64,000 nt of DNA from Rhodoferax mekongensis. Lineage in GTDB: Bacteria > Pseudomonadota > Gammaproteobacteria > Burkholderiales > Burkholderiaceae_C. The stretch lies in assembly GCF_032191775.1 (NCBI RefSeq), contig NZ_CP132507.1, positions 2,071,001-2,135,000 of the forward strand, written 5' to 3'. The notes beneath the pieces were generated by a model that saw only the letters and a program-made list of their open reading frames with translations, searched no databases and was not told where the DNA came from. The translations under genes and the position numbers were made by a program. This document shows positions 1 through 64,000 of this stretch, piece by piece (position 1 is the first letter of the stretch; every line of letters starts with the position of its first letter).

Positions 1-207
1 GACAACGCGCGTGCGGCGGGGGGAATCGAAGCCGAGGACAGGCACGGGGTACGACGGTTTTTCCCCTGTACCACTTTGTCCATCGGGGCTGTGGTGGTTG
101 ACGGTCAGCACTTCACCCGTGCGGAGGACGTGGCCAACCTGGCCGCCATGGCCAAGCACGAGGCCAAACTGTCCACTACCGGTTTACACGAAACAGTGCT
201 GGCTTAG
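1..207 (+). CDS. C-terminal end of a GGDEF-like domain protein (partial)
   Basis: Frame 1 is open from the window edge to a TAG stop at 205-207, giving about 68 residues. The segment TTLSIGAVVVDG followed by a helix with LAAMAKHEAKL resembles the last beta strand and helix of a GGDEF domain (SIG..., then ADxALYxAK). The diguanylate cyclase signature itself lies outside the window, so activity cannot be judged. I recall similar endings in EAL-CBS-GGDEF proteins, but this is from memory. The stop overlaps the ppx stop on the other strand by two bases, so the two genes are convergent with no spacer and no room for a separate terminator. An alternative open frame at 11-217 covers the same DNA but encodes a low-complexity Trp/Pro-rich peptide and is rejected. 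Confidence 0.55.
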   Translation, partial: DNARAAGGIEAEDRHGVRRFFPCTTLSIGAVVVDGQHFTRAEDVANLAAMAKHEAKLSTTGLHETVLA

Positions 208-1703
208 ATTCCGCTGATGTGCAGAGTCCATGGCGTTTTTTGCCATGCGAGCTCTTCTTCCCGCAACAGGTGGGCACTTTGCGGGTAGGCAGTCGCCCAA
301 GCCGTACGGCAATTCAAATGCACCTCGTGGCTGCCTGCAGCTCCGGCTGCCAGGGTCATGCCCTTGAGGTCCGGGTCGCGTCGTGCGTGGCACAGAATCA
401 CTGCCAAGCGCAGGCAAATCAGTTGCAGCACCAAATCATCCTGGGTGAGCACCGGTTCCAGTTTGCGCAGCTTGCCGCGGTGCCCCAGCACCAGCAGGCT
501 CAGGCGGTGCATCTCAGACAGCGAGAAGCCGGCAGCATCTGCGTTATCCAGAATGTAGGCCCCATGCTTGTGATAGTCGCTGTGCGAGATATGGCTGCCG
601 ATTTCGTGCAACTCCGCCGCCCAAGCCAACTTGCGCAACAGGCGTTCCGGCTCAGGAGCTTCATAGGTGCCCAGCATTTGTTGGAGCAATTGCGTCGCGA
701 CCTTGGCCACGCGTGCGCTGTGGGTGGTGTCCACATTGAATTTGGATGCTAACCGTTGCACGCTTTTGGCACGCAGGTCGCCATAGTCGCGTGCACCGCC
801 GGTCAGATCGCAGATCAGGCCGTGGCGCAAACCGCCGGTGGCCTGTTGCATTTCTGAAATTCCCAGCAGGCTGAAAATAGCCCGCATCACGCTCAGGCCA
901 CCGCCAATGATGGCGCGGCGGTCTTCACGCATGCCGGCAATACGCAGGCGGTCCGCACTTTGCGCGCTTACCAGTCGCTCCAGCAGCCAGTCCAAGCCCT
1001 CCTGGGTTAGTACGCCTTCAGGCCAGCCGGCGGCCACCAGCACATCGCCAATGGCGCCCACGGTGCCTGCGGAACCGTATGCGGTGTCCCACAGGTCCGG
1101 GTGGTAGGCATCGAATGCTTCATCCAATACTGCTTTGGCGGCGACTTCGGCAATCTCAAATGCTTTGCGGGAGAAGGTGCCGTCCGGGAAGTAGCGTTTG
1201 GACCACGCAATGCTGCCCACGCGGTAGGACTCCATGGTGCCGGGCACCAGGCCTTGCCCCAGAATGAGTTCGGTGGAGCGGCCCCCCACATCAATGACCA
1301 GTCGGCGTTCATCACTGGCGGGCAGCATGTGTGCCACGCCTTGGTAAATCAGCCGGGCTTCTTCCCGGCCGGAAATCACGTCGATCGGAAAACCCAGCAC
1401 GGCGTTGGCTTTTTCCAGGAATACGTCGCGGTTGCGGGCTTCACGCAAGGTTTGGGTGGCAACTGCTTTGACTTCGTGCGGCTTGAAGCCCGCCAAACGC
1501 TCCCCGAACCGAGCCAGACACTCCCATCCGGCCTGCATGGCGGCCGGGGTGAGGTTGCGCTCTTCGTCGAGCCCGCCCCCTTGGCGCACGGTTTCTTTCA
1601 GGTATTCGGTGCGCTGGAATTCGCCGTGGTCCACCCGTCCGATTTCGAGCCTGAAGCTGTTGGAGCCCAAGTCCACTGCAGCCAGGCGGTTTCCGTTGTT
1701 CAT
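204..1703 (-). CDS. ppx: Exopolyphosphatase, Ppx/GppA family
   Basis: This 499-residue cytoplasmic protein should remove terminal phosphate from polyphosphate, and members of the family may also act on pppGpp. The actin-like fold is visible: the first phosphate-binding loop DLGSNSFRL is at residues 11-19, a Glu-rich loop SGREEARLIY at about 111-120 holds the catalytic Glu, and the second phosphate loop DVGGRSTEL is at 138-146. The C-terminal third, with TTHSARVAKVA and AELHEIGSHIS, is the HD-like helical domain usual for the long form of the family. The length is normal. It starts at ATG 1703, shortly after the upstream binding-protein gene on the same strand. Only two minus-strand genes separate it from the Pho operon, which suggests a shared role in phosphate storage. 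Confidence 0.93.
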   Translation of the reverse strand: MNNGNRLAAVDLGSNSFRLEIGRVDHGEFQRTEYLKETVRQGGGLDEERNLTPAAMQAGWECLARFGERLAGFKPHEVKAVATQTLREARNRDVFLEKANAVLGFPIDVISGREEARLIYQGVAHMLPASDERRLVIDVGGRSTELILGQGLVPGTMESYRVGSIAWSKRYFPDGTFSRKAFEIAEVAAKAVLDEAFDAYHPDLWDTAYGSAGTVGAIGDVLVAAGWPEGVLTQEGLDWLLERLVSAQSADRLRIAGMREDRRAIIGGGLSVMRAIFSLLGISEMQQATGGLRHGLICDLTGGARDYGDLRAKSVQRLASKFNVDTTHSARVAKVATQLLQQMLGTYEAPEPERLLRKLAWAAELHEIGSHISHSDYHKHGAYILDNADAAGFSLSEMHRLSLLVLGHRGKLRKLEPVLTQDDLVLQLICLRLAVILCHARRDPDLKGMTLAAGAAGSHEVHLNCRTAWATAYPQSAHLLREEELAWQKTPWTLHISGI

Positions 1704-1745
1704 GAATAAGTCAGGTGAAAAGATTAATCGGCGTGGTGTGCATGG

Positions 1746-1768
1746 TACCCCTGCGCAAAGCAGGGGTA
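1746..1768 (-). other. 9-bp perfect hairpin between the binding-protein gene and ppx
   Basis: TACCCCTGC and GCAGGGGTA pair perfectly around a 5-base loop. The hairpin lies just after the stop of the minus-strand binding-protein gene and before ppx. No T-tract follows on the minus strand, so it is more likely an mRNA 3-prime stabiliser or processing site than an intrinsic terminator. Confidence 0.5.
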
Positions 1769-1773
1769 GAGAT

Positions 1774-2922
1774 TCAGCCCACTATTTTGCCGTCTGCGCC
1801 CAACATGCTTTGGGTGACGAGGACACCGGTGCGTTTGCGGGTGTCCGGGTTCAGTCGCAAACCCGCGAGTTCCAAGGGTTGGCGTTTGGCAAAGGCCTGA
1901 AACACATTGGGGCGGTTCAGGCTGCCTTCTACCGTCTGGAGCATCTCAGCACAGTAGCGTGCCGACACAAAGCCGGCCAGGCTTTGGGCGGTGGGCGGCT
2001 CGTCATACAGGCGGCCGAGCACTTCGCGGTAGTTGCGCACGATGGGCAGGTTACTGTTCACGGCCGGCACACTCTGGGTGGCGATCACGGGGGTGAAGCG
2101 TGACACGCCCAATTGCTGCAAAGCGACCACATTCACATCCGACATGGCGATGATGTAGCGCTGAGCGGCTTGCTTTTCGATACCTTGGGCGAATTGGGCC
2201 AGTTCCGGCGTGCCGCCCAGAAAAATCAGGATGCGCGGGCTTTGGGCATTGAGAGTGGTGGCCAAGCTGTCCAGGGTCGTCGTGGGCGCGTAGGTTCGGA
2301 CCTTGAGCTTGAGCTCGGTGGCGGCACGCTCCACGTCTTCGCGGTAGGTGGCCAACTCCGAGGTGCTGCCATACACGGCGCCAACTTCCTGCACGCCCAT
2401 GACAGAGAGCGACTTGATGGCGTAGGCAATCTGCTCCTGCCGTGTGGCAAAAATGCTGAAGGTGTTATCGGCGCCATCACCGGGGTTGTGCAGCCAAGGC
2501 GCTACGTGGGGCAAATCGGGCAGTTCGCGTCGCAATACAGCAGCCAACTGGGCAGCCACTTTGTCGCCCACAGTGCCGACGGCTGCGACGCATTCGTTCA
2601 TGCCCTTGAGCGCGTCCGCCACGCCCCGCAAGGACTTGGCGCTGCCATCCACTTCCAGCACCATGTGACGTACCGCCTTGTTACGGAGGCCCCCGCGCGC
2701 ATTCAGGTCCTGCCAGGCAGCGCGGGATCCGACCAAAAAGTCCCGGGAAACGTCGATTTGTGAGGCTGACACGTCCACCACTTGCACAACCACGGGGCCA
2801 TTGGAAGCGGAAGCTGCCTTGTTGCCCTGGGCAAAAGCGGCAGGCGCTGCAAGGGCAGAACTGCCCAGGGTAATTTGGGCGAGCAGGGAGCGGCGGGTCA
2901 GGCGGTACGACGTCTGGAACAT
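1774..2922 (-). CDS. Periplasmic ligand-binding protein, Leu/Ile/Val-receptor (Peripla_BP_6) type
   Basis: This 382-residue protein has a signal region with a twin-arginine-like stretch TRRSLLAQ followed by a hydrophobic core and AFAQG, so export by Tat or Sec is likely. The mature part has the type I periplasmic-binding-protein pattern: a first strand VVQVVDVSASQIDVSRDFLVG, then GARAAWQDLNARGGL-like features, a mid-domain SVMGVQEVGAVYG, and a late segment LAGFVSARYCAEML. Such proteins normally feed branched-chain amino-acid or amide ABC importers, but no permease or ATPase gene is nearby, so the ligand is unknown and a sensory role is possible. It is followed by ppx on the same strand. Upstream lies a 43-bp dispersed repeat and then the fasciclin gene. 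Confidence 0.8.
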   Translation of the reverse strand: MFQTSYRLTRRSLLAQITLGSSALAAPAAFAQGNKAASASNGPVVVQVVDVSASQIDVSRDFLVGSRAAWQDLNARGGLRNKAVRHMVLEVDGSAKSLRGVADALKGMNECVAAVGTVGDKVAAQLAAVLRRELPDLPHVAPWLHNPGDGADNTFSIFATRQEQIAYAIKSLSVMGVQEVGAVYGSTSELATYREDVERAATELKLKVRTYAPTTTLDSLATTLNAQSPRILIFLGGTPELAQFAQGIEKQAAQRYIIAMSDVNVVALQQLGVSRFTPVIATQSVPAVNSNLPIVRNYREVLGRLYDEPPTAQSLAGFVSARYCAEMLQTVEGSLNRPNVFQAFAKRQPLELAGLRLNPDTRKRTGVLVTQSMLGADGKIVG

Positions 2923-2936
2923 GTAGTAATTGGATT

Positions 2937-2979
2937 GCTATAAAAAGAATAGCTGCTGGCGCACGTTCTATGTGCGCCA
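2937..2979 (-). repeat. 43-bp dispersed element, copy A (intergenic, reverse orientation)
   Basis: Read on the minus strand this is TGGCGC-N10-TGCGC-N3-CAGCTATT...-ATAGC, with the same length and block spacing as the other copies. It lies between the fasciclin stop (3008) and the start of the binding-protein gene (2922). In this copy the bases around the element extend into a 14-bp perfect stem (2951-2964 with 2972-2985) around a 7-base loop, so it could end or protect the fasciclin transcript. Confidence 0.8.
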
Positions 2980-3007
2980 GCAGCTCATTTGCTTGTTGCT
3001 TTGAGAC

Positions 3008-3502
3008 TTATTTCGCCGGCGGCAGCAACACGGTGTCGACCACGTGCACCACACCGTTGGTGGCAAGCAGGTCAGCGTCGGTCACGGCAGCGTTCTCTAC
3101 GGTGACAAAAGTTCCGGCCTTGGAAACTGCGAGAACTGCGCCATTCAGCGATTTCACATTGCTGTTTTTGATGTCCGCAGCAGCCAGCTTGCCCGGCACC
3201 ACGTGGAATGTCAGTACGGCCTTGAGTTTTTCGGGGTTGGCGGCCAGTTCGTCCAGGGTTTTGGCTGGCACAGCCTTGAATGCGTCGTTGCTGGGCGCAA
3301 ACACGGTGAATGGGCCCGCGCCTTTAAGCGCTTCTGTAAGTCCGGCTTTGGACACCAGGGAGTTCAGGGTGCTCAGAGAAGGGGTGCGGGCGATGGTGTC
3401 AGCCACGCTGACGGGCTGGGACACGGTGGCGCAACCGCTCAAGCCGGCCAGGACAGTGGCTGCGACGATGAGTGTGCGGCGGGAGAGGGCGAATACGGAC
3501 AT
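3008..3502 (-). CDS. Fasciclin (FAS1) domain lipoprotein
   Basis: The protein is about 164 residues. After a short basic start, a hydrophobic signal ends in the lipobox LAGLSGC, so the mature protein should be lipid-anchored in the envelope. The rest is one FAS1 domain: TPSLSTLNSLVSKAGL, then the diagnostic GPFTVFAPSNDAF, LTFHVVPGKL, and the closing NGVVHVVDTVLLP. FAS1 domains are adhesion or surface-interaction modules and the partner is unknown. I chose ATG 3502 because GGAG lies six bases upstream. The frame can be extended to TTG 3514, but that codon overlaps the ribosome-binding site. A possible Pho box sits in front of the gene on its own strand, so phosphate control is conceivable. Confidence 0.85.
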   Translation of the reverse strand: MSVFALSRRTLIVAATVLAGLSGCATVSQPVSVADTIARTPSLSTLNSLVSKAGLTEALKGAGPFTVFAPSNDAFKAVPAKTLDELAANPEKLKAVLTFHVVPGKLAAADIKNSNVKSLNGAVLAVSKAGTFVTVENAAVTDADLLATNGVVHVVDTVLLPPAK

Positions 3503-3545
3503 GGCGGGCTCCAAGGTTGAAAACCGCAGAGCGTAAGTATCTTTT

Positions 3546-3563
3546 GCGTCAGTTTTGTGACAA
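3546..3563 (-). promoter_or_regulatory. Possible Pho box upstream of the fasciclin gene
   Basis: On the minus strand the sequence reads TTGTCAC-AAAA-CTGACGC, two heptamers 11 bp apart. The first fits the PhoB half-site CTGTCAY well and the second only partly. It lies about 45 bp before the fasciclin ATG. It is weaker than the box facing pstS, but the two face opposite ways in one 197-bp intergenic region. Confidence 0.4.
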
Positions 3564-3622
3564 AAGTTTGAAAATCGGGCTTGGCGAAGCTCCTTTGCTT
3601 GCCCCTTTGCATTGGATGCGCT

Positions 3623-3640
3623 TCGTCACATACTTGTCAT
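3623..3640 (+). promoter_or_regulatory. Pho box of the pst operon
   Basis: TCGTCAC-ATAC-TTGTCAT is a direct repeat of two near-consensus PhoB half-sites (CTGTCAY) with an 11-bp period, about 60 bp before the pstS ATG. Its position suggests it replaces or overlaps the -35 element, as in known Pho promoters. A plausible -10 lies in TTAAAGT at about 3650. The operon encodes PhoB itself, so this would be autoregulatory. Confidence 0.7.
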
Positions 3641-3699
3641 AAAAGATTCTTAAAGTTCAACCTGTTCGAATTTTCCAACCCTACGTCTAAAGGCTTCCC

Positions 3700-4743
3700 A
3701 TGACATTGACATTTCAACGCATCGCCTTGGCTGCCGGAGTAAGTGCTGCTCTGGCTGCTTCCGGTTTCGCCACTGCTCAGGAAATCACCGGTGCGGGCGC
3801 TTCTTTCCCTGCACCGATCTATTCCAAGTGGGCTTCTGACTACAACAAGGCCACTGGCGTGAAGGTGAACTACCAGTCCATCGGCTCCGGTGGTGGTATC
3901 AAACAAATCGACTCCAAGACCGTGGATTTCGGCGCTTCTGACGCTCCCCTGACTGACGACGTTTTGAAGTCCAAAGGTCAAATGCAGTTCCCCACCGTTT
4001 TGGGCGGTGTGGTTCCCGTGATTAACGTGAAGGGTATTGAACCCGGCACCCTGAAGCTCAACGGCCAAGTGTTGGGCGACATCTACTTGGGTAAAGTGGC
4101 CAAGTGGAACGATCCTGCCATCAAGGCTTTGAACCCCAGCTTGAATCTGCCAGACGCTCCTATTGCCCAAGTGCGCCGTGCGGACGGTTCGGGTACCACC
4201 TTCATCTTCACCAACTACTTGAGCAAAGTGAACGCCGAGTGGAAGTCCAAAGTGGGTGAAGGTACAGCGGTGAACTGGCCTGTAGGCGCAGGTGGCAAGG
4301 GCAATGAAGGTGTGGCTGCATTCGTGGCACGCCTGCCCAATTCCATGGGTTACGTGGAGTACTCCTACGTCAAGCAAAACAAGCTGAACTACGCCATCAT
4401 GCAAAACGCTGCCGGCAACTTTGTGAAGCCTGAAGACGACACTTTCAAGGCAGCGGCTGCAGGCGCTGACTGGAACAAGACCTTCTATCAGATCTTGACC
4501 AACCAGCCCGGCAAGGATGCATGGCCTATCAGCGGTGCTACCTTCATTTTGATGCACCTGAAACAAGACAAGCCAGCTAACGCTTCTGAGACCCTCAAGT
4601 TCTTTAACTGGGCTTACACCAACGGTGCCAAGGCTGCTGAAGATTTGGATTACGTGCCTATGCCTCCAGCTGTGGTTGCCGCCATCCAGAAATCCTGGGG
4701 CGAAATTAAGGATGGCGCTGGCAAGCCCATCGCTTTCAAGTAA
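3700..4743 (+). CDS. pstS: Phosphate ABC transporter substrate-binding protein PstS
   Basis: This periplasmic phosphate receptor delivers inorganic phosphate to PstCAB. The first 27 residues form a Sec signal peptide ending in ATAQE. The phosphate-binding loops are visible: GAGASFPAPIYSKW at the start of the mature chain, SIGSGGGIKQI, GASDAPL, and RADGSGTTFIFTNYL. The length of 347 residues is normal. It is the first gene behind the Pho box and is followed after 36 bases by pstC. The codon use is rich in strongly preferred codons, as expected for a protein made in large amounts under phosphate starvation. Confidence 0.97.
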   Translation: MTLTFQRIALAAGVSAALAASGFATAQEITGAGASFPAPIYSKWASDYNKATGVKVNYQSIGSGGGIKQIDSKTVDFGASDAPLTDDVLKSKGQMQFPTVLGGVVPVINVKGIEPGTLKLNGQVLGDIYLGKVAKWNDPAIKALNPSLNLPDAPIAQVRRADGSGTTFIFTNYLSKVNAEWKSKVGEGTAVNWPVGAGGKGNEGVAAFVARLPNSMGYVEYSYVKQNKLNYAIMQNAAGNFVKPEDDTFKAAAAGADWNKTFYQILTNQPGKDAWPISGATFILMHLKQDKPANASETLKFFNWAYTNGAKAAEDLDYVPMPPAVVAAIQKSWGEIKDGAGKPIAFK

Positions 4744-4779
4744 GCCGCTGTTGAATTGACACTGACGGAGGAAATCCCC

Positions 4780-5811
4780 ATGTCATCTACACTCGTCCAT
4801 GGGGATTCCCCGAGTCAGAACACTGTTCAACAATCTTCCCGCGTCATGATAAAACCACCCCCGATGAAACGTGCCCGTTCAGGGCCTCTGGCTGACCGCA
4901 TGTTCGGTTGGGCGGCCAAAGCCTCCGCTCTAGTCACCCTGGTCCTGCTGGTGTCCATTTTGGTTACTCTGACCATGAGCGCCTGGCCGGCGATCAGCAA
5001 GTACGGACTCTCCTTTTTGACCAGCACCACTTGGGACCCCGTACAAGAGGATTTCGGTGGCTTGGTCATGATCTACGGCACCTTGGCAACTTCGTTGATC
5101 GCACTTTTGATTGCGGTCCCCGTCAGCTTCGGTATTGCTTTGTTTTTGACAGAGTTGTCACCCGCGTGGCTCAAGCGTCCCTTGGGCACTGCCATTGAGT
5201 TGTTGGCTGCCGTGCCGTCCATTGTGTACGGCATGTGGGGGCTTTTGGTGTTCGGCCCGGTGTTGGCCACCTATGTGCAGCAACCCATTCAAGCCTGGAC
5301 GGCTGGCGTTCCATACGTCGGCGCATTTTTCTCCGGTCCACCCGTGGGTATCGGCATTTTGTCGGCCGGCATTATTCTGGCCATCATGATCATTCCCTTC
5401 ATTGCATCCGTCATGCGTGATGTGTTTGAAGTGACCCCACCCATGCTCAAAGAGTCCGCTTACGGTCTTGGGGCCACAACCTGGGAAGTCGTATCCAAGG
5501 TGGTTTTGCCTTACACCAAGACCGGTGTCATTGGCGGCATCATGTTGGGCTTGGGGCGTGCCATTGGCGAGACCATGGCAGTAACCTTTGTGATCGGTAA
5601 CTTCAACCAACTGGATTCGCTCAGCCTGTTCCAGGCAGCGAACAGCATTACCTCTGCACTGGCCAATGAATTCGCCGAAGCCGGTGAAGGCTTGCACCAA
5701 GCGTCACTGATGTACTTGGGTCTGGTGCTGTTCTTTATCACCTTTGTGATCCTCTCTTTGTCCAAGCTTCTGCTGGCGCAATTGCGCAAGTCGGAAGGAG
5801 CCAAGTCATGA
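4780..5811 (+). CDS. pstC: Phosphate ABC transporter permease PstC
   Basis: This inner-membrane permease subunit of the high-affinity phosphate importer is about 343 residues, with an N-terminal cytoplasmic extension and six or more hydrophobic helices. The first helix is around [15 protein letters not shown]. The BPD_transp_1 coupling loop that contacts PstB is recognisable in [20 protein letters not shown] followed by [16 protein letters not shown] chose ATG 4780 because GGAGG lies eight bases upstream; an in-frame upstream codon at 4756 has no such site. It overlaps pstA by four bases (ATGA), which indicates coupled translation. Confidence 0.95.
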
Positions 5812-6668
5812 GCGCAACTTTGTCTGAAATCCGTACCGCGCGCTTTGCGTATCGCAAGCGCGTCAACGTGGTCGCAACGGCGCTGGCCTTGGCCGCCATG
5901 GCGTTCGGCTTGTTCTGGCTGTTCTGGATCCTCTGGGAAACAGTCCGCCTGGGGCTGGGTGGCTTGTCCATCGCGACCCTGACGCAAATGACTCCGCCGC
6001 CCAATGAGGCCGGTGGTTTGGCCAACGCCATCTACGGTTCTTTGTTGATGGTGGTTCTGGCTACTTGCGTAGGCACTCCCATCGGCGTGATGGCCGGTAT
6101 TTACCTGGTCGAGTTCGACAGCAAGAGCTGGCTGGCAGCCACCGTGCGTTTTGTCAACGACATCCTCTTGTCTGCGCCCTCTATAGTGGTCGGCTTGTTT
6201 GTCTATGCCGTGGTGGTATCGCGGTTCAAGTCATTCTCCGGCTACGCAGGCATTCTGGCCTTGTCCCTGATCGTGATCCCGGTCGTGATCCGCACCACGG
6301 AAAACATGCTCCAGTTGGTTCCAGCAGGTTTGCGTGAAGCGGCCTATGCATTGGGCGCGCCCAAGTGGAAAGTGATTCTGAGCATCACTCTGAAGTCGGC
6401 CCGTGCCGGTGTGATTACCGGTGTGTTGTTGGCGGTCGCCCGCATTGCCGGCGAAACAGCGCCCTTGTTGTTCACGGCGCTGAGCAACCAGTTCTGGACG
6501 TCTTCCCTGAGCGAGCCCATGGCCAGCCTCCCGGTGACTATCTTCAAGTTCGCCATGAGCCCCTATCAAAACTGGCAACAGCTGGCTTGGGCAGGCGTGT
6601 TCCTGATCACCCTGGCTGTTTTGGGACTGAACATTCTGGCGCGGGTACTGACCCGCTCCAAAGCCTGA
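5808..6668 (+). CDS. pstA: Phosphate ABC transporter permease PstA
   Basis: This is the second permease subunit (286 residues), which pairs with PstC to form the phosphate channel. Hydrophobic helices are spread through the chain. The coupling motif [20 protein letters not shown] is followed by the permease signature region [19 protein letters not shown]. The ATG overlaps the pstC stop (ATGA). The gap to pstB is 36 bases. It is a normal family member with no irregularity seen. Confidence 0.95.
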
Positions 6669-6704
6669 TGCGCACCGCGCACTGACGTTGAAAGGATTAC
6701 CTGT

Positions 6705-7484
6705 ATGTTGAACACACCTAGCGCCCCCACCAAGTCCAAGATTTCTGTCAAGGACCTGAACTTCTACTACGGCAAGTTTCACGCCCTCAAGGGCATCAAC
6801 ATGGAGATCCCGGAGAAGCGCGTGACCGCCTTCATCGGCCCCTCCGGTTGCGGCAAGTCCACTTTGTTGCGCATTTTCAACCGCATGTTTGAGCTCTACC
6901 CCGAGCAGCGCGCGGAAGGCCAGATCCTGTTGGACGGCCAGAACCTGCTGACCAGCAAGGAAGACGTGGCCTTGCTGCGTGCCAAGGTGGGTATGGTGTT
7001 CCAGAAGCCCACACCGTTCCCGATGTCCATTTACGACAACATCGCCTTCGGTGTGAAGTTGTTCGAAAACCTCAGCTCCACCGACATGGAAGAGCGCGTG
7101 GAATGGGCCTTGCGCAAGTCCGCGCTGTGGACTGAAGTGAAAGACAAGTTGCACCAAAGCGGCTCCAGCCTCTCGGGCGGTCAGCAGCAACGTTTGTGCA
7201 TTGCCCGCGGCATCGCGATCAAGCCAGAAGTCTTGTTGCTCGACGAACCTTGCTCTGCGTTGGATCCTATCTCTACTGCCAAGGTGGAAGAGCTGATTGT
7301 GGAATTGAAGAACGATTACACCGTGGTGATCGTGACCCACAACATGCAGCAAGCGGCCCGTTGCAGCGACTACACCGCTTACATGTACTTGGGCGATCTG
7401 GTCGAGTTCGGTCCTACAGAACAAATGTTCTTCAAGCCGACCCGCAAAGAAACAGAAGACTACATTACAGGCCGCTTCGGCTAA
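6705..7484 (+). CDS. pstB: Phosphate ABC transporter ATP-binding protein PstB
   Basis: This cytoplasmic ATPase powers phosphate uptake. Of its 259 residues, Walker A is GPSGCGKST, the Q-loop is [10 protein letters not shown], the ABC signature is [14 protein letters not shown], Walker B is [12 protein letters not shown] and the switch His is in [12 protein letters not shown]. The Pst-specific [14 protein letters not shown] segment is present. The start at 6705 is preceded by GAAAGGA. phoU follows after 16 bases. With PstS, PstC, PstA and PhoU it also acts in the phosphate-sensing complex that holds PhoR inactive when phosphate is plentiful. Confidence 0.97.
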
Positions 7485-7500
7485 GCAAGGAGAGGACCCC

Positions 7501-8202
7501 ATGCCAGATAAACACCTATCAACGCAGTTCGACAGCGAACTGACCTCGGTTTCGTCGCAAGTGATGGAGCTGGGTGGGTTAGTTGAATCCCAGATCCGCC
7601 AGGCAATCTACGCACTGTCGCAATTCAGCGTGGAAGTGGCTGACGAAGTCACAGCCCGCGAAGCTCGCGTGAACGCCATGGAACTGGAAATCGATCGTGA
7701 TCTCTCCAGCATCATCGCCCGTCGCCAACCGACTGCCCGCGATCTGCGTTTATTGATTGCCATCTCCAAGACCACTGCCAACCTTGAGCGTGTGGGGGAT
7801 GAAGCGGAGAAGATCGCTCGTATGGTGCGTTCCATCATTCACAGTGGCGCACCCCGTTCTTTGCCTTCCTTGGAGCTGCGCGTCGCCGCCGACCTGGCTT
7901 CCGGTTTGTTGAACAAGGCGCTGGATGCATTTGCCCGCTTGGATGTGAACGCTGCAGTGTCTATTCTTAAAGAAGACGACCTGATCGATGCCGAGTTCGA
8001 TGGCTTCGTGCGCAAGCTGGTGACCTACATGATGGAAGACCCGCGCATGATTTCCCCCAGCTTGGACTTGTTGTTCCTGGCGAAGGCGATCGAGCGTATC
8101 GGCGATCACTCCAAGAACATCGCCGAGTTCATCATCTACGTGGTCAAGGGTGAAGATGTGCGTCACTCGACCATGGAAAAAATCGAGTCTGTCGTCAAAT
8201 GA
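7501..8202 (+). CDS. phoU: Phosphate signalling regulator PhoU
   Basis: This 233-residue all-helical protein links the Pst transporter to the PhoR kinase and represses the Pho response in high phosphate. Two repeats of the PhoU three-helix unit are visible, each with a metal-binding E/DxxxD cluster: the first around NAMELEIDRDL and the ARDLRLLIAISKTTANLERVGDEAEKIARM helix, the second around DDLIDAEFDGFVRKL and FLAKAIERIGDHSKNIAEF. AAGGAGAGGA precedes the start. The stop overlaps the phoB ATG by four bases, so phoU and phoB are translationally coupled. Confidence 0.96.
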   Translation: MPDKHLSTQFDSELTSVSSQVMELGGLVESQIRQAIYALSQFSVEVADEVTAREARVNAMELEIDRDLSSIIARRQPTARDLRLLIAISKTTANLERVGDEAEKIARMVRSIIHSGAPRSLPSLELRVAADLASGLLNKALDAFARLDVNAAVSILKEDDLIDAEFDGFVRKLVTYMMEDPRMISPSLDLLFLAKAIERIGDHSKNIAEFIIYVVKGEDVRHSTMEKIESVVK

Positions 8203-8936
8203 AAACCATGCCCGCCGTTCTGGTGGTCGAAGATGAATCGGCCATTGCTGAGTTGATTGCAGTGAATCTTAGGCATAACGGGTTCCGGCCTCGTTGGGCT
8301 ATGGACAGTGACTCTGCGCAGCGCGAGATCGATGCGGGCGTGCCGGATTTGATTCTTCTGGACTGGATGTTGCCCGGCGAAAGCGGCTTGACCTTGGCCA
8401 AGCGCTGGCGTGCTGACGCTCGAACCAAAGAGGTCCCCATCATCATGCTCACAGCCCGTGGTGATGAGGCGGATCGGGTTGCCGGCTTGGACGCAGGGGC
8501 GGATGATTACATTGCGAAACCCTTTTCCACGAAGGAGTTGCTGGCCCGTGTACGCGCAGTCTTGCGCCGCCGTACGCCAGAGAGCGCCGGTGAGGCGCTC
8601 ACGATTGCGGGCCTTACGCTGGATCCTTCGACACACCGGGTTTCATTTGAAGACACTCCTCTGAAGCTGGGCCCTACAGAGTTCAAGCTGTTGCATTACC
8701 TTATGGGACATGCTGAGCGGGTGCATAGCCGGGCGCAACTGCTGGACAACGTCTGGGGTGATCACGTCTACATCGAAGAGCGTACTGTGGATGTGCACGT
8801 CAAACGTTTACGTGAAGCTTTGGCGCACGCCGGTCCCATGGTGGAGACGGTGCGCGGTGCAGGCTATCGCTTGACGGCAAAGCCCGCCATTCCGGTTCAA
8901 ACTGTTGTGCAGACTGCTGCCCGGGCGAGCGCCTGA
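8199..8936 (+). CDS. phoB: Phosphate regulon response regulator PhoB
   Basis: This 245-residue OmpR-type response regulator should bind Pho boxes such as that at 3623-3640. The receiver domain has VVEDESAIAELI at the start, the phospho-acceptor Asp in LILLDWMLPG at about residue 53, the switch Thr in IIMLTARGDEADR and the Lys in DDYIAKPFS. The C-terminal winged helix has PTEFKLLHYLM, RAQLLDNVWGDHVYIEERTVDVHVKRLREAL and VRGAGYRL. The C-terminus carries about 20 residues beyond the usual end. The start overlaps phoU, and phoR follows after 17 bases. Confidence 0.96.
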   Translation: MKTMPAVLVVEDESAIAELIAVNLRHNGFRPRWAMDSDSAQREIDAGVPDLILLDWMLPGESGLTLAKRWRADARTKEVPIIMLTARGDEADRVAGLDAGADDYIAKPFSTKELLARVRAVLRRRTPESAGEALTIAGLTLDPSTHRVSFEDTPLKLGPTEFKLLHYLMGHAERVHSRAQLLDNVWGDHVYIEERTVDVHVKRLREALAHAGPMVETVRGAGYRLTAKPAIPVQTVVQTAARASA

Positions 8937-8953
8937 GCGATTACAGTTCACGA

Positions 8954-10276
8954 ATGTTTTTTCGAGTTCTGTCGTTCCTGCTTTTGCAGGCGCTGGGGGC
9001 TGTCCTCGGCTATCTGCTTGCCGGTAAGTATTCTCCCGTCTGGGGTGCTGTGGTCGGCATTCTTGTGGGCAGTTATTTCTGGTTGTTGATCGATGCGGTG
9101 CGTGGTGCGAAGCTCATGCGCTGGCTGCAGTCGGGCGAGTCCACGGAGTTGACCCTCGGGTATGGTTTTTGGAATGAGGTGGCAGACCGCACGCGCCGTC
9201 AGATGCGTTCCCGTGAGCGTCGCGTGGCCGAAGGAGAAACCAAGCTCCAGGATTTTTTGGCTGCGCTGCAAGCCTCTCCGAACGGTGTTGTTCTGCTGGA
9301 TGCAAACGGTCGCATCGAATGGTTTAACCAGATGGCTGGGCAGCATTTCGGCTTTGATGCACGTCGTGACATGCTTCAGCACTTCGGGAATCTGGTTCGT
9401 GATCCTGGTTTCGCCACCTATTACTCCGGTCAGGATTTCTCACAAGGCCTGGTGATGCCGGGTCGCGAAAGCACAGGTTCGAAGCCTGTGCGCTTGTCCG
9501 TGCACCTGCATCCCTACGGGGAGGGGCGCAACCTCTTGCTGTCCCGTGACATTACGGCCTTGGAGCAGGCGGAGGCCATGCGCAGGGATTTCGTGGCCAA
9601 TGTGTCTCACGAAATCCGTACGCCCTTGACGGTGCTCGCTGGTTTTGTTGAAACCCTGCAGACGCTTCCCCTGGATGAGTCGGAGCGGCAGAGCTACTTG
9701 AACTTGATGTCCCAGCAAGCGTCGCGCATGCAGAGTCTGGTCAACGACTTGTTGACGCTTTCCCGCTTGGAGGGGAGCCCTGCGCCTTCAGGCTCAGATC
9801 TCGTGGACATGGTGCAGCTGTTGCAGCAGTGCAAACAGGAAGCCCACAACCTGTCGTCGTTGGTCTGGGGCAAGCCGCAGGACATTCAGTTTCTGGTGTC
9901 GGATGCCGTGGCAGTTACCGGTTCACCGTCTGAGTTGCACAGTGCGGTTTTCAATTTGATCGGCAATGCCATCCGTTACACACCGGCAGATAAGAGTATC
10001 CGGGTCCATTGGCATAAAACGGCTGAAGGCGAAGGCGAACTTTCGGTCCAAGATACGGGGCCGGGAATCGCGCCTGAACATATACCTCGCTTGACCGAGC
10101 GGTTTTACCGGGTCGACAGAAGCCGTTCGAGGGATACGGGGGGGACAGGCCTGGGTCTTGCTATCGTCAAACACGTGGCACAGCGCCATGGTGCTGAATT
10201 GCTGATTGAAAGCATTCCCGGACGGGGTTCTACCTTCACGCTGCGGTTCAGGGCGGCACGCGTCCGTCCTCAATAG
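8954..10276 (+). CDS. phoR: Phosphate regulon sensor histidine kinase PhoR
   Basis: This is the membrane kinase partner of PhoB, 440 residues. Two short hydrophobic segments fill residues 5-60 with almost no periplasmic loop, as usual for PhoR, which senses through PstB and PhoU. A PAS domain follows at about 100-200 (LQASPNGVVLLDANGRIEWFN in part). The phospho-acceptor His is in VANVSHEIRTPLTVL near residue 219. The ATPase domain shows the N-box FNLIGNAIRYTP, the G1 box DTGPGIAPEHI and the G2 box GGTGLGLAIVKHV. It is the last gene of the pst-pho operon and faces a convergent membrane-protein gene 28 bases away. Confidence 0.95.
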   Translation: MFFRVLSFLLLQALGAVLGYLLAGKYSPVWGAVVGILVGSYFWLLIDAVRGAKLMRWLQSGESTELTLGYGFWNEVADRTRRQMRSRERRVAEGETKLQDFLAALQASPNGVVLLDANGRIEWFNQMAGQHFGFDARRDMLQHFGNLVRDPGFATYYSGQDFSQGLVMPGRESTGSKPVRLSVHLHPYGEGRNLLLSRDITALEQAEAMRRDFVANVSHEIRTPLTVLAGFVETLQTLPLDESERQSYLNLMSQQASRMQSLVNDLLTLSRLEGSPAPSGSDLVDMVQLLQQCKQEAHNLSSLVWGKPQDIQFLVSDAVAVTGSPSELHSAVFNLIGNAIRYTPADKSIRVHWHKTAEGEGELSVQDTGPGIAPEHIPRLTERFYRVDRSRSRDTGGTGLGLAIVKHVAQRHGAELLIESIPGRGSTFTLRFRAARVRPQ

Positions 10277-10304
10277 GTCCGAGGTTCGCCAAGGTTCCGG
10301 GCGT

Positions 10305-12008
10305 TTAGCGGCGCTTCATGATCCAGAACATTTCCGAGTTGGCCACAGGGTGCTGCACCAAAGTGTGCGGTGCCCATACCGATCGGTCGACGATGGATGA
10401 AATTTCGGAGTTGGCTCCCGGTTCGGTCAGCAGCCATTCGCATGCTGCGGCTTCACTGGCAGGGCGCAGGTTGAGCTGACCATACCACTGGAGCGCCGCA
10501 ATTTGCGCGGTATCGAGGTTCAGCACTTGGGCACATTGGTCACGGGCAACAATTTGTGTCGCTTGCCGCACCATAGTGCGCGCGCTTTGCGCATAGTCCA
10601 GCAAGGGCATCCACAAGGTCATCAACAATAGCCAGCACAGCGACGCTCCGCTAGCGGGAAGCACCAGGCTTTTCCAGATCGCTGCGCGATGACGTCCCGC
10701 CCGCCACCGAACCAACCATCCCCAGGCCAAAGTGGCACCCAATGCAAACAAGAAGGGCAGTATCTGGAAGCTCGCCTCATAGCCCGGCGCCAAACGGGTC
10801 ACGTTCGCTGCCGGCTGGGGCGGGGTACCAGTTTGCATCGCAATCCAAACGACCCAGATGATCACTCCACACCCTGTAAAGAACAGCAAGGTGAACCAGT
10901 CGATCAATGCCGCAACTTGTCTGCGTAGGGTAGGCAATGCAAAGGCAGCCATGGCTGAGAAAGCGGGGAGTGCCAATAGCAAAGTCCGATCCGGAGCTCC
11001 TGAGAGCAGCATGGTGCCTACGCTGGTCACGATAAACCAGGATGGCAACGAGAGGTGCCGGCTGATGTTCAGATTGAACAGTTGCTTGCGCCAACGCCAG
11101 ACACTGTAAAGCGCCAAGGGCCAGGCAGGCCATGTGAACCAGAGCAGCAATTGGATGTGTCCATTCCAATAGGCCCAAGTCAGGGCGGGCCACTCCACCT
11201 TCCAACTCCAAAGTCCCAGCTTCCAAGCAAAGACGGCAGTGATGACGGAGACCGTCGCGAGGCCTATGGCTTCGAGGGTGATGTAGCTTTTGACTGCGTC
11301 ATTTCCTGCACCCGTGCGTTTGTCCATGGCGTGAATGCAAGCGCCGCCCAGCCCGAACATTAGTGACAGGGCAGGTGCCCCGCTCAAAGCCAATCCGGCT
11401 AGTCCCAAGACTGCACTGACGCAGGGTGCGGTGCGGTGGTAGGGAAGTGCGCTGAGCGCATAAAACAGGAGCGCGCTGAATCCCAGTTGCGCGAGTGCAG
11501 GTGTGGTTTCGTGTCCGAGTTGCGCCAGACCCAGGGATGCCAAAAATGCCAATAGGCCTCCATCTGCCATGGCACGCGCATAGTCGGTAGGTTTGGCTTC
11601 TCCGCCGAACGCGAAAGCGACTGGCTGGGCTGCAGGAGTGCGCGCGAGGTAGTAGCTGCCGTACCAAGTTCCGACAAAAGCCAATGTCAACAAGAGCGCA
11701 AAGGGAACCCGAACCCAGAAGTCTGCCGGCCATCCTGCTGGTGTCCAATTCAAGACCAAGGCTCCAATCCAATAAGGGAGGAGTGCAGGGAATTCCGGCT
11801 TGATGCCGAGTAGCGTCGGATGGATCCAGGATGCGTCCCCGCGTGCGAGCGCTGCCATGAATCCCAGAGCGCTCAAGTCGGCTGTCCGCCATGCATCACG
11901 ACCGATAAAGCCTGCACCGATAAAGGCCAGACACAACAGAATCAGTGCGGGACGCGGGAGTCGCCTGACAGAGGCTTGCGCAACGATGGCGGGGTTCGGT
12001 AGGTTCAC
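10305..12008 (-). CDS. Polytopic membrane protein, GT-C (ArnT-like) glycosyltransferase candidate
   Basis: The protein is 567 residues with about ten or more hydrophobic helices. The N-terminus has a helix ALILLCLAFIGAGFIGRDAW, then TADLSALGFMAALARGDASWIHPTLLG, a large first loop with an acidic residue as in GT-C enzymes that move sugars from polyprenyl phosphate. Segments such as LPYWIGALVL and WPADFWVRVPFALLLTLAFVGTWYGSYYLA fit the ArnT/PMT-like architecture. Acceptor and donor are unknown, and no lipid A or glycan genes are nearby. The C-terminal 100 residues look soluble. It is convergent with phoR and precedes nothing in an obvious operon. Assignment is by overall pattern only. Confidence 0.6.
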   Translation of the reverse strand: MNLPNPAIVAQASVRRLPRPALILLCLAFIGAGFIGRDAWRTADLSALGFMAALARGDASWIHPTLLGIKPEFPALLPYWIGALVLNWTPAGWPADFWVRVPFALLLTLAFVGTWYGSYYLARTPAAQPVAFAFGGEAKPTDYARAMADGGLLAFLASLGLAQLGHETTPALAQLGFSALLFYALSALPYHRTAPCVSAVLGLAGLALSGAPALSLMFGLGGACIHAMDKRTGAGNDAVKSYITLEAIGLATVSVITAVFAWKLGLWSWKVEWPALTWAYWNGHIQLLLWFTWPAWPLALYSVWRWRKQLFNLNISRHLSLPSWFIVTSVGTMLLSGAPDRTLLLALPAFSAMAAFALPTLRRQVAALIDWFTLLFFTGCGVIIWVVWIAMQTGTPPQPAANVTRLAPGYEASFQILPFLFALGATLAWGWLVRWRAGRHRAAIWKSLVLPASGASLCWLLLMTLWMPLLDYAQSARTMVRQATQIVARDQCAQVLNLDTAQIAALQWYGQLNLRPASEAAACEWLLTEPGANSEISSIVDRSVWAPHTLVQHPVANSEMFWIMKRR

Positions 12009-12038
12009 GCGGATCAGTCGGGAAACAGGTTTAAATCA

Positions 12039-12073
12039 AAAAAAAAGCAGCCCGGGATTCCGTGCTGCTTTTA
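12039..12073 (-). terminator. Intrinsic terminator of rpmE2
   Basis: On the minus strand AAAAGCAGC... pairs with ...GCTGCTTTT and runs into a tract of nine T residues. It lies about 30 bases after the rpmE2 stop. Confidence 0.85.
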
Positions 12074-12103
12074 TACCAACCCAGGCCGGAGCCTGAACTG
12101 AGC

Positions 12104-12361
12104 TTACTTCGCTGCGGTCTTGCCGAAACGGTTGCGGAATTTTTCCACGCGTCCGCCCATGTTGTCCACCGACTTTTGGGTGCCGGTGTAGAAGGGGTGG
12201 GATTCGCTGGTGGTATCCAACTTGAAGAGTGGCAGCTCGCGGCCGTCTTCCATCTTGATCATTTCCTTGGTGTTGGCGCAAGAACGTGTCACGAACTTGA
12301 AGCCGTTGGACATGTCCTGGAAGCAAACTTCGCGGTAGTTGGGGTGAATGCCTTCTTTCAT
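12104..12361 (-). CDS. rpmE2: 50S ribosomal protein L31, type B
   Basis: This ribosomal protein of about 85 residues begins [12 protein letters not shown]. The central part [20 protein letters not shown] and the end NRFGKTAAK match L31 type B, the zinc-free paralogue: the CxxC pairs of the zinc form are absent and only two isolated Cys remain. Such forms replace zinc L31 when zinc is scarce in many bacteria, although in some betaproteobacteria type B is the only copy. I chose ATG 12361 with GGAG six bases upstream over an in-frame ATG at 12373 that overlaps that site. It is transcribed downstream of rho. Confidence 0.93.
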
Positions 12362-12452
12362 ACTCTTCTCCATCAGTTGCGCTAGCCGCGCCGGTCCTTG
12401 CGCAAACCCTGCGCAATATAAAAACTCGGCGTACTTGTCGCGAAAACCCTAA

Positions 12453-12458
12453 ATTATA
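12453..12458 (-). promoter_or_regulatory. Possible -10 element of an rpmE2 promoter
   Basis: TATAAT occurs on the minus strand in the rho-rpmE2 gap, about 90 bases before the rpmE2 start. No good -35 is seen 17 bp upstream, so this is tentative. Confidence 0.35.
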
Positions 12459-12470
12459 GCTTAGTCCGTA

Positions 12471-13736
12471 TCAGCCGCCCCGACGCATCATGTCGAAGAA
12501 CTCGCTGTTGTTCTTGGTGGCACGCATTTGCTTGAGCACCATTTCCATGGATTCGATCTCGTCCATGTTGTAGAGGAACTGGCGCAGGATGCGGGTCTTT
12601 TGCAGAATTTCCGGCTGAAGCAGCAATTCTTCGCGGCGGGTGCCACTGCGGTTCAGCTGGATAGACGGGAATATCCGCTTTTCGTACAGGCGACGGTCCA
12701 GATGCACTTCGCTGTTGCCGGTGCCCTTGAACTCTTCAAAAATCACTTCGTCCATACGGCTGCCGGTATCCACCAGTGCGGTTGCAATGATGGTCAGTGA
12801 GCCGCCTTCTTCGACGTTACGGGCCGCACCCAGGAAGCGTTTGGGGCGCTGCAACGCATTCGCATCCACACCACCGGTCAACACTTTTCCGGAAGATGGA
12901 ACCACGTTGTTGTAAGCCCGGGCCAGACGGGTGATGGAGTCCAGCAGGATCACCACGTCTTTTTTGAGCTCTACCAGGCGCTTCGCTCGCTCGATCACCA
13001 TTTCGGCAACGTGCACGTGACGCGCTGCGGGTTCGTCGAAGGTGGAGGCAATCACCTCACCTTTGACGGTGCGCTGCATTTCGGTCACTTCTTCGGGGCG
13101 CTCATCAACCAGCAGCACCATCATGTGGCTGTCGGGGTAGTTGGCGGAAATGGCGTGAGCGATGTGCTGCATCATCACGGTCTTGCCACTCTTGGGTGGT
13201 GCAACCAACAAAGCACGTTGGCCCTTACCGATGGGCGCAATGATGTCAATCACGCGGCCGGTGATGTTTTCGTCGGTCTTGAGGCCATCTTGCTCCAAGC
13301 GCATTTGCACCTTGGGGAACAAGGGGGTCAAGTTTTCAAACATGACCTTGTGCTTGTTGCCTTCGGGCGGACCGCCGTTCACCTTGTCCAACTTGTTCAG
13401 CGCAAAGTAACGTTCGCCGTCTTTCGGTGTGCGGACTTCACCTTCAATCATGTCCCCGGTGTGCAGGTTGAAGCGGCGCACCTGGCTGGGGCTGATATAG
13501 ATGTCGTCCGTGCTGGCGGTGTAGCTGGTGTCGGGGCTACGCAGGAAGCCGAAACCGTCCGGCAGGATTTCCAGCACGCCGTCAGCAATGATCTGCTCGC
13601 CGGCACGGGCCCGTTTCTTGATGATGGCGAACATCAGCTCCTGCTTGCGCATGCGGCCGGTGTTTTCAATCTCAAGTTCTTCTGCTTGCTTGAGCACTTC
13701 GGACACGTGCAGTGCTTTGAGTTCGTTTAAATGCAT
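12471..13736 (-). CDS. rho: Transcription termination factor Rho
   Basis: This hexameric RNA-dependent ATPase (421 residues) ends untranslated transcripts. The N-terminal Rho_N domain begins [14 protein letters not shown]. The cold-shock-like RNA-binding domain shows GFGFLRSPD and [19 protein letters not shown]. The ATPase has Walker A PKSGKT at residues 181-186, Walker B in [15 protein letters not shown], and the Q and R loops in [26 protein letters not shown]. The end [10 protein letters not shown] is typical. The length is the standard short form. A leader of about 220 bases separates it from trxA upstream, and rpmE2 follows on the same strand. Confidence 0.97.
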
Positions 13737-13913
13737 GGAGTGGGTCCCGTCAGGGCGTTAACCGGAAATCGGCAAGGAAACCAGGGTTGGTTCGAAAAAT
13801 TCAGGGGAGTGGGGGTTGAGGCAAGACCGTGTGCTTGGCCTCGGTGTCCTGAGCCTGATCTGGCTGACCGCCTTCAATCCGGCGGGTGAACACAAATATT
13901 ATGACAGGAAATT

Positions 13914-13940
13914 GCGACCGTGCTGCAGTGTCACGGTCGC
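13914..13940 (-). terminator. Hairpin after trxA, in the trxA-rho gap
   Basis: GCGACCGTG and CACGGTCGC form a perfect 9-bp stem with a 9-base loop, 17 bases after the trxA stop on the minus strand. The run after it is only weakly T-rich, so termination may be incomplete. The remaining gap to the rho start (13737-13913) holds no gene; it would be the rho leader, where Rho autoregulation is known in other bacteria. Confidence 0.5.
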
Positions 13941-13956
13941 AGGAGTGAAAGGCGGA

Positions 13957-14289
13957 TCAGGCCAGTTGCTGGTCGATGAAGGCCGTCAGTTGCGCTTTGC
14001 TCAGTGCGCCTACCTTGGTAGCAGCCAATTGACCGTCCTTGAACAACATCAATGTGGGGATACCGCGGATACCGAACTTGGCTGGAATGTCGCGGTTTTC
14101 GTCCACGTTCATCTTGGCGATCTGCAACTTGCCCTCGTAGGTAGCAGACACCTCGTCCAGAATGGGCGCGATCATTTTGCAGGGGCCGCACCACTCAGCC
14201 CAGTAGTCCACCAGGATGGGTTGCGCAGACTGCAATACATCGGCTTCAAATGTGGCGTCGGTGACGTGTTTGATGAGTTCGCTGGCCAT
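13957..14289 (-). CDS. trxA: Thioredoxin 1
   Basis: This small cytoplasmic dithiol reductant (110 residues) has the active site [13 protein letters not shown], the cis-Pro loop [12 protein letters not shown] and the buried Asp in the VDYWAEW strand. Start, length and end (AFIDQQLA) match thioredoxin 1. trxA directly upstream of rho is a common betaproteobacterial arrangement. It is divergent from addB with 46 bases between the starts, so both promoters must lie in or close to this small gap. Confidence 0.97.
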
Positions 14290-14335
14290 GGAGTTTCCTT
14301 TGGAAGAGTGCTAATGCAGCTAAAGTTGCGGCATT

Positions 14336-17002
14336 GTGACAGAAACCAAGTCCCCCCACGACGCCCCGCAAACTATCACCGGCATAGCCAAAAGCGATGC
14401 AGCCCGGGGGCTGCGGGCCTTCTCGTATGCGGCAAGTCATCCCGCCATGGCCTTATGGTCCGCACCCGGTATCGGGCTCGTTCACCGACTGCAGGCGTGG
14501 ATGACGCAGTCTGGAGCCCACCCCGGCCGCACCCTGGTGTTGCTGCCCTATGCCCAACTACTGCCCTTGGCACGCAGGGTGTGGTCGGATCTGCATCCGC
14601 AGGGTTTTTCTCCCAGGTTTGAAACCACCTCGAATTGGCTGGCATCCATGTCCGCGCGGAGGCTCCAGGCTACCGACATCAGCCAGGACATGGCTCTGGA
14701 CACGCTGACAGCCCAACAACTGCTGGCCCAGGCAGGCATGGGAGCTGAATCTTCACTCGCGGGCCTGCTGGCAGAAGCTGCTCAGCAACTCGCACCTTGG
14801 GCAGCGGCTGCAGGTCCCCAGGGGCGCGGGGAATGGGCCTCGCAGGCGCGCGCTGGCGTGTCGGCGGGCATGGAAAGCCAAGCGCTTGCTTGGGAGGCCC
14901 GGGTCGCCCGGATCGCTGTGGAGTGGGCGGCGGTGTCTTCCTATTCCACCGATGTGTTGTTTGACAGTGATGCATTGGAACCATGGGATGCCGTGGCTTT
15001 GGTGCAAGGCTTGGTGTCCGACCCGGTATCCACCGCCCTGAAGGCGCATTGGGGCAGCAAGGCAGAGCTATTCCGGTTGGACAGCCAAGAGCCTGAGGTA
15101 GGCGCCGCTTTGAAACTGGAGTTGGACCACCTGCATTTTCATGCCTGTGCCGATGCCGAAGACGAAGCCCAGCGGGCGGCTGCCTGTGCCATCGCCCATG
15201 TGGCGGCTGATCGCTATCCCTTGGCGCTGGTGTCTTCGGACCGCGCACTGACGCGGCGGGTGCGGGCCATGCTGGAGTCTGCAGGTATTGCCATGCGGGA
15301 TGAGAACGGCTGGAAGCTCTCCACCAGCCGGGCCGGAGCGGCGCTGATGGCCTTGCTGCGGGCTGCCGTCTGGAACGCCAGCACGGATGCCGTGTTAAAT
15401 GCGTTCAAGCAGGCTCCAGCCTTTGCTGCGGACCTTCAGGCTTTGGAACAAGCTTTGCGCAAAGAGCAGGTACGCGATTGGCGCCATGTATCCGGCTGCA
15501 AACCCGTCAAGGACTCAGAGGCTTTGCGCGCCATGTGTGTCCGTATCGATCAGGTGCGCACTGAGTTGAGTGGCAGCCGCCCCTTGCCCGTATGGCTGGC
15601 GCGCATGCAAGCGGTGTTGCAGACTTGCGGTTGGTGGGAGCCTTTACAGGCGGATGAGGCTGGAGCCATGGCGCTGGGTGCACTGCAGCTGACCCAGCCG
15701 GAGCCACAAGTCTGGGCAGACTATGTGGACGCAGCCTTGTGGGCCGGCACCCGTATGGACTTGAGCGCCTTTTCGTCCTGGGTGAATCAGGTGCTCGAAG
15801 CCCACAGCTTCCAACCCGCCTATCCGGATGAGGAACAAGTCGTCATTCTGCCCATGAGCCAGATGCTGGCCCGGCCTTTTGCGGCCGTGGTGCTGGCCGG
15901 CTGCGACGAGGTGCGTTTGAATCCGTCCCCCGAGCCATCAGGCATTTGGACTCCCGCGCAGCGTGCGGCATTGGGCATGCCCTCACGCAAAGAGTTGGAG
16001 GCGCGCTTGCGCGCATCCTGGCGCCAGGCCTTGCAGGCGCCAGCGGTCGAGGTACTGTGGCGCAGCAGTGACGACACCGGTGAACACATCGCGGCCAGCC
16101 CGCTGGTGCAGTGGTTGCGCCTGCAGCCGGGCGCGCAAGAGGCGCTGGCGAGTGATCCACGCACATCCAGGCAGGTCATGCCCGCGCCTGTGCTCCCGCC
16201 TACGCCGCATGGTGACCGATTGTCGGTGCGCCAGTTGTCGGCCAGTGCTTACGAAGATTTGCGCACTTGCCCCTACCGCTTTTTTGCGCTTCGGCAACTC
16301 GGTCTCAAGACGGTGGACGAGTTGGAGTCCGATGTGGACAAGCGGGACTTCGGGCTCTGGCTGCATGCGGTGCTGCAGGAATTTCACACCGCTTTGCAGA
16401 CAGAGTCTTTGAGCGGCCTTGAGCCGCGCAGCACCTTGTTGGAGGCTTGCGCAAACTCGGTGACCGCCTCCATGGGTTTGCCCGATGGAGAGTTTTTGCC
16501 CTTCGCCGCAGCTTGGCCTCATGTGCGCGACGGCTACTTGCAGTGGCTGGAAAAGCACGAGGCCCAGGGCTGGACCTATGCCAGTGGCGAAACCGCGCAC
16601 ACCCAGACTGTGGGCAGCGTCATGCTGATGGGTCGCATAGACCGCACGGACACCGGCACCGGCGGAGCTGTCATGGTGCTGGACTACAAAACCGAGCCTG
16701 CCGCCAAAACCAAAGAGCGGGTCAAAAACCCGCTGGAAGACACCCAGATTGCCTTTTACGCTGCGCTGTTGCCCCACGACACCTTGCAGGCCGCCTACAT
16801 CAATGTGGGCGAGCGGGACGGGACTGTGCCCGTAGAGCAAAAAGACATTGTGCTGGCCCGTGACGCCTTGGTGGAAGGCATCATCTCTGACATGGCCCGA
16901 CTCGCGGCCGGAGAGCCCTTGCCTGCGCTGGGGGATGGCGTGGCATGTGACTACTGCCAGGCGCGTGGCTTGTGCCGCAAAGATTTCTGGAGCGCGCCAT
17001 GA
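14336..17002 (+). CDS. addB: AddB-type ATP-dependent nuclease subunit with PD-(D/E)XK domain and Fe-S cysteines
   Basis: This 888-residue protein should be the AddB half of an AddAB helicase-nuclease that resects double-strand breaks for RecA. The N-terminal two thirds form an inactivated helicase-like fold. The C-terminal nuclease has VMVLDYKTEPAAKT (the D...K pair) and DTQIAFYAALL (the Q...Y helix). Four Cys are placed as in the AddB iron-sulfur fold: C645 in TCPYRFF, then C871, C874 and C880 in CDYCQARGLC. The start is GTG with a weak ribosome-binding site. It overlaps addA by four bases. An equivalent annotation would be PD-(D/E)XK nuclease family protein. Confidence 0.85.
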   Translation: MTETKSPHDAPQTITGIAKSDAARGLRAFSYAASHPAMALWSAPGIGLVHRLQAWMTQSGAHPGRTLVLLPYAQLLPLARRVWSDLHPQGFSPRFETTSNWLASMSARRLQATDISQDMALDTLTAQQLLAQAGMGAESSLAGLLAEAAQQLAPWAAAAGPQGRGEWASQARAGVSAGMESQALAWEARVARIAVEWAAVSSYSTDVLFDSDALEPWDAVALVQGLVSDPVSTALKAHWGSKAELFRLDSQEPEVGAALKLELDHLHFHACADAEDEAQRAAACAIAHVAADRYPLALVSSDRALTRRVRAMLESAGIAMRDENGWKLSTSRAGAALMALLRAAVWNASTDAVLNAFKQAPAFAADLQALEQALRKEQVRDWRHVSGCKPVKDSEALRAMCVRIDQVRTELSGSRPLPVWLARMQAVLQTCGWWEPLQADEAGAMALGALQLTQPEPQVWADYVDAALWAGTRMDLSAFSSWVNQVLEAHSFQPAYPDEEQVVILPMSQMLARPFAAVVLAGCDEVRLNPSPEPSGIWTPAQRAALGMPSRKELEARLRASWRQALQAPAVEVLWRSSDDTGEHIAASPLVQWLRLQPGAQEALASDPRTSRQVMPAPVLPPTPHGDRLSVRQLSASAYEDLRTCPYRFFALRQLGLKTVDELESDVDKRDFGLWLHAVLQEFHTALQTESLSGLEPRSTLLEACANSVTASMGLPDGEFLPFAAAWPHVRDGYLQWLEKHEAQGWTYASGETAHTQTVGSVMLMGRIDRTDTGTGGAVMVLDYKTEPAAKTKERVKNPLEDTQIAFYAALLPHDTLQAAYINVGERDGTVPVEQKDIVLARDALVEGIISDMARLAAGEPLPALGDGVACDYCQARGLCRKDFWSAP

Positions 17003-20000
17003 GTGCCGTGCACGACACCGCCGCCTACGAGGTAAACGGCCGCCACGTAGCAAGGGCCGAGTTTTATGCCATCGCCTGCGACCCCCGCCGCAGCGTGGCG
17101 GTGGAGGCCTGTGCCGGTGCCGGCAAGACCTGGATGCTGGTGTCTCGCATGGTGCGCGCCTTGCTTGATGGCGCAGCGCCGCATGAGATTCTGGCCATCA
17201 CCTTCACCAAAAAAGCGGCCGGTGAAATGCGCGAGCGCCTCTATGACTGGCTGCGAAGCTATGCCCACGCAGATGACGCCAGCTTGCGCCGCGAGCTGCA
17301 GCTGCGCGGTGTGCAGGGCGAGCCCGGCACAGAGCAGCTGGCCAAGCTGCGCGGCTTGCATGAGGCTTTGCTGCTTGCTGGCCGGCCGGTGCAGGTGCGC
17401 ACCTTCCACAGCTGGTTTGCGGCGCTGTTGCGTAGCGCGCCGCTGGGCATGTTGCACCAGCTGGGCTTGCCCACGCAGTACGAGCTGCTGGAGAACGATG
17501 CCAAGGCCATCGCCCAGGTGTGGCGCCGCTTTCACACCCGCATTGCCCAGGATGCGGCGGCCCGCGCTGACTATCTGGAGGCGGTAGGCGTCTACGGGCG
17601 CCACGGCACGCTCAAGGCGCTGGAAGCCGCTATCTACAAGCGCACCGAGTTTGCCCTGGCTGACGAACAGGGCGTGGTCGACGCGTCGGTGTTGCATTTC
17701 ACGCAGCAGTTCCCGGCCATGTCGGCGTGGTCGCAGCCCCAGGAGCGTATGTTCAGCGACGTGGCGCAACAGCTGCTCTGGGCCAGTGCCAAAGCGCTGG
17801 GCGCCAGCAGCCTGAAGACCTGCACAGAAGCAGGCTCGGAACTGGAGAAAGCGCTGACCTCACGCGATGCCACCGCGATTTTCAAAGCCCTTTTCACCGA
17901 CAAAGGCACCCCTCGCAAACTGAGCGAAAAGGTGGTCGGCATTGAGACCGTGCGCGAAGCCCAGGCCTTGCTGGCCGAGACCAAAGCCGCCATGGACCAG
18001 CACCAGGCCTGGCTGCACCAGCAACGCATGGCCCGCCTGAGCCGGGGCTTGCTCCAAGACTACGCCGCCCTCAAGCGCGAGCGGGGCTGGATTGACATGG
18101 GCGATCTGGAGCAGGCCGCATTGCGCCTGCTCTCGGAGGAAGAGATTTCCGGCTGGCTGCAGGAGCGCCTGGATGCACGCGTCAAGCACTTGCTGATCGA
18201 CGAGTTTCAGGACACCAACCCCTTGCAATGGCAGGCCCTGAGCACCTGGTTGCAGGGCTACGGCGGCGCGGGCAACCGCCCCGGGGTGTTCATTGTGGGC
18301 GACCCCAAGCAGAGCATTTACCGCTTCCGCCGCGCTGAACCGCAGGTCTTCCGCGCAGCCAAAGCGTTTGTGGTGGAGGGCTTGCAAGGCGATGTGCTGA
18401 GCTGCGACCACACGCGGCGCAATGCGCAGGCCATCATCAGCGTGGTGAACACGGCCATGCAGGCCGCGCAGGATGCCGGTGAGTTTGAAGACTTCCGGCA
18501 GCACACCTCCGAGTCGGTGGACGCCGGCTCGGTGTGGAAGCTGCCACGCATCGAGCGCACCGCCAAACCCGAAGAAGATGGGTCTGAGGAAATGGGCTGG
18601 CGCGACAGCCTGACCACGCCTCGCCACGAGTCCGAAGACACCCTCAAAACCCTGGAGTGCCGGCAGGCCGCCCTGTGGTTGGCCGGGCAGCTCAGCGGGC
18701 GCGGCGGGCACTTGCGGCCGCAAGACATCATGGTGCTGGCCCGCAAGCGCGAACGCTTGACGCTGATGCAGCAAGAGCTGGCGGCACTGCGCATTCCGGC
18801 CCAGCAGCCTGAGAAAAACGAGTTGGGCGAGATGCCCGAAGTGCAAGACCTCGTGGCCTTGCTCGATGTGCTGGTGTCGCCCGCGCACGACCTGTCACTG
18901 GCGCGTGCGCTCAAGTCGCCTTTGTTTGGTGCGAGCGATGAAGATCTGGTGGACTTGAGCCTCTTGCACCAGACAGCCCGCCGCCAGGCACGCGCGGCAG
19001 ACCCCGAAGCGCTCGTACCCGGCTGGTTGGCGGTGTTGTGTGAGTTCGCCGCCGCCGACCCGGACGTGGAGGGCGGCTTGCCCCTGAACCCGCGCATGCT
19101 GTCGGCAGCCCGGTCCCTCACACGCTGGCAGGGCTGGGTACAGAGCTTGCCTGTGCACGATGCACTGAGCGCCATCTATGACGACGGTGACGTGTTGGCC
19201 CGCTTCGCCGCCGCCAGCCCGGCGGTGCTGCGGGAGAGTGTCTTGGCCAATGTGCGCGCGTTGCTCAATGCCGCCTTGCAGGTGGACGGCGGGCGTTACA
19301 GCACCGCCTACACCCTGGTACGCGCGCTGCGTGCCGGCGGCATTCCCGCGCCGGTGCGGGCCGACGCAGGCGCGGTGCGCCTGCTCACCATCCACGGCGC
19401 CAAGGGGCTGGAGGCGCCGCTGGTGATATTGCTGGACACTGATGCCGAAGGTACCCGGCCCGAATCCATGGGCGTGCTCGTGGATTGGCCGGGCGAGGCT
19501 GCTTACCCCCGCAAGTTTGTGTTTCTGGCCAGCGAGTCCCGCCCACCTGCCTGTGTGGTGGATACCCTTGCTTTGGAGCAAACCGCCCGCGCGCGGGAGG
19601 AACTCAATGCTTTGTATGTAGCGCTCACCCGTACCCAGTCCACCCTGGTGCTCTCCAGCACCGCGCCCCACCGCGAGCGCGAGGGCAGCTGGTGGAAGCG
19701 CTTGCAGGAGCTTGCGGCAGACATTGCGCCTTCCACGGCTCTCGAGGGGGTAGACAGTGCGGAGTCGACCGAATCGGACACTGCTGAGCCCTTCGCTTTG
19801 TGGGTGCTCCCCACTGAAGGTTTGAAGAGAAAAGTGCCTCTAGCGCCCATGGAATATGCGCGAGCAGCTTCTGAATTAATAGCGGTTGCTGAGCGGGAAA
19901 GTTTGGAGTCCCGTATCGGCCAAGCCATGCACCGCTTGCTGGAATGGCTGCCGCTGCGCGAGGGCCAGGTACCAGACGCAGATGCATGGACGCCTGAGCA

Positions 20001-20367
20001 GTGTGCGCGGGCTGCACGCACTTTTTCGCTCACCGAAGCGCAGATGCAGCAAGCCCAGCGCATGGCGCAAGGCATACTCGGTGGGGACGGCGCGTGGGCG
20101 TGGCGGCGCAGCGCATTGGCGTGGCATGCCAACGAAGTCGCATTGACCCACGGTGGCAGAACGCTGCGCCTGGATCGCTTGGTGCAGCGCCGCGACACTG
20201 CAGCGTGGTGGGTGCTGGACTTCAAGTCCTCGGCCAGCCCGCAAGACCAGCCCGAACTGTGCGCCCAACTCCGTGAATACCGCGCCGCGCTGACCCTGAT
20301 TTATCCGGGGGAGGCTGTGCACACCGCTTTCCTGACGCCGCAAGGCCGTTTGATTGAAATTTTGTGA
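16999..20367 (+). CDS. addA: AddA-type UvrD/Rep helicase-nuclease subunit
   Basis: This 1122-residue subunit unwinds DNA and cuts the 3-prime strand together with AddB. The superfamily 1 helicase motifs are clear: Walker A VEACAGAGKTWML, motif Ia TFTKKAAGEM, motif II LLIDEFQDTNPLQW, motif III FIVGDPKQSIYRFRRA, motif V/VI LLTIHGAKGLEAPLV and LNALYVALTRTQSTLVL. The C-terminal nuclease has WWVLDFKSSASPQ (D...K) and a following LREYRAAL helix. I chose ATG 16999, which overlaps the addB stop, over an upstream in-frame codon. A 43-bp dispersed repeat (19841-19883) encodes residues 948-962, in the link between the helicase and nuclease parts. Confidence 0.88.
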   Translation: MSAVHDTAAYEVNGRHVARAEFYAIACDPRRSVAVEACAGAGKTWMLVSRMVRALLDGAAPHEILAITFTKKAAGEMRERLYDWLRSYAHADDASLRRELQLRGVQGEPGTEQLAKLRGLHEALLLAGRPVQVRTFHSWFAALLRSAPLGMLHQLGLPTQYELLENDAKAIAQVWRRFHTRIAQDAAARADYLEAVGVYGRHGTLKALEAAIYKRTEFALADEQGVVDASVLHFTQQFPAMSAWSQPQERMFSDVAQQLLWASAKALGASSLKTCTEAGSELEKALTSRDATAIFKALFTDKGTPRKLSEKVVGIETVREAQALLAETKAAMDQHQAWLHQQRMARLSRGLLQDYAALKRERGWIDMGDLEQAALRLLSEEEISGWLQERLDARVKHLLIDEFQDTNPLQWQALSTWLQGYGGAGNRPGVFIVGDPKQSIYRFRRAEPQVFRAAKAFVVEGLQGDVLSCDHTRRNAQAIISVVNTAMQAAQDAGEFEDFRQHTSESVDAGSVWKLPRIERTAKPEEDGSEEMGWRDSLTTPRHESEDTLKTLECRQAALWLAGQLSGRGGHLRPQDIMVLARKRERLTLMQQELAALRIPAQQPEKNELGEMPEVQDLVALLDVLVSPAHDLSLARALKSPLFGASDEDLVDLSLLHQTARRQARAADPEALVPGWLAVLCEFAAADPDVEGGLPLNPRMLSAARSLTRWQGWVQSLPVHDALSAIYDDGDVLARFAAASPAVLRESVLANVRALLNAALQVDGGRYSTAYTLVRALRAGGIPAPVRADAGAVRLLTIHGAKGLEAPLVILLDTDAEGTRPESMGVLVDWPGEAAYPRKFVFLASESRPPACVVDTLALEQTARAREELNALYVALTRTQSTLVLSSTAPHREREGSWWKRLQELAADIAPSTALEGVDSAESTESDTAEPFALWVLPTEGLKRKVPLAPMEYARAASELIAVAERESLESRIGQAMHRLLEWLPLREGQVPDADAWTPEQCARAARTFSLTEAQMQQAQRMAQGILGGDGAWAWRRSALAWHANEVALTHGGRTLRLDRLVQRRDTAAWWVLDFKSSASPQDQPELCAQLREYRAALTLIYPGEAVHTAFLTPQGRLIEIL
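19841..19883 (+). repeat. 43-bp dispersed element, copy B, inside addA (sense)
   Basis: TAGCGC-N10-TGCGC-N3-CAGCT...TTAATAGC with exact 43-bp spacing. The first base is codon position 2, and the encoded stretch is LAPMEYARAASELIAVA. The insert lies between the helicase motifs and the C-terminal nuclease domain. Confidence 0.8.
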
Positions 20368-20376
20368 TGGATTCCT

Positions 20377-21681
20377 TTGACTGATCTGCCTACCTCTCCC
20401 CGTTCTGAATCCCAAGCCTTGCAGGTGGACGTTGCCATTGTGGGCGGCGGCCCTGCCGGACTCATGGCTGCCCAAGTGCTGTGCGATGCCGGTTTGACCG
20501 TGCACCTGTTCGACGCCATGCCCTCGGTGGGCCGCAAGTTTTTGCTGGCCGGCAAGGGTGGCCTGAACCTCACCCACTCCGAAGGCGCCGACACGTTCGC
20601 CGGCCGCTATGGCGAACGGCGCAGCGCCATCGAGACCTTGCTAACCGGGCTGGATTCCACCGCGCTGCGTGAATGGGCCCACGGCCTGGGAGTGGAAACC
20701 TTTGTGGGCAGTTCGGGCCGGGTGTTTCCCAAAGACATGAAAGCGGCGCCTTTGTTGCGCGCCTGGTTGCACCGCTTGCGCCACCCTGCAGCAGGCGGCG
20801 GGGTGCAGTTCCACATGCGCCATCGCTGGACAGGTTGGGCGCAGGGCACATCCGCCGAGCCGGGCCAACAAGCGCTGGTGTTCGACACGCCTACCGGTCC
20901 GGTCGTGGTGCAAGCCCGCGCTGTGGTGCTGGCGCTGGGTGGCGGCAGTTGGGCGCGCCTGGGGTCGAACGGCGCCTGGGTGCCTTTGCTGGCAGCCCGT
21001 GGCGTAGCCGTGGCACCTTTGGTGCCGGCCAATTGCGGTTTCGATGTGCAGGGCGGGTGGTCGCCGTTTTTCAACGCAAAGTTTGCCGGCCAGCCTTTCA
21101 AGTCGGTGGCACTCAGCTTTACCAATTCGCAGGGCGTGGTGTTCTCGCGCAAGGGCGAGTTTGTGGCCACGCAGGGCGGTGTGGAAGGCAGCTTGATATA
21201 CGCGGCATCGGCCTTGCTGCGCGACGACATCGTGCGCCATGGCAGCGCTACTTTCCATTTGGATTTGTTGCCCGACATGCCCACTGAGAAGGTACTGGCC
21301 GAAGTGCGCCACCCGCGTGGCAGCCGCAGCCTGTCCAGCCACCTCAAGAGCCGCTTGCATCTGGACGGCATCAAAAGTGCCATTCTTTACGAGTGCCTGG
21401 GCAAAGAGGCAGTGAACGATCCCGAGAAACTGGCCGCAGCCATCAAGGCACTACCCGTCACGCTGCAAGCGGCACGCCCGATTGACGAGGCCATCAGCAG
21501 TGCGGGGGGGGTGTTGTTTGAGGTGCTGACGCCTCAGCTCATGCTGGAGCAGGTGCCCGGTGTGTTCTGCGCCGGCGAAATGCTGGACTGGGAAGCCCCT
21601 ACCGGCGGCTACCTGTTGCAGGCCTGTTTTGCCAGTGGCAAGCAGGCTGGACGGGGTGCGCTCGATTATCTGCGTTCTTGA
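20377..21681 (+). CDS. FAD-dependent NAD(P) oxidoreductase, HI0933/YhiN family
   Basis: The 434-residue flavoprotein has an N-terminal Rossmann loop VAIVGGGPAGLMAAQVL, the family segment SVGRKFLLAGKGGLNLTHSE, a mid-chain VVLALGGGSWARLGSNG and the C-terminal FAD loop GVFCAGEMLDWEAPTGGYLLQ. Family members are widespread but biochemically poorly defined. The start is probably TTG 20377, nine bases after the addA stop; no ATG fits the N-terminal sequence. The addA TGA overlaps an ATG (20367) that opens a five-codon reading frame in another phase, ending inside this gene. That could re-initiate ribosomes, or mark an indel in the sequence. Confidence 0.88.
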   Translation: MTDLPTSPRSESQALQVDVAIVGGGPAGLMAAQVLCDAGLTVHLFDAMPSVGRKFLLAGKGGLNLTHSEGADTFAGRYGERRSAIETLLTGLDSTALREWAHGLGVETFVGSSGRVFPKDMKAAPLLRAWLHRLRHPAAGGGVQFHMRHRWTGWAQGTSAEPGQQALVFDTPTGPVVVQARAVVLALGGGSWARLGSNGAWVPLLAARGVAVAPLVPANCGFDVQGGWSPFFNAKFAGQPFKSVALSFTNSQGVVFSRKGEFVATQGGVEGSLIYAASALLRDDIVRHGSATFHLDLLPDMPTEKVLAEVRHPRGSRSLSSHLKSRLHLDGIKSAILYECLGKEAVNDPEKLAAAIKALPVTLQAARPIDEAISSAGGVLFEVLTPQLMLEQVPGVFCAGEMLDWEAPTGGYLLQACFASGKQAGRGALDYLRS

Positions 21682-21748
21682 TTAAATCGCCTTGCGGCGC
21701 TCGTCGAATATGCGCAGGATGCTCCTGAATCGATAGCACTACGGCCTT

Positions 21749-23674
21749 TCAGGCCGGCAGCGCATTGCTGGTCACACCGGCGAGTCGCGGCGCTGCGGCA
21801 CGCACGCAGTTGCGTCCACCATGCTTGGCTTCATAGAGGGCCTTGTCCGCATCGCCTACAAACTGGGACGGTGTGAACTGCATGTCCGGTATGGCGCTGG
21901 CCACACCGATGCTGGCGGTGAATCGCAAGGTGCGACCTTCAAACACCACTTCCAAGCCGGCAATATCTGCCCGGAATTCGTCCGCCAAATCCAGGGCGTC
22001 GCCCAGCGTGCTGTTGATCAATAGCACGGCAAATTCCTCGCCACCGTAGCGGGCCAGCAGATCACCGGCGCGCTGCACTTTTTGCCGCATGTAGTCTGCC
22101 AAGGTCCTCAGGCAGGCGTCCCCTGCGGGGTGGCCATAGGTGTCGTTGATGGCCTTGAAATGGTCAATGTCCAGCAGCAACAAGGCCAGAGGTTGCTTGA
22201 GCCGGCTCGCGCGCTTGTGCTCGGTGACCAGGGACTGGTCGAAGAAAGCGCGGTTGCCGACCTGGGTCAAACTGTCGGTCATGGACAAACGCTGTAACTG
22301 ATCATTGGCCAGCCGGAGTTGATCCATGGCGGCATGGAGTTCGTTGGTGCGGGCTTGGACGCGGTTTTCCAGCTCGCGGTTGGCATCTGCGGTCGCCTGC
22401 AGCATGGCCTGTTGCGAGGCCCGCGCTTTTTTGGCGTGGGCCAGCGCCACGGCCTGGGCGTTGATGCGCAAGCTCCGGTCGGTGTTGATCCGGTCCGCGA
22501 GCGTGAAAGACAGAAGCACGACCAGGGACAAAATGCCGATTTGCGATGCGTTGTCCACCCAAAAGTTCGCAGGCAACCAGCCGAACTTGCTCGCGGTCAA
22601 AACGCTGACTCCGACGAATACCGCAGTCCAGGAGAGGCAATAGAACCGCGCAAAGCGTGCACCCAACCACCAGCGCCAGTACCCTATCGACAAGGCAGCG
22701 CACGACACCACCAGAATGAAGGCCGAGGTGGCCCGGATGATCCACACATAAGGCAGCACAAACGAGCCGAGCATCAGCCCGGCACTGACCAGCGCCATGC
22801 CCTGCATGAGCCGATGGGCAGGCGGCGAAAACCGGTACAACTTGAGGAAGTTGTCAGCAAACAGGCTGGCAGACAGGCAGGCCCATGCGATGGAGAAGGG
22901 CACTGCCACGCTGTTCCATCGGATGGCCTCCGGCCAGGCGAGCGCGAAGGCATAGCCATTCAAGGTGGCCCAGAACATCAGGTAACTTGCGACGAAGCTG
23001 ATGTAGTAGATGTAGTTCGCGTCCCGGGTGGAGAGGTACACAAACAGGTTGTAAACAATCATCACCAGCAGCATCCCGAACACGGCACCAGCCAGCAGGT
23101 TTTCTTTGGAGGCAGCCTCATAAAAGGCAGCAGGCTGCCAGAGTCGCAAAGGAGCTTCCACGGTGCCGGTGGAGGCGATCCGCAGTACGACTTGATTGCG
23201 CCCGGGTTCCAGATTCAGGGGCATGACAAAGTTCTGGTGCTGCATCACCCTTTGGACAAAGGGCTGCTCGTCGCCCAGCGAATAGCGGGTGATGATGCGG
23301 CCATCCACGAAGTGGAACAAGCGCACGTCGTCCAGAAAAGGGCGGGGGAGTTCGATGAAACGCGTCACCGGCTTGCCGGTCTGGTTGTCGAGCGCGAAGC
23401 GGAACCAGTAAGCGTTGTTGGTAAAGCCGAAGTTGGGGCTGGTGCGGGCTACCGGCATCCAGGGCTGGCCATCGGCCATGACCTGGTTGACTTGCAGTTG
23501 ACGGGTGTCGTCCTGCAGGTAAGCGATGCGGGCTCCAATGTCGGTGTGCGCGACATTCTCGGCATGGATGGCGATAACGGGAAAAGTGGCAGACGCGCTA
23601 CTGCCTTGGGCGCCTGCAGACCCACTCAGTACCAGACACAGGGCCAGCGCCCAACGCATGAAACCCAGAACCAT
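21749..23674 (-). CDS. 7TMR-DISM diguanylate cyclase
   Basis: The protein is about 641 residues: a signal peptide (MRWALALCLVLSGSAGAQ), a periplasmic 7TMR-DISM extracellular domain at about 40-190 (VNQVMADGQPWMPV, NAYWFRFALDNQTGKPV), seven transmembrane helices at about 195-400, a short coiled coil at about 410-460, and a GGDEF domain at the end. The active site is RYGGEEFAVLL, and the product-inhibition site RxxD sits five residues before it (RAGD). It should make cyclic di-GMP in response to an external ligand. The exact start is uncertain (23674 or 23659); a longer frame to 23764 is rejected because it runs into the SRP RNA gene. It may be cotranscribed with ffs. Confidence 0.88.
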   Translation of the reverse strand: MVLGFMRWALALCLVLSGSAGAQGSSASATFPVIAIHAENVAHTDIGARIAYLQDDTRQLQVNQVMADGQPWMPVARTSPNFGFTNNAYWFRFALDNQTGKPVTRFIELPRPFLDDVRLFHFVDGRIITRYSLGDEQPFVQRVMQHQNFVMPLNLEPGRNQVVLRIASTGTVEAPLRLWQPAAFYEAASKENLLAGAVFGMLLVMIVYNLFVYLSTRDANYIYYISFVASYLMFWATLNGYAFALAWPEAIRWNSVAVPFSIAWACLSASLFADNFLKLYRFSPPAHRLMQGMALVSAGLMLGSFVLPYVWIIRATSAFILVVSCAALSIGYWRWWLGARFARFYCLSWTAVFVGVSVLTASKFGWLPANFWVDNASQIGILSLVVLLSFTLADRINTDRSLRINAQAVALAHAKKARASQQAMLQATADANRELENRVQARTNELHAAMDQLRLANDQLQRLSMTDSLTQVGNRAFFDQSLVTEHKRASRLKQPLALLLLDIDHFKAINDTYGHPAGDACLRTLADYMRQKVQRAGDLLARYGGEEFAVLLINSTLGDALDLADEFRADIAGLEVVFEGRTLRFTASIGVASAIPDMQFTPSQFVGDADKALYEAKHGGRNCVRAAAPRLAGVTSNALPA

Positions 23675-23711
23675 AACGAAGTGGCGCACTGAGAGGGGGA
23701 AGTTGTTAGTT

Positions 23712-23807
23712 GACGAGCCTGACCCCGGCACTGGCTCCACAGTTAGGGCTGCTTGGTTCCCCACCTGACCCGGTTGGCCGCTTCACCATGCGGGAAGGCC
23801 CGTCAGC
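23712..23807 (-). ncRNA. ffs: 4.5S RNA of the signal recognition particle
   Basis: The minus strand holds the SRP domain IV core: GGGTCAGGT, a GG-GGAA-CC tetraloop hairpin, then AAGCAGCC, which is the Ffh-binding asymmetric loop. The ends GACGGGCCT and AGGCTCGTC pair over nine positions with one wobble. The length of about 96 nt fits the short bacterial form. The RNA binds Ffh and directs cotranslational membrane targeting. It lies divergently upstream of dnaX, a neighbourhood known in many bacteria. Ends are estimated from the stem and could differ by a few bases. Confidence 0.9.
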
Positions 23808-23811
23808 ATCT

Positions 23812-23817
23812 ATTGTA
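23812..23817 (-). promoter_or_regulatory. -10 element of the ffs promoter
   Basis: TACAAT lies on the minus strand five to eight bases before the inferred 5-prime end of the 4.5S RNA. Its -35 would lie close to the dnaX start on the opposite strand. Confidence 0.55.
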
Positions 23818-23844
23818 CCCCTGACTAGCCCGTAGAATCCCCGC

Positions 23845-25905
23845 ATGTCCTATCTCGTGCTCGCCCGCAAGTACCGCCCCCGCTTTTTTCAAGAAATGGT
23901 GGGGCAGGACCACGTGGTGCAAGCCCTGACCAACGCACTGACGACCCAGCGCCTGCACCATGCTTATTTGTTCACTGGTACGCGCGGCGTAGGCAAGACC
24001 ACCGTCTCGCGCATTCTGGCCAAGTCGCTGAACTGCCAGGGCGTGGACGGGCAAGGTGGCATTACGGCGACGCCCTGTGGCGTGTGCCAGGCCTGCACCG
24101 ATATTGATAGTGGCCGCTTTGTGGACTACACCGAGCTCGATGCCGCCTCCAACCGGGGCGTGGATGAAGTGCAGGCCTTGCTCGAGCAGGCCGTTTACAA
24201 GCCGGTGCAGGGACGCTTCAAGGTCTTCATGATCGACGAGGTGCACATGCTCACCAACACCGCCTTCAACGCCATGTTGAAGACGCTGGAAGAGCCACCC
24301 GAGTACCTGAAATTTGTGCTCGCCACCACCGACCCGCAGAAGGTGCCGGTTACCGTGCTTTCGCGCTGTCTTCAGTTCAACCTACGACCCATGGCGCCGG
24401 AAACCATCCGCGAGCACCTGACCAAAGTGCTGGACGTGGAGCAGGTAAGCGCCGAAGCCCAAGCCCTGCGTTTGTTGGCACGTGCCGCACGCGGCTCCAT
24501 GCGCGACGCCCTGAGCCTGACCGACCAGGCGATTGCTTTCGGTTCCGGCCAGTTGCAAGAGGCCACCGTGCGTCAAATGTTGGGCAGTGTGGATCGCTCG
24601 TATGTATTCCGGCTGATTGAGGCGCTCGCCGCAGGCGATGGCAAAACGGTGGTCGATACCGCTGAGGCCTTGCGCCTCAATGGCTTGAGCGCTGCCTCCA
24701 CGCTGGAAGAAATGTCCACCGTGCTGCAGCGCATGGCTGTGGCGCAAGCAGTAGGGCAGGGCGCATTGGATGAGGGTGACCCCGAAGCGGTGGATACAGC
24801 CCGCCTGGCTGCCGCCATGCCTGCGGATGAAACCCAGTTGCTGTACAGCATCTGCCTGCATGGCCGCGCAGACTTGGGGCTGGCGCCGGATGAATACGCG
24901 GCACTCACCATGGTGTTGCTTCGCTTGTTGGCGTTCAAGCCCGCGGCTGAAAAAAAAACTCTAGCGATTCCTGAGCGACAGCAAGTCGCGGATCATGTCG
25001 CGGATCCTGTTGCGGTTTCCGTCGCTCCCGCGAGCGCAGTTGCGCAGGGTTCTGTGGCATCCAGCCCTCTTTCTGCGCCTCAGCCTGCACCTGCACCTGC
25101 GCCCTCCGTGGCTGCTGGGACAGTCCATGGGGCTGTTGGATCTGTCGCGCCCAAAGCGGTCCAACCCTGGGAAGACGCCCCGGCAGCCTCGCCCGTGGCC
25201 GCGTCTCCCGCTCCTGCAGCTGCCGCACCGCAAAACTTCCCGCCCGTGGTGCCACCGGGCCAGGTCTTGGCGGTGCGCGAAAGCGGTCCGGTGCATGTGC
25301 CTGAAAGAGCGGAAGAGGATGACGTCATGGTGGCGGATGACCCTGTAGACGATGCGTTTGAGGCGCCCTGGGTCGACGACATCGACGAAGATTACGAATC
25401 CAATGTGCCGCTAGCGCCCATCGTGTCTGCGCCGACAGCTACCAAAATCGTAGCAATTCCGGTGCAGGAGTTGCAGGAAAGTGCCATCGATGAACCCTTG
25501 TCGGCTACCGGCTTTGAGCCCACCGAAGAGGGCGACTTCTGGCACCAGACGGTCACGCAGCTGATTGAGACGGAAGCCATTACCGCTATGGTGCGCGTGC
25601 TGGCCCTGCAGTCTCAACTGATCGCGCGGGATACCGACCAATGGCTGTTGCGTCTGGAGCGCGAATCCTTGAACCAACCCAGCACCCGCGAACGCTTGAC
25701 CAATGCCTTGCATGCTGCAGGGTATCCGGTGCAGCTTGCCATTGAAGTGGGGCGGGTGGTGGACAGCCCAGCCCGCCGCAATGCCGCGGCTTCGGCCGAA
25801 AAACAGCAGGCTGCGGAGCGGATAATTCTGGAAGCCCCTTTTGTTCAAGCCATGATGCGGGACTTCGGCGCGAAAATCGTGCCCGGATCCATCAAGCCCC
25901 TGTGA
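23845..25905 (+). CDS. dnaX: DNA polymerase III subunit gamma/tau
   Basis: This clamp-loader ATPase is 686 residues (tau). Walker A is GTRGVGKTT at about 45-53, the zinc site is in CGVCQAC with an upstream Cys, the DExx box is [10 protein letters not shown], and sensor 1 is [19 protein letters not shown]. The clamp-loader core ends near residue 368. A Pro/Ala-rich linker follows (about 375-530), then the polymerase-binding domain ([18 protein letters not shown] onward). At codons 369-371 a run of nine A with stops close behind in both shifted frames suggests that a shorter gamma of 372-376 residues is also made. A 43-bp repeat encodes residues 523-537 at the end of the linker. ybaB follows after 46 bases. 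Confidence 0.96.
24950..24958 (+). promoter_or_regulatory. A9 slippery run in dnaX, candidate gamma-producing site
   Basis: GAA-AAA-AAA-ACT reads through in frame 0. One extra A, or a -1 shift, gives AAC-TCT-AGC-GAT-TCC-TGA with the stop at 24972-24974. One A fewer, or a +1 shift, gives CTC-TAG with the stop at 24962-24964. The site is at the end of clamp-loader domain III. Slippage in A runs produces gamma in Thermus by transcription and in E. coli by frameshifting. Confidence 0.6.
25412..25454 (+). repeat. 43-bp dispersed element, copy C, inside dnaX (sense)
   Basis: TAGCGC-N10-TGCGC-N3-CAGCTACCAAA-N4-TAGC. The first base is codon position 2, and the encoded stretch is [17 protein letters not shown], in the variable linker of tau. 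Both this copy and copy B are preceded by the same VP dipeptide, giving VPLAP in both proteins. Confidence 0.8.
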
Positions 25906-25951
25906 CGGGCGATCACCTTTTTCTTTTCTCTCACCTCTCTTAAGGAAGACC

Positions 25952-26284
25952 ATGTTCAACAAAGGACAACTCGCGGGCCTCATGAAGCAAGCCCAGGCCA
26001 TGCAGGACAACATGAAGAAAGCCCAGGACGAGTTGGGCAACATCGAAGTCACCGGTGAGTCCGGTGCCGGCCTGGTCAAGGTCACCATGACCTGCAAACA
26101 CGACGTCAAGCGCGTAGCCATCGACCCCAGCCTGCTGGCCGATGACAAAGACATGCTCGAAGACCTGGTGGCTGCTGCCTTCAACGCCGCAGTACGCAAA
26201 GCGGAAGAAACTTCGGCTGAAAAAATGGGCAAGATCACCGCTGGCATGCCAGGCTTGCCCGGTGGCATGAAGTTCCCGTTCTGA
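25952..26284 (+). CDS. ybaB: Nucleoid-associated protein, YbaB/EbfC family
   Basis: This small DNA-binding protein (110 residues) starts [25 protein letters not shown], has the family strand [25 protein letters not shown] in similar form, and ends with a Met/Gly/Pro-rich tail [13 protein letters not shown]. Family members form tweezer-shaped dimers that bind DNA. The dnaX-ybaB-recR order is one of the most conserved bacterial neighbourhoods, and the gene lies 46 bases after dnaX and 22 before recR, preceded by AAGGAAG. Confidence 0.96.
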
Positions 26285-26306
26285 ACACGGCCCATAGCCA
26301 TTTGCC

Positions 26307-26897
26307 ATGTCTGACACCAACGCGCTCGACACGCTGATCCAGGCCCTGCGGGGCCTGCCGGGCGTGGGTGTCAAGTCGGCACAGCGCATGGCATTTCATT
26401 TGCTGCAGCACGACCGGCCTGCGGCGCAGTTTCTGTCCCGCGCGCTCCAGCAGGCGGCAGACACGGTGCACCACTGTGAGCGTTGCCACACTTTTACGCA
26501 GGATGCGGTGTGCTCCACCTGCCTGGATGAGCGGCGTGATCGCAGCCAGCTCTGCGTGGTGGAAACACCGGCCGACCAGAGTGCCATGGAGCGCACCGGA
26601 GCTTACAAGGGTTTGTACTTTGTGCTGATGGGCAAGCTCAGCCCCTTGGACGGGGTGGGACCGAACGACTTGGGCTTCAAGAAGCTGTTTGACCGTGCAT
26701 GTGATGGTGTGGTCCAAGAAGTCATTCTGGCGACCAATTTCACGGCCGAAGGTGAGGCCACGGCGTATGTCATTGCCGAGGGACTCAAGGCACGGGGCTT
26801 GCGTCCGACCCGGCTGGCGCGTGGCGTGCCGGTGGGCAGTGAGCTGGAGTATGTGGACCTGGGCACCATCGCCCATGCCTTGGTCGATCGCCGTTAG
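26307..26897 (+). CDS. recR: Recombination mediator protein RecR
   Basis: RecR works with RecF and RecO to load RecA on gapped DNA. The 196 residues show the helix-hairpin-helix [20 protein letters not shown], the four-Cys zinc finger CERCHTF...CSTCLD, and the Toprim domain with [28 protein letters not shown] and the DLGTIAHAL end. Length and domain order are standard. It completes the dnaX-ybaB-recR unit; the MAPEG gene follows after 39 bases. Confidence 0.96.
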
Positions 26898-26936
26898 GTG
26901 TTTTCTGATTACTTTTTATTGAAAGACAGTTTGTTC

Positions 26937-27350
26937 ATGCAATACGCCCACTTCACCGTCGCTTATTGGTGTGTCCTGATTGCGGCGATATTGCCGATCG
27001 TGTGTGCCGGTATCGCCAAGTCCGGCCGTATTGGCGTGCCGCGCAAGCAAGGGGGTTACGACAACGTGAATCCCCGCGAATGGCTGGCCCGTCAAACGGA
27101 CTGGCGTGCCCGCGCCAATGGTGCACAGGCCAACAGCTTCGAAGCGTTGCCGTTCTTCATCGGGGCGGTGATCATTGCGCATCAGCTGGGCGCCCCGCAA
27201 GCGCGTCTGGATGTGTTGGCTTTCCTGTTCATCGTCCTGCGCCTGCTGTACATCATGATGTACGTCTCGGGCATGGCCAACGTCCGCTCAGCGGTTTGGT
27301 TTGCAGGCTTTCTGGCAAACGTCGCCATTTTGTTGGTGGGCTACCGTTAA
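26937..27350 (+). CDS. MAPEG family membrane protein
   Basis: The 137-residue protein has about four hydrophobic helices: FTVAYWCVLIAAILPIVCAGIA, SFEALPFFIGAVIIAHQL, VLAFLFIVLRLLYIMMYV and VWFAGFLANVAILLVGYR. The motif RANGAQANSFEALPFF is the MAPEG signature (RxxxAxxNxxE), shared with microsomal glutathione transferases. Substrates of the bacterial forms are mostly unknown. I chose ATG 26937 because the upstream in-frame extension has no helix or ribosome-binding site. It ends just before a strong bidirectional terminator. Confidence 0.88.
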   Translation: MQYAHFTVAYWCVLIAAILPIVCAGIAKSGRIGVPRKQGGYDNVNPREWLARQTDWRARANGAQANSFEALPFFIGAVIIAHQLGAPQARLDVLAFLFIVLRLLYIMMYVSGMANVRSAVWFAGFLANVAILLVGYR

Positions 27351-27369
27351 CCGACATTGATGGCAAAAG

Positions 27370-27398
27370 CAAAAAAGGGCGCTGTGCGCCCTTTTTTA
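27370..27398. terminator. Bidirectional terminator between the MAPEG gene and mltD
   Basis: AAAAAAGGGCGC pairs with GCGCCCTTTTTT around a 3-4 base loop, giving a T-tract on either strand. It overlaps the mltD stop codon, so it can end both convergent transcripts. Confidence 0.88.
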
Positions 27399-29096
27399 TT
27401 TCTCTTTCTTTTTGCTCTCTTTGGCGTGCTTCTCGGTTTTTCCGGAGGCTGCGGATTTACTGCCGGATTTGCTCGTTTTGCCTTCGGCTTTGGTGCCGCC
27501 GGATTTGCTTTTGGCCTGACTGTCCTTTGCAGCTTTGCCTTTGGCCGTGCTGGCAGACTTGGCTGTCCCGCCAGTCTTCGGGCTTGACGATGCTGCGACT
27601 TTGGCGTGGGCCGGGAGAAAAAGCACCACGGTCTGCCCGGGCTTGAATCCGGCAGAGGTGCTGACTTTGTTCCACTCCGCCACGTTGGCGGCCGTAGTCT
27701 TGTATTTGCGGGCGATGCTGGCGACCGTCTCGCCACGTCCAGCTTTCACCGTGCTGCGCTTGAGCACCACTTCAGGCGCCAAGGAGAGCTGGCTGTTGTC
27801 TGCCACTTTCTCGGTAACGTCCGGCATGTGGTTACTGCGGGGAACCAACAATGTCGAACCAGCGCGCACTACCACGCGGGGAGGGATGTTGTTCATGCTG
27901 CGCAAGTCCGCTTCACTCATCCCTACCTTTTTGGCGACCTCTGCCGGTCGCATGGTGGTGGGCACCACCCATGCCGTCCAGCTGGCCAAACGACCGCTAT
28001 AGCTCTCGAGGTTGGACTGGAATACCTCTGCGTTGTCCCATGGCAACAAAATTTGAGGTGTCCCGGCGGCCAGGATCACGGGCCGGTTGAGGGACGGATT
28101 CAGCGCCTTGAAATCGTCCAAGCCCACTTCGGCCAGTTTGGCGGCCAGAGCCACGTCTATATCGCGCCGGATCGTGACGCTTTGGAAGTAAGGGTGGTTT
28201 TCAATCAGCGGCAGCTTCGAGCTGTACTTGCCCGGGTTGGACACGATGTTTTTCACGGCTTGCAGCTTGGGCACGTAAAAACGCGTCTCCATCGGCATGT
28301 TCAAGTCGTTGTAGCTGGTGGGGAGTCCCGCCTTGGAGTTCTTGGCAATTGCGCGAGACACACTTCCCTCGCCCCAGTTGTAAGCCGCGAGTGCGAGATG
28401 CCAGTCTCCGAACATTCTGTAAAGCTTTTGCAGGTAGTCGAGGGCCGCGCGCGTGGAGGCCAGCACATCGCGTCGATCGTCCCTGAATGTGTTTTGTTTG
28501 AGTTCGAAATACTTGCCGGTAGCAGGCATGAACTGCCACATGCCCGCTGCTTTGGCACTGGAAACTGCCTGCGGGTTGAACGCACTTTCAATGAAGGGCA
28601 GCAGGGCCAGTTCGGTGGGCATGTTGCGTACCTCCAGCTCCTCAACAATGTGGAATAGGTACTTTTTGGACCGCTCGGTCATCCGGAAAATGTAGTCCGG
28701 GCGTGAGGAATACCACTGTTCGCGGTCCCGCACCAGGTCGTTTTCCAAATCATTCATGGCGTAACCACGCCGTATGCGCTCCCACAAATCAGCAGGTGGC
28801 GCAATGGCCGCCACATTGCGGGAGCCCTGGGCCATTTCAATGGCGGTCAGTGGCACGGATTCCCCGCGCGCTGTGGTGGCTGACGGTGGCACAGGTTTGG
28901 GCCGCGCTATTTCACGGCTGGGGCGCAGGTTCAAACTGTCGGCGTCGGTGACCGCAGGCTTGGCAGCCGTAGCGTTGGGGCTGGTGGTGGCGACTCCGGG
29001 CGGTGTGTTCTCTGCCGGCATCGGGGAATTCATGGTCCCCGCACAGCCGGTCAACAGCACCAGCAGACCTGCGGTGGCAATGTGAAATAGATTCAT
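27396..29096 (-). CDS. mltD: Membrane-bound lytic murein transglycosylase D with LysM repeats
   Basis: This lipoprotein of about 566 residues cleaves peptidoglycan glycan strands. The signal ends in the lipobox LVLLTGC. The SLT domain has the catalytic Glu in FIESAFNPQAVSSAKAAGMW, with QFMPATGKYF and LALAAYNWGEGSV following. Two LysM modules come after it: one around VPTTMRPAEVAKKVGMSEADL and one at KAGRGETVASIARKYKTTAAN. The last 65 residues are an unusual Lys/Ser/Gly tail. I chose ATG 29096 because it overlaps the gloB stop (ATGA) and starts a proper lipoprotein signal; the longer frame adds only a few residues. Confidence 0.94.
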   Translation of the reverse strand: MNLFHIATAGLLVLLTGCAGTMNSPMPAENTPPGVATTSPNATAAKPAVTDADSLNLRPSREIARPKPVPPSATTARGESVPLTAIEMAQGSRNVAAIAPPADLWERIRRGYAMNDLENDLVRDREQWYSSRPDYIFRMTERSKKYLFHIVEELEVRNMPTELALLPFIESAFNPQAVSSAKAAGMWQFMPATGKYFELKQNTFRDDRRDVLASTRAALDYLQKLYRMFGDWHLALAAYNWGEGSVSRAIAKNSKAGLPTSYNDLNMPMETRFYVPKLQAVKNIVSNPGKYSSKLPLIENHPYFQSVTIRRDIDVALAAKLAEVGLDDFKALNPSLNRPVILAAGTPQILLPWDNAEVFQSNLESYSGRLASWTAWVVPTTMRPAEVAKKVGMSEADLRSMNNIPPRVVVRAGSTLLVPRSNHMPDVTEKVADNSQLSLAPEVVLKRSTVKAGRGETVASIARKYKTTAANVAEWNKVSTSAGFKPGQTVVLFLPAHAKVAASSSPKTGGTAKSASTAKGKAAKDSQAKSKSGGTKAEGKTSKSGSKSAASGKTEKHAKESKKKEK

Positions 29097-29863
29097 TGAA
29101 AGTTGTTTTTCCATTGGCGCAGGGTGGCAAACACGCCTGCGGCTGCAACACCTGCCGCATCGTGCGACTGAACTGCGTCAGCCACACTGCTCAGGTGAGT
29201 GCGTAAAAAAGGATTGATATTGCGCTCCAACAACATGTTGGAGGGAAGGGTTGGTGTGCTGTTGGCGCGCAGGGAGCGGCAATGCATGTCGTAATCCGCC
29301 AGCGCTTGATTGCTGGGTTCCACGGCGAGTGCGAATTTCAAATTGCTCAGGGTGTATTCGTGGGTGCAGCACACGCGGGTGTCGTCCGGAAGGCTCGACA
29401 ATTTGTGGAGAGAGTCCAACATCTGGGCAGGTGTTCCCTCAAAAAGCCGTCCGCACCCCGCACTGAAAAGGGTATCTCCACAAAACAGCAGGGGTTTGGC
29501 GGCTGCTGGCGCTGCATAAAAAGCGATATGTCCTGCAGTGTGTCCGGGCACATCGATCACAGTGAAATCCCAGCCCAAGGCATGTACCCGATCGCCCTCC
29601 ATCAAGCGAGTGATCGGCTCTGGCATATTTTCATGAGCCGGACCATACACCGACGCTCCAGTGGCTTCGCGCAAAATGGGCACACCCCCTGTGTGATCGC
29701 CATGGTGGTGCGTGACTAAAATGGTGTGCAGTGTCAGGGACTCGCGTTCCAGGGCTTCAAGCACCGGTCGCGCCTCCCCGGGATCGACCACCAGAGCTTC
29801 TTGCCCGTTGTGCAACATCCATATGTAGTTGTCAGTCAATGCGGGCAGTGGTAGTAACGTCAT
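29093..29863 (-). CDS. gloB: Hydroxyacylglutathione hydrolase (glyoxalase II)
   Basis: This metallo-beta-lactamase-fold enzyme (256 residues) splits S-lactoylglutathione in methylglyoxal detoxification. The binuclear metal site is THHHGDHTGG, with further ligands in VIDVPGHTAGHIAFY, LLFCGDTLFSAGCGRLFEG and CCTHEYTLSNLKFA. The length and order are standard. It overlaps mltD by four bases. Its start codon shares the palindrome CATG (29861-29864) with the divergent methyltransferase gene, leaving no normal leader; see the -10 site at 29874. Confidence 0.95.
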   Translation of the reverse strand: MTLLPLPALTDNYIWMLHNGQEALVVDPGEARPVLEALERESLTLHTILVTHHHGDHTGGVPILREATGASVYGPAHENMPEPITRLMEGDRVHALGWDFTVIDVPGHTAGHIAFYAAPAAAKPLLFCGDTLFSAGCGRLFEGTPAQMLDSLHKLSSLPDDTRVCCTHEYTLSNLKFALAVEPSNQALADYDMHCRSLRANSTPTLPSNMLLERNINPFLRTHLSSVADAVQSHDAAGVAAAGVFATLRQWKNNFQ

Positions 29864-30644
29864 GAGCGACCAAATTATAGGTTTGCAGGAATGGTTCCAA
29901 TCCCCCGCAGGTGCTTACCTGCTGGAATGGGAGCAGGCCCAGCTGGATGAAGCGGTAGCCGACCTGTTCGGTTACCACGCGCTTCAGTTGGGAGTGCCTG
30001 AACTGCAGGCCCTGCGCACCAACCGCATGCCGCACCGGTGGTTCACCATTCAGGAGTCCGCAGAGCAGGCCGGCAAGCAATGTGCTGTCGTGGATTTCTA
30101 CACGGACTTTACCGCCTTGCCTTTCCCCGCGAACAGCATGGACTTGCTGGTGCTGCCCCATGCGTTGGAATTCAGCCCCGATCCGCATGCGGCGCTGCGC
30201 GAGGTTGAGCGGGTGTTGGTACCCGAGGGCAAGGCAGTGATCTGCGGATTGAATCCCGCCAGTTTATGGGGTTGGCGACAACGGCGCAGCCGCTGGTACC
30301 AGCGCTTGGGGTGGGGGCGGGTGTTCTTGCCGGGCTGGGGCGACCTGATTGGCTATTGGCGGTTGAGGGATTGGCTGCGATTACTGAGCTTTGAGGTGGA
30401 AGCCGGGCGCTTCGGTTGCTACCGGCCTGCCGTTGACTCCCCGGAATGGTTGCACCGCTTTGCGTGGCTGGACCGGATAGGGGGGCGGTGGTGGCCCATT
30501 TTTGGCGCGGCCTATTTTGTGGTTGCCACCAAGCGGGTCCGAGGCATGCGATTGCTGGGCGGTGCCTGGAAAGCAGCAGCCAAACGCAGCGCAGCCGCAG
30601 TCCCTGTGACTCAACAGACCCACAAGACCCGGAACGAAAACTAA
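29862..30644 (+). CDS. Class I SAM-dependent methyltransferase (Methyltransf_11 type)
   Basis: The protein is 260 residues and lies between gloB and rnhA. It has VVDFYTDFTALPFPANSMDLLVLPHALEFSPDPHAALREVERVLVPEGKAVI in pieces that match the acidic strand, motif II and motif III of small-molecule methyltransferases. A degenerate motif I means the SAM pocket is not obvious, and the C-terminal part is Trp/Arg-rich with a hydrophobic patch GGRWWPIFGAAYFVVA. The methyltransferase-rnhA order beside gloB is common in betaproteobacteria. The substrate is unknown. The ATG shares CATG with the gloB start. Confidence 0.8.
   Translation: MSDQIIGLQEWFQSPAGAYLLEWEQAQLDEAVADLFGYHALQLGVPELQALRTNRMPHRWFTIQESAEQAGKQCAVVDFYTDFTALPFPANSMDLLVLPHALEFSPDPHAALREVERVLVPEGKAVICGLNPASLWGWRQRRSRWYQRLGWGRVFLPGWGDLIGYWRLRDWLRLLSFEVEAGRFGCYRPAVDSPEWLHRFAWLDRIGGRWWPIFGAAYFVVATKRVRGMRLLGGAWKAAAKRSAAAVPVTQQTHKTRNEN
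29874..29879 (-). promoter_or_regulatory. -10 element of a possible leaderless gloB promoter
   Basis: TATAAT on the minus strand lies 10 bases before the gloB ATG, so the transcript would begin within a few bases of the start codon. A TTGGAA at 29895-29900 is a possible -35, but the 15-bp spacing is short. The site lies inside the methyltransferase reading frame. Confidence 0.4.
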
Positions 30645-30657
30645 ATAAGGACAGTGT

Positions 30658-31125
30658 GTGACAGAAGTGTTGACAAAAGTGGTGGTGTACACCGACGGTG
30701 CTTGCAAAGGTAACCCCGGACCTGGTGGATGGGGCGTGTTGTTGCGCTCTGCCGATGGCACAGAAAAAGAGCTATTCGGAGGCGAACTGGGGACCACCAA
30801 CAACCGGATGGAAATGATGGCGGTGATAGAGGCCTTGTCTGCATTGAAACGGCCGTGCCAGATCACCTTGCACATAGACAGTCAGTACGTGCTAAAAGGC
30901 ATCACCGAGTGGCTGCAAGGATGGAAGGCCAAGGGCTGGAAGACGGCCTCCAAGCAGCCTGTCAAAAATGTGGACTTGTGGCAGCGTCTCGACGCCTTGG
31001 TCAGCGGTGCCGGCCACACCATCGATTGGCGCTGGGTGAAAGGTCATGCGGGTGACCCCGGCAATGAACGGGCCGACGGGTTGGCTAATCGCGGTGTGGA
31101 GTTGGCATTGCGTCAACGCGCTTGA
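30658..31125 (+). CDS. rnhA: Ribonuclease HI
   Basis: This enzyme removes RNA from RNA-DNA hybrids. The 155 residues contain the four catalytic acids: Asp in [17 protein letters not shown], Glu in [12 protein letters not shown], Asp in [14 protein letters not shown] and Asp in [11 protein letters not shown]. The start is GTG 30658, fourteen bases after the methyltransferase stop with AAGGA just upstream. Length is normal. In many relatives dnaQ follows; here moaA comes from the opposite strand instead. Confidence 0.96.
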
Positions 31126-31143
31126 GTGCAGACCAGCGGCTTA

Positions 31144-32301
31144 TCACCCGCCGATGTAGCTCATTTCCACCCGCTTCGGGCCGGCGATGTTGTCGATTGA
31201 GTCGGATCCCCGCAAAGCGGAATAACGGTCCGAGCGGCCCCCCCAGATGCTGGCGATGGCCTCTTGGAGTTGTTCGGGTGACGCACCGCTGCGTACCAAA
31301 GACCGGAGGTCGTGTCCCCGGCCTGCAAACAGGCACAAATAAAGCTGCCCCTCTGTGGAAAGCCGCGCCCGATTGCAGTCGCCACAAAATGCCTGCGTCA
31401 CACTGCTGATCAGTCCGATTTCACCCGCCGAACGGTCATGCATTCCGTTGGCATCTGCATAGCCCCAACGTTGGGCGGTTTCTCCGGGCTGGGAGCTTGG
31501 CAGAGGTATCAGCGGCAGGTGTTCGCGCAGCCGTTGAAGCACGTCGTGGGACGGCAGCACTTCATCCATACGCCAGCCGTTGGTCGCCCCAACATCCATG
31601 TATTCGATGTAGCGCAAGGCCACACCACTGCCACGGAAATGGCGTGCCATGGGCAAGATTTCCTGCTCATTGGTTCCGCGTTTGACCACCATGTTGACTT
31701 TGATGGGCCCCAGCCCTGCGGAGTGGGCAGCCTCAATGCCGTTCAACACATCGGCGACCGGGAAGTCCACATCATTCATGGCTTTGAAAATGCGGTCATC
31801 CAGTCCATCAAGACTGACGGTGACCCGTTGTAAACCCGCATCTTTGAGGGGGCGGGCTTTCTTTGCCAAAAGGGATCCGTTGGTCGTAAGGGTCAGGTCC
31901 AGGGCATGGCCCTCAGGCGTTGTGATGGCCGCGAGCTGCTCGATCAAGGTCTCGATGTTCTTGCGTAGCAGTGGCTCACCACCGGTCAGACGGATTTTTT
32001 GTACGCCCAGCGCGACAAACTGCTTTGCCAAGGTCGTGATTTCCTCAAAGCTCAGCAGGGCGCTGTGCGGAAGATAGGGGTAGTCCTTATGGAACACCTC
32101 TTTGGGCATGCAGTAGCTGCAGCGGAAGTTGCAGCGGTCCGTGACGCTGATACGCAAATCGCGCAGGGGGCGCCCCAATGTGTCACGGATGGAACCGAGC
32201 ATTCCGGGGTGGGGCATGCCGGTGGCCGCTGAGGCGTGTACAGGAATGCCTGATGAGCGTTCATCGATCAAAGGAAAAACACGTGGATTGCGGCTGGCCA
32301 T
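31144..32301 (-). CDS. moaA: GTP 3,8-cyclase, molybdenum cofactor biosynthesis protein MoaA
   Basis: This radical SAM enzyme (385 residues) converts GTP to the first intermediate of molybdopterin. The SAM-cluster motif CNFRCSYC is at residues 57-64, and the second cluster uses [18 protein letters not shown] in the C-terminal region. The chain ends with GG, needed for activity in known MoaA proteins. The N-terminus is about 35 residues longer than usual, so a later start is possible. No other moa genes are in the window. It is divergent from the TonB receptor gene. Confidence 0.95.
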
Positions 32302-32326
32302 GCAGATTTATCAATGTTGTGTGCTG

Positions 32327-32369
32327 TGAGGCCCGCAGACAGGGCAAAATCAGCTTGCAAAATAATAGC
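32327..32369 (+). repeat. Possible decayed copy of the 43-bp element
   Basis: The 3-prime half reads CAGCTTGCAAA-ATAA-TAGC, two mismatches from the consensus CAGCTATCAAA-N4-TAGC with exact spacing. The 5-prime half is poor (TGAGGC and GGCAA). By hand about 19 of the 26 defined positions agree. It lies in the moaA-TonB receptor gap and may overlap the receptor promoter. Confidence 0.4.
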
Positions 32370-32392
32370 AATCGTCTTTGGGTTGAACTCCC

Positions 32393-34339
32393 ATGAAACC
32401 ATTACCGTTCGCCATATTACTGACATTGCTATCTCCCTGGGTTGTGGCCCAGCAGATGGAGCCTGCTTCGGTCTCAGAGAAAGACTTTCTGGACGAAATG
32501 CCGGTTGTTCTGTCGGTGTCCCGGCTTGCGCAGCCTGTCGATGAGGCTCCCGGTGCTGTTACGGTGCTGGACCGTGCGTTCATCCGGATGACCGGGGCAC
32601 GCGATGTCGCGGACTTGCTCCGATTGGTGCCGGGCTTTCAGACCACCACATCCTTCGAGACGGATGCACCCATGGCAAGCTACCACGGCCGCAATGATGA
32701 TTGGGCCAACCGCATTCAAGTGCTGGTAGACGGGCGTTCGGTGTATTCCGGCCACCTTCAAGGGTCGGCAGGACTGGGACTGCAAACGCTTGCCATTGAC
32801 GATATCGAGCGCATTGAAGTGCTGCGGGGTTCCAATTCGGCTTCTTACGGAGCGCGGGCGTTCCTCGGTGTGATCAACATCGTGTCCAGAGATGTGCGTG
32901 AAACGGCAGGTGGCCGGGCCAGGCTCAGCGGGGGGGATAGCGGCGTCGCCGACGCCTATGCTGGGTTGGGCTGGGGAGATCAGGACAACGCCTATCGCCT
33001 GAGTATGGACAGCCGCGGCGATATGGGCTTGCGCGGGGCCTACGGGGTGAATCGGGTCTCGCGATTGAACTTCTCGGGCGCCATTAGCCTGGCACCAGCG
33101 TCGTCCCTGGAAATACGGGCAGGCAGTTTGGGGATTGATGCTGGACGGGGTGAGGCAACGTCTCCCGGAAATGTGTCACGGAGCCGATTCCTGGGCTCGC
33201 AGTTCGTTCAAGCAGACCTGCAACTTCCGTTGGCTGCGGACCAGGACCTGCAAGTTAGTTTTTCGCAAACGGAAAACACCCATAGAGACCGTTTTCCCTA
33301 CTATGACAACAATGCACCCGCCAATTACCAGGGGGTGCCTGTGGACTTCAGTGCTTTTGAAGTTAACCAGGCGATGACGCTGCAACACACCGCCCGATGG
33401 GGTCCGTCTTTGCGTACGGTGTGGGGCTTGGAGTTGCGCAAGGAGGTGATTGATTCGCCATCCAGCTTCGATACGCGGGGATCCGTGACCAGCAATTTCC
33501 AGCGACTGTTTGGAAATGCAGAGTGGCGTATCCAGCCTACCTTGTTGCTCAACAGTGGTGTCATGCTGGAGCAAAGTGAGTTGGGCGGGGGCTCTGCATC
33601 GCCAAGGGTCATGTTGAATTGGCATGTGACCCCGGGTCACACCTTGCGCGCGGGGGTCTCGACAGCCTTTCGTCCCCCAAGCGCCTATGAGAAGTATGCG
33701 GCGGTGCGCTACCACTTAACTGATGGTCAAGTCAAAACAACAGTGTTTAGTAATGGCAATCTAGTGCCAGAACGCATATTTACTCGCGAGCTTGGCTATA
33801 ACTTGAGCTCGCCTGCTTACGGCTTAGCAGGTGATGTTAGGTTGTTTGACGAGCGGATATCCGATGGCATTGAACGTCCCGCCAAAGCCAATGACTCTGA
33901 TCCGGACGACTACCTCAATATTGATAACTACGGCATTTCGGGCGCGGAACACCAGCTCCAATGGCGGCCTTCCTCCTCTGCACTGGTGTTCTTTACCCAG
34001 ACGTGGACCAACGTAGAGGGGGCAGAGCGCTTCCGCGTGACACACAGCGCAGCCCGCTATGCCATGTCGCTCAGCGGGCAATTCACCACTTCGGGCGGGT
34101 ATGTCTGGTCGGCGATGCACGCGCAGTCCGAAGATATAGCGTTGATGTCTGATAGTGGTGATAGGAGGCTATACAAGATATCTCGTACTGATGCACGCCT
34201 ATCCAAGAGCTTTAAGTTGGGCCGAAATAGGGCGGAAATATCATTGACCTTGCAGAACTTGGATCAGCCATCGCGCGACGGTGACAAGAAATTTCTGTTC
34301 GACCGCCGCGCGTTTGTCACTTTGCAGGTGGAGCAATAG
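32393..34339 (+). CDS. TonB-dependent outer-membrane receptor
   Basis: The 648-residue protein has a signal peptide ending in VVAQQ, a TonB-box-like segment EMPVVLSVSR, a plug domain at about 45-165 (PGAVTVLDRAFIRMTG, RIQVLVDGRSVYS, IERIEVLRGSNSASYGARAFLGVINIVSR), and a beta barrel to the end. The plug is closest in style to BtuB and colicin I receptors, but the ligand is unknown. The last residue is Gln rather than the usual aromatic. Its stop overlaps the next start by one base, so it is cotranscribed with the binding protein and the kinase. Some barrel segments (about 33700-33850 and 34130-34230) use more A/T-rich codons than their surroundings. Confidence 0.9.
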   Translation: MKPLPFAILLTLLSPWVVAQQMEPASVSEKDFLDEMPVVLSVSRLAQPVDEAPGAVTVLDRAFIRMTGARDVADLLRLVPGFQTTTSFETDAPMASYHGRNDDWANRIQVLVDGRSVYSGHLQGSAGLGLQTLAIDDIERIEVLRGSNSASYGARAFLGVINIVSRDVRETAGGRARLSGGDSGVADAYAGLGWGDQDNAYRLSMDSRGDMGLRGAYGVNRVSRLNFSGAISLAPASSLEIRAGSLGIDAGRGEATSPGNVSRSRFLGSQFVQADLQLPLAADQDLQVSFSQTENTHRDRFPYYDNNAPANYQGVPVDFSAFEVNQAMTLQHTARWGPSLRTVWGLELRKEVIDSPSSFDTRGSVTSNFQRLFGNAEWRIQPTLLLNSGVMLEQSELGGGSASPRVMLNWHVTPGHTLRAGVSTAFRPPSAYEKYAAVRYHLTDGQVKTTVFSNGNLVPERIFTRELGYNLSSPAYGLAGDVRLFDERISDGIERPAKANDSDPDDYLNIDNYGISGAEHQLQWRPSSSALVFFTQTWTNVEGAERFRVTHSAARYAMSLSGQFTTSGGYVWSAMHAQSEDIALMSDSGDRRLYKISRTDARLSKSFKLGRNRAEISLTLQNLDQPSRDGDKKFLFDRRAFVTLQVEQ

Positions 34340-35283
34340 TGTCCATGCGCCGCATACTTCTGCAAGTCATGTGCATGCTCTTCGCATGCTGTGTGGGCAT
34401 GGGTATTGCAGGCGCCGCTGAGTTGTTGGTGGTGAGCGGTGACAGAAGTCCGGGCTACTCGGAGGCAGCGCAGTCCATTGCCGCAGACTGGTTGCGACCG
34501 GGCGTTGACAAATCGGAAGCTCAGATTTTGTTTCTGACAGATGCGTCAGCTCTTGATGCACCTTCGCTGTCCGCCGCCAAAATCATTGTCACCTTGGGCA
34601 GCGAGTCCCTCCAGAAGGTGCTCGCCAAAGATCTTCGTGTTCCAGTCATTGCCGCCTTGATCCCAAAGGCGGGGTTTGAGCGCATTGTCAGGGAACAAGC
34701 CAAAAGGCCATCCACGCCCCTGGTTGCGTTGTATCTGGAACAACCGTTCCCGCGCCAGGTCGAGTTGCTGAAACTGGCACTGCCGGATGCTAAAAAGGTA
34801 GGTGTGTTGTGGGGTGCGGAGTCCGGCATGCAAGCGGGCAGTTTGCTCGCTGGGCTTCAAGCGCGTGGAATGGAACTGGTGAGCGGCTACGTGGGCGGTA
34901 CCAACAATCTTTTTTCGGGTCTGAAAGCAGTGCTCGATGGAACGGATGTGTTGTTGGCCGTCCCGGATCCGCAGGTCTATAACGGTTCAAGCATTTCGAA
35001 TGTGTTGCTGGCCACCTACCGTGCCCGGGTTCCCGTGGTCGCATTCTCACCCGCTTACGTGAGGGCGGGGGCTCTGCTCTCTTTGCACAGCACGCCCAAG
35101 CAGATCGGTCAGCAAGCTGCACAGATGGCCCGGGCGCTTCAGCAGGGTAGTAGTGTTGTCAGTTCTCAATACCCCTCGGACTACACCATTGTGCTCAATG
35201 ACCATGTGGCGCGCTCACTGGGTTTGAATCTGGATGAGCAATCGCTCACCGAGCGTCTGCGTCGGTGGGAGAAGCGACCATGA
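34339..35283 (+). CDS. Solitary periplasmic ABC-type substrate-binding protein (ABC_sub_bind family)
   Basis: The protein is 314 residues, with a signal peptide (MRRILLQVMCMLFACCVGMG in part) ending at AGAAELL. The body resembles TrpX-like binding proteins: QILFLTDASALDAPSL, KIIVTLGSESLQKVL, RVPVIAALIPKAGF, KKVGVLWGAESGMQ, VLLAVPDPQVYNGSSISNVLLATYRARVPVVAFSPAYVRAGALLSLHSTP. No permease or ATPase is nearby. It lies between a TonB receptor and a membrane kinase with overlapping ends, so I infer that it presents a ligand to the kinase. The start is GTG 34339 (overlapping the previous stop) or ATG 34345. Confidence 0.8.
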   Translation: MSMRRILLQVMCMLFACCVGMGIAGAAELLVVSGDRSPGYSEAAQSIAADWLRPGVDKSEAQILFLTDASALDAPSLSAAKIIVTLGSESLQKVLAKDLRVPVIAALIPKAGFERIVREQAKRPSTPLVALYLEQPFPRQVELLKLALPDAKKVGVLWGAESGMQAGSLLAGLQARGMELVSGYVGGTNNLFSGLKAVLDGTDVLLAVPDPQVYNGSSISNVLLATYRARVPVVAFSPAYVRAGALLSLHSTPKQIGQQAAQMARALQQGSSVVSSQYPSDYTIVLNDHVARSLGLNLDEQSLTERLRRWEKRP

Positions 35284-37220
35284 CCTTCCGAGGTATCCGG
35301 TTCCGCATGCTTCTGGCCGCACTCGCGCCGGTGTTTCTGGTCGTGGTGTCCTTGATGGCGGTGTTCTGGTCGACGCGGGTCTCCGATCTGGATGAAGCCC
35401 ATATCATGCGTGCCAAATTGATTGCTCACCAGATTGCCATGTCCAGCGAGTACGGACTTTTTTCCGGCAACGTCGCAAGCCTTCAGGCTATTTCAGCAGG
35501 CCTACAGAATGAATCGGATGTGCGGTCCATCGCCATTTTCGACGCTAACGGGCAGTTGCTCGCCAAGACCGGGAAGAGCCGGTACACAGAGTTGTCAGAG
35601 GCCGTGGGCGCCAACTACATCGCCTTGCAAAAGACCTTGGGTGTAGACGTGATTTGGGAGAGTGTCTCCAGCAGCAATGTCTCACTGGACGACTTTTTCA
35701 GCCCCAGAACGGCAGCCCGTGGGAGCTCCGTTCTCGGGTACGTGGTTCTTGAAGTGTCGCGCGAGCGTCTGGATACCCGCGGTCGGGAAACGTTGCTCGT
35801 AGCAGTGGTTATCGGGATGGCGGGTCTGCTTCTGGGCGGTTTGTTGGCCTTGCGACTCGGCGAAGGGGTGATCGGGCCGGTGATGCGGGTATCCCGCACG
35901 ATCGAACGTATTGGCGAGGGCGACTTGTCGCCTAGTTCAGAAGCCTTGCCATCAGACCCATTGTTTGATCTGCAGACCCGGCTGAACCAGATGGCGCAGC
36001 GCTTGGCGTGGGGGCGTGAGGAGTTGGAGTACCGCGTGGAAGCGGCAACCCGGGAACTGCGCCTGAAGAAAGAAGAGGCGGAGACTGCCACTTTAGCCAA
36101 GTCCCGTTTTCTTGCCGCTGCCAGCCACGATTTGCGGCAACCTACGCACGCATTGGGCATGTTTGTGGCGCGCTTGGGCCAGTTGCGTCTGGATGCGGAA
36201 ACCCGCCAGGTGGTGGGTAGCCTGGAGGCCTCTGTTCAATCCATGCAGGACTTGTTGGACGGGCTGCTGGATGTCTCCCGTCTGGACGCTGGCGCGGTGC
36301 AGGTGCAGCGGGTCGCCGCACCCGTCGAGGACATCCTTCAAGGGCTTCGCAAAGCTTTGCTACCTTTGGCCGAAGGCAAGGGTTTGCGCCTGAGGGTTCG
36401 GGCCTCCGGCGAGTGGTTTTTGAGTGACCCGGTGCTCTTGCAGCGCATGCTCATGAATCTGGCCAACAATGCCATCCGCTACACAGAGCAGGGTACCGTT
36501 TTGATTACCTGTCGTGTGATCGAGGGCGGAGCCCAACTGCGTTTCGACGTGTCAGACAGTGGCATTGGCATTTCGCCCGAGCATCAGCGTGAAATCTTCC
36601 GCGAGTTTTATCAGGTGGGGAACTCCGGGCGGGACCGCACGCAAGGGCTTGGATTGGGGCTGAACATCGTGGAGCGGACAGCCAAGCTGTTGGGCCACTC
36701 CGTGTCATTGCGTTCCAATCTCGGATGCGGTACCCGGTTTTCCATCCGGGTTCCGCGCGCGTTGCCACGTGAAATTCCGGTAACCACTGTGCCTCTGCAG
36801 GAGCCTGCCGGGCTGGGCGAACTCGAAGGGATGCGTATCCTGATTGTGGAGGACGACGGGTTTGCTCTGGAGGCTTTGCAGGGCCTGCTGCGCTCTTGGG
36901 GGTGTGTGGTGAATGCGGCGGCCGGTGTACAGCAGGCCTTGGATTTTGTGAACGCTTACCCTGCGCCCGATCTGGTTCTCACAGACTTTCGGCTGGGTGA
37001 AGACCGCAATGGCATGGATGTCATCGATATGGTCCGGTCTCATGCCCGGCGGGATATACCAGCCTGCCTTATGAGTGGCGATACCGATGCGGAACTGATC
37101 CAGTCTGCCAAAGCCGCCGGCTTGACGCTTTTGCACAAGCCTGTGAGGCCGGCAAAATTACGTAGCCTCTTGCGGCGTCTGGCGATTAACAGTGCCCCGG
37201 AAGCTCAGGAAAAATCCTAG
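35280..37220 (+). CDS. Hybrid sensor histidine kinase with C-terminal receiver
   Basis: The protein is 646 residues. TM1 is at about 8-28, a periplasmic domain at about 30-170, TM2 at about 178-198 (VVIGMAGLLLGGLLAL), a HAMP segment at about 200-250, a coiled coil, and the phospho-acceptor His near residue 283 in AAASHDLRQPTHALG. The HDLRQP type commonly pairs with LuxR-type regulators. The ATPase boxes are NLANNAIRYTEQG, DSGIGISPEHQ and GLGLGLNIVERTA. The receiver at about 525-640 has acceptor Asp near 569 in LVLTDFRLGEDRNG and Lys in LLHKPVRPAKL. ATG 35280 overlaps the previous stop by four bases. No HPt domain is seen. Confidence 0.9.
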   Translation: MTFRGIRFRMLLAALAPVFLVVVSLMAVFWSTRVSDLDEAHIMRAKLIAHQIAMSSEYGLFSGNVASLQAISAGLQNESDVRSIAIFDANGQLLAKTGKSRYTELSEAVGANYIALQKTLGVDVIWESVSSSNVSLDDFFSPRTAARGSSVLGYVVLEVSRERLDTRGRETLLVAVVIGMAGLLLGGLLALRLGEGVIGPVMRVSRTIERIGEGDLSPSSEALPSDPLFDLQTRLNQMAQRLAWGREELEYRVEAATRELRLKKEEAETATLAKSRFLAAASHDLRQPTHALGMFVARLGQLRLDAETRQVVGSLEASVQSMQDLLDGLLDVSRLDAGAVQVQRVAAPVEDILQGLRKALLPLAEGKGLRLRVRASGEWFLSDPVLLQRMLMNLANNAIRYTEQGTVLITCRVIEGGAQLRFDVSDSGIGISPEHQREIFREFYQVGNSGRDRTQGLGLGLNIVERTAKLLGHSVSLRSNLGCGTRFSIRVPRALPREIPVTTVPLQEPAGLGELEGMRILIVEDDGFALEALQGLLRSWGCVVNAAAGVQQALDFVNAYPAPDLVLTDFRLGEDRNGMDVIDMVRSHARRDIPACLMSGDTDAELIQSAKAAGLTLLHKPVRPAKLRSLLRRLAINSAPEAQEKS

Positions 37221-37855
37221 GCGGCGGTAGCGGGGCGGTAGCCGCTGCGGGCGGCGGCCACGACAGCCTGTGTACGGTTTTGTACGTCAAAGTGGCGCAA
37301 GATGGCCGCTACGTGGGTCTTCACGGTTTCTTCCGATACATTGAGCGTGGTGCCGATTTCCTTGTTCGAGCGTCCGTCCAGCAATTCGCGAAGCACCAGT
37401 TCCTGCCGCTGGGTCAATGGGGGCTTTTCGTTGGCGGGTTCCAGGGCTCCGAAATCGGAGCGTCCTTCCAGCTCACGGGGTGAGTACACATCACCGTTGA
37501 GCACCAGCCGCACTGCATGCAAGAGCTCATCACTCAGGGTGGATTTCGTGACAAAGCCGGAAGCGCCGTTCTGTAACACCTGACGCATGATCTGCGTGTT
37601 GGCAGACCCGGACAACATGACGATGGGCAGCTCGGGATGGCGCTGGCCGAAGATGTCTAGCGCAGCCAAGCCGGTCATGTCCGGCAGGTGATAGTCCAGC
37701 AACACCAGATCCAGATCGGGATGGTCTGCCGCTTGGTCGAACGCCTGCGCGCAGGTCCCTGCCTGCAACACCGTCACATCTTCATCCAGTCCCTTCAGGA
37801 CTTGATGCAAACCTTCACGCACCAAGGCGTGGTCGTCAATCACAAGAATTTTCAC
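37217..37855 (-). CDS. LuxR/NarL-family response regulator
   Basis: This 212-residue regulator has a receiver with IDDHALVREGL, phospho-acceptor D54 in LVLLDYHLPDMTG, and the switch region MLSGSANTQIM. The DNA-binding domain carries LTQRQELVLRELLDGRSNKEIGTTLNVSEETVKTHVAAILRHF in segments, the classic NarL helix-turn-helix. It converges on the hybrid kinase gene with the two stop codons overlapping, and no other kinase is nearby, so it is the likely output of that kinase. Targets are not visible, though the receptor operon is an obvious candidate. Confidence 0.9.
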   Translation of the reverse strand: MKILVIDDHALVREGLHQVLKGLDEDVTVLQAGTCAQAFDQAADHPDLDLVLLDYHLPDMTGLAALDIFGQRHPELPIVMLSGSANTQIMRQVLQNGASGFVTKSTLSDELLHAVRLVLNGDVYSPRELEGRSDFGALEPANEKPPLTQRQELVLRELLDGRSNKEIGTTLNVSEETVKTHVAAILRHFDVQNRTQAVVAAARSGYRPATAA

Positions 37856-37934
37856 GTCAGTCTCTTTGTAGACGCCGAGTTAGCGAACGCCTTGCATGTT
37901 ATCGCAAGGCAGGTGTCTTTACACGTCCAACAAA

Positions 37935-37964
37935 AAGGCCCGCAGCGCTGGGCTTGCGGGCCTT
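37935..37964 (-). terminator. Hairpin terminator after hppA
   Basis: AAGGCCCGCA pairs with TGCGGGCCTT around a 10-base loop. On the minus strand it is followed by a T-rich stretch (TTTTTGTT), 22 bases beyond the hppA stop. Confidence 0.75.
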
Positions 37965-37986
37965 GTCAGGCTGGTGGCAGCGCGGA

Positions 37987-40041
37987 TCAGCCGCCGTGGA
38001 TTTTCATCATGAGCGGCACGATCAGCAAGGCCACGATGTTGATGATCTTGATCAGCGGGTTGACGGCCGGACCCGCGGTGTCCTTGTAGGGGTCGCCCAC
38101 TGTGTCACCGGTTACGGCGGCCTTGTGCGTCTCGGAACCCTTGCCGCCGTGGTGCCCGTCTTCGATGTATTTCTTGGCGTTGTCCCAAGCGCCACCGCCG
38201 GTGCACATGGAGATGGCCACAAACAAGCCGGTCACGATGGTACCCATGAGCAAGCCACCCAACGCAGCCGGGCCGAGCGCCAACCCGACCACGATAGGCA
38301 CCACTACGGGCAGCAGGCTGGGGATCATCATTTCCTTGATTGCGGCGGTGGTCAGCATGTCGACTGCGGTGTCGTACTCCGGCTTGCCGCTGCCGTCCAT
38401 GATGCCCTTGATTTCCTTGAATTGGCGGCGCACTTCCACCACCACAGAACCTGCGGCACGACCCACGGCCTCCATGGCCATGGCGCCGAAGAGGTAGGGG
38501 ATCAGCCCGCCGATGAACAGGCCGATGATGACCATCGGATCGCTCAGGTCGAAACTGATGTGCTTGCCGTAAGCATCAAGCTTGTGGGTGTAGTCCGCAA
38601 ACAGCACCAGCGCGGCCAGGCCGGCGGAGCCGATGGCATAGCCTTTGGTGACCGCTTTGGTGGTGTTGCCCACGGCGTCCAGGGGGTCGGTGATGTCCCG
38701 CACGCTGGCAGGCAATTCACTCATCTCGGCAATACCGCCCGCGTTGTCGGTGATGGGGCCGTAGGCGTCCAGTGCCACCACGATGCCGGCCATGCTGAGC
38801 ATGGACGTGGCGGCAATCGCAATGCCATACAAACCGGCCAGTGCATAGGCGGTGTAAATAGCCACGCACACAAAGATCACCGGCCAGGCGGTAGACCGCA
38901 TGGAAACACCTAAACCCGCAATGATGTTGGTGCCGTGCCCCGTGGTCGATGCCTGGGCGATGTGCTGCACGGGCGAGTACTGCGTGCCGGTGTAGTACTC
39001 GGTGATCCAGACCAGTGCTGCGGTGAGCACCAGGCCCACGGCGCAGGCGCCGAAGAGCTTGCCGGCCGCTCCGGTGCCGCCCAAGGCGTTGTCGGCGATC
39101 ATCGATTGCGTCACAAAATAGAACGCAATCAGCGACAGTACACCGGCCACCGCCAAGCCCTTGTACAAGGCAGGCATCACGTTCTTCATGCCGGGCGATG
39201 CCTTCACGAAAAAGCAGCCGATGATGGACGCCACGATAGAAACAGCCCCCAAAGCCAAGGGATATAAAACGGCGTTGGCAACCGCCCCACTTGCGAGGAG
39301 TGCTCCTAAAACCATAGTAGCAATCAGCGTGACGGCATAGGTCTCGAACAGATCCGCCGCCATGCCGGCGCAGTCACCCACGTTGTCCCCCACGTTGTCG
39401 GCAATCACGGCCGGGTTGCGCGGATCGTCTTCCGGAATTCCGGCTTCCACTTTGCCGACCAGGTCAGCGCCCACATCCGCTCCCTTGGTGAAAATGCCAC
39501 CACCCAAGCGCGCGAAGATGGAAATGAGGGACGAGCCGAAGGCAAACCCGATCAGCGGGTTGAGTTTGGCCGATGTAACGGCGCCGTCCGGCACCAGAAA
39601 CCAGTAAAAACCGGTCACACCCAGCAGGCCCAAACCCACCACCAGCATGCCGGTGATGGCGCCGCCGCGGAATGCGACGTCCAAGGCGGGGCCAATGCCC
39701 AAGGTGGCAGCCTGCGCCGTGCGCACATTGGCGCGCACCGATACATTCATGCCGATGAAGCCGCAGGCGCCGGAGAGCACCGCGCCCAGCACAAAGCCCA
39801 CCGCAGAGAGACTGTCCAAAAAGATACCGATCAGGATGGTGAGCACCACGCCGACGATGGCAATGGTTTTGTATTGCCTGGCCAAGTAGGCTGCGGCGCC
39901 GGTTTGAATGGCGGCCGCAATTTCCTGCATGCGTGCGTTGCCTGCGTCCTGGGAAAGAATCCAGCTGCGTGCCCAAAAGCCGTAAGCCACGGCAATCAAT
40001 CCACAGCCAAGCGCCAGAAATAGCGCTGTGTTGCCCGTCAT
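37987..40041 (-). CDS. hppA: Membrane-bound proton-translocating pyrophosphatase, K+-independent type
   Basis: This 684-residue enzyme with about 16 helices couples pyrophosphate hydrolysis to proton pumping. The signature [24 protein letters not shown] and the acidic loops [19 protein letters not shown] bind magnesium pyrophosphate. The potassium determinant in [10 protein letters not shown] carries Lys at about residue 462 where K+-dependent enzymes carry Ala, so the enzyme should be K+-independent and proton-pumping. It is divergent from the soluble pyrophosphatase ppa, with 228 bases between the starts. The start is preceded by AGGAGA on the minus strand. Confidence 0.95.
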
Positions 40042-40269
40042 AGAAATTCTCCTCTATGGTTGTTTCGCAAAGATGGGAGCAACGCCAGCGTTGTCCCCGC
40101 TGCGTTGCTTCCTCAGTGCTCCAACCCTGCTTGGCAGAGGGAGGTGATTGGCCAACACAATCAATGTAGCCTGCTTTGTCGGCCAAGCGGTGAATTCGAA
40201 AGTGCCAAGTCAGTAAAATCAGGGTTAATCCGTACGTTTCCTGTTTCAACTCAAACAAAGAGAGATTGC

Positions 40270-40800
40270 ATGTCCCTAGACAATGTCACCCCCGGCAGCA
40301 AAGTGCCTGAATCGTTCAACGTCATCATCGAGATCTCGATGAACGGCGACCCCATCAAGTACGAAGTGGACAAGGCCTCCGGCTGCATCTTTGTGGACCG
40401 TTTCATGAACACGGCCATGCACTACCCCACCAACTACGGTTACGTGCCCAAGACCATCGCGGGTGACGGCGACCCGGTGGACGTGTTGGTGATCACCCCC
40501 GTGCCCCTGCCACCCGGTGTGGTGGTTCCTTGCCGTGCCATCGGTATCTTGAAGATGGAAGACGAAGGCGGCCTGGACGGCAAAGTGCTGGCGGTGCCTA
40601 CTGACAAGATCCTGCCCCTGTATTCCCGTTGGAAGACGCTGGATGACCTGAACCCCGTGCGTCTGAAGGCCATCGAGCACTTCTTTGAGCACTACAAAGA
40701 TCTGGACACCGGCAAATGGGTCAAGGTCCAAGGTTGGGGCGGTGTGGACGAAGCCCACAAGGAAATTCTGGACGGCATCGCCGCCTACAACCAGCAGTAA
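40270..40800 (+). CDS. ppa: Soluble inorganic pyrophosphatase, family I
   Basis: The 176-residue cytoplasmic enzyme removes pyrophosphate from biosynthesis. It has the family I motif [13 protein letters not shown] with the catalytic Asp cluster, and the earlier [16 protein letters not shown] and [12 protein letters not shown] segments. A long in-frame extension to 40060 is rejected: ATG 40270 gives the exact family start and has AAAGAGAGA upstream. It is divergent from hppA, so the cell encodes an energy-conserving and an energy-wasting pyrophosphatase side by side. Confidence 0.96.
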
Positions 40801-40810
40801 GCGGTATGGA

Positions 40811-40840
40811 CCTGAAACACTGCGCTCAGCGTGTTTCAGG
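40811..40840 (+). other. 10-bp perfect hairpin after ppa
   Basis: CCTGAAACAC and GTGTTTCAGG pair perfectly around a 10-base loop, ten bases after the ppa stop. No T-tract follows; the element copy D and a strong terminator come next, so this hairpin probably protects the ppa mRNA end. Confidence 0.6.
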
Positions 40841-40844
40841 CCCC

Positions 40845-40887
40845 TGGCGCCCGTCCGGCGTGCGCGAGCAGCTATCAAAAAAATAGC
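40845..40887 (+). repeat. 43-bp dispersed element, copy D (after ppa)
   Basis: TGGCGC-N10-TGCGC-N3-CAGCTATCAAA-AAAA-TAGC, a full match to the consensus. Its last bases ATAGC are the start of the 5-prime arm of the following terminator. Confidence 0.85.
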
Positions 40888-40920
40888 GTCCCGAGGGAAA
40901 TCCCCGGGACGCTATTTTTT
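40878..40920 (+). terminator. Intrinsic terminator of ppa, built on the end of repeat copy D
   Basis: AAATAGCGTCCCG pairs with CGGGACGCTATTT, with a small inner GGG/CCC stem, and ends in six T. The reverse strand also has an A-to-T tract, so it can serve the convergent hydrolase gene too. Confidence 0.9.
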
Positions 40921-40938
40921 CGCCTGAACTCCGTGCGT

Positions 40939-41733
40939 TTAGCGTTGCGGGTCAGGAAACAGCAGGCGCGCCAGAGAGCTACCGGGCTGAAATGCTTGCC
41001 ATTGACCCTCCGCCTGCGCAAGCCGGTCTGCCACCACCCACCATGCGCTGGGGTTCAGCCCCAGGCCGATATGGCTGGCAAACACTTCCACGTTTTCGGT
41101 ATGCGGCTGCTTGCGGCTTTTGGCCTGCAGGCTCGCTTGCCAAGCCACGACACCGTCGCTGCGGGAATAGACGGAGGTGGTCGGCACAGGGGGCGCGCCA
41201 GCCAAGTCAAACTGCTCGATCGCGTCTGTGATCTTGTGTCCTGCAGTCAGTTCATAGAGCTTCCAGGCATTGGTGCTGGTGTGGGAGCCGCCAAAGGGCG
41301 TTCCCAACGTAATCACCGCGCGCACCTGATCGGGCAACTCTTTGGCCAATTCGCGGGCGTAGATTCCGCCCAGGCTCCAACCTACCAGGCTGACTTTTCG
41401 GCCGGTACTTTGCGCGAGCTCCAGGATTTGCTGGCGCGCAGTCTCCAAAACGCCCGCGCGCGGGCCGAAGTTGTAGCCCTGGTTCCAGCCGGACACGTCA
41501 TAGCCCAGGTTCTTCAGGTAGGCCCGCAGGGGCAAAGTGGATCCATCACTGGCCGTCAGTCCGGGGAAAACCAGCACGGGGTGGCCGTCGCCGGCGGGGG
41601 CCTTGGACAACACCGGCCAGCTGGGCAGCACCGACCATAGCTCCCACGGCGCGCGCAACTCGAGCGCAATCAAGTGCCAGCCGGGTGCAGCAGGGTGGGG
41701 TGTGGGTTCTGACGAAGGGGCTTTGCTTGCCAT
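40939..41733 (-). CDS. Alpha/beta hydrolase, lipase-like
   Basis: The 264-residue protein has the nucleophile elbow VGWSLGGIYARELA, an upstream HPVLVFPGLTASDGSTLPLRAYLKNLGYDV that fits the oxyanion strand and first helix, and a late His in VFASHIGLGLNPSAWWVVADRL. No signal peptide is seen, so it is probably cytoplasmic. It most resembles esterase/lipase-like proteins of unknown substrate. It converges on ppa. The 233 bases upstream (41734-41966), between this gene and the divergent cheW, hold no gene and are AT-rich near cheW. Confidence 0.75.
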   Translation of the reverse strand: MASKAPSSEPTPHPAAPGWHLIALELRAPWELWSVLPSWPVLSKAPAGDGHPVLVFPGLTASDGSTLPLRAYLKNLGYDVSGWNQGYNFGPRAGVLETARQQILELAQSTGRKVSLVGWSLGGIYARELAKELPDQVRAVITLGTPFGGSHTSTNAWKLYELTAGHKITDAIEQFDLAGAPPVPTTSVYSRSDGVVAWQASLQAKSRKQPHTENVEVFASHIGLGLNPSAWWVVADRLAQAEGQWQAFQPGSSLARLLFPDPQR

Positions 41734-41966
41734 GGCTTGTTGTGTCTCCTGCAGCCCTGATGATTCAGGGGGCTTTTGCTTTCCAAGAAGTTAGCAGCAT
41801 TCCGGGCCATGGGCACGGATACCCGCGCGCTTTAGGTGTGGCTCCTCAGGCGCGTCGCGAGGGCGGATTCAAGGTGTATTTCCGCCTTTGCATTATTCAG
41901 GAGCCGGTGTATGATGAATCGATAAAAATGTTAAAAAACATTTAAATTGATTTTTGAGGTACGCCG

Positions 41967-42488
41967 ATGGAAACCGCCCACACTTCTTCGTTGTTCGACA
42001 AATCGCACGAGTCATCATCCGCTTTGTCGTCCGGCGCCGATTCCGGCCAGTATTTGAGCTTGCGGCTCGGCAGTGAGGAATATGCGATCGATATCCTTCG
42101 CGTGCAGGAAATCCGGTCTTACGAGGTGCCCACCAAGATGGTGAACTCGCCGAGTTTTGTGAAGGGTGTTATCAACCTACGCGGCGTCATCGTGCCGATT
42201 GTGGATTTGCGACTCAAGCTCAATCTGGCCAAGGTGGAGTACAACGACTTCACCGTGGTCATCATTCTGAACATCCGTGGCATGGTGGTGGGCGCAGTGG
42301 TGGACGGCGTGTCGGACGTGGTCACGCTGAATGCCCAAGCCATCAAACCTGCACCGCAATTTGAATCCGCATTGGAGTCCCGGTTTATCGTGGGGCTGGC
42401 GACCTTGGGCGAGCGCATGCTGATCGTGATGAACATGGACGCCCTGATGAGCAATTCCGAGATGGGCATGATGACCGAGGCCCTGTGA
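41967..42488 (+). CDS. cheW: Chemotaxis coupling protein CheW
   Basis: The 173-residue adaptor links chemoreceptors to CheA. After about 25 variable residues the CheW domain is intact: QYLSLRLGSEEYAIDILRVQEIRSYEVPTKMVNSP in segments, FVKGVINLRGVIVPIVDLRLKL, and MVVGAVVDGVSDVVTLNAQAIKPAPQF. The MCP gene follows after 73 bases. No cheA or other core chemotaxis genes are in the window, so this pair is a satellite of a chemotaxis cluster elsewhere. Confidence 0.94.
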   Translation: METAHTSSLFDKSHESSSALSSGADSGQYLSLRLGSEEYAIDILRVQEIRSYEVPTKMVNSPSFVKGVINLRGVIVPIVDLRLKLNLAKVEYNDFTVVIILNIRGMVVGAVVDGVSDVVTLNAQAIKPAPQFESALESRFIVGLATLGERMLIVMNMDALMSNSEMGMMTEAL

Positions 42489-42561
42489 GGTCGGGCAACG
42501 CACGCTTCTTGCGTGTAGCTGCGCAGGTCAAAACTTTAGTTAACCTTTATTGGAGTAGTCG

Positions 42562-44673
42562 ATGCCATTCTCTTTTTTGAGTTCCTTGCGCGGCAAGATT
42601 GTGGGCTTGGTCGGCCTGCTGGTGCTGCTGGGGCTCGCAGGCTTGTCTGCGACCAATGTTTACACGGCCCGCTCGCATGCATTGGAGTCGCTCGACAACC
42701 AGACCCGCGCCCTGGCCCATTCGCATGCCACCGGTGTGGCGGAGTGGATTGCCAGCCGGCATCAGGTGGTCAAGTCCTTCGGTTTTGCTGTCAATGAAGC
42801 AGATCCACTGAAGTTTCTAGAGGCAGCCAAAGTGGCGGGCGATGTCGACTCGGCCTACATCGGTTATGCCGACAAGCGCACGGCCTTCTCCGAAAAGCAA
42901 AATCTGCCACCGGATTACGACCCGACGGCACGCCCTTGGTACCAGTTGGCCGCTGCATCGCAAGGCCCGGCGCTGACGCCTCCTTATGTAGATGCGGGTT
43001 CCAAAAAATTGGTAATCACCTTCTCTGCTGCCATCCGTGAGGGTGGGGCGGTCAAGGCGGTGACAGCGGTTGATGTGTTTATGGACGGTGTGGTGCGCAA
43101 TGTGGCCTCCATCCGGCCGACGCCGGGCACCTACGGTTTCATCGTCGATAAAGCCGGCAAGATCATGGTGCACGAGGACACAGCCCTGGTGCTCAAGCCC
43201 GTCACCGATATTGCGCCTGATCTTGGAGGCAGCGGACTGGAGGCCTTGAGCAAGGCAGAGGCAGTTCGGGACATCCAAATCTCCGGTGAAAGCCGTTTGG
43301 CCTACGCCACGCCCATTGCCGGAACCGACTGGTTTCTGGTGATCGCGCTCAAGCGCCAGGAAGCCATGGGCGGCATTACCGCCATGGTGTGGTCCTCGGC
43401 GGTGGGTAGTCTGGCGATTGCCGTGGTCGCGGTCTTGCTGATCGGTGCCGTCCTGACCAAGGTGCTGGCGCGCCTGGTGGTGCTCAAAGATGCCATGCAG
43501 GACATAGGTTCCGGCCAGGGTGATTTGACCCGCCGTATTGAAACTTCAGGCAATGACGAGTTGGCTGCAATCGCTACCGGTTTCAACCAGTTTGTAGAGA
43601 AGACACAGGGTGTGCTCAAGCAAGTGCGCTCCAGCGCCGACGCAGTCGCCACCGCCAGCGCTGAAATCGCCCAAGGCAACAACGACCTCTCCGCCCGCAC
43701 CGAACAACAAGCCAGCGCCCTGGAAGAAACCGCAGCGTCCATGGAAGAACTCGGCTCCACCGTCAAACAAAACGCCGACTCCGCCCGTCAGGCCAATCAA
43801 CTGGCCATGAATGCCTCTACCGTGGCTATTCAAGGTGGAGAAGTCGTCGGCCAGGTCGTGGAGACCATGAAAGGCATCAATGAGTCCAGCCGCAGAATTG
43901 CAGACATCATCAGCGTCATTGACGGCATTGCCTTCCAGACCAACATCCTGGCCCTGAATGCAGCCGTAGAAGCCGCTAGAGCAGGAGAACAAGGCCGGGG
44001 CTTTGCCGTCGTAGCTTCTGAAGTCCGGTCCCTCGCAGGACGGTCTGCCGAAGCTGCCAAAGAAATCAAGACCCTGATCAACGCCAGCGTAGAGCGGGTA
44101 GAGCAAGGCAGTAGTCTGGTAGACAAAGCCGGTGAAACCATGACCGAAGTGGTCAGCAGCATCCGGCGGGTGACCGACATCATGGGAGAAATCAGCGCAG
44201 CCAGCTCCGAACAGAGTGCCGGTGTCTCACAGGTTGGAGAAGCAGTCACCCAGATGGACCAGGCCACGCAACAGAATGCTGCCTTGGTGGAAGAGATGGC
44301 AGCGGCTGCCAGCAGCCTGAAGAGTCAGGCCAATGATCTGGTGCAGGTGGTGGCGGTATTCAAACTGGGCAACGAAAGCCACGGCGCTTATTCCAGCAGC
44401 AGCCCGTCCAGCGGTGGTAGTCACGCGTTGGCAAGCCCCTTGCCCAAAGCAGCCGTGCGCTCCAACCCACCCCAGAAGTTGAACTTTGCAGGGCCCGAGC
44501 GCAGGGCAGCGGCCGCAGCAAGTTCTGCCAAAACTGCCCCCAAGCCAGCCGCCAAACCGGCAGCCTCACCGGCCAAAGCCCCGCCGGTGCTGACTGCTCA
44601 GGCCATCTCGCCGCCCAAGACCAGCAGCCGCGTCACGCCTGCGGGCGGGGATGATGATTGGGAGACTTTTTAA
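42562..44673 (+). CDS. Methyl-accepting chemotaxis protein with Cache sensor
   Basis: The 703-residue chemoreceptor has TM1 at about 10-30 and a periplasmic Cache domain at about 35-275 ([46 protein letters not shown]). TM2 is at about 282-305, then HAMP, then a signalling domain with [21 protein letters not shown] and the hairpin tip [25 protein letters not shown]. After an Ala/Pro-rich flexible tail it ends DDDWETF, a WETF pentapeptide type that tethers CheR and CheB. The Cache type suggests amino or organic acids as ligands. The stop overlaps that of the convergent COG3146 gene. Confidence 0.92.
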
Positions 44674-45863
44674 ACCGGCTTCTTGAGCGGCGTACGCTGC
44701 TCCAGGTGTTCCAAGTAGTTTTGGATGCCTTCGCCTTCACGCTCCAGAAAGCGCTGCACCGCATCCGCAAACGCCGGGTGCTGCAGCCAGTGGGCACTGC
44801 TGGTTTTGACGGGGAGCAGGGCGCGGGCCATCTTGTGTTCGCCCTGGGCGCCGCCCTCAAAGCGCCGGTAGCCATTCGCAATACACCATTGCAATGGCTG
44901 GTAGTAGCAAGCCTCGAAGTGCAGGCAGTCCACATGCTCCACAGCGCCCCAGTAGCGGCCGTACGCAACCCGGTCTTCTGTATCAAATAGGCCTGTAGCG
45001 CCCGTGGAACGAGCGCCAACAGCTATCAAACTGCTAGCAATGGACTTGCCTCCGCGCTCCGCCACAAACAGCAGCCAATGCTCGGGCATGGTGGCGGCCA
45101 TGCGCCGGAAGAAGTCGGGCGTCAGGTAGGGCGGGTTGCCGTGCTCGCGATAGGTCCGGGCATAGCAGCGGTAGAAGAAATCCCAATCTGCAGCGCTGAT
45201 GTCTGCGCCTTGGCTGTGGCGGAACGTGACCCCAGCCCCAGCCACCTTGCGACGCTCCTGCTTGATTTTCTTGCGCTTCTCCTGATTCATGGACTGCAGG
45301 AACTGGTCAAAGTCTGCATAGCCCGGCGTAGTGTTGTGCCAGTGGAACTGCACCGTATGCCTTGCCATCCATGCGGCATCCTTAGCACTCTGCATGTCGG
45401 CATCGGCGGCAAACAGCATGTGGGCCGATGACACGTTCACCGACTCGCACCACGCCTGCACCGCCTGCAGCAGCGCTGCGCGGGCCTGTGCATCCACCGC
45501 CAGCAAGCGGGTGCCGGGCACGGGGGTGAAAGGCACGGCAATCACGCCCTTGGGGTAGTACTCCAGGCCGTGTTGCTGGTAGGCGCTGGCCCAGGCCCAG
45601 TCGAACACGTATTCGCCATACGAATGGTCTTTCAGGTAAACCACGCAGGCGGCGCACAAGGCCTCGTCCCGGTGCAGGGTGATGAAGTGGGCGCTCCAGC
45701 CGGTCGCGGCCGTGGCGCTGCCGCTCTCAGCCATGGCGGCCAAGTAAGCGTGGCGCATGAAGGGGGTAGGGTGGCTTTGCGTGGCCAGCAGCGCATCCCA
45801 AGCTCGGGAATCCACCTCAGAGGGTGTCGCTGACACCCGGATGACATAATCAGTGCTACCCAT
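44670..45863 (-). CDS. COG3146 family protein (GNAT-fold, peptidogalycan-type, function unknown)
   Basis: This 397-residue protein contains the COG3146 landmarks [94 protein letters not shown] and [18 protein letters not shown]. It belongs to the FemX-like GNAT superfamily; no substrate is established. A 43-bp repeat in antisense orientation encodes residues 276-290 ([16 protein letters not shown]), just before the conserved YGRYWG, where relatives that I recall have a shorter loop. Convergent with the MCP gene; divergent from nadE. Confidence 0.85.
44996..45038 (+). repeat. 43-bp dispersed element, copy E, inside the COG3146 gene (antisense)
   Basis: TAGCGC-N10-AGCGC-N3-CAGCTATCAAA-N4-TAGC on the plus strand, while the gene is on the minus strand. 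The gene reads it from the other end with the first base as codon position 1, and that frame is open. Confidence 0.8.
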
Positions 45864-45936
45864 TTAGCGCCCCCGGCGCGACAGCCAAACGGCGCCTGCA
45901 AACGCCCTCAGGCTGTGAACTTCGATCTGCTGGTTC

Positions 45937-47972
<2,036 letters not shown>

Positions 47973-47981
47973 GCTAAACGC

Positions 47982-48392
47982 CTAAACAGCAAAGCGCTGC
48001 CAGAGCGCCGCACACCAGATGGCGGCGCAGAGCAGCAGGCTCAGCAGCACGGCTGCACTGCCGATGTCTTTGGCCCGTTTGGACAGCTGGTGCCATTCGG
48101 GGCCTACCCGGTCGACGACGGACTCGACCGCGGTGTTCAGTAACTCCACCACCATCACTGCAATGACGCTTGCCGCGAGGACGGCGCTCTCTACCCAGCT
48201 TTGGCCCACAAAAAGGGATGCAGGTAGCAGCACCAACGCCAGAACACATTCCTGCCGGAATGCGGGCTCGTTCCACCCGGCTTGCAAGCCAGCCCATGAG
48301 TAGCGGGTCGCATGCAGAATGCGGCTCAAGCCCCGACGTTGCTTTTGCGGGTTGACTGCGGGATCAATGTGATTTTCGGGCGTGGATTCCAT
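47982..48392 (-). CDS. dgkA: Diacylglycerol kinase
   Basis: The 136-residue inner-membrane enzyme recycles diacylglycerol to phosphatidate. It shows RILHATRYSWAGLQAGWNEPAFRQECVLALVLLPASLF in pieces, then the core signature VVELLNTAVESVVDRVGPEWHQLSKRAKDIGSAAVLL with the catalytic Glu and Asp residues, and a last helix ALLLCAAIWCAALWQRF in similar form. Three helices plus an amphipathic N-terminus are typical. It converges on glnB with nine bases between, and precedes nothing on its strand within the next gene. Confidence 0.94.
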   Translation of the reverse strand: MESTPENHIDPAVNPQKQRRGLSRILHATRYSWAGLQAGWNEPAFRQECVLALVLLPASLFVGQSWVESAVLAASVIAVMVVELLNTAVESVVDRVGPEWHQLSKRAKDIGSAAVLLSLLLCAAIWCAALWQRFAV

Positions 48393-48411
48393 GAGGCCTT
48401 TGGGTCGCCGA

Positions 48412-48912
48412 TCAGCGGCTGAGGGGGGCTGAAGTGATGAGACGGGTGCCAGCCCACGCGTCGTGCCAGAACTGCTGTTGAGGGTGAAAGCGGCTCAAGA
48501 TGGCCCAGACAGCAAACCAGCCCAAGCAGATGACGACAATCTCACCACCCGACAGGTGAAAGGGCGAAACCGCCAGCAAGGGCGGGAGGAACCATACCCA
48601 GCTCAACACGTAGCGTCCCAATGCGCGCAGTTGCGTAATCTTTTTGCCGTCACGACCGACTACGCGGATATTCCATGTTTTCATGGCCAGCGTCTGCCCG
48701 TGGGCCCAAAACCAGACGAAGTAGACACCTAGCACCACAAAGAGGAAGAGACTCAAAAGCGGACGCCGGGGGTCTATGCCGCTGCGCACTTGCCCCAAGG
48801 TGCTAAATAGCCAAGTGGCAAAGAATGCAACAGCAAACAGCAAAATGCCTTCGTAAACCCAGCACGCCATCCGGCGCCAAAGACCGGGGGTGTCCAACGC
48901 GATTGTCATCAA
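48412..48912 (-). CDS. RDD family membrane protein
   Basis: The 166-residue protein starts with PGLWRRMACWVYEGILLFAVAFFATWLF, where the RDD family has R..A...D, here with Glu in place of the last Asp. Hydrophobic helices and QTLAMKTWNIRVVGRDGKKI, a conserved RDD segment, follow. RDD proteins are poorly defined membrane proteins, some linked to transport. It is the last gene of a minus-strand run beginning with the ECF sigma factor, which is a recurring betaproteobacterial arrangement. Confidence 0.85.
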   Translation of the reverse strand: MMTIALDTPGLWRRMACWVYEGILLFAVAFFATWLFSTLGQVRSGIDPRRPLLSLFLFVVLGVYFVWFWAHGQTLAMKTWNIRVVGRDGKKITQLRALGRYVLSWVWFLPPLLAVSPFHLSGGEIVVICLGWFAVWAILSRFHPQQQFWHDAWAGTRLITSAPLSR

Positions 48913-48994
48913 AGTACCGACCTTCGTAGAAATGAAGGCCAGATTGTAGGCACCTCAGTACCACCCGCACCCAGGTGCCAAGCAAGCCAGTTGC

Positions 48995-49636
48995 TTAGTT
49001 GCTGCTATTGGATTTTGCCGCCGGGGCCAGAGGCAAGAGGGTGTTTTGATCCAAAGGCTGCTGAGCGACCAGTTTTTCCCTCTTCGACTCGGGAGAATTG
49101 CGGGTCAGCGGAACAGGTGTAATTTTTTGAGGGGAAGGCGCTTTGGTGGCAATCGCTGCCCCCGCCGGTTTGGCAGCCGCTTTTTTGGCCAAAGCCTCCT
49201 TCTCTTCTGCGCTCAAGGCTTGATAGGCTTCCCAATTGGCCGCGAGCTCCGCAGGTGGGGTTTTTTTGGTCTCGGCGAAGTTCAATCGCGCTTGCTGCCG
49301 CTCCTTGGGCTTGAGAGCCGCCCACTCTCCCATGCGGCTGTGCAGCCGTTCCTTGTCCTCGGCAGACATGTTGGCGAAGTTTTGGGACAAAGCAATCCAC
49401 TTGCGCTGATGTCCGGCTGCCAAGGTTTCCCAAGAGGTTTGCAAAGGCGCAAGGGCCGTCTTTTGGGCTGCGTTCAAGCTACTCCAAGTGACGGCTGGGG
49501 TTGTCGCCGGGGCTTGGGGCGGCAGCGCGGGGCTGCTCTGAGCGATGGAAACGTCATATGCGCCAAGCAGCGCTACCGCGCAAACAGCAGCAATCACCTC
49601 ATGACTGGCGCAAACGTGAAAGGGGGGGCGTTGCAT
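48995..49636 (-). CDS. DUF3106 family exported protein
   Basis: The protein is about 213 residues with an N-terminal hydrophobic segment VIAAVCAVALLGAYDVSIAQ that looks like a signal peptide. The mature part contains repeated helical units: WSSLNAAQKTALAPLQTSWETL, HQRKWIALSQNFANMSAEDKERLHSRMGEWAALKPKERQQARLNF in segments, and WEAYQALSAEEKEALAKKA. These are the DUF3106 pattern, reminiscent of heavy-metal or envelope-stress periplasmic proteins such as CpxP/ZraP, though that likeness is only structural. The start ATG 49636 is chosen because the longer frame to 49870 has no signal and an Arg/Cys-rich nonsense-like N-terminus. Confidence 0.8.
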   Translation of the reverse strand: MQRPPFHVCASHEVIAAVCAVALLGAYDVSIAQSSPALPPQAPATTPAVTWSSLNAAQKTALAPLQTSWETLAAGHQRKWIALSQNFANMSAEDKERLHSRMGEWAALKPKERQQARLNFAETKKTPPAELAANWEAYQALSAEEKEALAKKAAAKPAGAAIATKAPSPQKITPVPLTRNSPESKREKLVAQQPLDQNTLLPLAPAAKSNSSN

Positions 49637-49671
49637 GGCGTCGATTGATGCGGATGTAGGGTTACAGCCGC

Positions 49672-50109
49672 TTACTTCTCTTGGTTGCTGCGTAAAAATT
49701 GCGCAAAACCTGGGTCTGTGTAAGCTGCAGGCGGCAGGGCGTTGGTTAGCAGCTCGGTATCCACATCGGCAATTTCCTGGGCGGTCCAGTCGTCTTGCGC
49801 CAAACCGATGACGATCATTCCCGTCACCAGCAACAGCAATGGCAGCCATGAGCCAAGTTGGGTCATCCAATGGCGGAAACCGGAGCCCATTTGCAGGGTA
49901 GCCTCGCCGCTTTGCCCTGTGACAACGTTGGCCGATGTGGTTTCAGCCACCCACTTGCGTTTGGCAAGCGCCTGCATACGCGCGACCTTCAGTCTCTCGG
50001 AAATGTCATGGGGCAGGGAGTCTGCACTTTCGTTCAGGCGTAAGGTAACGGCGCGCCCCACAGCGTCTTGGATTTCCGCACTTGAACGGTGCATTTTTGT
50101 GGTTTTCAT
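49672..50109 (-). CDS. DUF3619 family protein, candidate anti-sigma factor
   Basis: The 145-residue protein has a soluble N-terminal part with SAEIQDAVGRAVTLRLNESADSLPHDISERLKVARMQAL in pieces, one transmembrane helix LGSWLPLLLLVTGMIVIGL at about 80-100, and a short periplasmic tail with ADVDTELLTNALPPAAYTDPGFAQFL. The start ATG 50109 overlaps the stop of the ECF sigma gene by four bases. That coupling, with one helix and a cytoplasmic domain, is what an anti-sigma factor would look like; this is inference, as the domain has no assigned function. Confidence 0.78.
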   Translation of the reverse strand: MKTTKMHRSSAEIQDAVGRAVTLRLNESADSLPHDISERLKVARMQALAKRKWVAETTSANVVTGQSGEATLQMGSGFRHWMTQLGSWLPLLLLVTGMIVIGLAQDDWTAQEIADVDTELLTNALPPAAYTDPGFAQFLRSNQEK

Positions 50110-50672
50110 AGCCGGATCCCCTTTCCTTTCAACGCATTTCCCAAGGCCTGTACTGCTCTGGAGCAGTGTGTTTTGACGCTGCCTTGTGAGCAGCCCATTG
50201 CGGCAGCCGTTTCCGCAACATCCATATCCTCCCAATAACGCATAAGGAAGGCTTCCCGTTGACGTGGCGGCAACCGCAATATCTCTTCTTCTATCGAAAG
50301 CAAGGTTTGTGCACGCTCGGTTTGCGTTTCCGCACTTTCTGATTGTTCTCCGCCTTGGTCGGTTACCAAGGACTCCAATAGATTGAAGTCATCGTCCTCA
50401 GTTCCCGACTCGAAATCACTCAATGTTGAAAACAGAGCGCTGTAAGTCTTCTGCCGGCGAAACCAGTCCAGGGTGCTGTTGGACAAGATCCGCTGAAACA
50501 GCATGGGGAGCTCTTCGACCGGCTTGTGGCCGTAATGTTCGGCCAGCTTCATCATGCTGTCCTGAACGATATCCAAAGCGGATTCATCGTTGCGGACATG
50601 GTATGCCGCCCGTTTGAAGGCCCGTCTTTCGACACTTTTCAGGAAATCAGAGAGTTCTTTTTCGGTTGCCAA
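50106..50672 (-). CDS. ECF-type RNA polymerase sigma factor
   Basis: The 188-residue sigma factor has region 2 at about 10-75 (RRAFKRAAYHVRNDESALDIVQDSMMKLAEHYG, TLDWFRRQK) and region 4 at about 125-180 (EEEILRLPPRQREAFLMRYWEDMDVAETAAAMGCSQGSVKTHCSRAVQAL, quoted in family order). A long acidic linker SDFESGTEDDDFNLLE lies between them. It is the first gene of the sigma-DUF3619-DUF3106-RDD run and is divergent from ilvB. The signal it responds to is unknown. Confidence 0.92.
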   Translation of the reverse strand: MATEKELSDFLKSVERRAFKRAAYHVRNDESALDIVQDSMMKLAEHYGHKPVEELPMLFQRILSNSTLDWFRRQKTYSALFSTLSDFESGTEDDDFNLLESLVTDQGGEQSESAETQTERAQTLLSIEEEILRLPPRQREAFLMRYWEDMDVAETAAAMGCSQGSVKTHCSRAVQALGNALKGKGIRL

Positions 50673-50964
50673 GTGACGGGACCATTGAAGGCATAAACTA
50701 AAGTCTGACAGTCTGTCTCAACGCAATATTTCTGGCGGAGAGGCCCGTGATTATTGCATTCCGGCAAGGACTGCAAACCGACGTCCGAAAGTGCGTGTCT
50801 AAACAAATGCCATAATACCGGTGCTATTAAAAGGCAAACGGGTCCTGGTCCGGCGCAACATTCAATGCGTCCATGGCTTTGACCTTAAGTCCCGACGCGA
50901 CTCCACAAGTGTTTGCGAAGGGGCACCCAAGGTTTTTCGTCAGAGAAATTCACAAAGGTTCATC
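50673..50964 (+). promoter_or_regulatory. ilvB / sigma-factor intergenic region with ilvB leader
   Basis: The 292 bases between the divergent starts hold no convincing gene. A frame in phase with ilvB is open from 50821, but it is Arg/Ser/Cys-rich and lacks a ribosome-binding site. CATAAT at about 50810 is a possible -10 for ilvB, which would leave a leader of about 150 bases. No Ile/Val/Leu-rich leader peptide was found. Confidence 0.4.
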
Positions 50965-52743
50965 ATGGAAATTTCTAAAGCCGAAATCGCTTCGGCCGCA
51001 TCCGCATCCAAATCCGCCGCTGTTCCCGAATTGAGGGGCGCGGAAGTCCTTGTCAAAGCGCTACAAGCCGAAAACGTCAAATATATCTGGGGTTACCCCG
51101 GTGGTGCAGTTCTGCACATTTACGACGCTTTCTACAAGCAAGACACGATCCAACACGTTCTGGTACGCCACGAGCAAGCAGCCGTGCATGCTGCCGACGG
51201 CTATGCCCGTGCCACCGGTGATGTCGGCGTGGCGTTGGTGACATCCGGGCCGGGTCTGACCAATGCCGTGACCGGCATTGCTACTGCTTACATGGATAGC
51301 ATTCCCATGGTGATTATTTCCGGTCAGGTGCCTACGCACGCGATCGGACTGGATGCTTTCCAAGAGTGCGACACAGTCGGCATCACACGCCCCATCGTGA
51401 AGCACAACTTTCTGGTGAAGGACGCCAAGGACATGGCGGAAGTCATGAAGAAGGCGTTCCATATCGCTCGCAGTGGTCGTCCCGGCCCTGTGGTCGTCGA
51501 TATTCCCAAGGACGTGTCTTTTAAGAAGGTGCCCTATCACGGCTACCCGGAGAGCGTGGAAATGCGTTCTTACAATCCGGTGCGCAAGGGGCATGGTGGG
51601 CAAATTCGCAAGGCCTTGCAACTGTTGTTGACCGCCAAACGTCCTTATATCTACACCGGTGGCGGCGTGTTGCTGAGCAACGCTTCCAACGAACTCCGCA
51701 CTCTGGTGGACATGTTGGGCTACCCCTGCACCAACACCTTGATGGGTCTGGGTGCGTACCCTGCGAGTGACCGCAAGTTCCTCGGCATGCTGGGCATGCA
51801 CGGTACCGTCGAAGCCAACAACGCCATGCAGAACTGCGATGTGCTGCTGGCGGTGGGTGCGCGTTTCGATGACCGCGTGATTGGCAACCCCAAGCACTTC
51901 GCCCAGAATGAGCGCAAGATCATTCATATTGACATTGACCCATCCAGCATCTCCAAGCGGGTGAAGGTCGATATTCCTATCGTGGGCGATGTGAAGGACG
52001 TGCTCAACGAAATGATCGCGATGATCCGCGAGGGTTCGACCAAGCCTGACGCGAATGCACTGGGTGCTTGGTGGGACACGATTGAAGGCTGGCGCAAGCG
52101 CGATTGCATGAAGTACAGCCCCGGCAACGGCGATGTGATCAAGCCGCAGTATGTCGTGGAAACTCTTTGGAACATGACCAAAGACGCCGATACCTACATC
52201 ACGTCCGATGTGGGGCAACACCAGATGTGGGCTGCGCAGTACTACAAGTTTGACGAGCCCCGTCGCTGGATCAACTCCGGTGGTCTGGGAACCATGGGCG
52301 TGGGCATTCCCTATGCCATGGGCATCAAGCTGGCCAAGCCGCAAAGCGAGGTGTTCTGCATTACCGGCGAAGGCTCGGTACAAATGAACATCCAGGAGCT
52401 TTCCACCTGCCTGCAATACAACACGCCTATCAAGATCTGCTCCTTGAATAACCGTTATCTCGGGATGGTGCGTCAGTGGCAGGAAGTGGAATATGAAGGT
52501 CGCTACAGCCACAGCTATATGGATGCATTGCCGAATTTTGTGAAGTTGGCGGAAGCCTATGGTCACGTCGGTATGTTGATTGAGCGCCCCCACGATGTGG
52601 AACCCGCATTGCGCGAGGCCCGCAAACTCAAGGACCGCACCGTGTTCATGGACTTCCGCACAGATCCCACTGAAAACGTGTTCCCCATGGTCCAAGCCGG
52701 CAAGGGCATCACAGAGATGCTGCTCGGGTCGGAGGATCTCTAA
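50965..52743 (+). CDS. ilvB: Acetolactate synthase large subunit (biosynthetic type)
   Basis: The 592-residue thiamine-diphosphate enzyme makes acetolactate or acetohydroxybutyrate in branched-chain amino-acid synthesis. The N-terminal catalytic Glu is in VLVRHEQAAVHAADGYARATG, the FAD domain has PSSISKRVKVDIPIVGD, and the thiamine motif is GEGSVQMNIQELSTCLQYN...CSLNN. I chose ATG 50965 with AAAGG upstream. It precedes the regulatory subunit gene ilvH by 136 bases, a gap that contains a copy of the 43-bp repeat. Confidence 0.96.
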   Translation: MEISKAEIASAASASKSAAVPELRGAEVLVKALQAENVKYIWGYPGGAVLHIYDAFYKQDTIQHVLVRHEQAAVHAADGYARATGDVGVALVTSGPGLTNAVTGIATAYMDSIPMVIISGQVPTHAIGLDAFQECDTVGITRPIVKHNFLVKDAKDMAEVMKKAFHIARSGRPGPVVVDIPKDVSFKKVPYHGYPESVEMRSYNPVRKGHGGQIRKALQLLLTAKRPYIYTGGGVLLSNASNELRTLVDMLGYPCTNTLMGLGAYPASDRKFLGMLGMHGTVEANNAMQNCDVLLAVGARFDDRVIGNPKHFAQNERKIIHIDIDPSSISKRVKVDIPIVGDVKDVLNEMIAMIREGSTKPDANALGAWWDTIEGWRKRDCMKYSPGNGDVIKPQYVVETLWNMTKDADTYITSDVGQHQMWAAQYYKFDEPRRWINSGGLGTMGVGIPYAMGIKLAKPQSEVFCITGEGSVQMNIQELSTCLQYNTPIKICSLNNRYLGMVRQWQEVEYEGRYSHSYMDALPNFVKLAEAYGHVGMLIERPHDVEPALREARKLKDRTVFMDFRTDPTENVFPMVQAGKGITEMLLGSEDL

Positions 52744-52767
52744 GCAGATTTACGTCAATTAGTGCTC

Positions 52768-52810
52768 TGGCGCGCATCCCGTGTGCGCGAGTTGCTATCA
52801 TTTTTGAAGA
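52768..52810 (+). repeat. 43-bp dispersed element, copy G, in the ilvB-ilvH gap
   Basis: TGGCGC-N10-TGCGC-N3-TTGCTATCATT... with the same spacing; the final TAGC is lost (AAGA). It starts 25 bases after the ilvB stop and would be transcribed with the operon. Confidence 0.65.
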
Positions 52811-52879
52811 ATCTATTGTCTGCCAAGCTGTGCGGTTACCGCCGCACGGGGAGGGCAGCGAAAAGAGGAATCGGTACCT

Positions 52880-53371
52880 ATGAAACACATCATTGCAGTT
52901 TTGCTGGAAAACGAACCCGGCGCCTTGTCCCGTGTTGTGGGCTTGTTTTCGGCCCGCGGATACAACATTGAATCGTTGACCGTGGCGCCCACAGAGGACC
53001 CGAGCTTGTCGCGCATGACCATTCAGACCACCGGTTCGGATGACGTGATAGAACAAATCACCAAACACCTGAACCGCCTGATTGAGGTGGTGAAGGTGGT
53101 GGATCTCACAGAAGGTGCCTACATCGAGCGTGAGCTCATGATGGTAAAGGTCCGTGCGGTGGGCAAGGAGCGCGAAGAGATGAAGCGCATGGCCGACATC
53201 TTCCGTGGCCGCATCATCGATGTGACTGAAAAGAGTTACACCATCGAACTTACAGGCGATCAATCCAAGAACGATGCGTTCCTGGAAGCCATCGAGCGCA
53301 CCGCCATTCTGGAGACGGTGCGAACCGGCTCCAGTGGCATCGGTCGCGGCGAGCGTATTCTGCGGGTTTGA
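52880..53371 (+). CDS. ilvH: Acetolactate synthase small (regulatory) subunit
   Basis: The 163-residue subunit carries the valine-binding ACT domain: MKHIIAVLLENEPGALSRVVGLFSARGYNIESLTVAPTEDPSLSRMT, given here in part, with the second half FRGRIIDVTEKSYTIELTGD and KNDAFLEAIERTAILETVRTGSSGIGRGE. It stimulates IlvB and gives feedback inhibition. The start is preceded by AGAGGAA. ilvC follows after 135 bases. Confidence 0.96.
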   Translation: MKHIIAVLLENEPGALSRVVGLFSARGYNIESLTVAPTEDPSLSRMTIQTTGSDDVIEQITKHLNRLIEVVKVVDLTEGAYIERELMMVKVRAVGKEREEMKRMADIFRGRIIDVTEKSYTIELTGDQSKNDAFLEAIERTAILETVRTGSSGIGRGERILRV

Positions 53372-53381
53372 TAAAGGTTTT

Positions 53382-53414
53382 CCTGTGTGTGCTTCGGCTG
53401 GCTCAACACACAGG
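53382..53414 (+). other. 9-bp hairpin in the ilvH-ilvC gap
   Basis: CCTGTGTGT pairs with ACACACAGG around a 15-base loop just after ilvH. No T-tract follows. It may adjust the relative amounts of ilvBH and the usually abundant ilvC transcript. The rest of the gap holds the ilvC ribosome-binding site CGGAGAG near 53496. Confidence 0.5.
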
Positions 53415-53455
53415 GATTGTTTGGCGACAGTGTTTACCGTTCGCCCCGAGCTTAG

Positions 53456-54523
<1,068 letters not shown>

Positions 54524-54540
54524 GCCATTGCAGGTACATC

Positions 54541-54564
54541 AAAAGGCCACTTCGGTGGCCTTTT
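54541..54564 (+). terminator. Intrinsic terminator of ilvC
   Basis: AAAAGGCCAC and GTGGCCTTTT form a perfect 10-bp stem with a TTCG tetraloop, 17 bases after the ilvC stop. Confidence 0.92.
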
Positions 54565-54685
54565 GTATTGGTGGGTGTTCTTCGGCAGGGCTACATTGCA
54601 CTGCTTTACACTGCACCCCAATCGTGCCGGCACGGAGTGTTCCAGTGTGGATCACTTGGTCGTGTGTGGCTGGCAAGGAGAATTT

Positions 54686-55519
54686 ATGCATGATGGTTCT
54701 GAATCAAAAGTCGCAAGCGCTGACGCCGTGGTCATTGTGAAGCGACGCAAGGGCATTTATGTTCTGCCCAACTTGTTCACGCTGGCCGCACTGTTTGGCG
54801 GGTTTTACGGCATCGTGATGGCGATGAATGGCCGATACGATCTGGCCTGTGTGGGCATCTTTTTGGCCATGGTCCTGGATAGTCTCGATGGCCGCGTAGC
54901 GCGCATGACCAATACCCAAAGTGCCTTTGGTGAGCAGATGGATTCTCTTTCCGACATGGTGTCATTTGGTGCGGCTCCTGCGTTGATTTCTTATATTTGG
55001 GCTCTCAAGGAGCTGGGACGTTGGGGTTGGATCGCTGCCTTTGTCTACTGCGCCTGCGCTGCGCTTCGACTTGCCCGATTCAATGTGAATACCGCCGTTG
55101 TGGACAAGCGCTATTTCCAAGGCTTGCCTTCACCGGCAGCTGCAGCGTTGGTCATCGGCTTTATCTGGCTGATGACCGAGTTGGGCTTCAAGGGAACCGA
55201 GTCAGTCTGGGGCATTTCCATCGCTTGGGTCACCTTCTCTTTCGCTTTGTATGCCGGCTTGACCATGGTAACCAACGTGCCTTTCTACAGTTTCAAAGAT
55301 GTCAGCATGAAGAAGAGCGTGCCGTTCGCCGTGATCGTTCTGATTGCTTTGGGTATCGCGGTGATCAACATTGATCCGCCTACCGTCATTTTTGGGGTTT
55401 TTGTGGTCTATGGTCTGAGCGGCTATGTGATCTATGCCGTCAGAAAAGCTCGCGGCGTGCAGACGAGCGTGATCAGTACTTCAACCGACGAGCCGGACGA
55501 ACGCGGCTTGCACATGTAA
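54686..55519 (+). CDS. pssA: CDP-diacylglycerol-serine O-phosphatidyltransferase
   Basis: The 277-residue membrane enzyme makes phosphatidylserine, the precursor of phosphatidylethanolamine. The CDP-alcohol phosphotransferase motif is DSLDGRVARMTNTQSAFGEQMDSLSDMVSFG, cited in part, with all three Asp present. About seven helices follow. ATG 54686 has AAGGAG five bases upstream; a longer frame to 54563 runs into the ilvC terminator and is rejected. leuA follows after 21 bases. The order ilvC-pssA-leuA is conserved in betaproteobacteria although the pathways differ. Confidence 0.95.
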   Translation: MHDGSESKVASADAVVIVKRRKGIYVLPNLFTLAALFGGFYGIVMAMNGRYDLACVGIFLAMVLDSLDGRVARMTNTQSAFGEQMDSLSDMVSFGAAPALISYIWALKELGRWGWIAAFVYCACAALRLARFNVNTAVVDKRYFQGLPSPAAAALVIGFIWLMTELGFKGTESVWGISIAWVTFSFALYAGLTMVTNVPFYSFKDVSMKKSVPFAVIVLIALGIAVINIDPPTVIFGVFVVYGLSGYVIYAVRKARGVQTSVISTSTDEPDERGLHM

Positions 55520-55540
55520 AACTGTATTGGAGAAGAAGCG

Positions 55541-57079
55541 ATGACAGACAAGTTGATCATTTTTGACACGACCTTGCGTGACGGTGAGCAGTCGCCCGGT
55601 GCATCCATGACGCGCGACGAAAAGTTGCGTATTGCGCGCCAGTTGGAGCGCTTGCGAGTGGATGTCATTGAGGCTGGCTTTGCAGCTAGCTCGAACGGCG
55701 ATTTTGAGGCTGTTCAACTGATCGCCAACTCCATCAAGGATTCGACCGTGTGTTCGTTGTCGCGCGCCAATGACCGTGACATCGCCCGTGCAGCCGAGGC
55801 CCTCAAGGGGGCCAACAGCGCACGTATTCACACTTTCATTGCAACTTCTGCCTTGCACATGGAAAAGAAGCTGCGTATGACGCCCGAGCAGGTGCTCGAG
55901 CAGGCCAAGCAGTCCGTAAGGTTTGCGCGCAATTTGGTAGCAGATATCGAGTTCAGCCCCGAAGATGGCTACCGCAGTGACCCTGATTTTTTGTGCCGTG
56001 TTCTGGAAGCCGTGATTGCGGAAGGGGCGAGCACCATCAATGTGCCGGATACCGTGGGTTATGCCGTGCCAGAGCTGTACGGCAACTTCATCAAGAATTT
56101 ACGGGAACGCATACCTAACTCGGACAAAGCGATCTGGTCGGTGCACTGCCATAACGACCTTGGCATGGCTGTCGCCAACTCGTTGGCAGGCGTCAAGATC
56201 GGGGGTGCACGCCAAGTTGAATGCACCGTCAATGGTTTGGGCGAACGGGCCGGCAATTGCAGCTTGGAAGAAATCGTCATGGCGGTCAAAACCCGCAAGG
56301 ACTATTTTGGTCTGGAGCTGGGTATCGATGCCAAGCACATCCTGGCTGCAAGTCGTATGGTCAGCCAGACGACCGGGTTCGTGGTGCAACCGAACAAGGC
56401 AGTCGTTGGGGCCAACGCCTTTGCCCACGCATCGGGCATTCACCAGGACGGTGTACTCAAAGCGCGGGATACCTACGAAATCATGCGTGCTGAAGACGTG
56501 GGTTGGACGGCCAACAAGCTGGTGCTTGGAAAGCTCAGTGGTCGCAATGCGTTCAAACAGCGATTGCAGGAGCTGGGTGTTCAGCTCGACAGCGAGTCGG
56601 AAATCAATGCAGCGTTTGCGCGATTCAAAGAGCTGGCTGATCGCAAGAGCGAGATTTTTGACGAAGATATTTTGGCTCTTGTCGGGGACGAAAGCGTGTC
56701 GTTGGAGAGTGAGCAATATGGCTTCGTGTCCCTGTCCCAGCACAGTGAAACCGGCGAACGTCCCCGTGCGGCAATCGTCTTTACTGCTGGTGGCAAGGAA
56801 ATGAAGGGCGAGTCCGATGGAAATGGTCCTGTGGACGCCTCTCTCAAAGCCATTGAGTCGCTCGTCAAGAGTGGTGCCGAGATGGTCTTGTACTCTGTGA
56901 ATGCCATCAGTGGTTCAACTGAAAGCCAAGGCGAAGTGACGGTACGTTTGCAAAATAGTGGCCGGGTCGTTAACGGAGTCGGCGCTGATCCCGACATCGT
57001 GGTGGCTTCTGCGAAGGCTTATTTGAGTGCCCTGAACAAGCTTCAGAACAAGGCTGACAGGGTTGCTGCTCAAGGTTGA
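55541..57079 (+). CDS. leuA: 2-isopropylmalate synthase
   Basis: The 512-residue enzyme starts leucine synthesis by condensing 2-oxoisovalerate with acetyl-CoA. The catalytic start is [17 protein letters not shown], the metal site includes [14 protein letters not shown], and [18 protein letters not shown] is the second signature. The C-terminal regulatory LeuA-dimer domain (about 390-512) includes [14 protein letters not shown] and [16 protein letters not shown], where leucine binds. GGAG lies just before the start. Confidence 0.96.
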
Positions 57080-57167
57080 GTACAGTCTTTTGAAAAATAG
57101 TTGAGGTTTAGCTTGCAAGTAGTTGATCTATTTAGAGTTTTTTGATTAAACTGCCGGCAAACATCAT

Positions 57168-57203
57168 AAAAAGCGTTTGCATCCCGTGTGAAGACGCTTT
57201 TTT
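57168..57203 (+). terminator. Terminator-like hairpin between leuA and pbpG
   Basis: AAAAAGCGT pairs with ACGCTTTTTT around a 17-base loop and ends in six T. It lies 89 bases after the leuA stop and ends just before the pbpG ribosome-binding site AAAGGA (57205-57210). It may end leuA transcripts or, if pbpG has a promoter upstream, act in its leader. Confidence 0.7.
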
Positions 57204-57216
57204 CAAAGGAATTACG

Positions 57217-58272
57217 TTGAAACGCATACTCATTCAACTGGGCGTCGCAGGCTTTTTGGTCTCGTCGCTGTTGCTTTCTCAGGATGCAGCTGCGACGACC
57301 AAGCACAAAAAAGTTGTAGCGAAAGCCACAGCGACCAAAGTGCAAGCCAACGTCAAGCCGTCCCGTCAGAAGAAACAAATCGCCAAAAGCCCCAAAGCCG
57401 CCAAAGTGGTTGCTGCAGCGCCCAAGCCGTCTTATGGGCAACTCGCTGGCCTGCATGGCAAGCAGGATGCCTTGGCTTTGAAGTCCAGTGTGGCTTTCGT
57501 GGTTGATCAGGACACCAAAGAGGTTTTGTTTAGCAAAAACGAAAACGCAGTCTTGCCCATTGCCTCCATCACCAAGCTGATGACGGGTGTTATTGTGAGT
57601 GAGGCGCGGTTGTCGATGGATGAAACCATCGAAATCACACAAGCGGATGTGGATACCGAAAAAGGCAGCTCATCCCGCCTGCGTGTGGGCACGGAGTTGT
57701 CTCGCGGTGAGTTGCTGCATTTGGCTCTCATGGCCAGTGAGAACCGGGCGGCACATGCGCTGGGCCGCACGTTCCCCGGTGGCTTGCAGCATTTCGTGGG
57801 ATTGATGAACAATAAAGCCCGAATCTTGGGTATGACAGATACCCAGTATGTGGAGCCCACAGGACTGAATAGCCGCAACCAGTCCAGCGCCAAGGACTTG
57901 GCAACGCTGGTCAATTACGCCTACAGCGATGCCACATTGCGCGAGTTGTCGACATCCACTGGTTATCAGGTGGAAGTGGGGAACCGTACTCTTCAATACA
58001 ACAACACCAATCGCTTGGTGAAAAATCCGGCTTGGGAAATCGGCTTGCAGAAGACTGGCTACATCACAGAAGCCGGACAATGTTTGGTTATGCAGGCCAA
58101 AATTGCGGGTCGCAAGCTGATTATGGTTTTCCTGGACTCTGCTGGCAAACTGACTCGTATTGCAGATGCTGAACGGGTGCGTAAGTGGGTTGAAACCGCG
58201 CATCCTGCGAGTACGAGCAAAGTCTCGCCATTGGCATTACGCGGATTCGATAGCCGCATTGCTACGAACTGA
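57217..58272 (+). CDS. pbpG: D-alanyl-D-alanine endopeptidase, PBP7 type
   Basis: The 351-residue low-molecular-mass penicillin-binding protein cuts peptidoglycan cross-links in the periplasm. The signal peptide is KRILIQLGVAGFLVSSLLLS in part, cut near DAAA. A Lys/Ala-rich linker follows, then the S11 peptidase domain with S117-x-x-K120 in LPIASITKLMTG, the SxN motif in MASENRAAHA and KTG in LQKTGYI. The start is TTG 57217: AAAGGA lies six bases upstream and the sequence from here is a proper signal peptide, while the longer frame is not. Confidence 0.93.
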   Translation: MKRILIQLGVAGFLVSSLLLSQDAAATTKHKKVVAKATATKVQANVKPSRQKKQIAKSPKAAKVVAAAPKPSYGQLAGLHGKQDALALKSSVAFVVDQDTKEVLFSKNENAVLPIASITKLMTGVIVSEARLSMDETIEITQADVDTEKGSSSRLRVGTELSRGELLHLALMASENRAAHALGRTFPGGLQHFVGLMNNKARILGMTDTQYVEPTGLNSRNQSSAKDLATLVNYAYSDATLRELSTSTGYQVEVGNRTLQYNNTNRLVKNPAWEIGLQKTGYITEAGQCLVMQAKIAGRKLIMVFLDSAGKLTRIADAERVRKWVETAHPASTSKVSPLALRGFDSRIATN

Positions 58273-58274
58273 TT

Positions 58275-58302
58275 AAAAGGCCTGTATCGACAGGCCTTTT
58301 TT
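58275..58302 (+). terminator. Intrinsic terminator of pbpG
   Basis: AAAAGGCCTGT pairs with ACAGGCCTTTT around a small loop and is followed by a T-tract. It can also serve the convergent iclR-type gene, whose stop is nine bases further. Confidence 0.9.
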
Positions 58303-58310
58303 GATGAAAT

Positions 58311-59096
58311 TCAGCGTAAGTTCGGCCGGAATCCCAATGTCTCCGAAATGTGGCGGGCAGTTTCTTTCAATTTAGGCAGCCAGTCGTCTTCCAATCGCCC
58401 AGACGGAGCTGAAATCGACAGGCCTGCGACTAGCTTGCCTTGGTCGTCGTAAATGCCTGCGGCCATGCAGCGGACCCCCAATTCAAGCTCTTCGTTGTCA
58501 CTGGCTTGGCCATATTGGCGGACTCTTGCAAGTTCACGCTCCAAAGCATCCAATTCTGTGATGCTGTTTTTAGTATGCCCTTGAAGGCCTGTTCGGCTGG
58601 CGTAGGAACGGATACGCAGCGGGTCATCGGCTGCGAGAAACAACTTGCCTACTGATGTCAAATGGAGTGGAGCTCTGCCACCGATTGCGCGAACCACTTG
58701 CATGCCACTACGCTCACTGTAGGCACGCTCCACGTAGATGATTTCATCCCCTTGGCGCATGCTCAGATTGACGGGTTGTTGTGTCAGTTTGTGGAGCTCG
58801 CGCATGGGACCCAGCGCAGCGTCCCTCACATTCAGGCGGGCCTTGACCAGATTACCCAACTCCAATAAGCGCATGCCCAAACGGTAGCTACCAGATTGCG
58901 GGCGATCCACAAAACGACCTGACACCAAGTCATTGAGGATACGGTGGGTCGTTGATGGATGCAGGCCGGCCCTCTCGCTTATTTCCTTCAGGGGGATGGC
59001 ATCTTCACGCGAAGCCAACACATCGATCAAGGTGAACATGCGTTCCAGAACTTGGACAGCCGGCGCGGATTGTGGGTCGTGTTCTTTTTTAGTCAT
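58311..59096 (-). CDS. IclR family transcriptional regulator
   Basis: The 261-residue regulator has an N-terminal winged helix VLERMFTLIDVLASREDAIPLKEISERAGLHPSTTHRILNDLV in part, with SGRFVDRPQSGSYRLGMRLLELG next. The C-terminal IclR effector domain shows GRAPLHLTSVGKLFLA and the closing DNEELELGVRCMAAGIYDDQGKLVAGLSISAPSGR region. Members control catabolic or stress genes; no adjacent metabolic operon shows its target, so the effector is unknown. It is divergent from nothing close: bpt lies upstream on the same strand, with 54 bases between. Confidence 0.92.
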   Translation of the reverse strand: MTKKEHDPQSAPAVQVLERMFTLIDVLASREDAIPLKEISERAGLHPSTTHRILNDLVSGRFVDRPQSGSYRLGMRLLELGNLVKARLNVRDAALGPMRELHKLTQQPVNLSMRQGDEIIYVERAYSERSGMQVVRAIGGRAPLHLTSVGKLFLAADDPLRIRSYASRTGLQGHTKNSITELDALERELARVRQYGQASDNEELELGVRCMAAGIYDDQGKLVAGLSISAPSGRLEDDWLPKLKETARHISETLGFRPNLR

Positions 59097-59150
59097 GGTG
59101 GTGCTTTGCTGGATGTTAACCCCTCAAAGGATCATTCATGTTCCCTTCGG

Positions 59151-59891
59151 CTAGGCACCTAGGGTCCATTGACCATTTGCCAATATTTCGTGAGGCCGAA
59201 ACCGTGCCTTGTAATCCATTTTCGGGCTCTCAGTGATCCAATAGCCGAGGTAAACATATTCCAAGCCCAATTGGCGAGCCTGCTCAATTTGCCAAAGTAC
59301 GTTGTATGTACCGTAGCTGGTCTGGGATTCCGGGGCGAAAAAAGTGTAAACAGCCGAGATACCGTTGTCTAGAACATCGAGTATGGAGACCATCTTGAGT
59401 TCGCCGACCGCGTCAGGAGTAGCAGGTGCTTTCCGGAATTCAACCAAGCGGGAGTTCACTCTGCTGTGCAGCAAGAACTGCACGTATTGGTCGATACTGT
59501 CTTCGTCCATGCCTCCGCCTGCATGCCGGGTCAGCTGGTATTTCAGATAAAGGTCGTAATGCTCACGGGAGAACCCCAGATTCAACACGCGAACCTGTAA
59601 GTCAGCGTGCTGCTTCCAAGCACGACGTTGGCTTTTGTCTGGCTTGAACTCGTTCACGGGAATTCGCAGCGGTGTGCAGGCCTGGCAACCATCGCAATAA
59701 GGGCGGTAAGTGAACATGCCACTGCGTCGGAACCCTTTGGCAACCAGACTCGAATAAGTAGCGGTGTCGATGATGTGGCTAGGTGTAGCCACCTGGGAGC
59801 GTGCCTGACGATCGGGCAGGTAGCTGCATTCGTAAGGCGCTGTGGCGTAAAACTGCAGCGTCTGGAGAGGAAGGTCGGTCAGATCCGTCAT
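59151..59891 (-). CDS. bpt: Aspartate/glutamate leucyltransferase (Bpt)
   Basis: The 246-residue enzyme of the arginyltransferase family adds leucine to proteins with N-terminal Asp or Glu, marking them for ClpSAP. It has [18 protein letters not shown], the Cys-rich [21 protein letters not shown], and [12 protein letters not shown]. The C-terminal GNAT-like domain includes [28 protein letters not shown] in part. ATG 59891 is chosen because it overlaps the aat stop; the longer frame starts inside aat. It and aat form one N-degron operon. Confidence 0.95.
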
Positions 59892-60652
59892 GTGGGGTTT
59901 GCGCAGGCTGACAACAGCTGATCCCAGTATAGGGGCTGAAACTTCCATTCGATTCCGGGATGGGCCGTTGCATCCGACAAGTAGTCCGAGAAAATGCTCC
60001 GGTCAACCGGCCGCGCTCCCATGAAAGCCAAATGATCAGTCACCTGCTGGCAATCGATCCAATCCACACCCTGTGCCAATGACATGCCCACCAACGCTGT
60101 GAGTGCGATTTTGGATGCATCCGTCCGCCGTGCGAACATCGACTCCCCGAAAATTGCACGACCCACGGATACGCAATACAAACCACCTATTAACACGCCA
60201 TCCTGCCAGGTCTCCACGCTGTGAGCGTGCCCGCGTCTATGCAGCTCCATGTAGGCTGCTTTCATTTCCGGAACGATCCATGTGCCGCTTTGGCCAGCGC
60301 GCTTGACACCTGCGCATGCGTCGATGATGGCCCCAAAATCATGATCGATGCGGATTTCAGCACCAGGTGTATTGCGGAACTTTTTGATAACTTTGCGTAG
60401 CGATCTGTGCAGCCGGAATTCAGAGGTGTGCAATGTCATCCGGGGATTGGTACTCCACCAGAGGGTCGGTTGTCCATCGCTGAACCACGGAAAAATGCCG
60501 TGTCTGTAAGCATCCAGCAACGTGTCAGCGTCCAGTGCTCCTCCGGCGGCCAATAGGCCGGGCGCGGGCGTATCTTCTCCCCAAGCGTCAAAAATGGAGG
60601 GAAATGGATCCGCCGGCTGCAACCATGGGACGGTAGGGGAAGGTACTTGCAT
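59888..60652 (-). CDS. aat: Leucyl/phenylalanyl-tRNA-protein transferase
   Basis: The 254-residue enzyme adds Leu or Phe to proteins with N-terminal Lys or Arg. Its signature is [26 protein letters not shown] in segments, then [10 protein letters not shown], and [30 protein letters not shown]. Length and order are standard. It overlaps bpt by four bases, so both transferases of the N-degron pathway are made together. The tRNA-Pro gene lies 69 bases away on the other strand. Confidence 0.96.
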
Positions 60653-60721
60653 TCAAGTGGTGTTCAAAAAGTCAGTCCGTTGGCTAAAACAGTCCTCGAA
60701 TCGGGTTAGAATACCAGCTGT

Positions 60722-60798
60722 CGGGGTGTAGCGCAGCCTGGTAGCGCATCTGCTTTGGGAGCAGAGGGTCGCGAGTTCGAATCCCGCCGCCCCGACCA
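60722..60798 (+). tRNA. tRNA-Pro (anticodon TGG)
   Basis: A complete 77-nt cloverleaf with encoded CCA. The acceptor CGGGGTG pairs with CGCCCCG. The anticodon arm is TCTGC-TTTGGGA-GCAGA with TGG at 34-36, and the T-arm contains GTTCGAATC. Confidence 0.97.
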
Positions 60799-60852
60799 TT
60801 CTTTCAAAATCAAAGGCTCTGAAGTTGTACTGCTTTGGGGCCTTTGTTCTTT

Positions 60853-60929
60853 GTGCCCGTAGCTCAGTTGGATAGAGCAACAGCCTTCTAAGCTGTGGGT
60901 CGGGGGTTCGATCCCCTCCGGGCACGCCA
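60853..60929 (+). tRNA. tRNA-Arg (anticodon TCT)
   Basis: A complete 77-nt cloverleaf with encoded CCA. The acceptor GTGCCCG pairs with CGGGCAC. The anticodon arm is ACAGC-CTTCTAA-GCTGT with TCT at 34-36, and the T-arm contains GTTCGATCC. It lies 54 bases after tRNA-Pro, probably in one transcript, and marks the edge of the accessory patch. Confidence 0.97.
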
Positions 60930-60983
60930 TGGTGCAAATTTAGGCACCCAGCGATGTACCTGTACTCATAACCGTGCCGCTTT

Positions 60984-61002
60984 GGCACGCAATTACTTCC
61001 AA
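60984..61002 (+). repeat. 19-bp direct repeat, unit 1
   Basis: GGCACG-C-AATTACTTCCAA, matched by unit 2 at 61152-61170 with one mismatch. GGG-GG-like bases follow both units. Confidence 0.6.
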
Positions 61003-61151
61003 AATTGGGCGGCACGCATATGCTTCACAAGCCCAACAGCGAATTTTTCTTCGTTTCGCCTGCGAACGGGGCAGTAGTCTGCTCAAGCTGGCGGTTCGGA
61101 CGCAGATTCTTCTAAATGCAGTTTTTGACATAGCACGCTTATGAAAACTGC

Positions 61152-61170
61152 GGCACGGAATTACTTCCAA
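61152..61170 (+). repeat. 19-bp direct repeat, unit 2
   Basis: GGCACG-G-AATTACTTCCAA, 168 bp from unit 1. Both units, if translated in the same frame, give ARNYFQ. Confidence 0.6.
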
Positions 61171-61426
61171 TGGGTGGGGGCAAGAGTCCGTGGCGAAAAT
61201 CTTGCCCTGTGGTACGCGTATTCCTTTGGACCGGCGCGCGTGAGTAAGGCAGAAATCGACCCAAAACGGACTCCTGACAACACTGAATTTCGACTTGACT
61301 GCGGACTTCATAGACAGACAAGGAAACTTGTGGCTTTGAGCAGAAGCAATACCTTAGAGCTAGACGTTCAGACGTGTCGAAGGTTGATAGGAAGCTCTCT
61401 TGTACTCTGCAATCAAGTCAAATCAG

Positions 61427-61990
61427 CTATTTGGGCGTATTGGTACAGATGTAAGGATCTTTATAGTATCCATCACACATGAAGAAGGTCACGCTTGTCC
61501 CATCAACCTGTACCAGCTTACGTGAAACGTCGAACCTCGTTGTGATCAGAATCGGCTGATCGTTTTCATCGCTTATCACAGCCCAGAGAGTTTTTCCGTA
61601 CCTTTTTTCTTTTGAAATTTCTTTTAGCTTTCCCTGTACTAACTTCGGTATCGACTCATCGAGAACGATGTTTAACTTCGAAATCGTGAAATTGCCCAGA
61701 ATAGCAATCGCAATGAAGAAAAAGATAGAAACAATCCATCTCGCCGGATTTCGAACAAGTGAAAGTACAACTGTCACGAATGCCCCGGATGCTCCAAGGT
61801 AGAGCATCTTCATAGTGGCCGTGATTTCAACATCCGCACCCGTTAACGGTTGAAGTGTTATTCCCTGACTAAGGGGGACAAAAAAATACACAGCAGCATT
61901 CAGCGTGGCGAGCACAACGCAACTAACAGCAACCGTTAAGAGCTGGAGTCTCTCTTCAGAGTACTTGCCTGACAAAATCTTGGAAAACAT
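61427..61990 (-). CDS. Hypothetical membrane protein
   Basis: I do not recognise this 187-residue protein. It has three likely transmembrane helices: LLTVAVSCVVLATLNAAVYFFV at about 17-38, MLYLGASGAFVTVVLSLV at about 62-79, and WIVSIFFFIAIAILGNFTI at about 84-103. A C-terminal soluble domain of about 80 residues follows, probably one or two beta sheets (TLWAVISDENDQPILITTRFDV, VDGTSVTFFMCDGYYKD), with two Cys near the end. Base composition is A/T-richer than the core genes around it, and it sits between tRNA genes and an insertion sequence, so it may have been acquired. No neighbour suggests a function. Confidence 0.65.
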   Translation of the reverse strand: MFSKILSGKYSEERLQLLTVAVSCVVLATLNAAVYFFVPLSQGITLQPLTGADVEITATMKMLYLGASGAFVTVVLSLVRNPARWIVSIFFFIAIAILGNFTISKLNIVLDESIPKLVQGKLKEISKEKRYGKTLWAVISDENDQPILITTRFDVSRKLVQVDGTSVTFFMCDGYYKDPYICTNTPK

Positions 61991-62259
61991 TGAATGAGAA
62001 GAGGTGTTTAGCAGTCTTAGCAGATCCAGTTTGGATGCGTTCGGAAATTGGTGGACGTCGACCCAAAAAATTGCTTGAGGTCACTTTGCAGGGAGCTGCC
62101 ATAAACTCAGGCCAGCTACGCTTCAATTCTGACTTACTAATTTTTGAAATGTCCTTCCTCCTTCACGTGTGACTTGCATTGACTTTTGGAACTAGGACTA
62201 GCCACACAAGCAAGCATTGGTCGTTGCTCGTAAGCAGACATTCGCAAATGTCCGCAACT
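61991..62259. other. Gene-poor AT-rich stretch left of the IS30 element
   Basis: A 60-codon frame (61990-62172) is open but has no recognisable domain or clear ribosome-binding site. The stretch contains the promoter region of the membrane-protein gene and the left flank of the IS element; nothing else is recognised. Confidence 0.4.
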
Positions 62260-62290
62260 GGCGGCGGATTCAACCGGTCGATGCAACACA
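62260..62290 (+). repeat. Left inverted repeat of the IS30 element
   Basis: 31 bp, identical to the reverse complement of 63464-63494. Confidence 0.93.
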
Positions 62291-62323
62291 CTAAAACCTG
62301 CGCGAGCAGAAGGAGTGTTGCAG

Positions 62324-63484
62324 ATGAAGTATCGAACGCGAACCTACTACACAGACAGTCAGAAGGCGCTCATGTGGGAGCGCTGGAAGCAAGGGTGGAC
62401 GCTGCACGAGATTGGCAAGCTATTTGATCGCCACCATGGATCGGTGCGCCAAATCCTGGCAGAGACAGGTGGAATCCGCCCACCAGAGCGTCGCCGTTCC
62501 TGTCTTGCACTGACGTTGGCAGAGCGTGAGGAGATTTCGCGTGCGGTGGTGGCTGGCTTGTCGATTCGAGCGATAGCGACGACGCTCGGACGTGCCCCTT
62601 CGACTGTCAGTCGTGAAATTAAGCGTAACGGCGGCCAAGAGAACTACCGCGCGAATCAAGCCGACCAAGCTGCATGGAATCGGGGGCATCGCCCCAAGGT
62701 CTGCAAGTTAGTGCATAACCGTGCCTTGGCTCGCATCGTGGCAATGAAGCTGCGGATGCTCTGGTCACCGGAACAGATCGCAGGCTGGCTCAAGCATACT
62801 TATCCGTGCGACGAAAGCCATCACGTGTCACACGAGACCATCTACCGCAGCCTGTTCATCCAAGCACGTGGCGCCTTGAAGAAGGAGCTTTTGGCCCATC
62901 TGAGGCGTACTCGTGGCATGCGTCGGTCTCGTCACTACACGCAGAAGACGGCAATCCACGGACAGATCATCGACGCTGTCTCGATCAGTGAGCGGCCACT
63001 CGGCGTTGAGGATCGAGCAGTACCTGGTCACTGGGAAGGGGACTTAGTCTTTGGCAGTGGCAATAGCCAGATCGCAACACTGGTTGAGCGTCAGACGCGG
63101 TACGTGATGCTAGTCAAACTCGATGGAAAAGACTCGCAAACAGTTGTCAGCGCGCTAATCAAGAACGCTCAAAAACTGCCGCAAGAGCTCTATAAGTCAT
63201 TGACTTGGGACAGGGGTACGGAAATGCATGGACACAAGAAGTTCACCGTAGCCACCGACATCCAAGTCTACTTCTGCGATCCGCAAAGCCCATGGCAACG
63301 TGGAAGCAACGAGAACACGAATGGGTTGCTAAGACAGTACATGCCAAAGGGCATGAACCTCTCGGGTTTCTCTCAGGTTCAACTCAATGCAATTGCCAGA
63401 CAATTGAATGAGAGGCCGCGCAAAACGCTCGGCTTCCATACACCCGCTGAAATGTTCAGCGAATGTGTTGCATCGACCGGTTGA
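62324..63484 (+). CDS. IS30-family transposase
   Basis: The 386-residue DDE transposase has an N-terminal helix-turn-helix (KQGWTLHEIGKLFDRHHGSVRQIL, in part), a second HTH of the IS30 type ISRAVVAGLSIRAIATTLGRAPSTVSREIKRNGG in part, and the catalytic core: first Asp in GHWEGDLVFG, second Asp in LTWDRGTEM, and Glu in SNENTNGLLRQYMPKG. ATG 62324 has AAGGAG eight bases upstream. The stop lies inside the right inverted repeat. No frameshift or internal stop is present, so the enzyme is probably functional. Confidence 0.95.
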   Translation: MKYRTRTYYTDSQKALMWERWKQGWTLHEIGKLFDRHHGSVRQILAETGGIRPPERRRSCLALTLAEREEISRAVVAGLSIRAIATTLGRAPSTVSREIKRNGGQENYRANQADQAAWNRGHRPKVCKLVHNRALARIVAMKLRMLWSPEQIAGWLKHTYPCDESHHVSHETIYRSLFIQARGALKKELLAHLRRTRGMRRSRHYTQKTAIHGQIIDAVSISERPLGVEDRAVPGHWEGDLVFGSGNSQIATLVERQTRYVMLVKLDGKDSQTVVSALIKNAQKLPQELYKSLTWDRGTEMHGHKKFTVATDIQVYFCDPQSPWQRGSNENTNGLLRQYMPKGMNLSGFSQVQLNAIARQLNERPRKTLGFHTPAEMFSECVASTG

Positions 63485-63494
63485 ATCCGCCGCC
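63464..63494 (-). repeat. Right inverted repeat of the IS30 element
   Basis: 31 bp, the exact reverse complement of the left end; it overlaps the last seven transposase codons. Confidence 0.93.
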
Positions 63495-63675
63495 CATAGA
63501 TGACATTGAACGCCTCCAGAGCAACTCACTCTGATCAACACAAGAAAACTAGCTGTTGGTTGTCAGCAATTTCCGAAACAGATGGTCAGGTCAACCAGAA
63601 TACGCAGCGTGGCCGTCTGACTAGTTTTTTACATAGGCGGCATGGATATGCTTCTTCATCCGGCATGGTTATGGT

Positions 63676-64000
63676 TCAAGCGACAAGCGAGAGTGCGTCG
63701 GCTTTCAGACCCAGCCACCGCGCCGCTGCGGATGCCAAGGCCAAGGGGTCGCCAGAGCTATAGAGTCTGACAATTGCGGCTTTCCCTTGGTCGCCAACTT
63801 GGAGCTGGTTTGCCGCTTCCAGCAATCGTCTTGTCTGTCTTGCCACGGGTGCTCCGCCTTCCATATAAGTGACGGCCATGCCAGTCCCCAACCGCAACGA
63901 GCTTTCCGCGAAGGGGTAATGAGTGCATCCCAAGACCAAGGTGTCGATTTCCCCTGGATTGGAGCCAAATCGGCCCATGGCGCCCGTGTATTCTGCGCAA
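63676..64000 (-). CDS. murI: Glutamate racemase, C-terminal part
   Basis: The frame is open from the window edge to a TGA at 63676-63678, covering about the last 107 residues; the N-terminal part lies beyond 64000. GEIDTLVLGCTHYPF is the C-terminal catalytic Cys motif of glutamate racemase, followed by VTYMEGGAPVARQTRRLLEA. The enzyme makes D-glutamate for peptidoglycan. The 181 bases between this gene and the IS30 element (63495-63675) hold no recognisable gene. The IS lies downstream of murI and does not interrupt it. Confidence 0.92.
   Translation of the reverse strand, partial: CAEYTGAMGRFGSNPGEIDTLVLGCTHYPFAESSLRLGTGMAVTYMEGGAPVARQTRRLLEAANQLQVGDQGKAAIVRLYSSGDPLALASAAARWLGLKADALSLVA

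Follow-up and report, generated by a model that had tools for sequence, protein, structure and literature searches.

What is the short block that recurs with fixed internal spacing in this part of the Rhodoferax mekongensis genome, and what keeps it there? In the window, that is, the whole 64,000-nucleotide stretch analysed, a sequence-only reading had reported seven copies of a unit of exactly 43 bp. The repeat is a genome-wide DNA tag of about 60–65 bp in Comamonadaceae chromosomes, larger and commoner than first described. All seven reported places hold the element when scored with R1, a covariance model built from 42 copies, although these scores are not independent because the seven are themselves among its building sequences. 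The copies are as follows, with the 43-base blocks first reported in brackets.

2933..2999, minus strand: copy 1 (2937-2979), intergenic according to a simple gene caller, 56.3 bits with R1.
19821..19887, plus strand: copy 2 (19841-19883), in a UvrD/RecB-like helicase ORF at 16972-20367 (Pfam PF00580, PF13361), 63.5 bits.
21675..21741, plus strand: an extra copy, absent from the original seven, intergenic, 33.6 bits with R1.
25392..25458, plus strand: copy 3 (25412-25454), in dnaX, ORF 23845-25905 (Pfam), 64.1 bits.
40825..40891, plus strand: copy 4 (40845-40887), intergenic, 63.7 bits with R1.
44976..45042, plus strand: copy 5 (44996-45038), in a minus-strand FemAB-like gene, ORF 44670-45863 (PF04339), 65.1 bits.
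46671..46737, plus strand: copy 6 (46691-46733), in nadE, ORF 45937-47613 (NAD synthetase homologues), 60.1 bits.
52748..52814, plus strand: copy 7 (52768-52810), degenerate, intergenic, overlapping the start of the ilvH RNA (RF02993 at 52806-52873), 45.0 bits.
63958..64000, plus strand: an extra copy running off the window end, inside a gene predicted on the genome, 34.6 bits with its 3' part cut.

On a longer stretch the copy at 63958 scores 38.4 bits with a profile HMM, and a match at 32307 (13.2 bits with R1) is doubtful. The ATAGC end of copy 4 doubles as the base of a hairpin that is followed by a T-run.

Within the 43-base block, the spacing is free of indels in all seven copies, as had been described. 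The length given was too short, as conserved columns extend ~20 bases upstream and 1–2 bases downstream of the block, making a unit of about 65 bp. Its modules run in the order T-rich start, GTCAAAT-type A/T tract, GGCCTC, TRGCGC, spacer, GCGCRRCAGCTAY, A/T tract, RTAGC and A. Nor do the spacer positions all vary freely: the majority sequence of the first spacer in the R. mekongensis genome starts CCCGTGGAAT. The consensus first proposed recognises a real element but is too strict, since with up to three mismatches allowed it finds four of the seven copies (two exactly, two with one mismatch), those at 2937, 19841 and 52768 carrying 4, 4 and 6 mismatches by hand count. The modules co-occur, GCGC-N-RR-CAGCT lying inside tag copies in 18 of its 19 occurrences. 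Columns -10, -9 and 33-35, in the A/T tracts, are A or T in 95–100% of cases, the two bases being interchanged, and TpA steps in the tracts are rare (2/82 and 2/72). The tracts are turn-spaced, and a dyad GCTAY-N7-RTAGC is present.

That such a fixed-spacing repeat lies far above chance expectation was confirmed: the strict pattern has 38 genome-wide matches and the reversed pattern none, and the original consensus with at most three mismatches matched nothing in any of 100 shuffles. The covariance model finds at least 150 copies in the R. mekongensis genome, and extrapolation from 23 copies in 184 kb (about one per 8 kb) gives ~490 in this genome. The information content of the tag is 57.7 bits, against 14 bits required for marking ~490 sites. 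The 150 copies listed are spread over the chromosome with no positional domain, and the proposed check of orientation against replication revealed no bias among them (74 plus, 76 minus); spacing is random (CV 1.05). By a simple home-made gene caller, 13 of the 23 copies lie inside genes, 3 overlap gene ends and 7 fall between genes, where the intergenic share is 8% of sequence. No copy occurs in 29.7 kb without counterpart in the related genome G349 (4.2 expected, P 0.015), a test of acquired DNA that covers one region only (a 134 kb/30 kb island).

The repeat had also been suspected of mobility, with a REP-associated transposase as its possible partner. However, relatives carry copies at matching positions: all 18 comparable copies are common to R. 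mekongensis and a relative at 77–91% nucleotide identity, as are 7 of 7 between species at about 90–93% identity, part of these site-sharing calls having been read by eye. For instance, the copy 2 site holds the element in G349, G287 and G125 and a divergent form in G217 (by alignment), while the 21675..21741 site holds it in G349 and G125, with a poor one in G287 (9.2 bits). No presence/absence polymorphism appeared among the 18 and 7 comparable sites in these between-species comparisons, and no current mobility of the tag is seen. The RAYT family PF01797 occurs in 18/21 tag-rich and 16/20 tag-free genomes ("tag-rich" being, for seven genomes, a matter of strict pattern counts alone), and is missing altogether from tag-rich G217, G020 and G141. 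The suggested mobility with a REP-type transposase is therefore not upheld.

At the 18 shared sites, identity is 90.3% in 28 informative columns versus 64.5% in 18 uninformative ones; the profile used to choose the copies is biased toward conserved columns. Tag types are lineage-specific, with consensus and spacer triplets varying by genome. The triplet AGA follows GCGC in 7 of the 10 listed G125 copies versus 1/38 in G000, and the AGA dialect is swapped between species at the shared sites 19821 and 46671.

How did tags come to lie inside protein genes? Rickettsia palindromic elements are repeats that are read through in protein genes, and they are insertions. Eight tag-bearing genes were compared with tag-free homologues, and the length change was 0–7 residues in five of them. 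For these five (argF, purL, lolD, kefC and nadE), gaps this small indicate that the tag arose by substitution in place, judging from sequence comparison, and at these sites it thus differs from the Rickettsia elements; in-frame insertion of the Rickettsia kind was dropped for all five after the gap tests, but may still apply to the GDPD gene and tex. In argF, length is equal with the tag and without it (tag-free G320 and G018), and the motif log-odds is 57.4 with the tag versus -13.8 and -25.5 in these two genomes. Against G320, 22 of 27 differences inside the tag are toward the motif, including 6 of 7 synonymous ones; outside it there are 5 differences in 35 bases. The purL tag reaches at least 28 bits in 13/17 tag-rich versus 0/14 tag-free genomes, F.A(K/R) and Y..K-type anchors being largely retained. 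Alignment of lolD with the E. coli-type protein is gapless, and kefC and nadE each gain three residues. In the other three genes the change is larger: +12 residues in thiL, +20 in the GDPD gene and +24 in tex, the gains in GDPD and tex each amounting to about one element.

That similar sequences occur in other Comamonadaceae proved correct, with matches in relatives' genomes. High copy numbers were seen only in part of this one family and presence is nearly all-or-none; outside it, no genome had more than two R1 matches (300 genomes of the order). A comparison of 32 hand-picked genomes comprised 7 for contrast within a genus, 21 that mostly had no strict matches and 4 rich in them. In a two-gene tree from a quick search, tag-free genomes branch from within tag-rich groups, and the starred branches force at least four changes.

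We suggest that the repeat could be a composite tag for DNA recognition, maintained by selection or drive and most likely of the uptake type, a reading that we consider a serious possibility, if short of probable. A putative DNA-binding receptor would read the tag, and tags would be kept and spread because DNA that carries them is handled preferentially. Most likely, cells in natural transformation would prefer to take up kin DNA and would then recombine it (molecular drive), as for the USS of Pasteurellaceae and the DUS of Neisseria; in a lineage that lost the reader, tags would erode. The resemblance to DNA uptake sequences is drawn from the turn-spaced A/T tracts, the dialects, the absence from the acquired island and the repeated loss. 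Several observations sit less easily with an uptake-type tag: the excess of information is more typical of copies that arise by duplication, the proteins of thiL, the GDPD gene and tex are lengthened and PurL is +7 vs Salmonella, and the copies are randomly spaced at about one per 8 kb rather than one per kb.

The same information excess, together with the gains of about one element in the GDPD gene and tex, would suit a miniature insertion element of ancient origin (RPE/REP/BRE-like), which spread in one bout of transposition, entered genes in frame and is now immobile, its copies alike by common descent; we rate this somewhat unlikely. Only those of the six sense and antisense frames that are open through the tag occur, and in-gene repeats have precedents in BRE of betaproteobacteria (PMC3110155) and REPs in recB-type genes (PMC3733652). 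However, the five genes mentioned lack gaps of element length and retain residues in the region of the tag, and dialects differ between species at the same site, a pattern that descent by itself would not produce. No site is polymorphic among the 18 and 7 compared, and the transposase family PF01797 shows no association. In-place origin and dialects, as well as the turn-spaced tracts and the dyad, would also suit a site bound by a chromosome-organising, recombination or nucleoid protein, selected for that role without any link to uptake, and all-or-none presence suggests a trans-acting reader. This is nevertheless unlikely, in that the 150 copies listed are chromosome-wide, on both strands and in no positional domain, their spacing is random, and systems of the chromosome-organising or nucleoid type usually need fewer than hundreds of 65-bp sites.

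An RNA-level element acting through its hairpins, as terminator, stabiliser or processing site, appears very improbable. The two-hairpin description held in part: some lineages carry long first-block stems (GCGCCCG/CGGGCGC in G255, GCGCTTG/CAAGCGC in G120), which favour such a role, while covariation is weak. Among 24 column pairs tested in 102 copies chosen without a pairing requirement, only (6,16) and (31,37) stood out, with fewer than 10 of 500 shuffles reaching them; for the innermost pair of the GCTAT/ATAGC stem 58/500 did so, and the RNAalifold covariation term was 0 for 42 copies. The stems say little about pairing because their columns hardly vary; an alternative stem register was no better than the first. 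Copies are over-represented between genes (7/23 versus 8% of sequence), and a piece of the tag in Acidovorax ebreus, considered below, occupies 44 convergent versus 4 divergent positions according to a 2017 report (PMC5217627). Against this stand the 13/23 copies inside genes, on either strand, and the lack of Rfam families overlapping the copies other than the ilvH RNA start at copy 7. Five or more T within the next 47 bases were found in 1/22 copies with full downstream flank. An intrinsic terminator role was rejected, with hairpin plus T-run in that proportion of copies and no terminator in a scan of 40500-41100.

Returning to the uptake-type tag, we would more tentatively propose that it might represent a new family of genomic DNA uptake tags in Comamonadaceae (Burkholderiales), the third to have evolved independently and longer than any other known. 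Such a 65-bp site would consist of two core blocks within a frame of two A/T-tract pairs spaced by one helical turn. It would demand extra loop residues in core proteins such as PurL and ArgF, and these residues would be shed where the system is lost. To our knowledge, only two bacterial families have established uptake-type tags. The open-access literature, with subscription journals largely uncovered, yielded no paper on Comamonadaceae uptake sequences and none that names this element as one or gives its full form. If a large environmental family supplied a third case, natural gains and losses would make drive versus selection testable, and tags would mark lineages that exchange DNA by transformation. 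Since recently acquired islands are without tags, the tag could be a marker for gene history. Even with another reader protein, hundreds of 65-bp sites in core genes, reached via codon-level substitution, would be an unusual constraint on proteins.

Among known systems, the tag resembles the GTAG/CGTC-tagged REPs with RAYT in being a short palindromic high-copy repeat with some copies in genes (PMC3733652). It differs in that no 5' GTAG/CGTC tag is seen on the hairpin, most copies lie in genes (13/23, against the extragenic position expected of REPs) and RAYT is not associated. BRE likewise occur in betaproteobacteria including Comamonadaceae, some in coding sequence (PMC3110155); compared by description only, they differ in being about 90 bp long, 69% GC in Bordetella and arranged in tandem arrays (PMC3110155). 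A spaced motif pair of A. ebreus TPSY, GCTTAT(N)5AAGCG, is listed with 114 copies, 107/114 between genes, and with no function in the 2017 report (PMC5217627). The pair as published corresponds to the stem-loop part of those tags whose stem is GCGCTTAT..AAGCGC, and it occurs at 4/120 named loci, at least three plainly within a tag. A piece of the tag was probably listed in 2017 without a function, the entry covering the inner pair only and not the full tag (PMC5217627). The Polaromonas pair ATAGCT(N)22CAAAAG of the same report (PMC5217627) was found once in the 120 loci, outside any tag.

There is also a likeness to USS and DUS. Their core is 9–10 bp (9–12) at ~1 copy per kb, unlike the tag, a putative uptake sequence of ~65 bp at one per 8 kb. 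USS are described as not being insertions and as having AT-rich flanks, a strong consensus, subclade types and frequent loss (PMC1626085). Like USS and DUS, the tag exists in hundreds of copies on both strands, with AT-rich tracts beside the core, subclade types and a strong consensus, occupies core-genome positions, is scarce in recently acquired DNA (one region here) and is lost in lineages (PMC1626085, PMC2397512, PMC7811141). The in-place origin of USS and DUS was shown by protein gap tests (PMC1626085, PMC2397512, PMC7811141), and the same kind of test gives a divided picture for the tag described here, with gaps of 0–7 residues in 5/8 genes and of +12, +20 and +24 in 3/8.

The seven copies noticed in the sequence-only reading, as a 43-bp core, are real: a covariance model of 67 columns, built from 42 copies of this dispersed ~65-bp repeat (hereafter the tag) and including those seven in its training set, recovers 7/7 at 45–65 bits. 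The 43-base consensus, searched with up to three mismatches, gave no matches in 100 shuffles and recovered only 4/7 copies. Further features of the window are listed below.

Additional tag copies (matches of the covariance model) and RNA genes in the window
21675-21741: extra copy of the tag
63958, cut by the window end: extra copy of the tag
23709-23804 (-): small SRP RNA
60722-60795 (+): tRNA gene
60853-60926 (+): tRNA gene

Across the 3,889,336-base genome, a first strict consensus pattern gave 38 matches (18 on one strand, 20 on the other) and its reversed form 0, while the covariance model found at least 150 copies, all of those listed being full length at 49–79 bits. In 184 kb searched completely there were 23 copies at ≥23.9 bits, compared with nothing above 7.4 bits in the reversed sequence of the same 184 kb; extrapolation from this density would give ~490 copies per genome.

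A set of 102 copies, which a profile gathered from twelve genomes without a pairing requirement, carries 57.7 bits of information summed across its 67 columns.

Parts of the tag by column (0 = first base of the 43-base block)
-20 to -18: T-rich part
-11 to -8: A/T tract
-6 to -3: GG(C/G)C
0-5: (C/T)RGCGC, then spacer
17-20: GCGC
22-30: RRCAGCTAY
32-36: A/T tract
38-42: RTAGC
43: A

Several columns are restricted to purines only, pyrimidines only, or A/T only. A and T replace each other at columns -10, -9 and 33-35, which have almost no G or C, and TpA steps in the A/T columns are rare (2/82 and 2/72). The A/T tracts near -19, -9, 34 and 44 appear to form two pairs some four turns apart, with the members of a pair separated by about one turn, a phasing read by eye from the columns. 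The 3′ block has dyad symmetry, GCTAY-N7-RTAGC. In the 184 kb, 9/9 occurrences of the dyad and 18/19 of GCGC-N-RR-CAGCT fall within copies; the plain dyad pattern gave 12 matches in the reversed-sequence control, so that its specificity depends on the A/T-core form (9 vs 2 in the control).

The proposal that the tag is a two-hairpin unit has weak support. Long first stems do occur in some lineages (GCGCCCG/CGGGCGC in genome G255, GCGCTTG/CAAGCGC in G120), with only GCGC/GCGC in R. mekongensis itself, but the proposed stems are mostly invariant and show little covariation: among 24 column pairs, (6,16) was reached by 1 of 500 shuffles, (31,37) by 7 and all others by at least 33, and the RNAalifold covariation term was 0 on the 42 copies. 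Given weak covariation and lineage-dependent stem length, some dialects (lineage-specific consensus forms) may form a hairpin, but the data do not demand one. In copy 4, the ATAGC end also forms the base of a hairpin that precedes a T-run (window 40883-40920), a layout also seen in the relatives G349 and G287, and an ilvH cis-regulatory RNA (RF02993, 89 bits; window 52806-52873, +) starts within the end of copy 7.

All 18 comparable copies of the 23 are occupied at the same place in G349, in aligned blocks 77–91% identical. For six window copies, alignment with G349, G287, G125 and G217 showed the element or a decayed form in place in 6/6 cases in both G349 and G125. In another genus, 7 of 8 copies examined in G255 could be aligned with G071 and G378, and 7/7 were occupied in both; the tag-free G177 and G320 had no element at any of the six comparisons possible with G255 sites. 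Across the 18 shared sites, informative columns are 90.3% identical and uninformative ones 64.5%. Shared positions together with this column constraint lead us to conclude that the tag is old, immobile on the scale compared, and constrained. The spacer varies by dialect: AGA follows GCGC in 7/10 listed copies of G125 vs 1/38 in the R. mekongensis genome, and G125 carries this triplet also at shared sites 19821 and 46671.

At one site (L372:17656) where relatives are occupied, G177 retains a GCTAC-N7-ATAGC piece like the 3′ dyad, possibly left over from a lost tag. In stretch L371, positions 6461-6520 hold a different repeat, ~60 bp long and dispersed, which matches many places in G378 and several in G177; the segment 17053-17130 matches several places in G320, some as adjacent copies.

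Coding sequence makes up 91.8% of the 184 kb. Of the 23 copies, 13 are contained in predicted genes, 3 straddle a gene end and 7 are intergenic. Tag-bearing genes there include dnaX, a RecB-like helicase, nadE, a FemAB-like gene, gcvT, lpxB and a SpoU methylase, and elsewhere purL, argF, lolD, kefC, thiL, tex and a GDPD gene. Among orthologues drawn from 30 family genomes, purL carries a tag of ≥28 bits in 13/17 tag-rich (the other four: 14.4, 13.0, 8.4, none) vs 0/14 tag-free genomes, and argF one of ≥31 bits in 11/17 vs 0/14. The purL segment, which exceeds that of Salmonella by 7 residues, is mostly 46 residues long in tag-rich genomes (two have 44 and 50) vs 40–43 in 13 tag-free genomes and 52 in one; that of argF has 47 in tag carriers and in tag-free G320 and G018 vs 43–45 in other tag-free genomes. 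Between R. mekongensis and G320, argF segments of equal length show 27 differences, 22 of them toward the motif (including 6/7 synonymous), with just 5 differences in 35 bases outside the tag. There is no gap in lolD against a tag-free homologue, and kefC and nadE are each +3, while thiL, GDPD and tex are +12, +20 and +24. In-place origin is thus indicated at five genes (argF, purL, lolD, kefC, nadE), and the other three may reflect an insertion or a loop that grew.

The strict pattern occurs in 80/399 genomes of the family (Comamonadaceae by record titles), with up to 63 copies each and 0 control matches. In a chosen set of 32 family genomes, the covariance model found 18 to at least 150 copies in 10, one in 2 and none in 20. 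Under stricter filters over 300 genomes of the order Burkholderiales, none outside the family had more than two matches, 16 having one or two, mostly near threshold. At least 120 matching stretches belong to named genomes, the titles listed being mainly Polaromonas, Rhodoferax, Acidovorax, Simplicispira, Giesbergeria, Diaphorobacter, Xenophilus and unclassified Comamonadaceae or Burkholderiales. Among the matches listed, one titled Polarisedimenticolaceae (L265) has the strict core alone and looks like chance; strict matches also occur in 29 viral contigs, in several the core alone, by chance in coding sequence.

In a quick two-gene tree with tag columns removed, tag-free genomes branch from within the tag-rich ones, with five changes of label, at least four forced by well supported branches. 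Repeated gains could possibly produce such nesting; we read it as a single ancient origin followed by several losses, purL going back to a short loop in the losing lineages. The 29.7 kb present in R. mekongensis and missing from G349 hold 0 copies (4.2 expected, P 0.015), and are mostly a 27-kb benzoate/catechol degradation island. This island (chromosome positions ~2167152-2193986; GC 0.54 vs 0.59) encodes a Rieske dioxygenase, a catechol dioxygenase, a muconate-lactonising-type enzyme, a CoA-transferase and a thiolase, with an impB/mucB-type polymerase at its edge.

A search of the open-access literature gave no account of the full element, nor of uptake sequences in Comamonadaceae. The BRE repeat has been described (PMC3110155), and GCTTAT(N)5AAGCG, with 114 copies in A. 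ebreus, was reported as possibly a novel motif, the passage in question giving no function (PMC5217627). This pair matches 4/120 named loci, at least three plainly within the tag, and is therefore probably a piece of it.

Several features together point to a trans-acting reader, which would act on the tag as DNA: the positions of the tag are fixed, its sequence is constrained and comes in dialects, at several genes it seems to have arisen in place within codons, and its presence is all-or-none. Rival readings are an RNA element, a chromosome-organising site, or an old insertion element that no longer moves. Taking a DNA reader as the preferred reading, analogy suggests that it may be of the uptake type. 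USS are strong-consensus repeats that did not arise as insertions; they include AT-rich segments, come in subclade types and are often lost (PMC1626085). DUS are described as missing from recently acquired genes (PMC2397512), and uptake has been tied to the shape of AT tracts (PMC7811141). Uptake sequences are thus the closest working model, and the tag appears to work most like USS/DUS; we do not class it among them because it differs in length, information and density.
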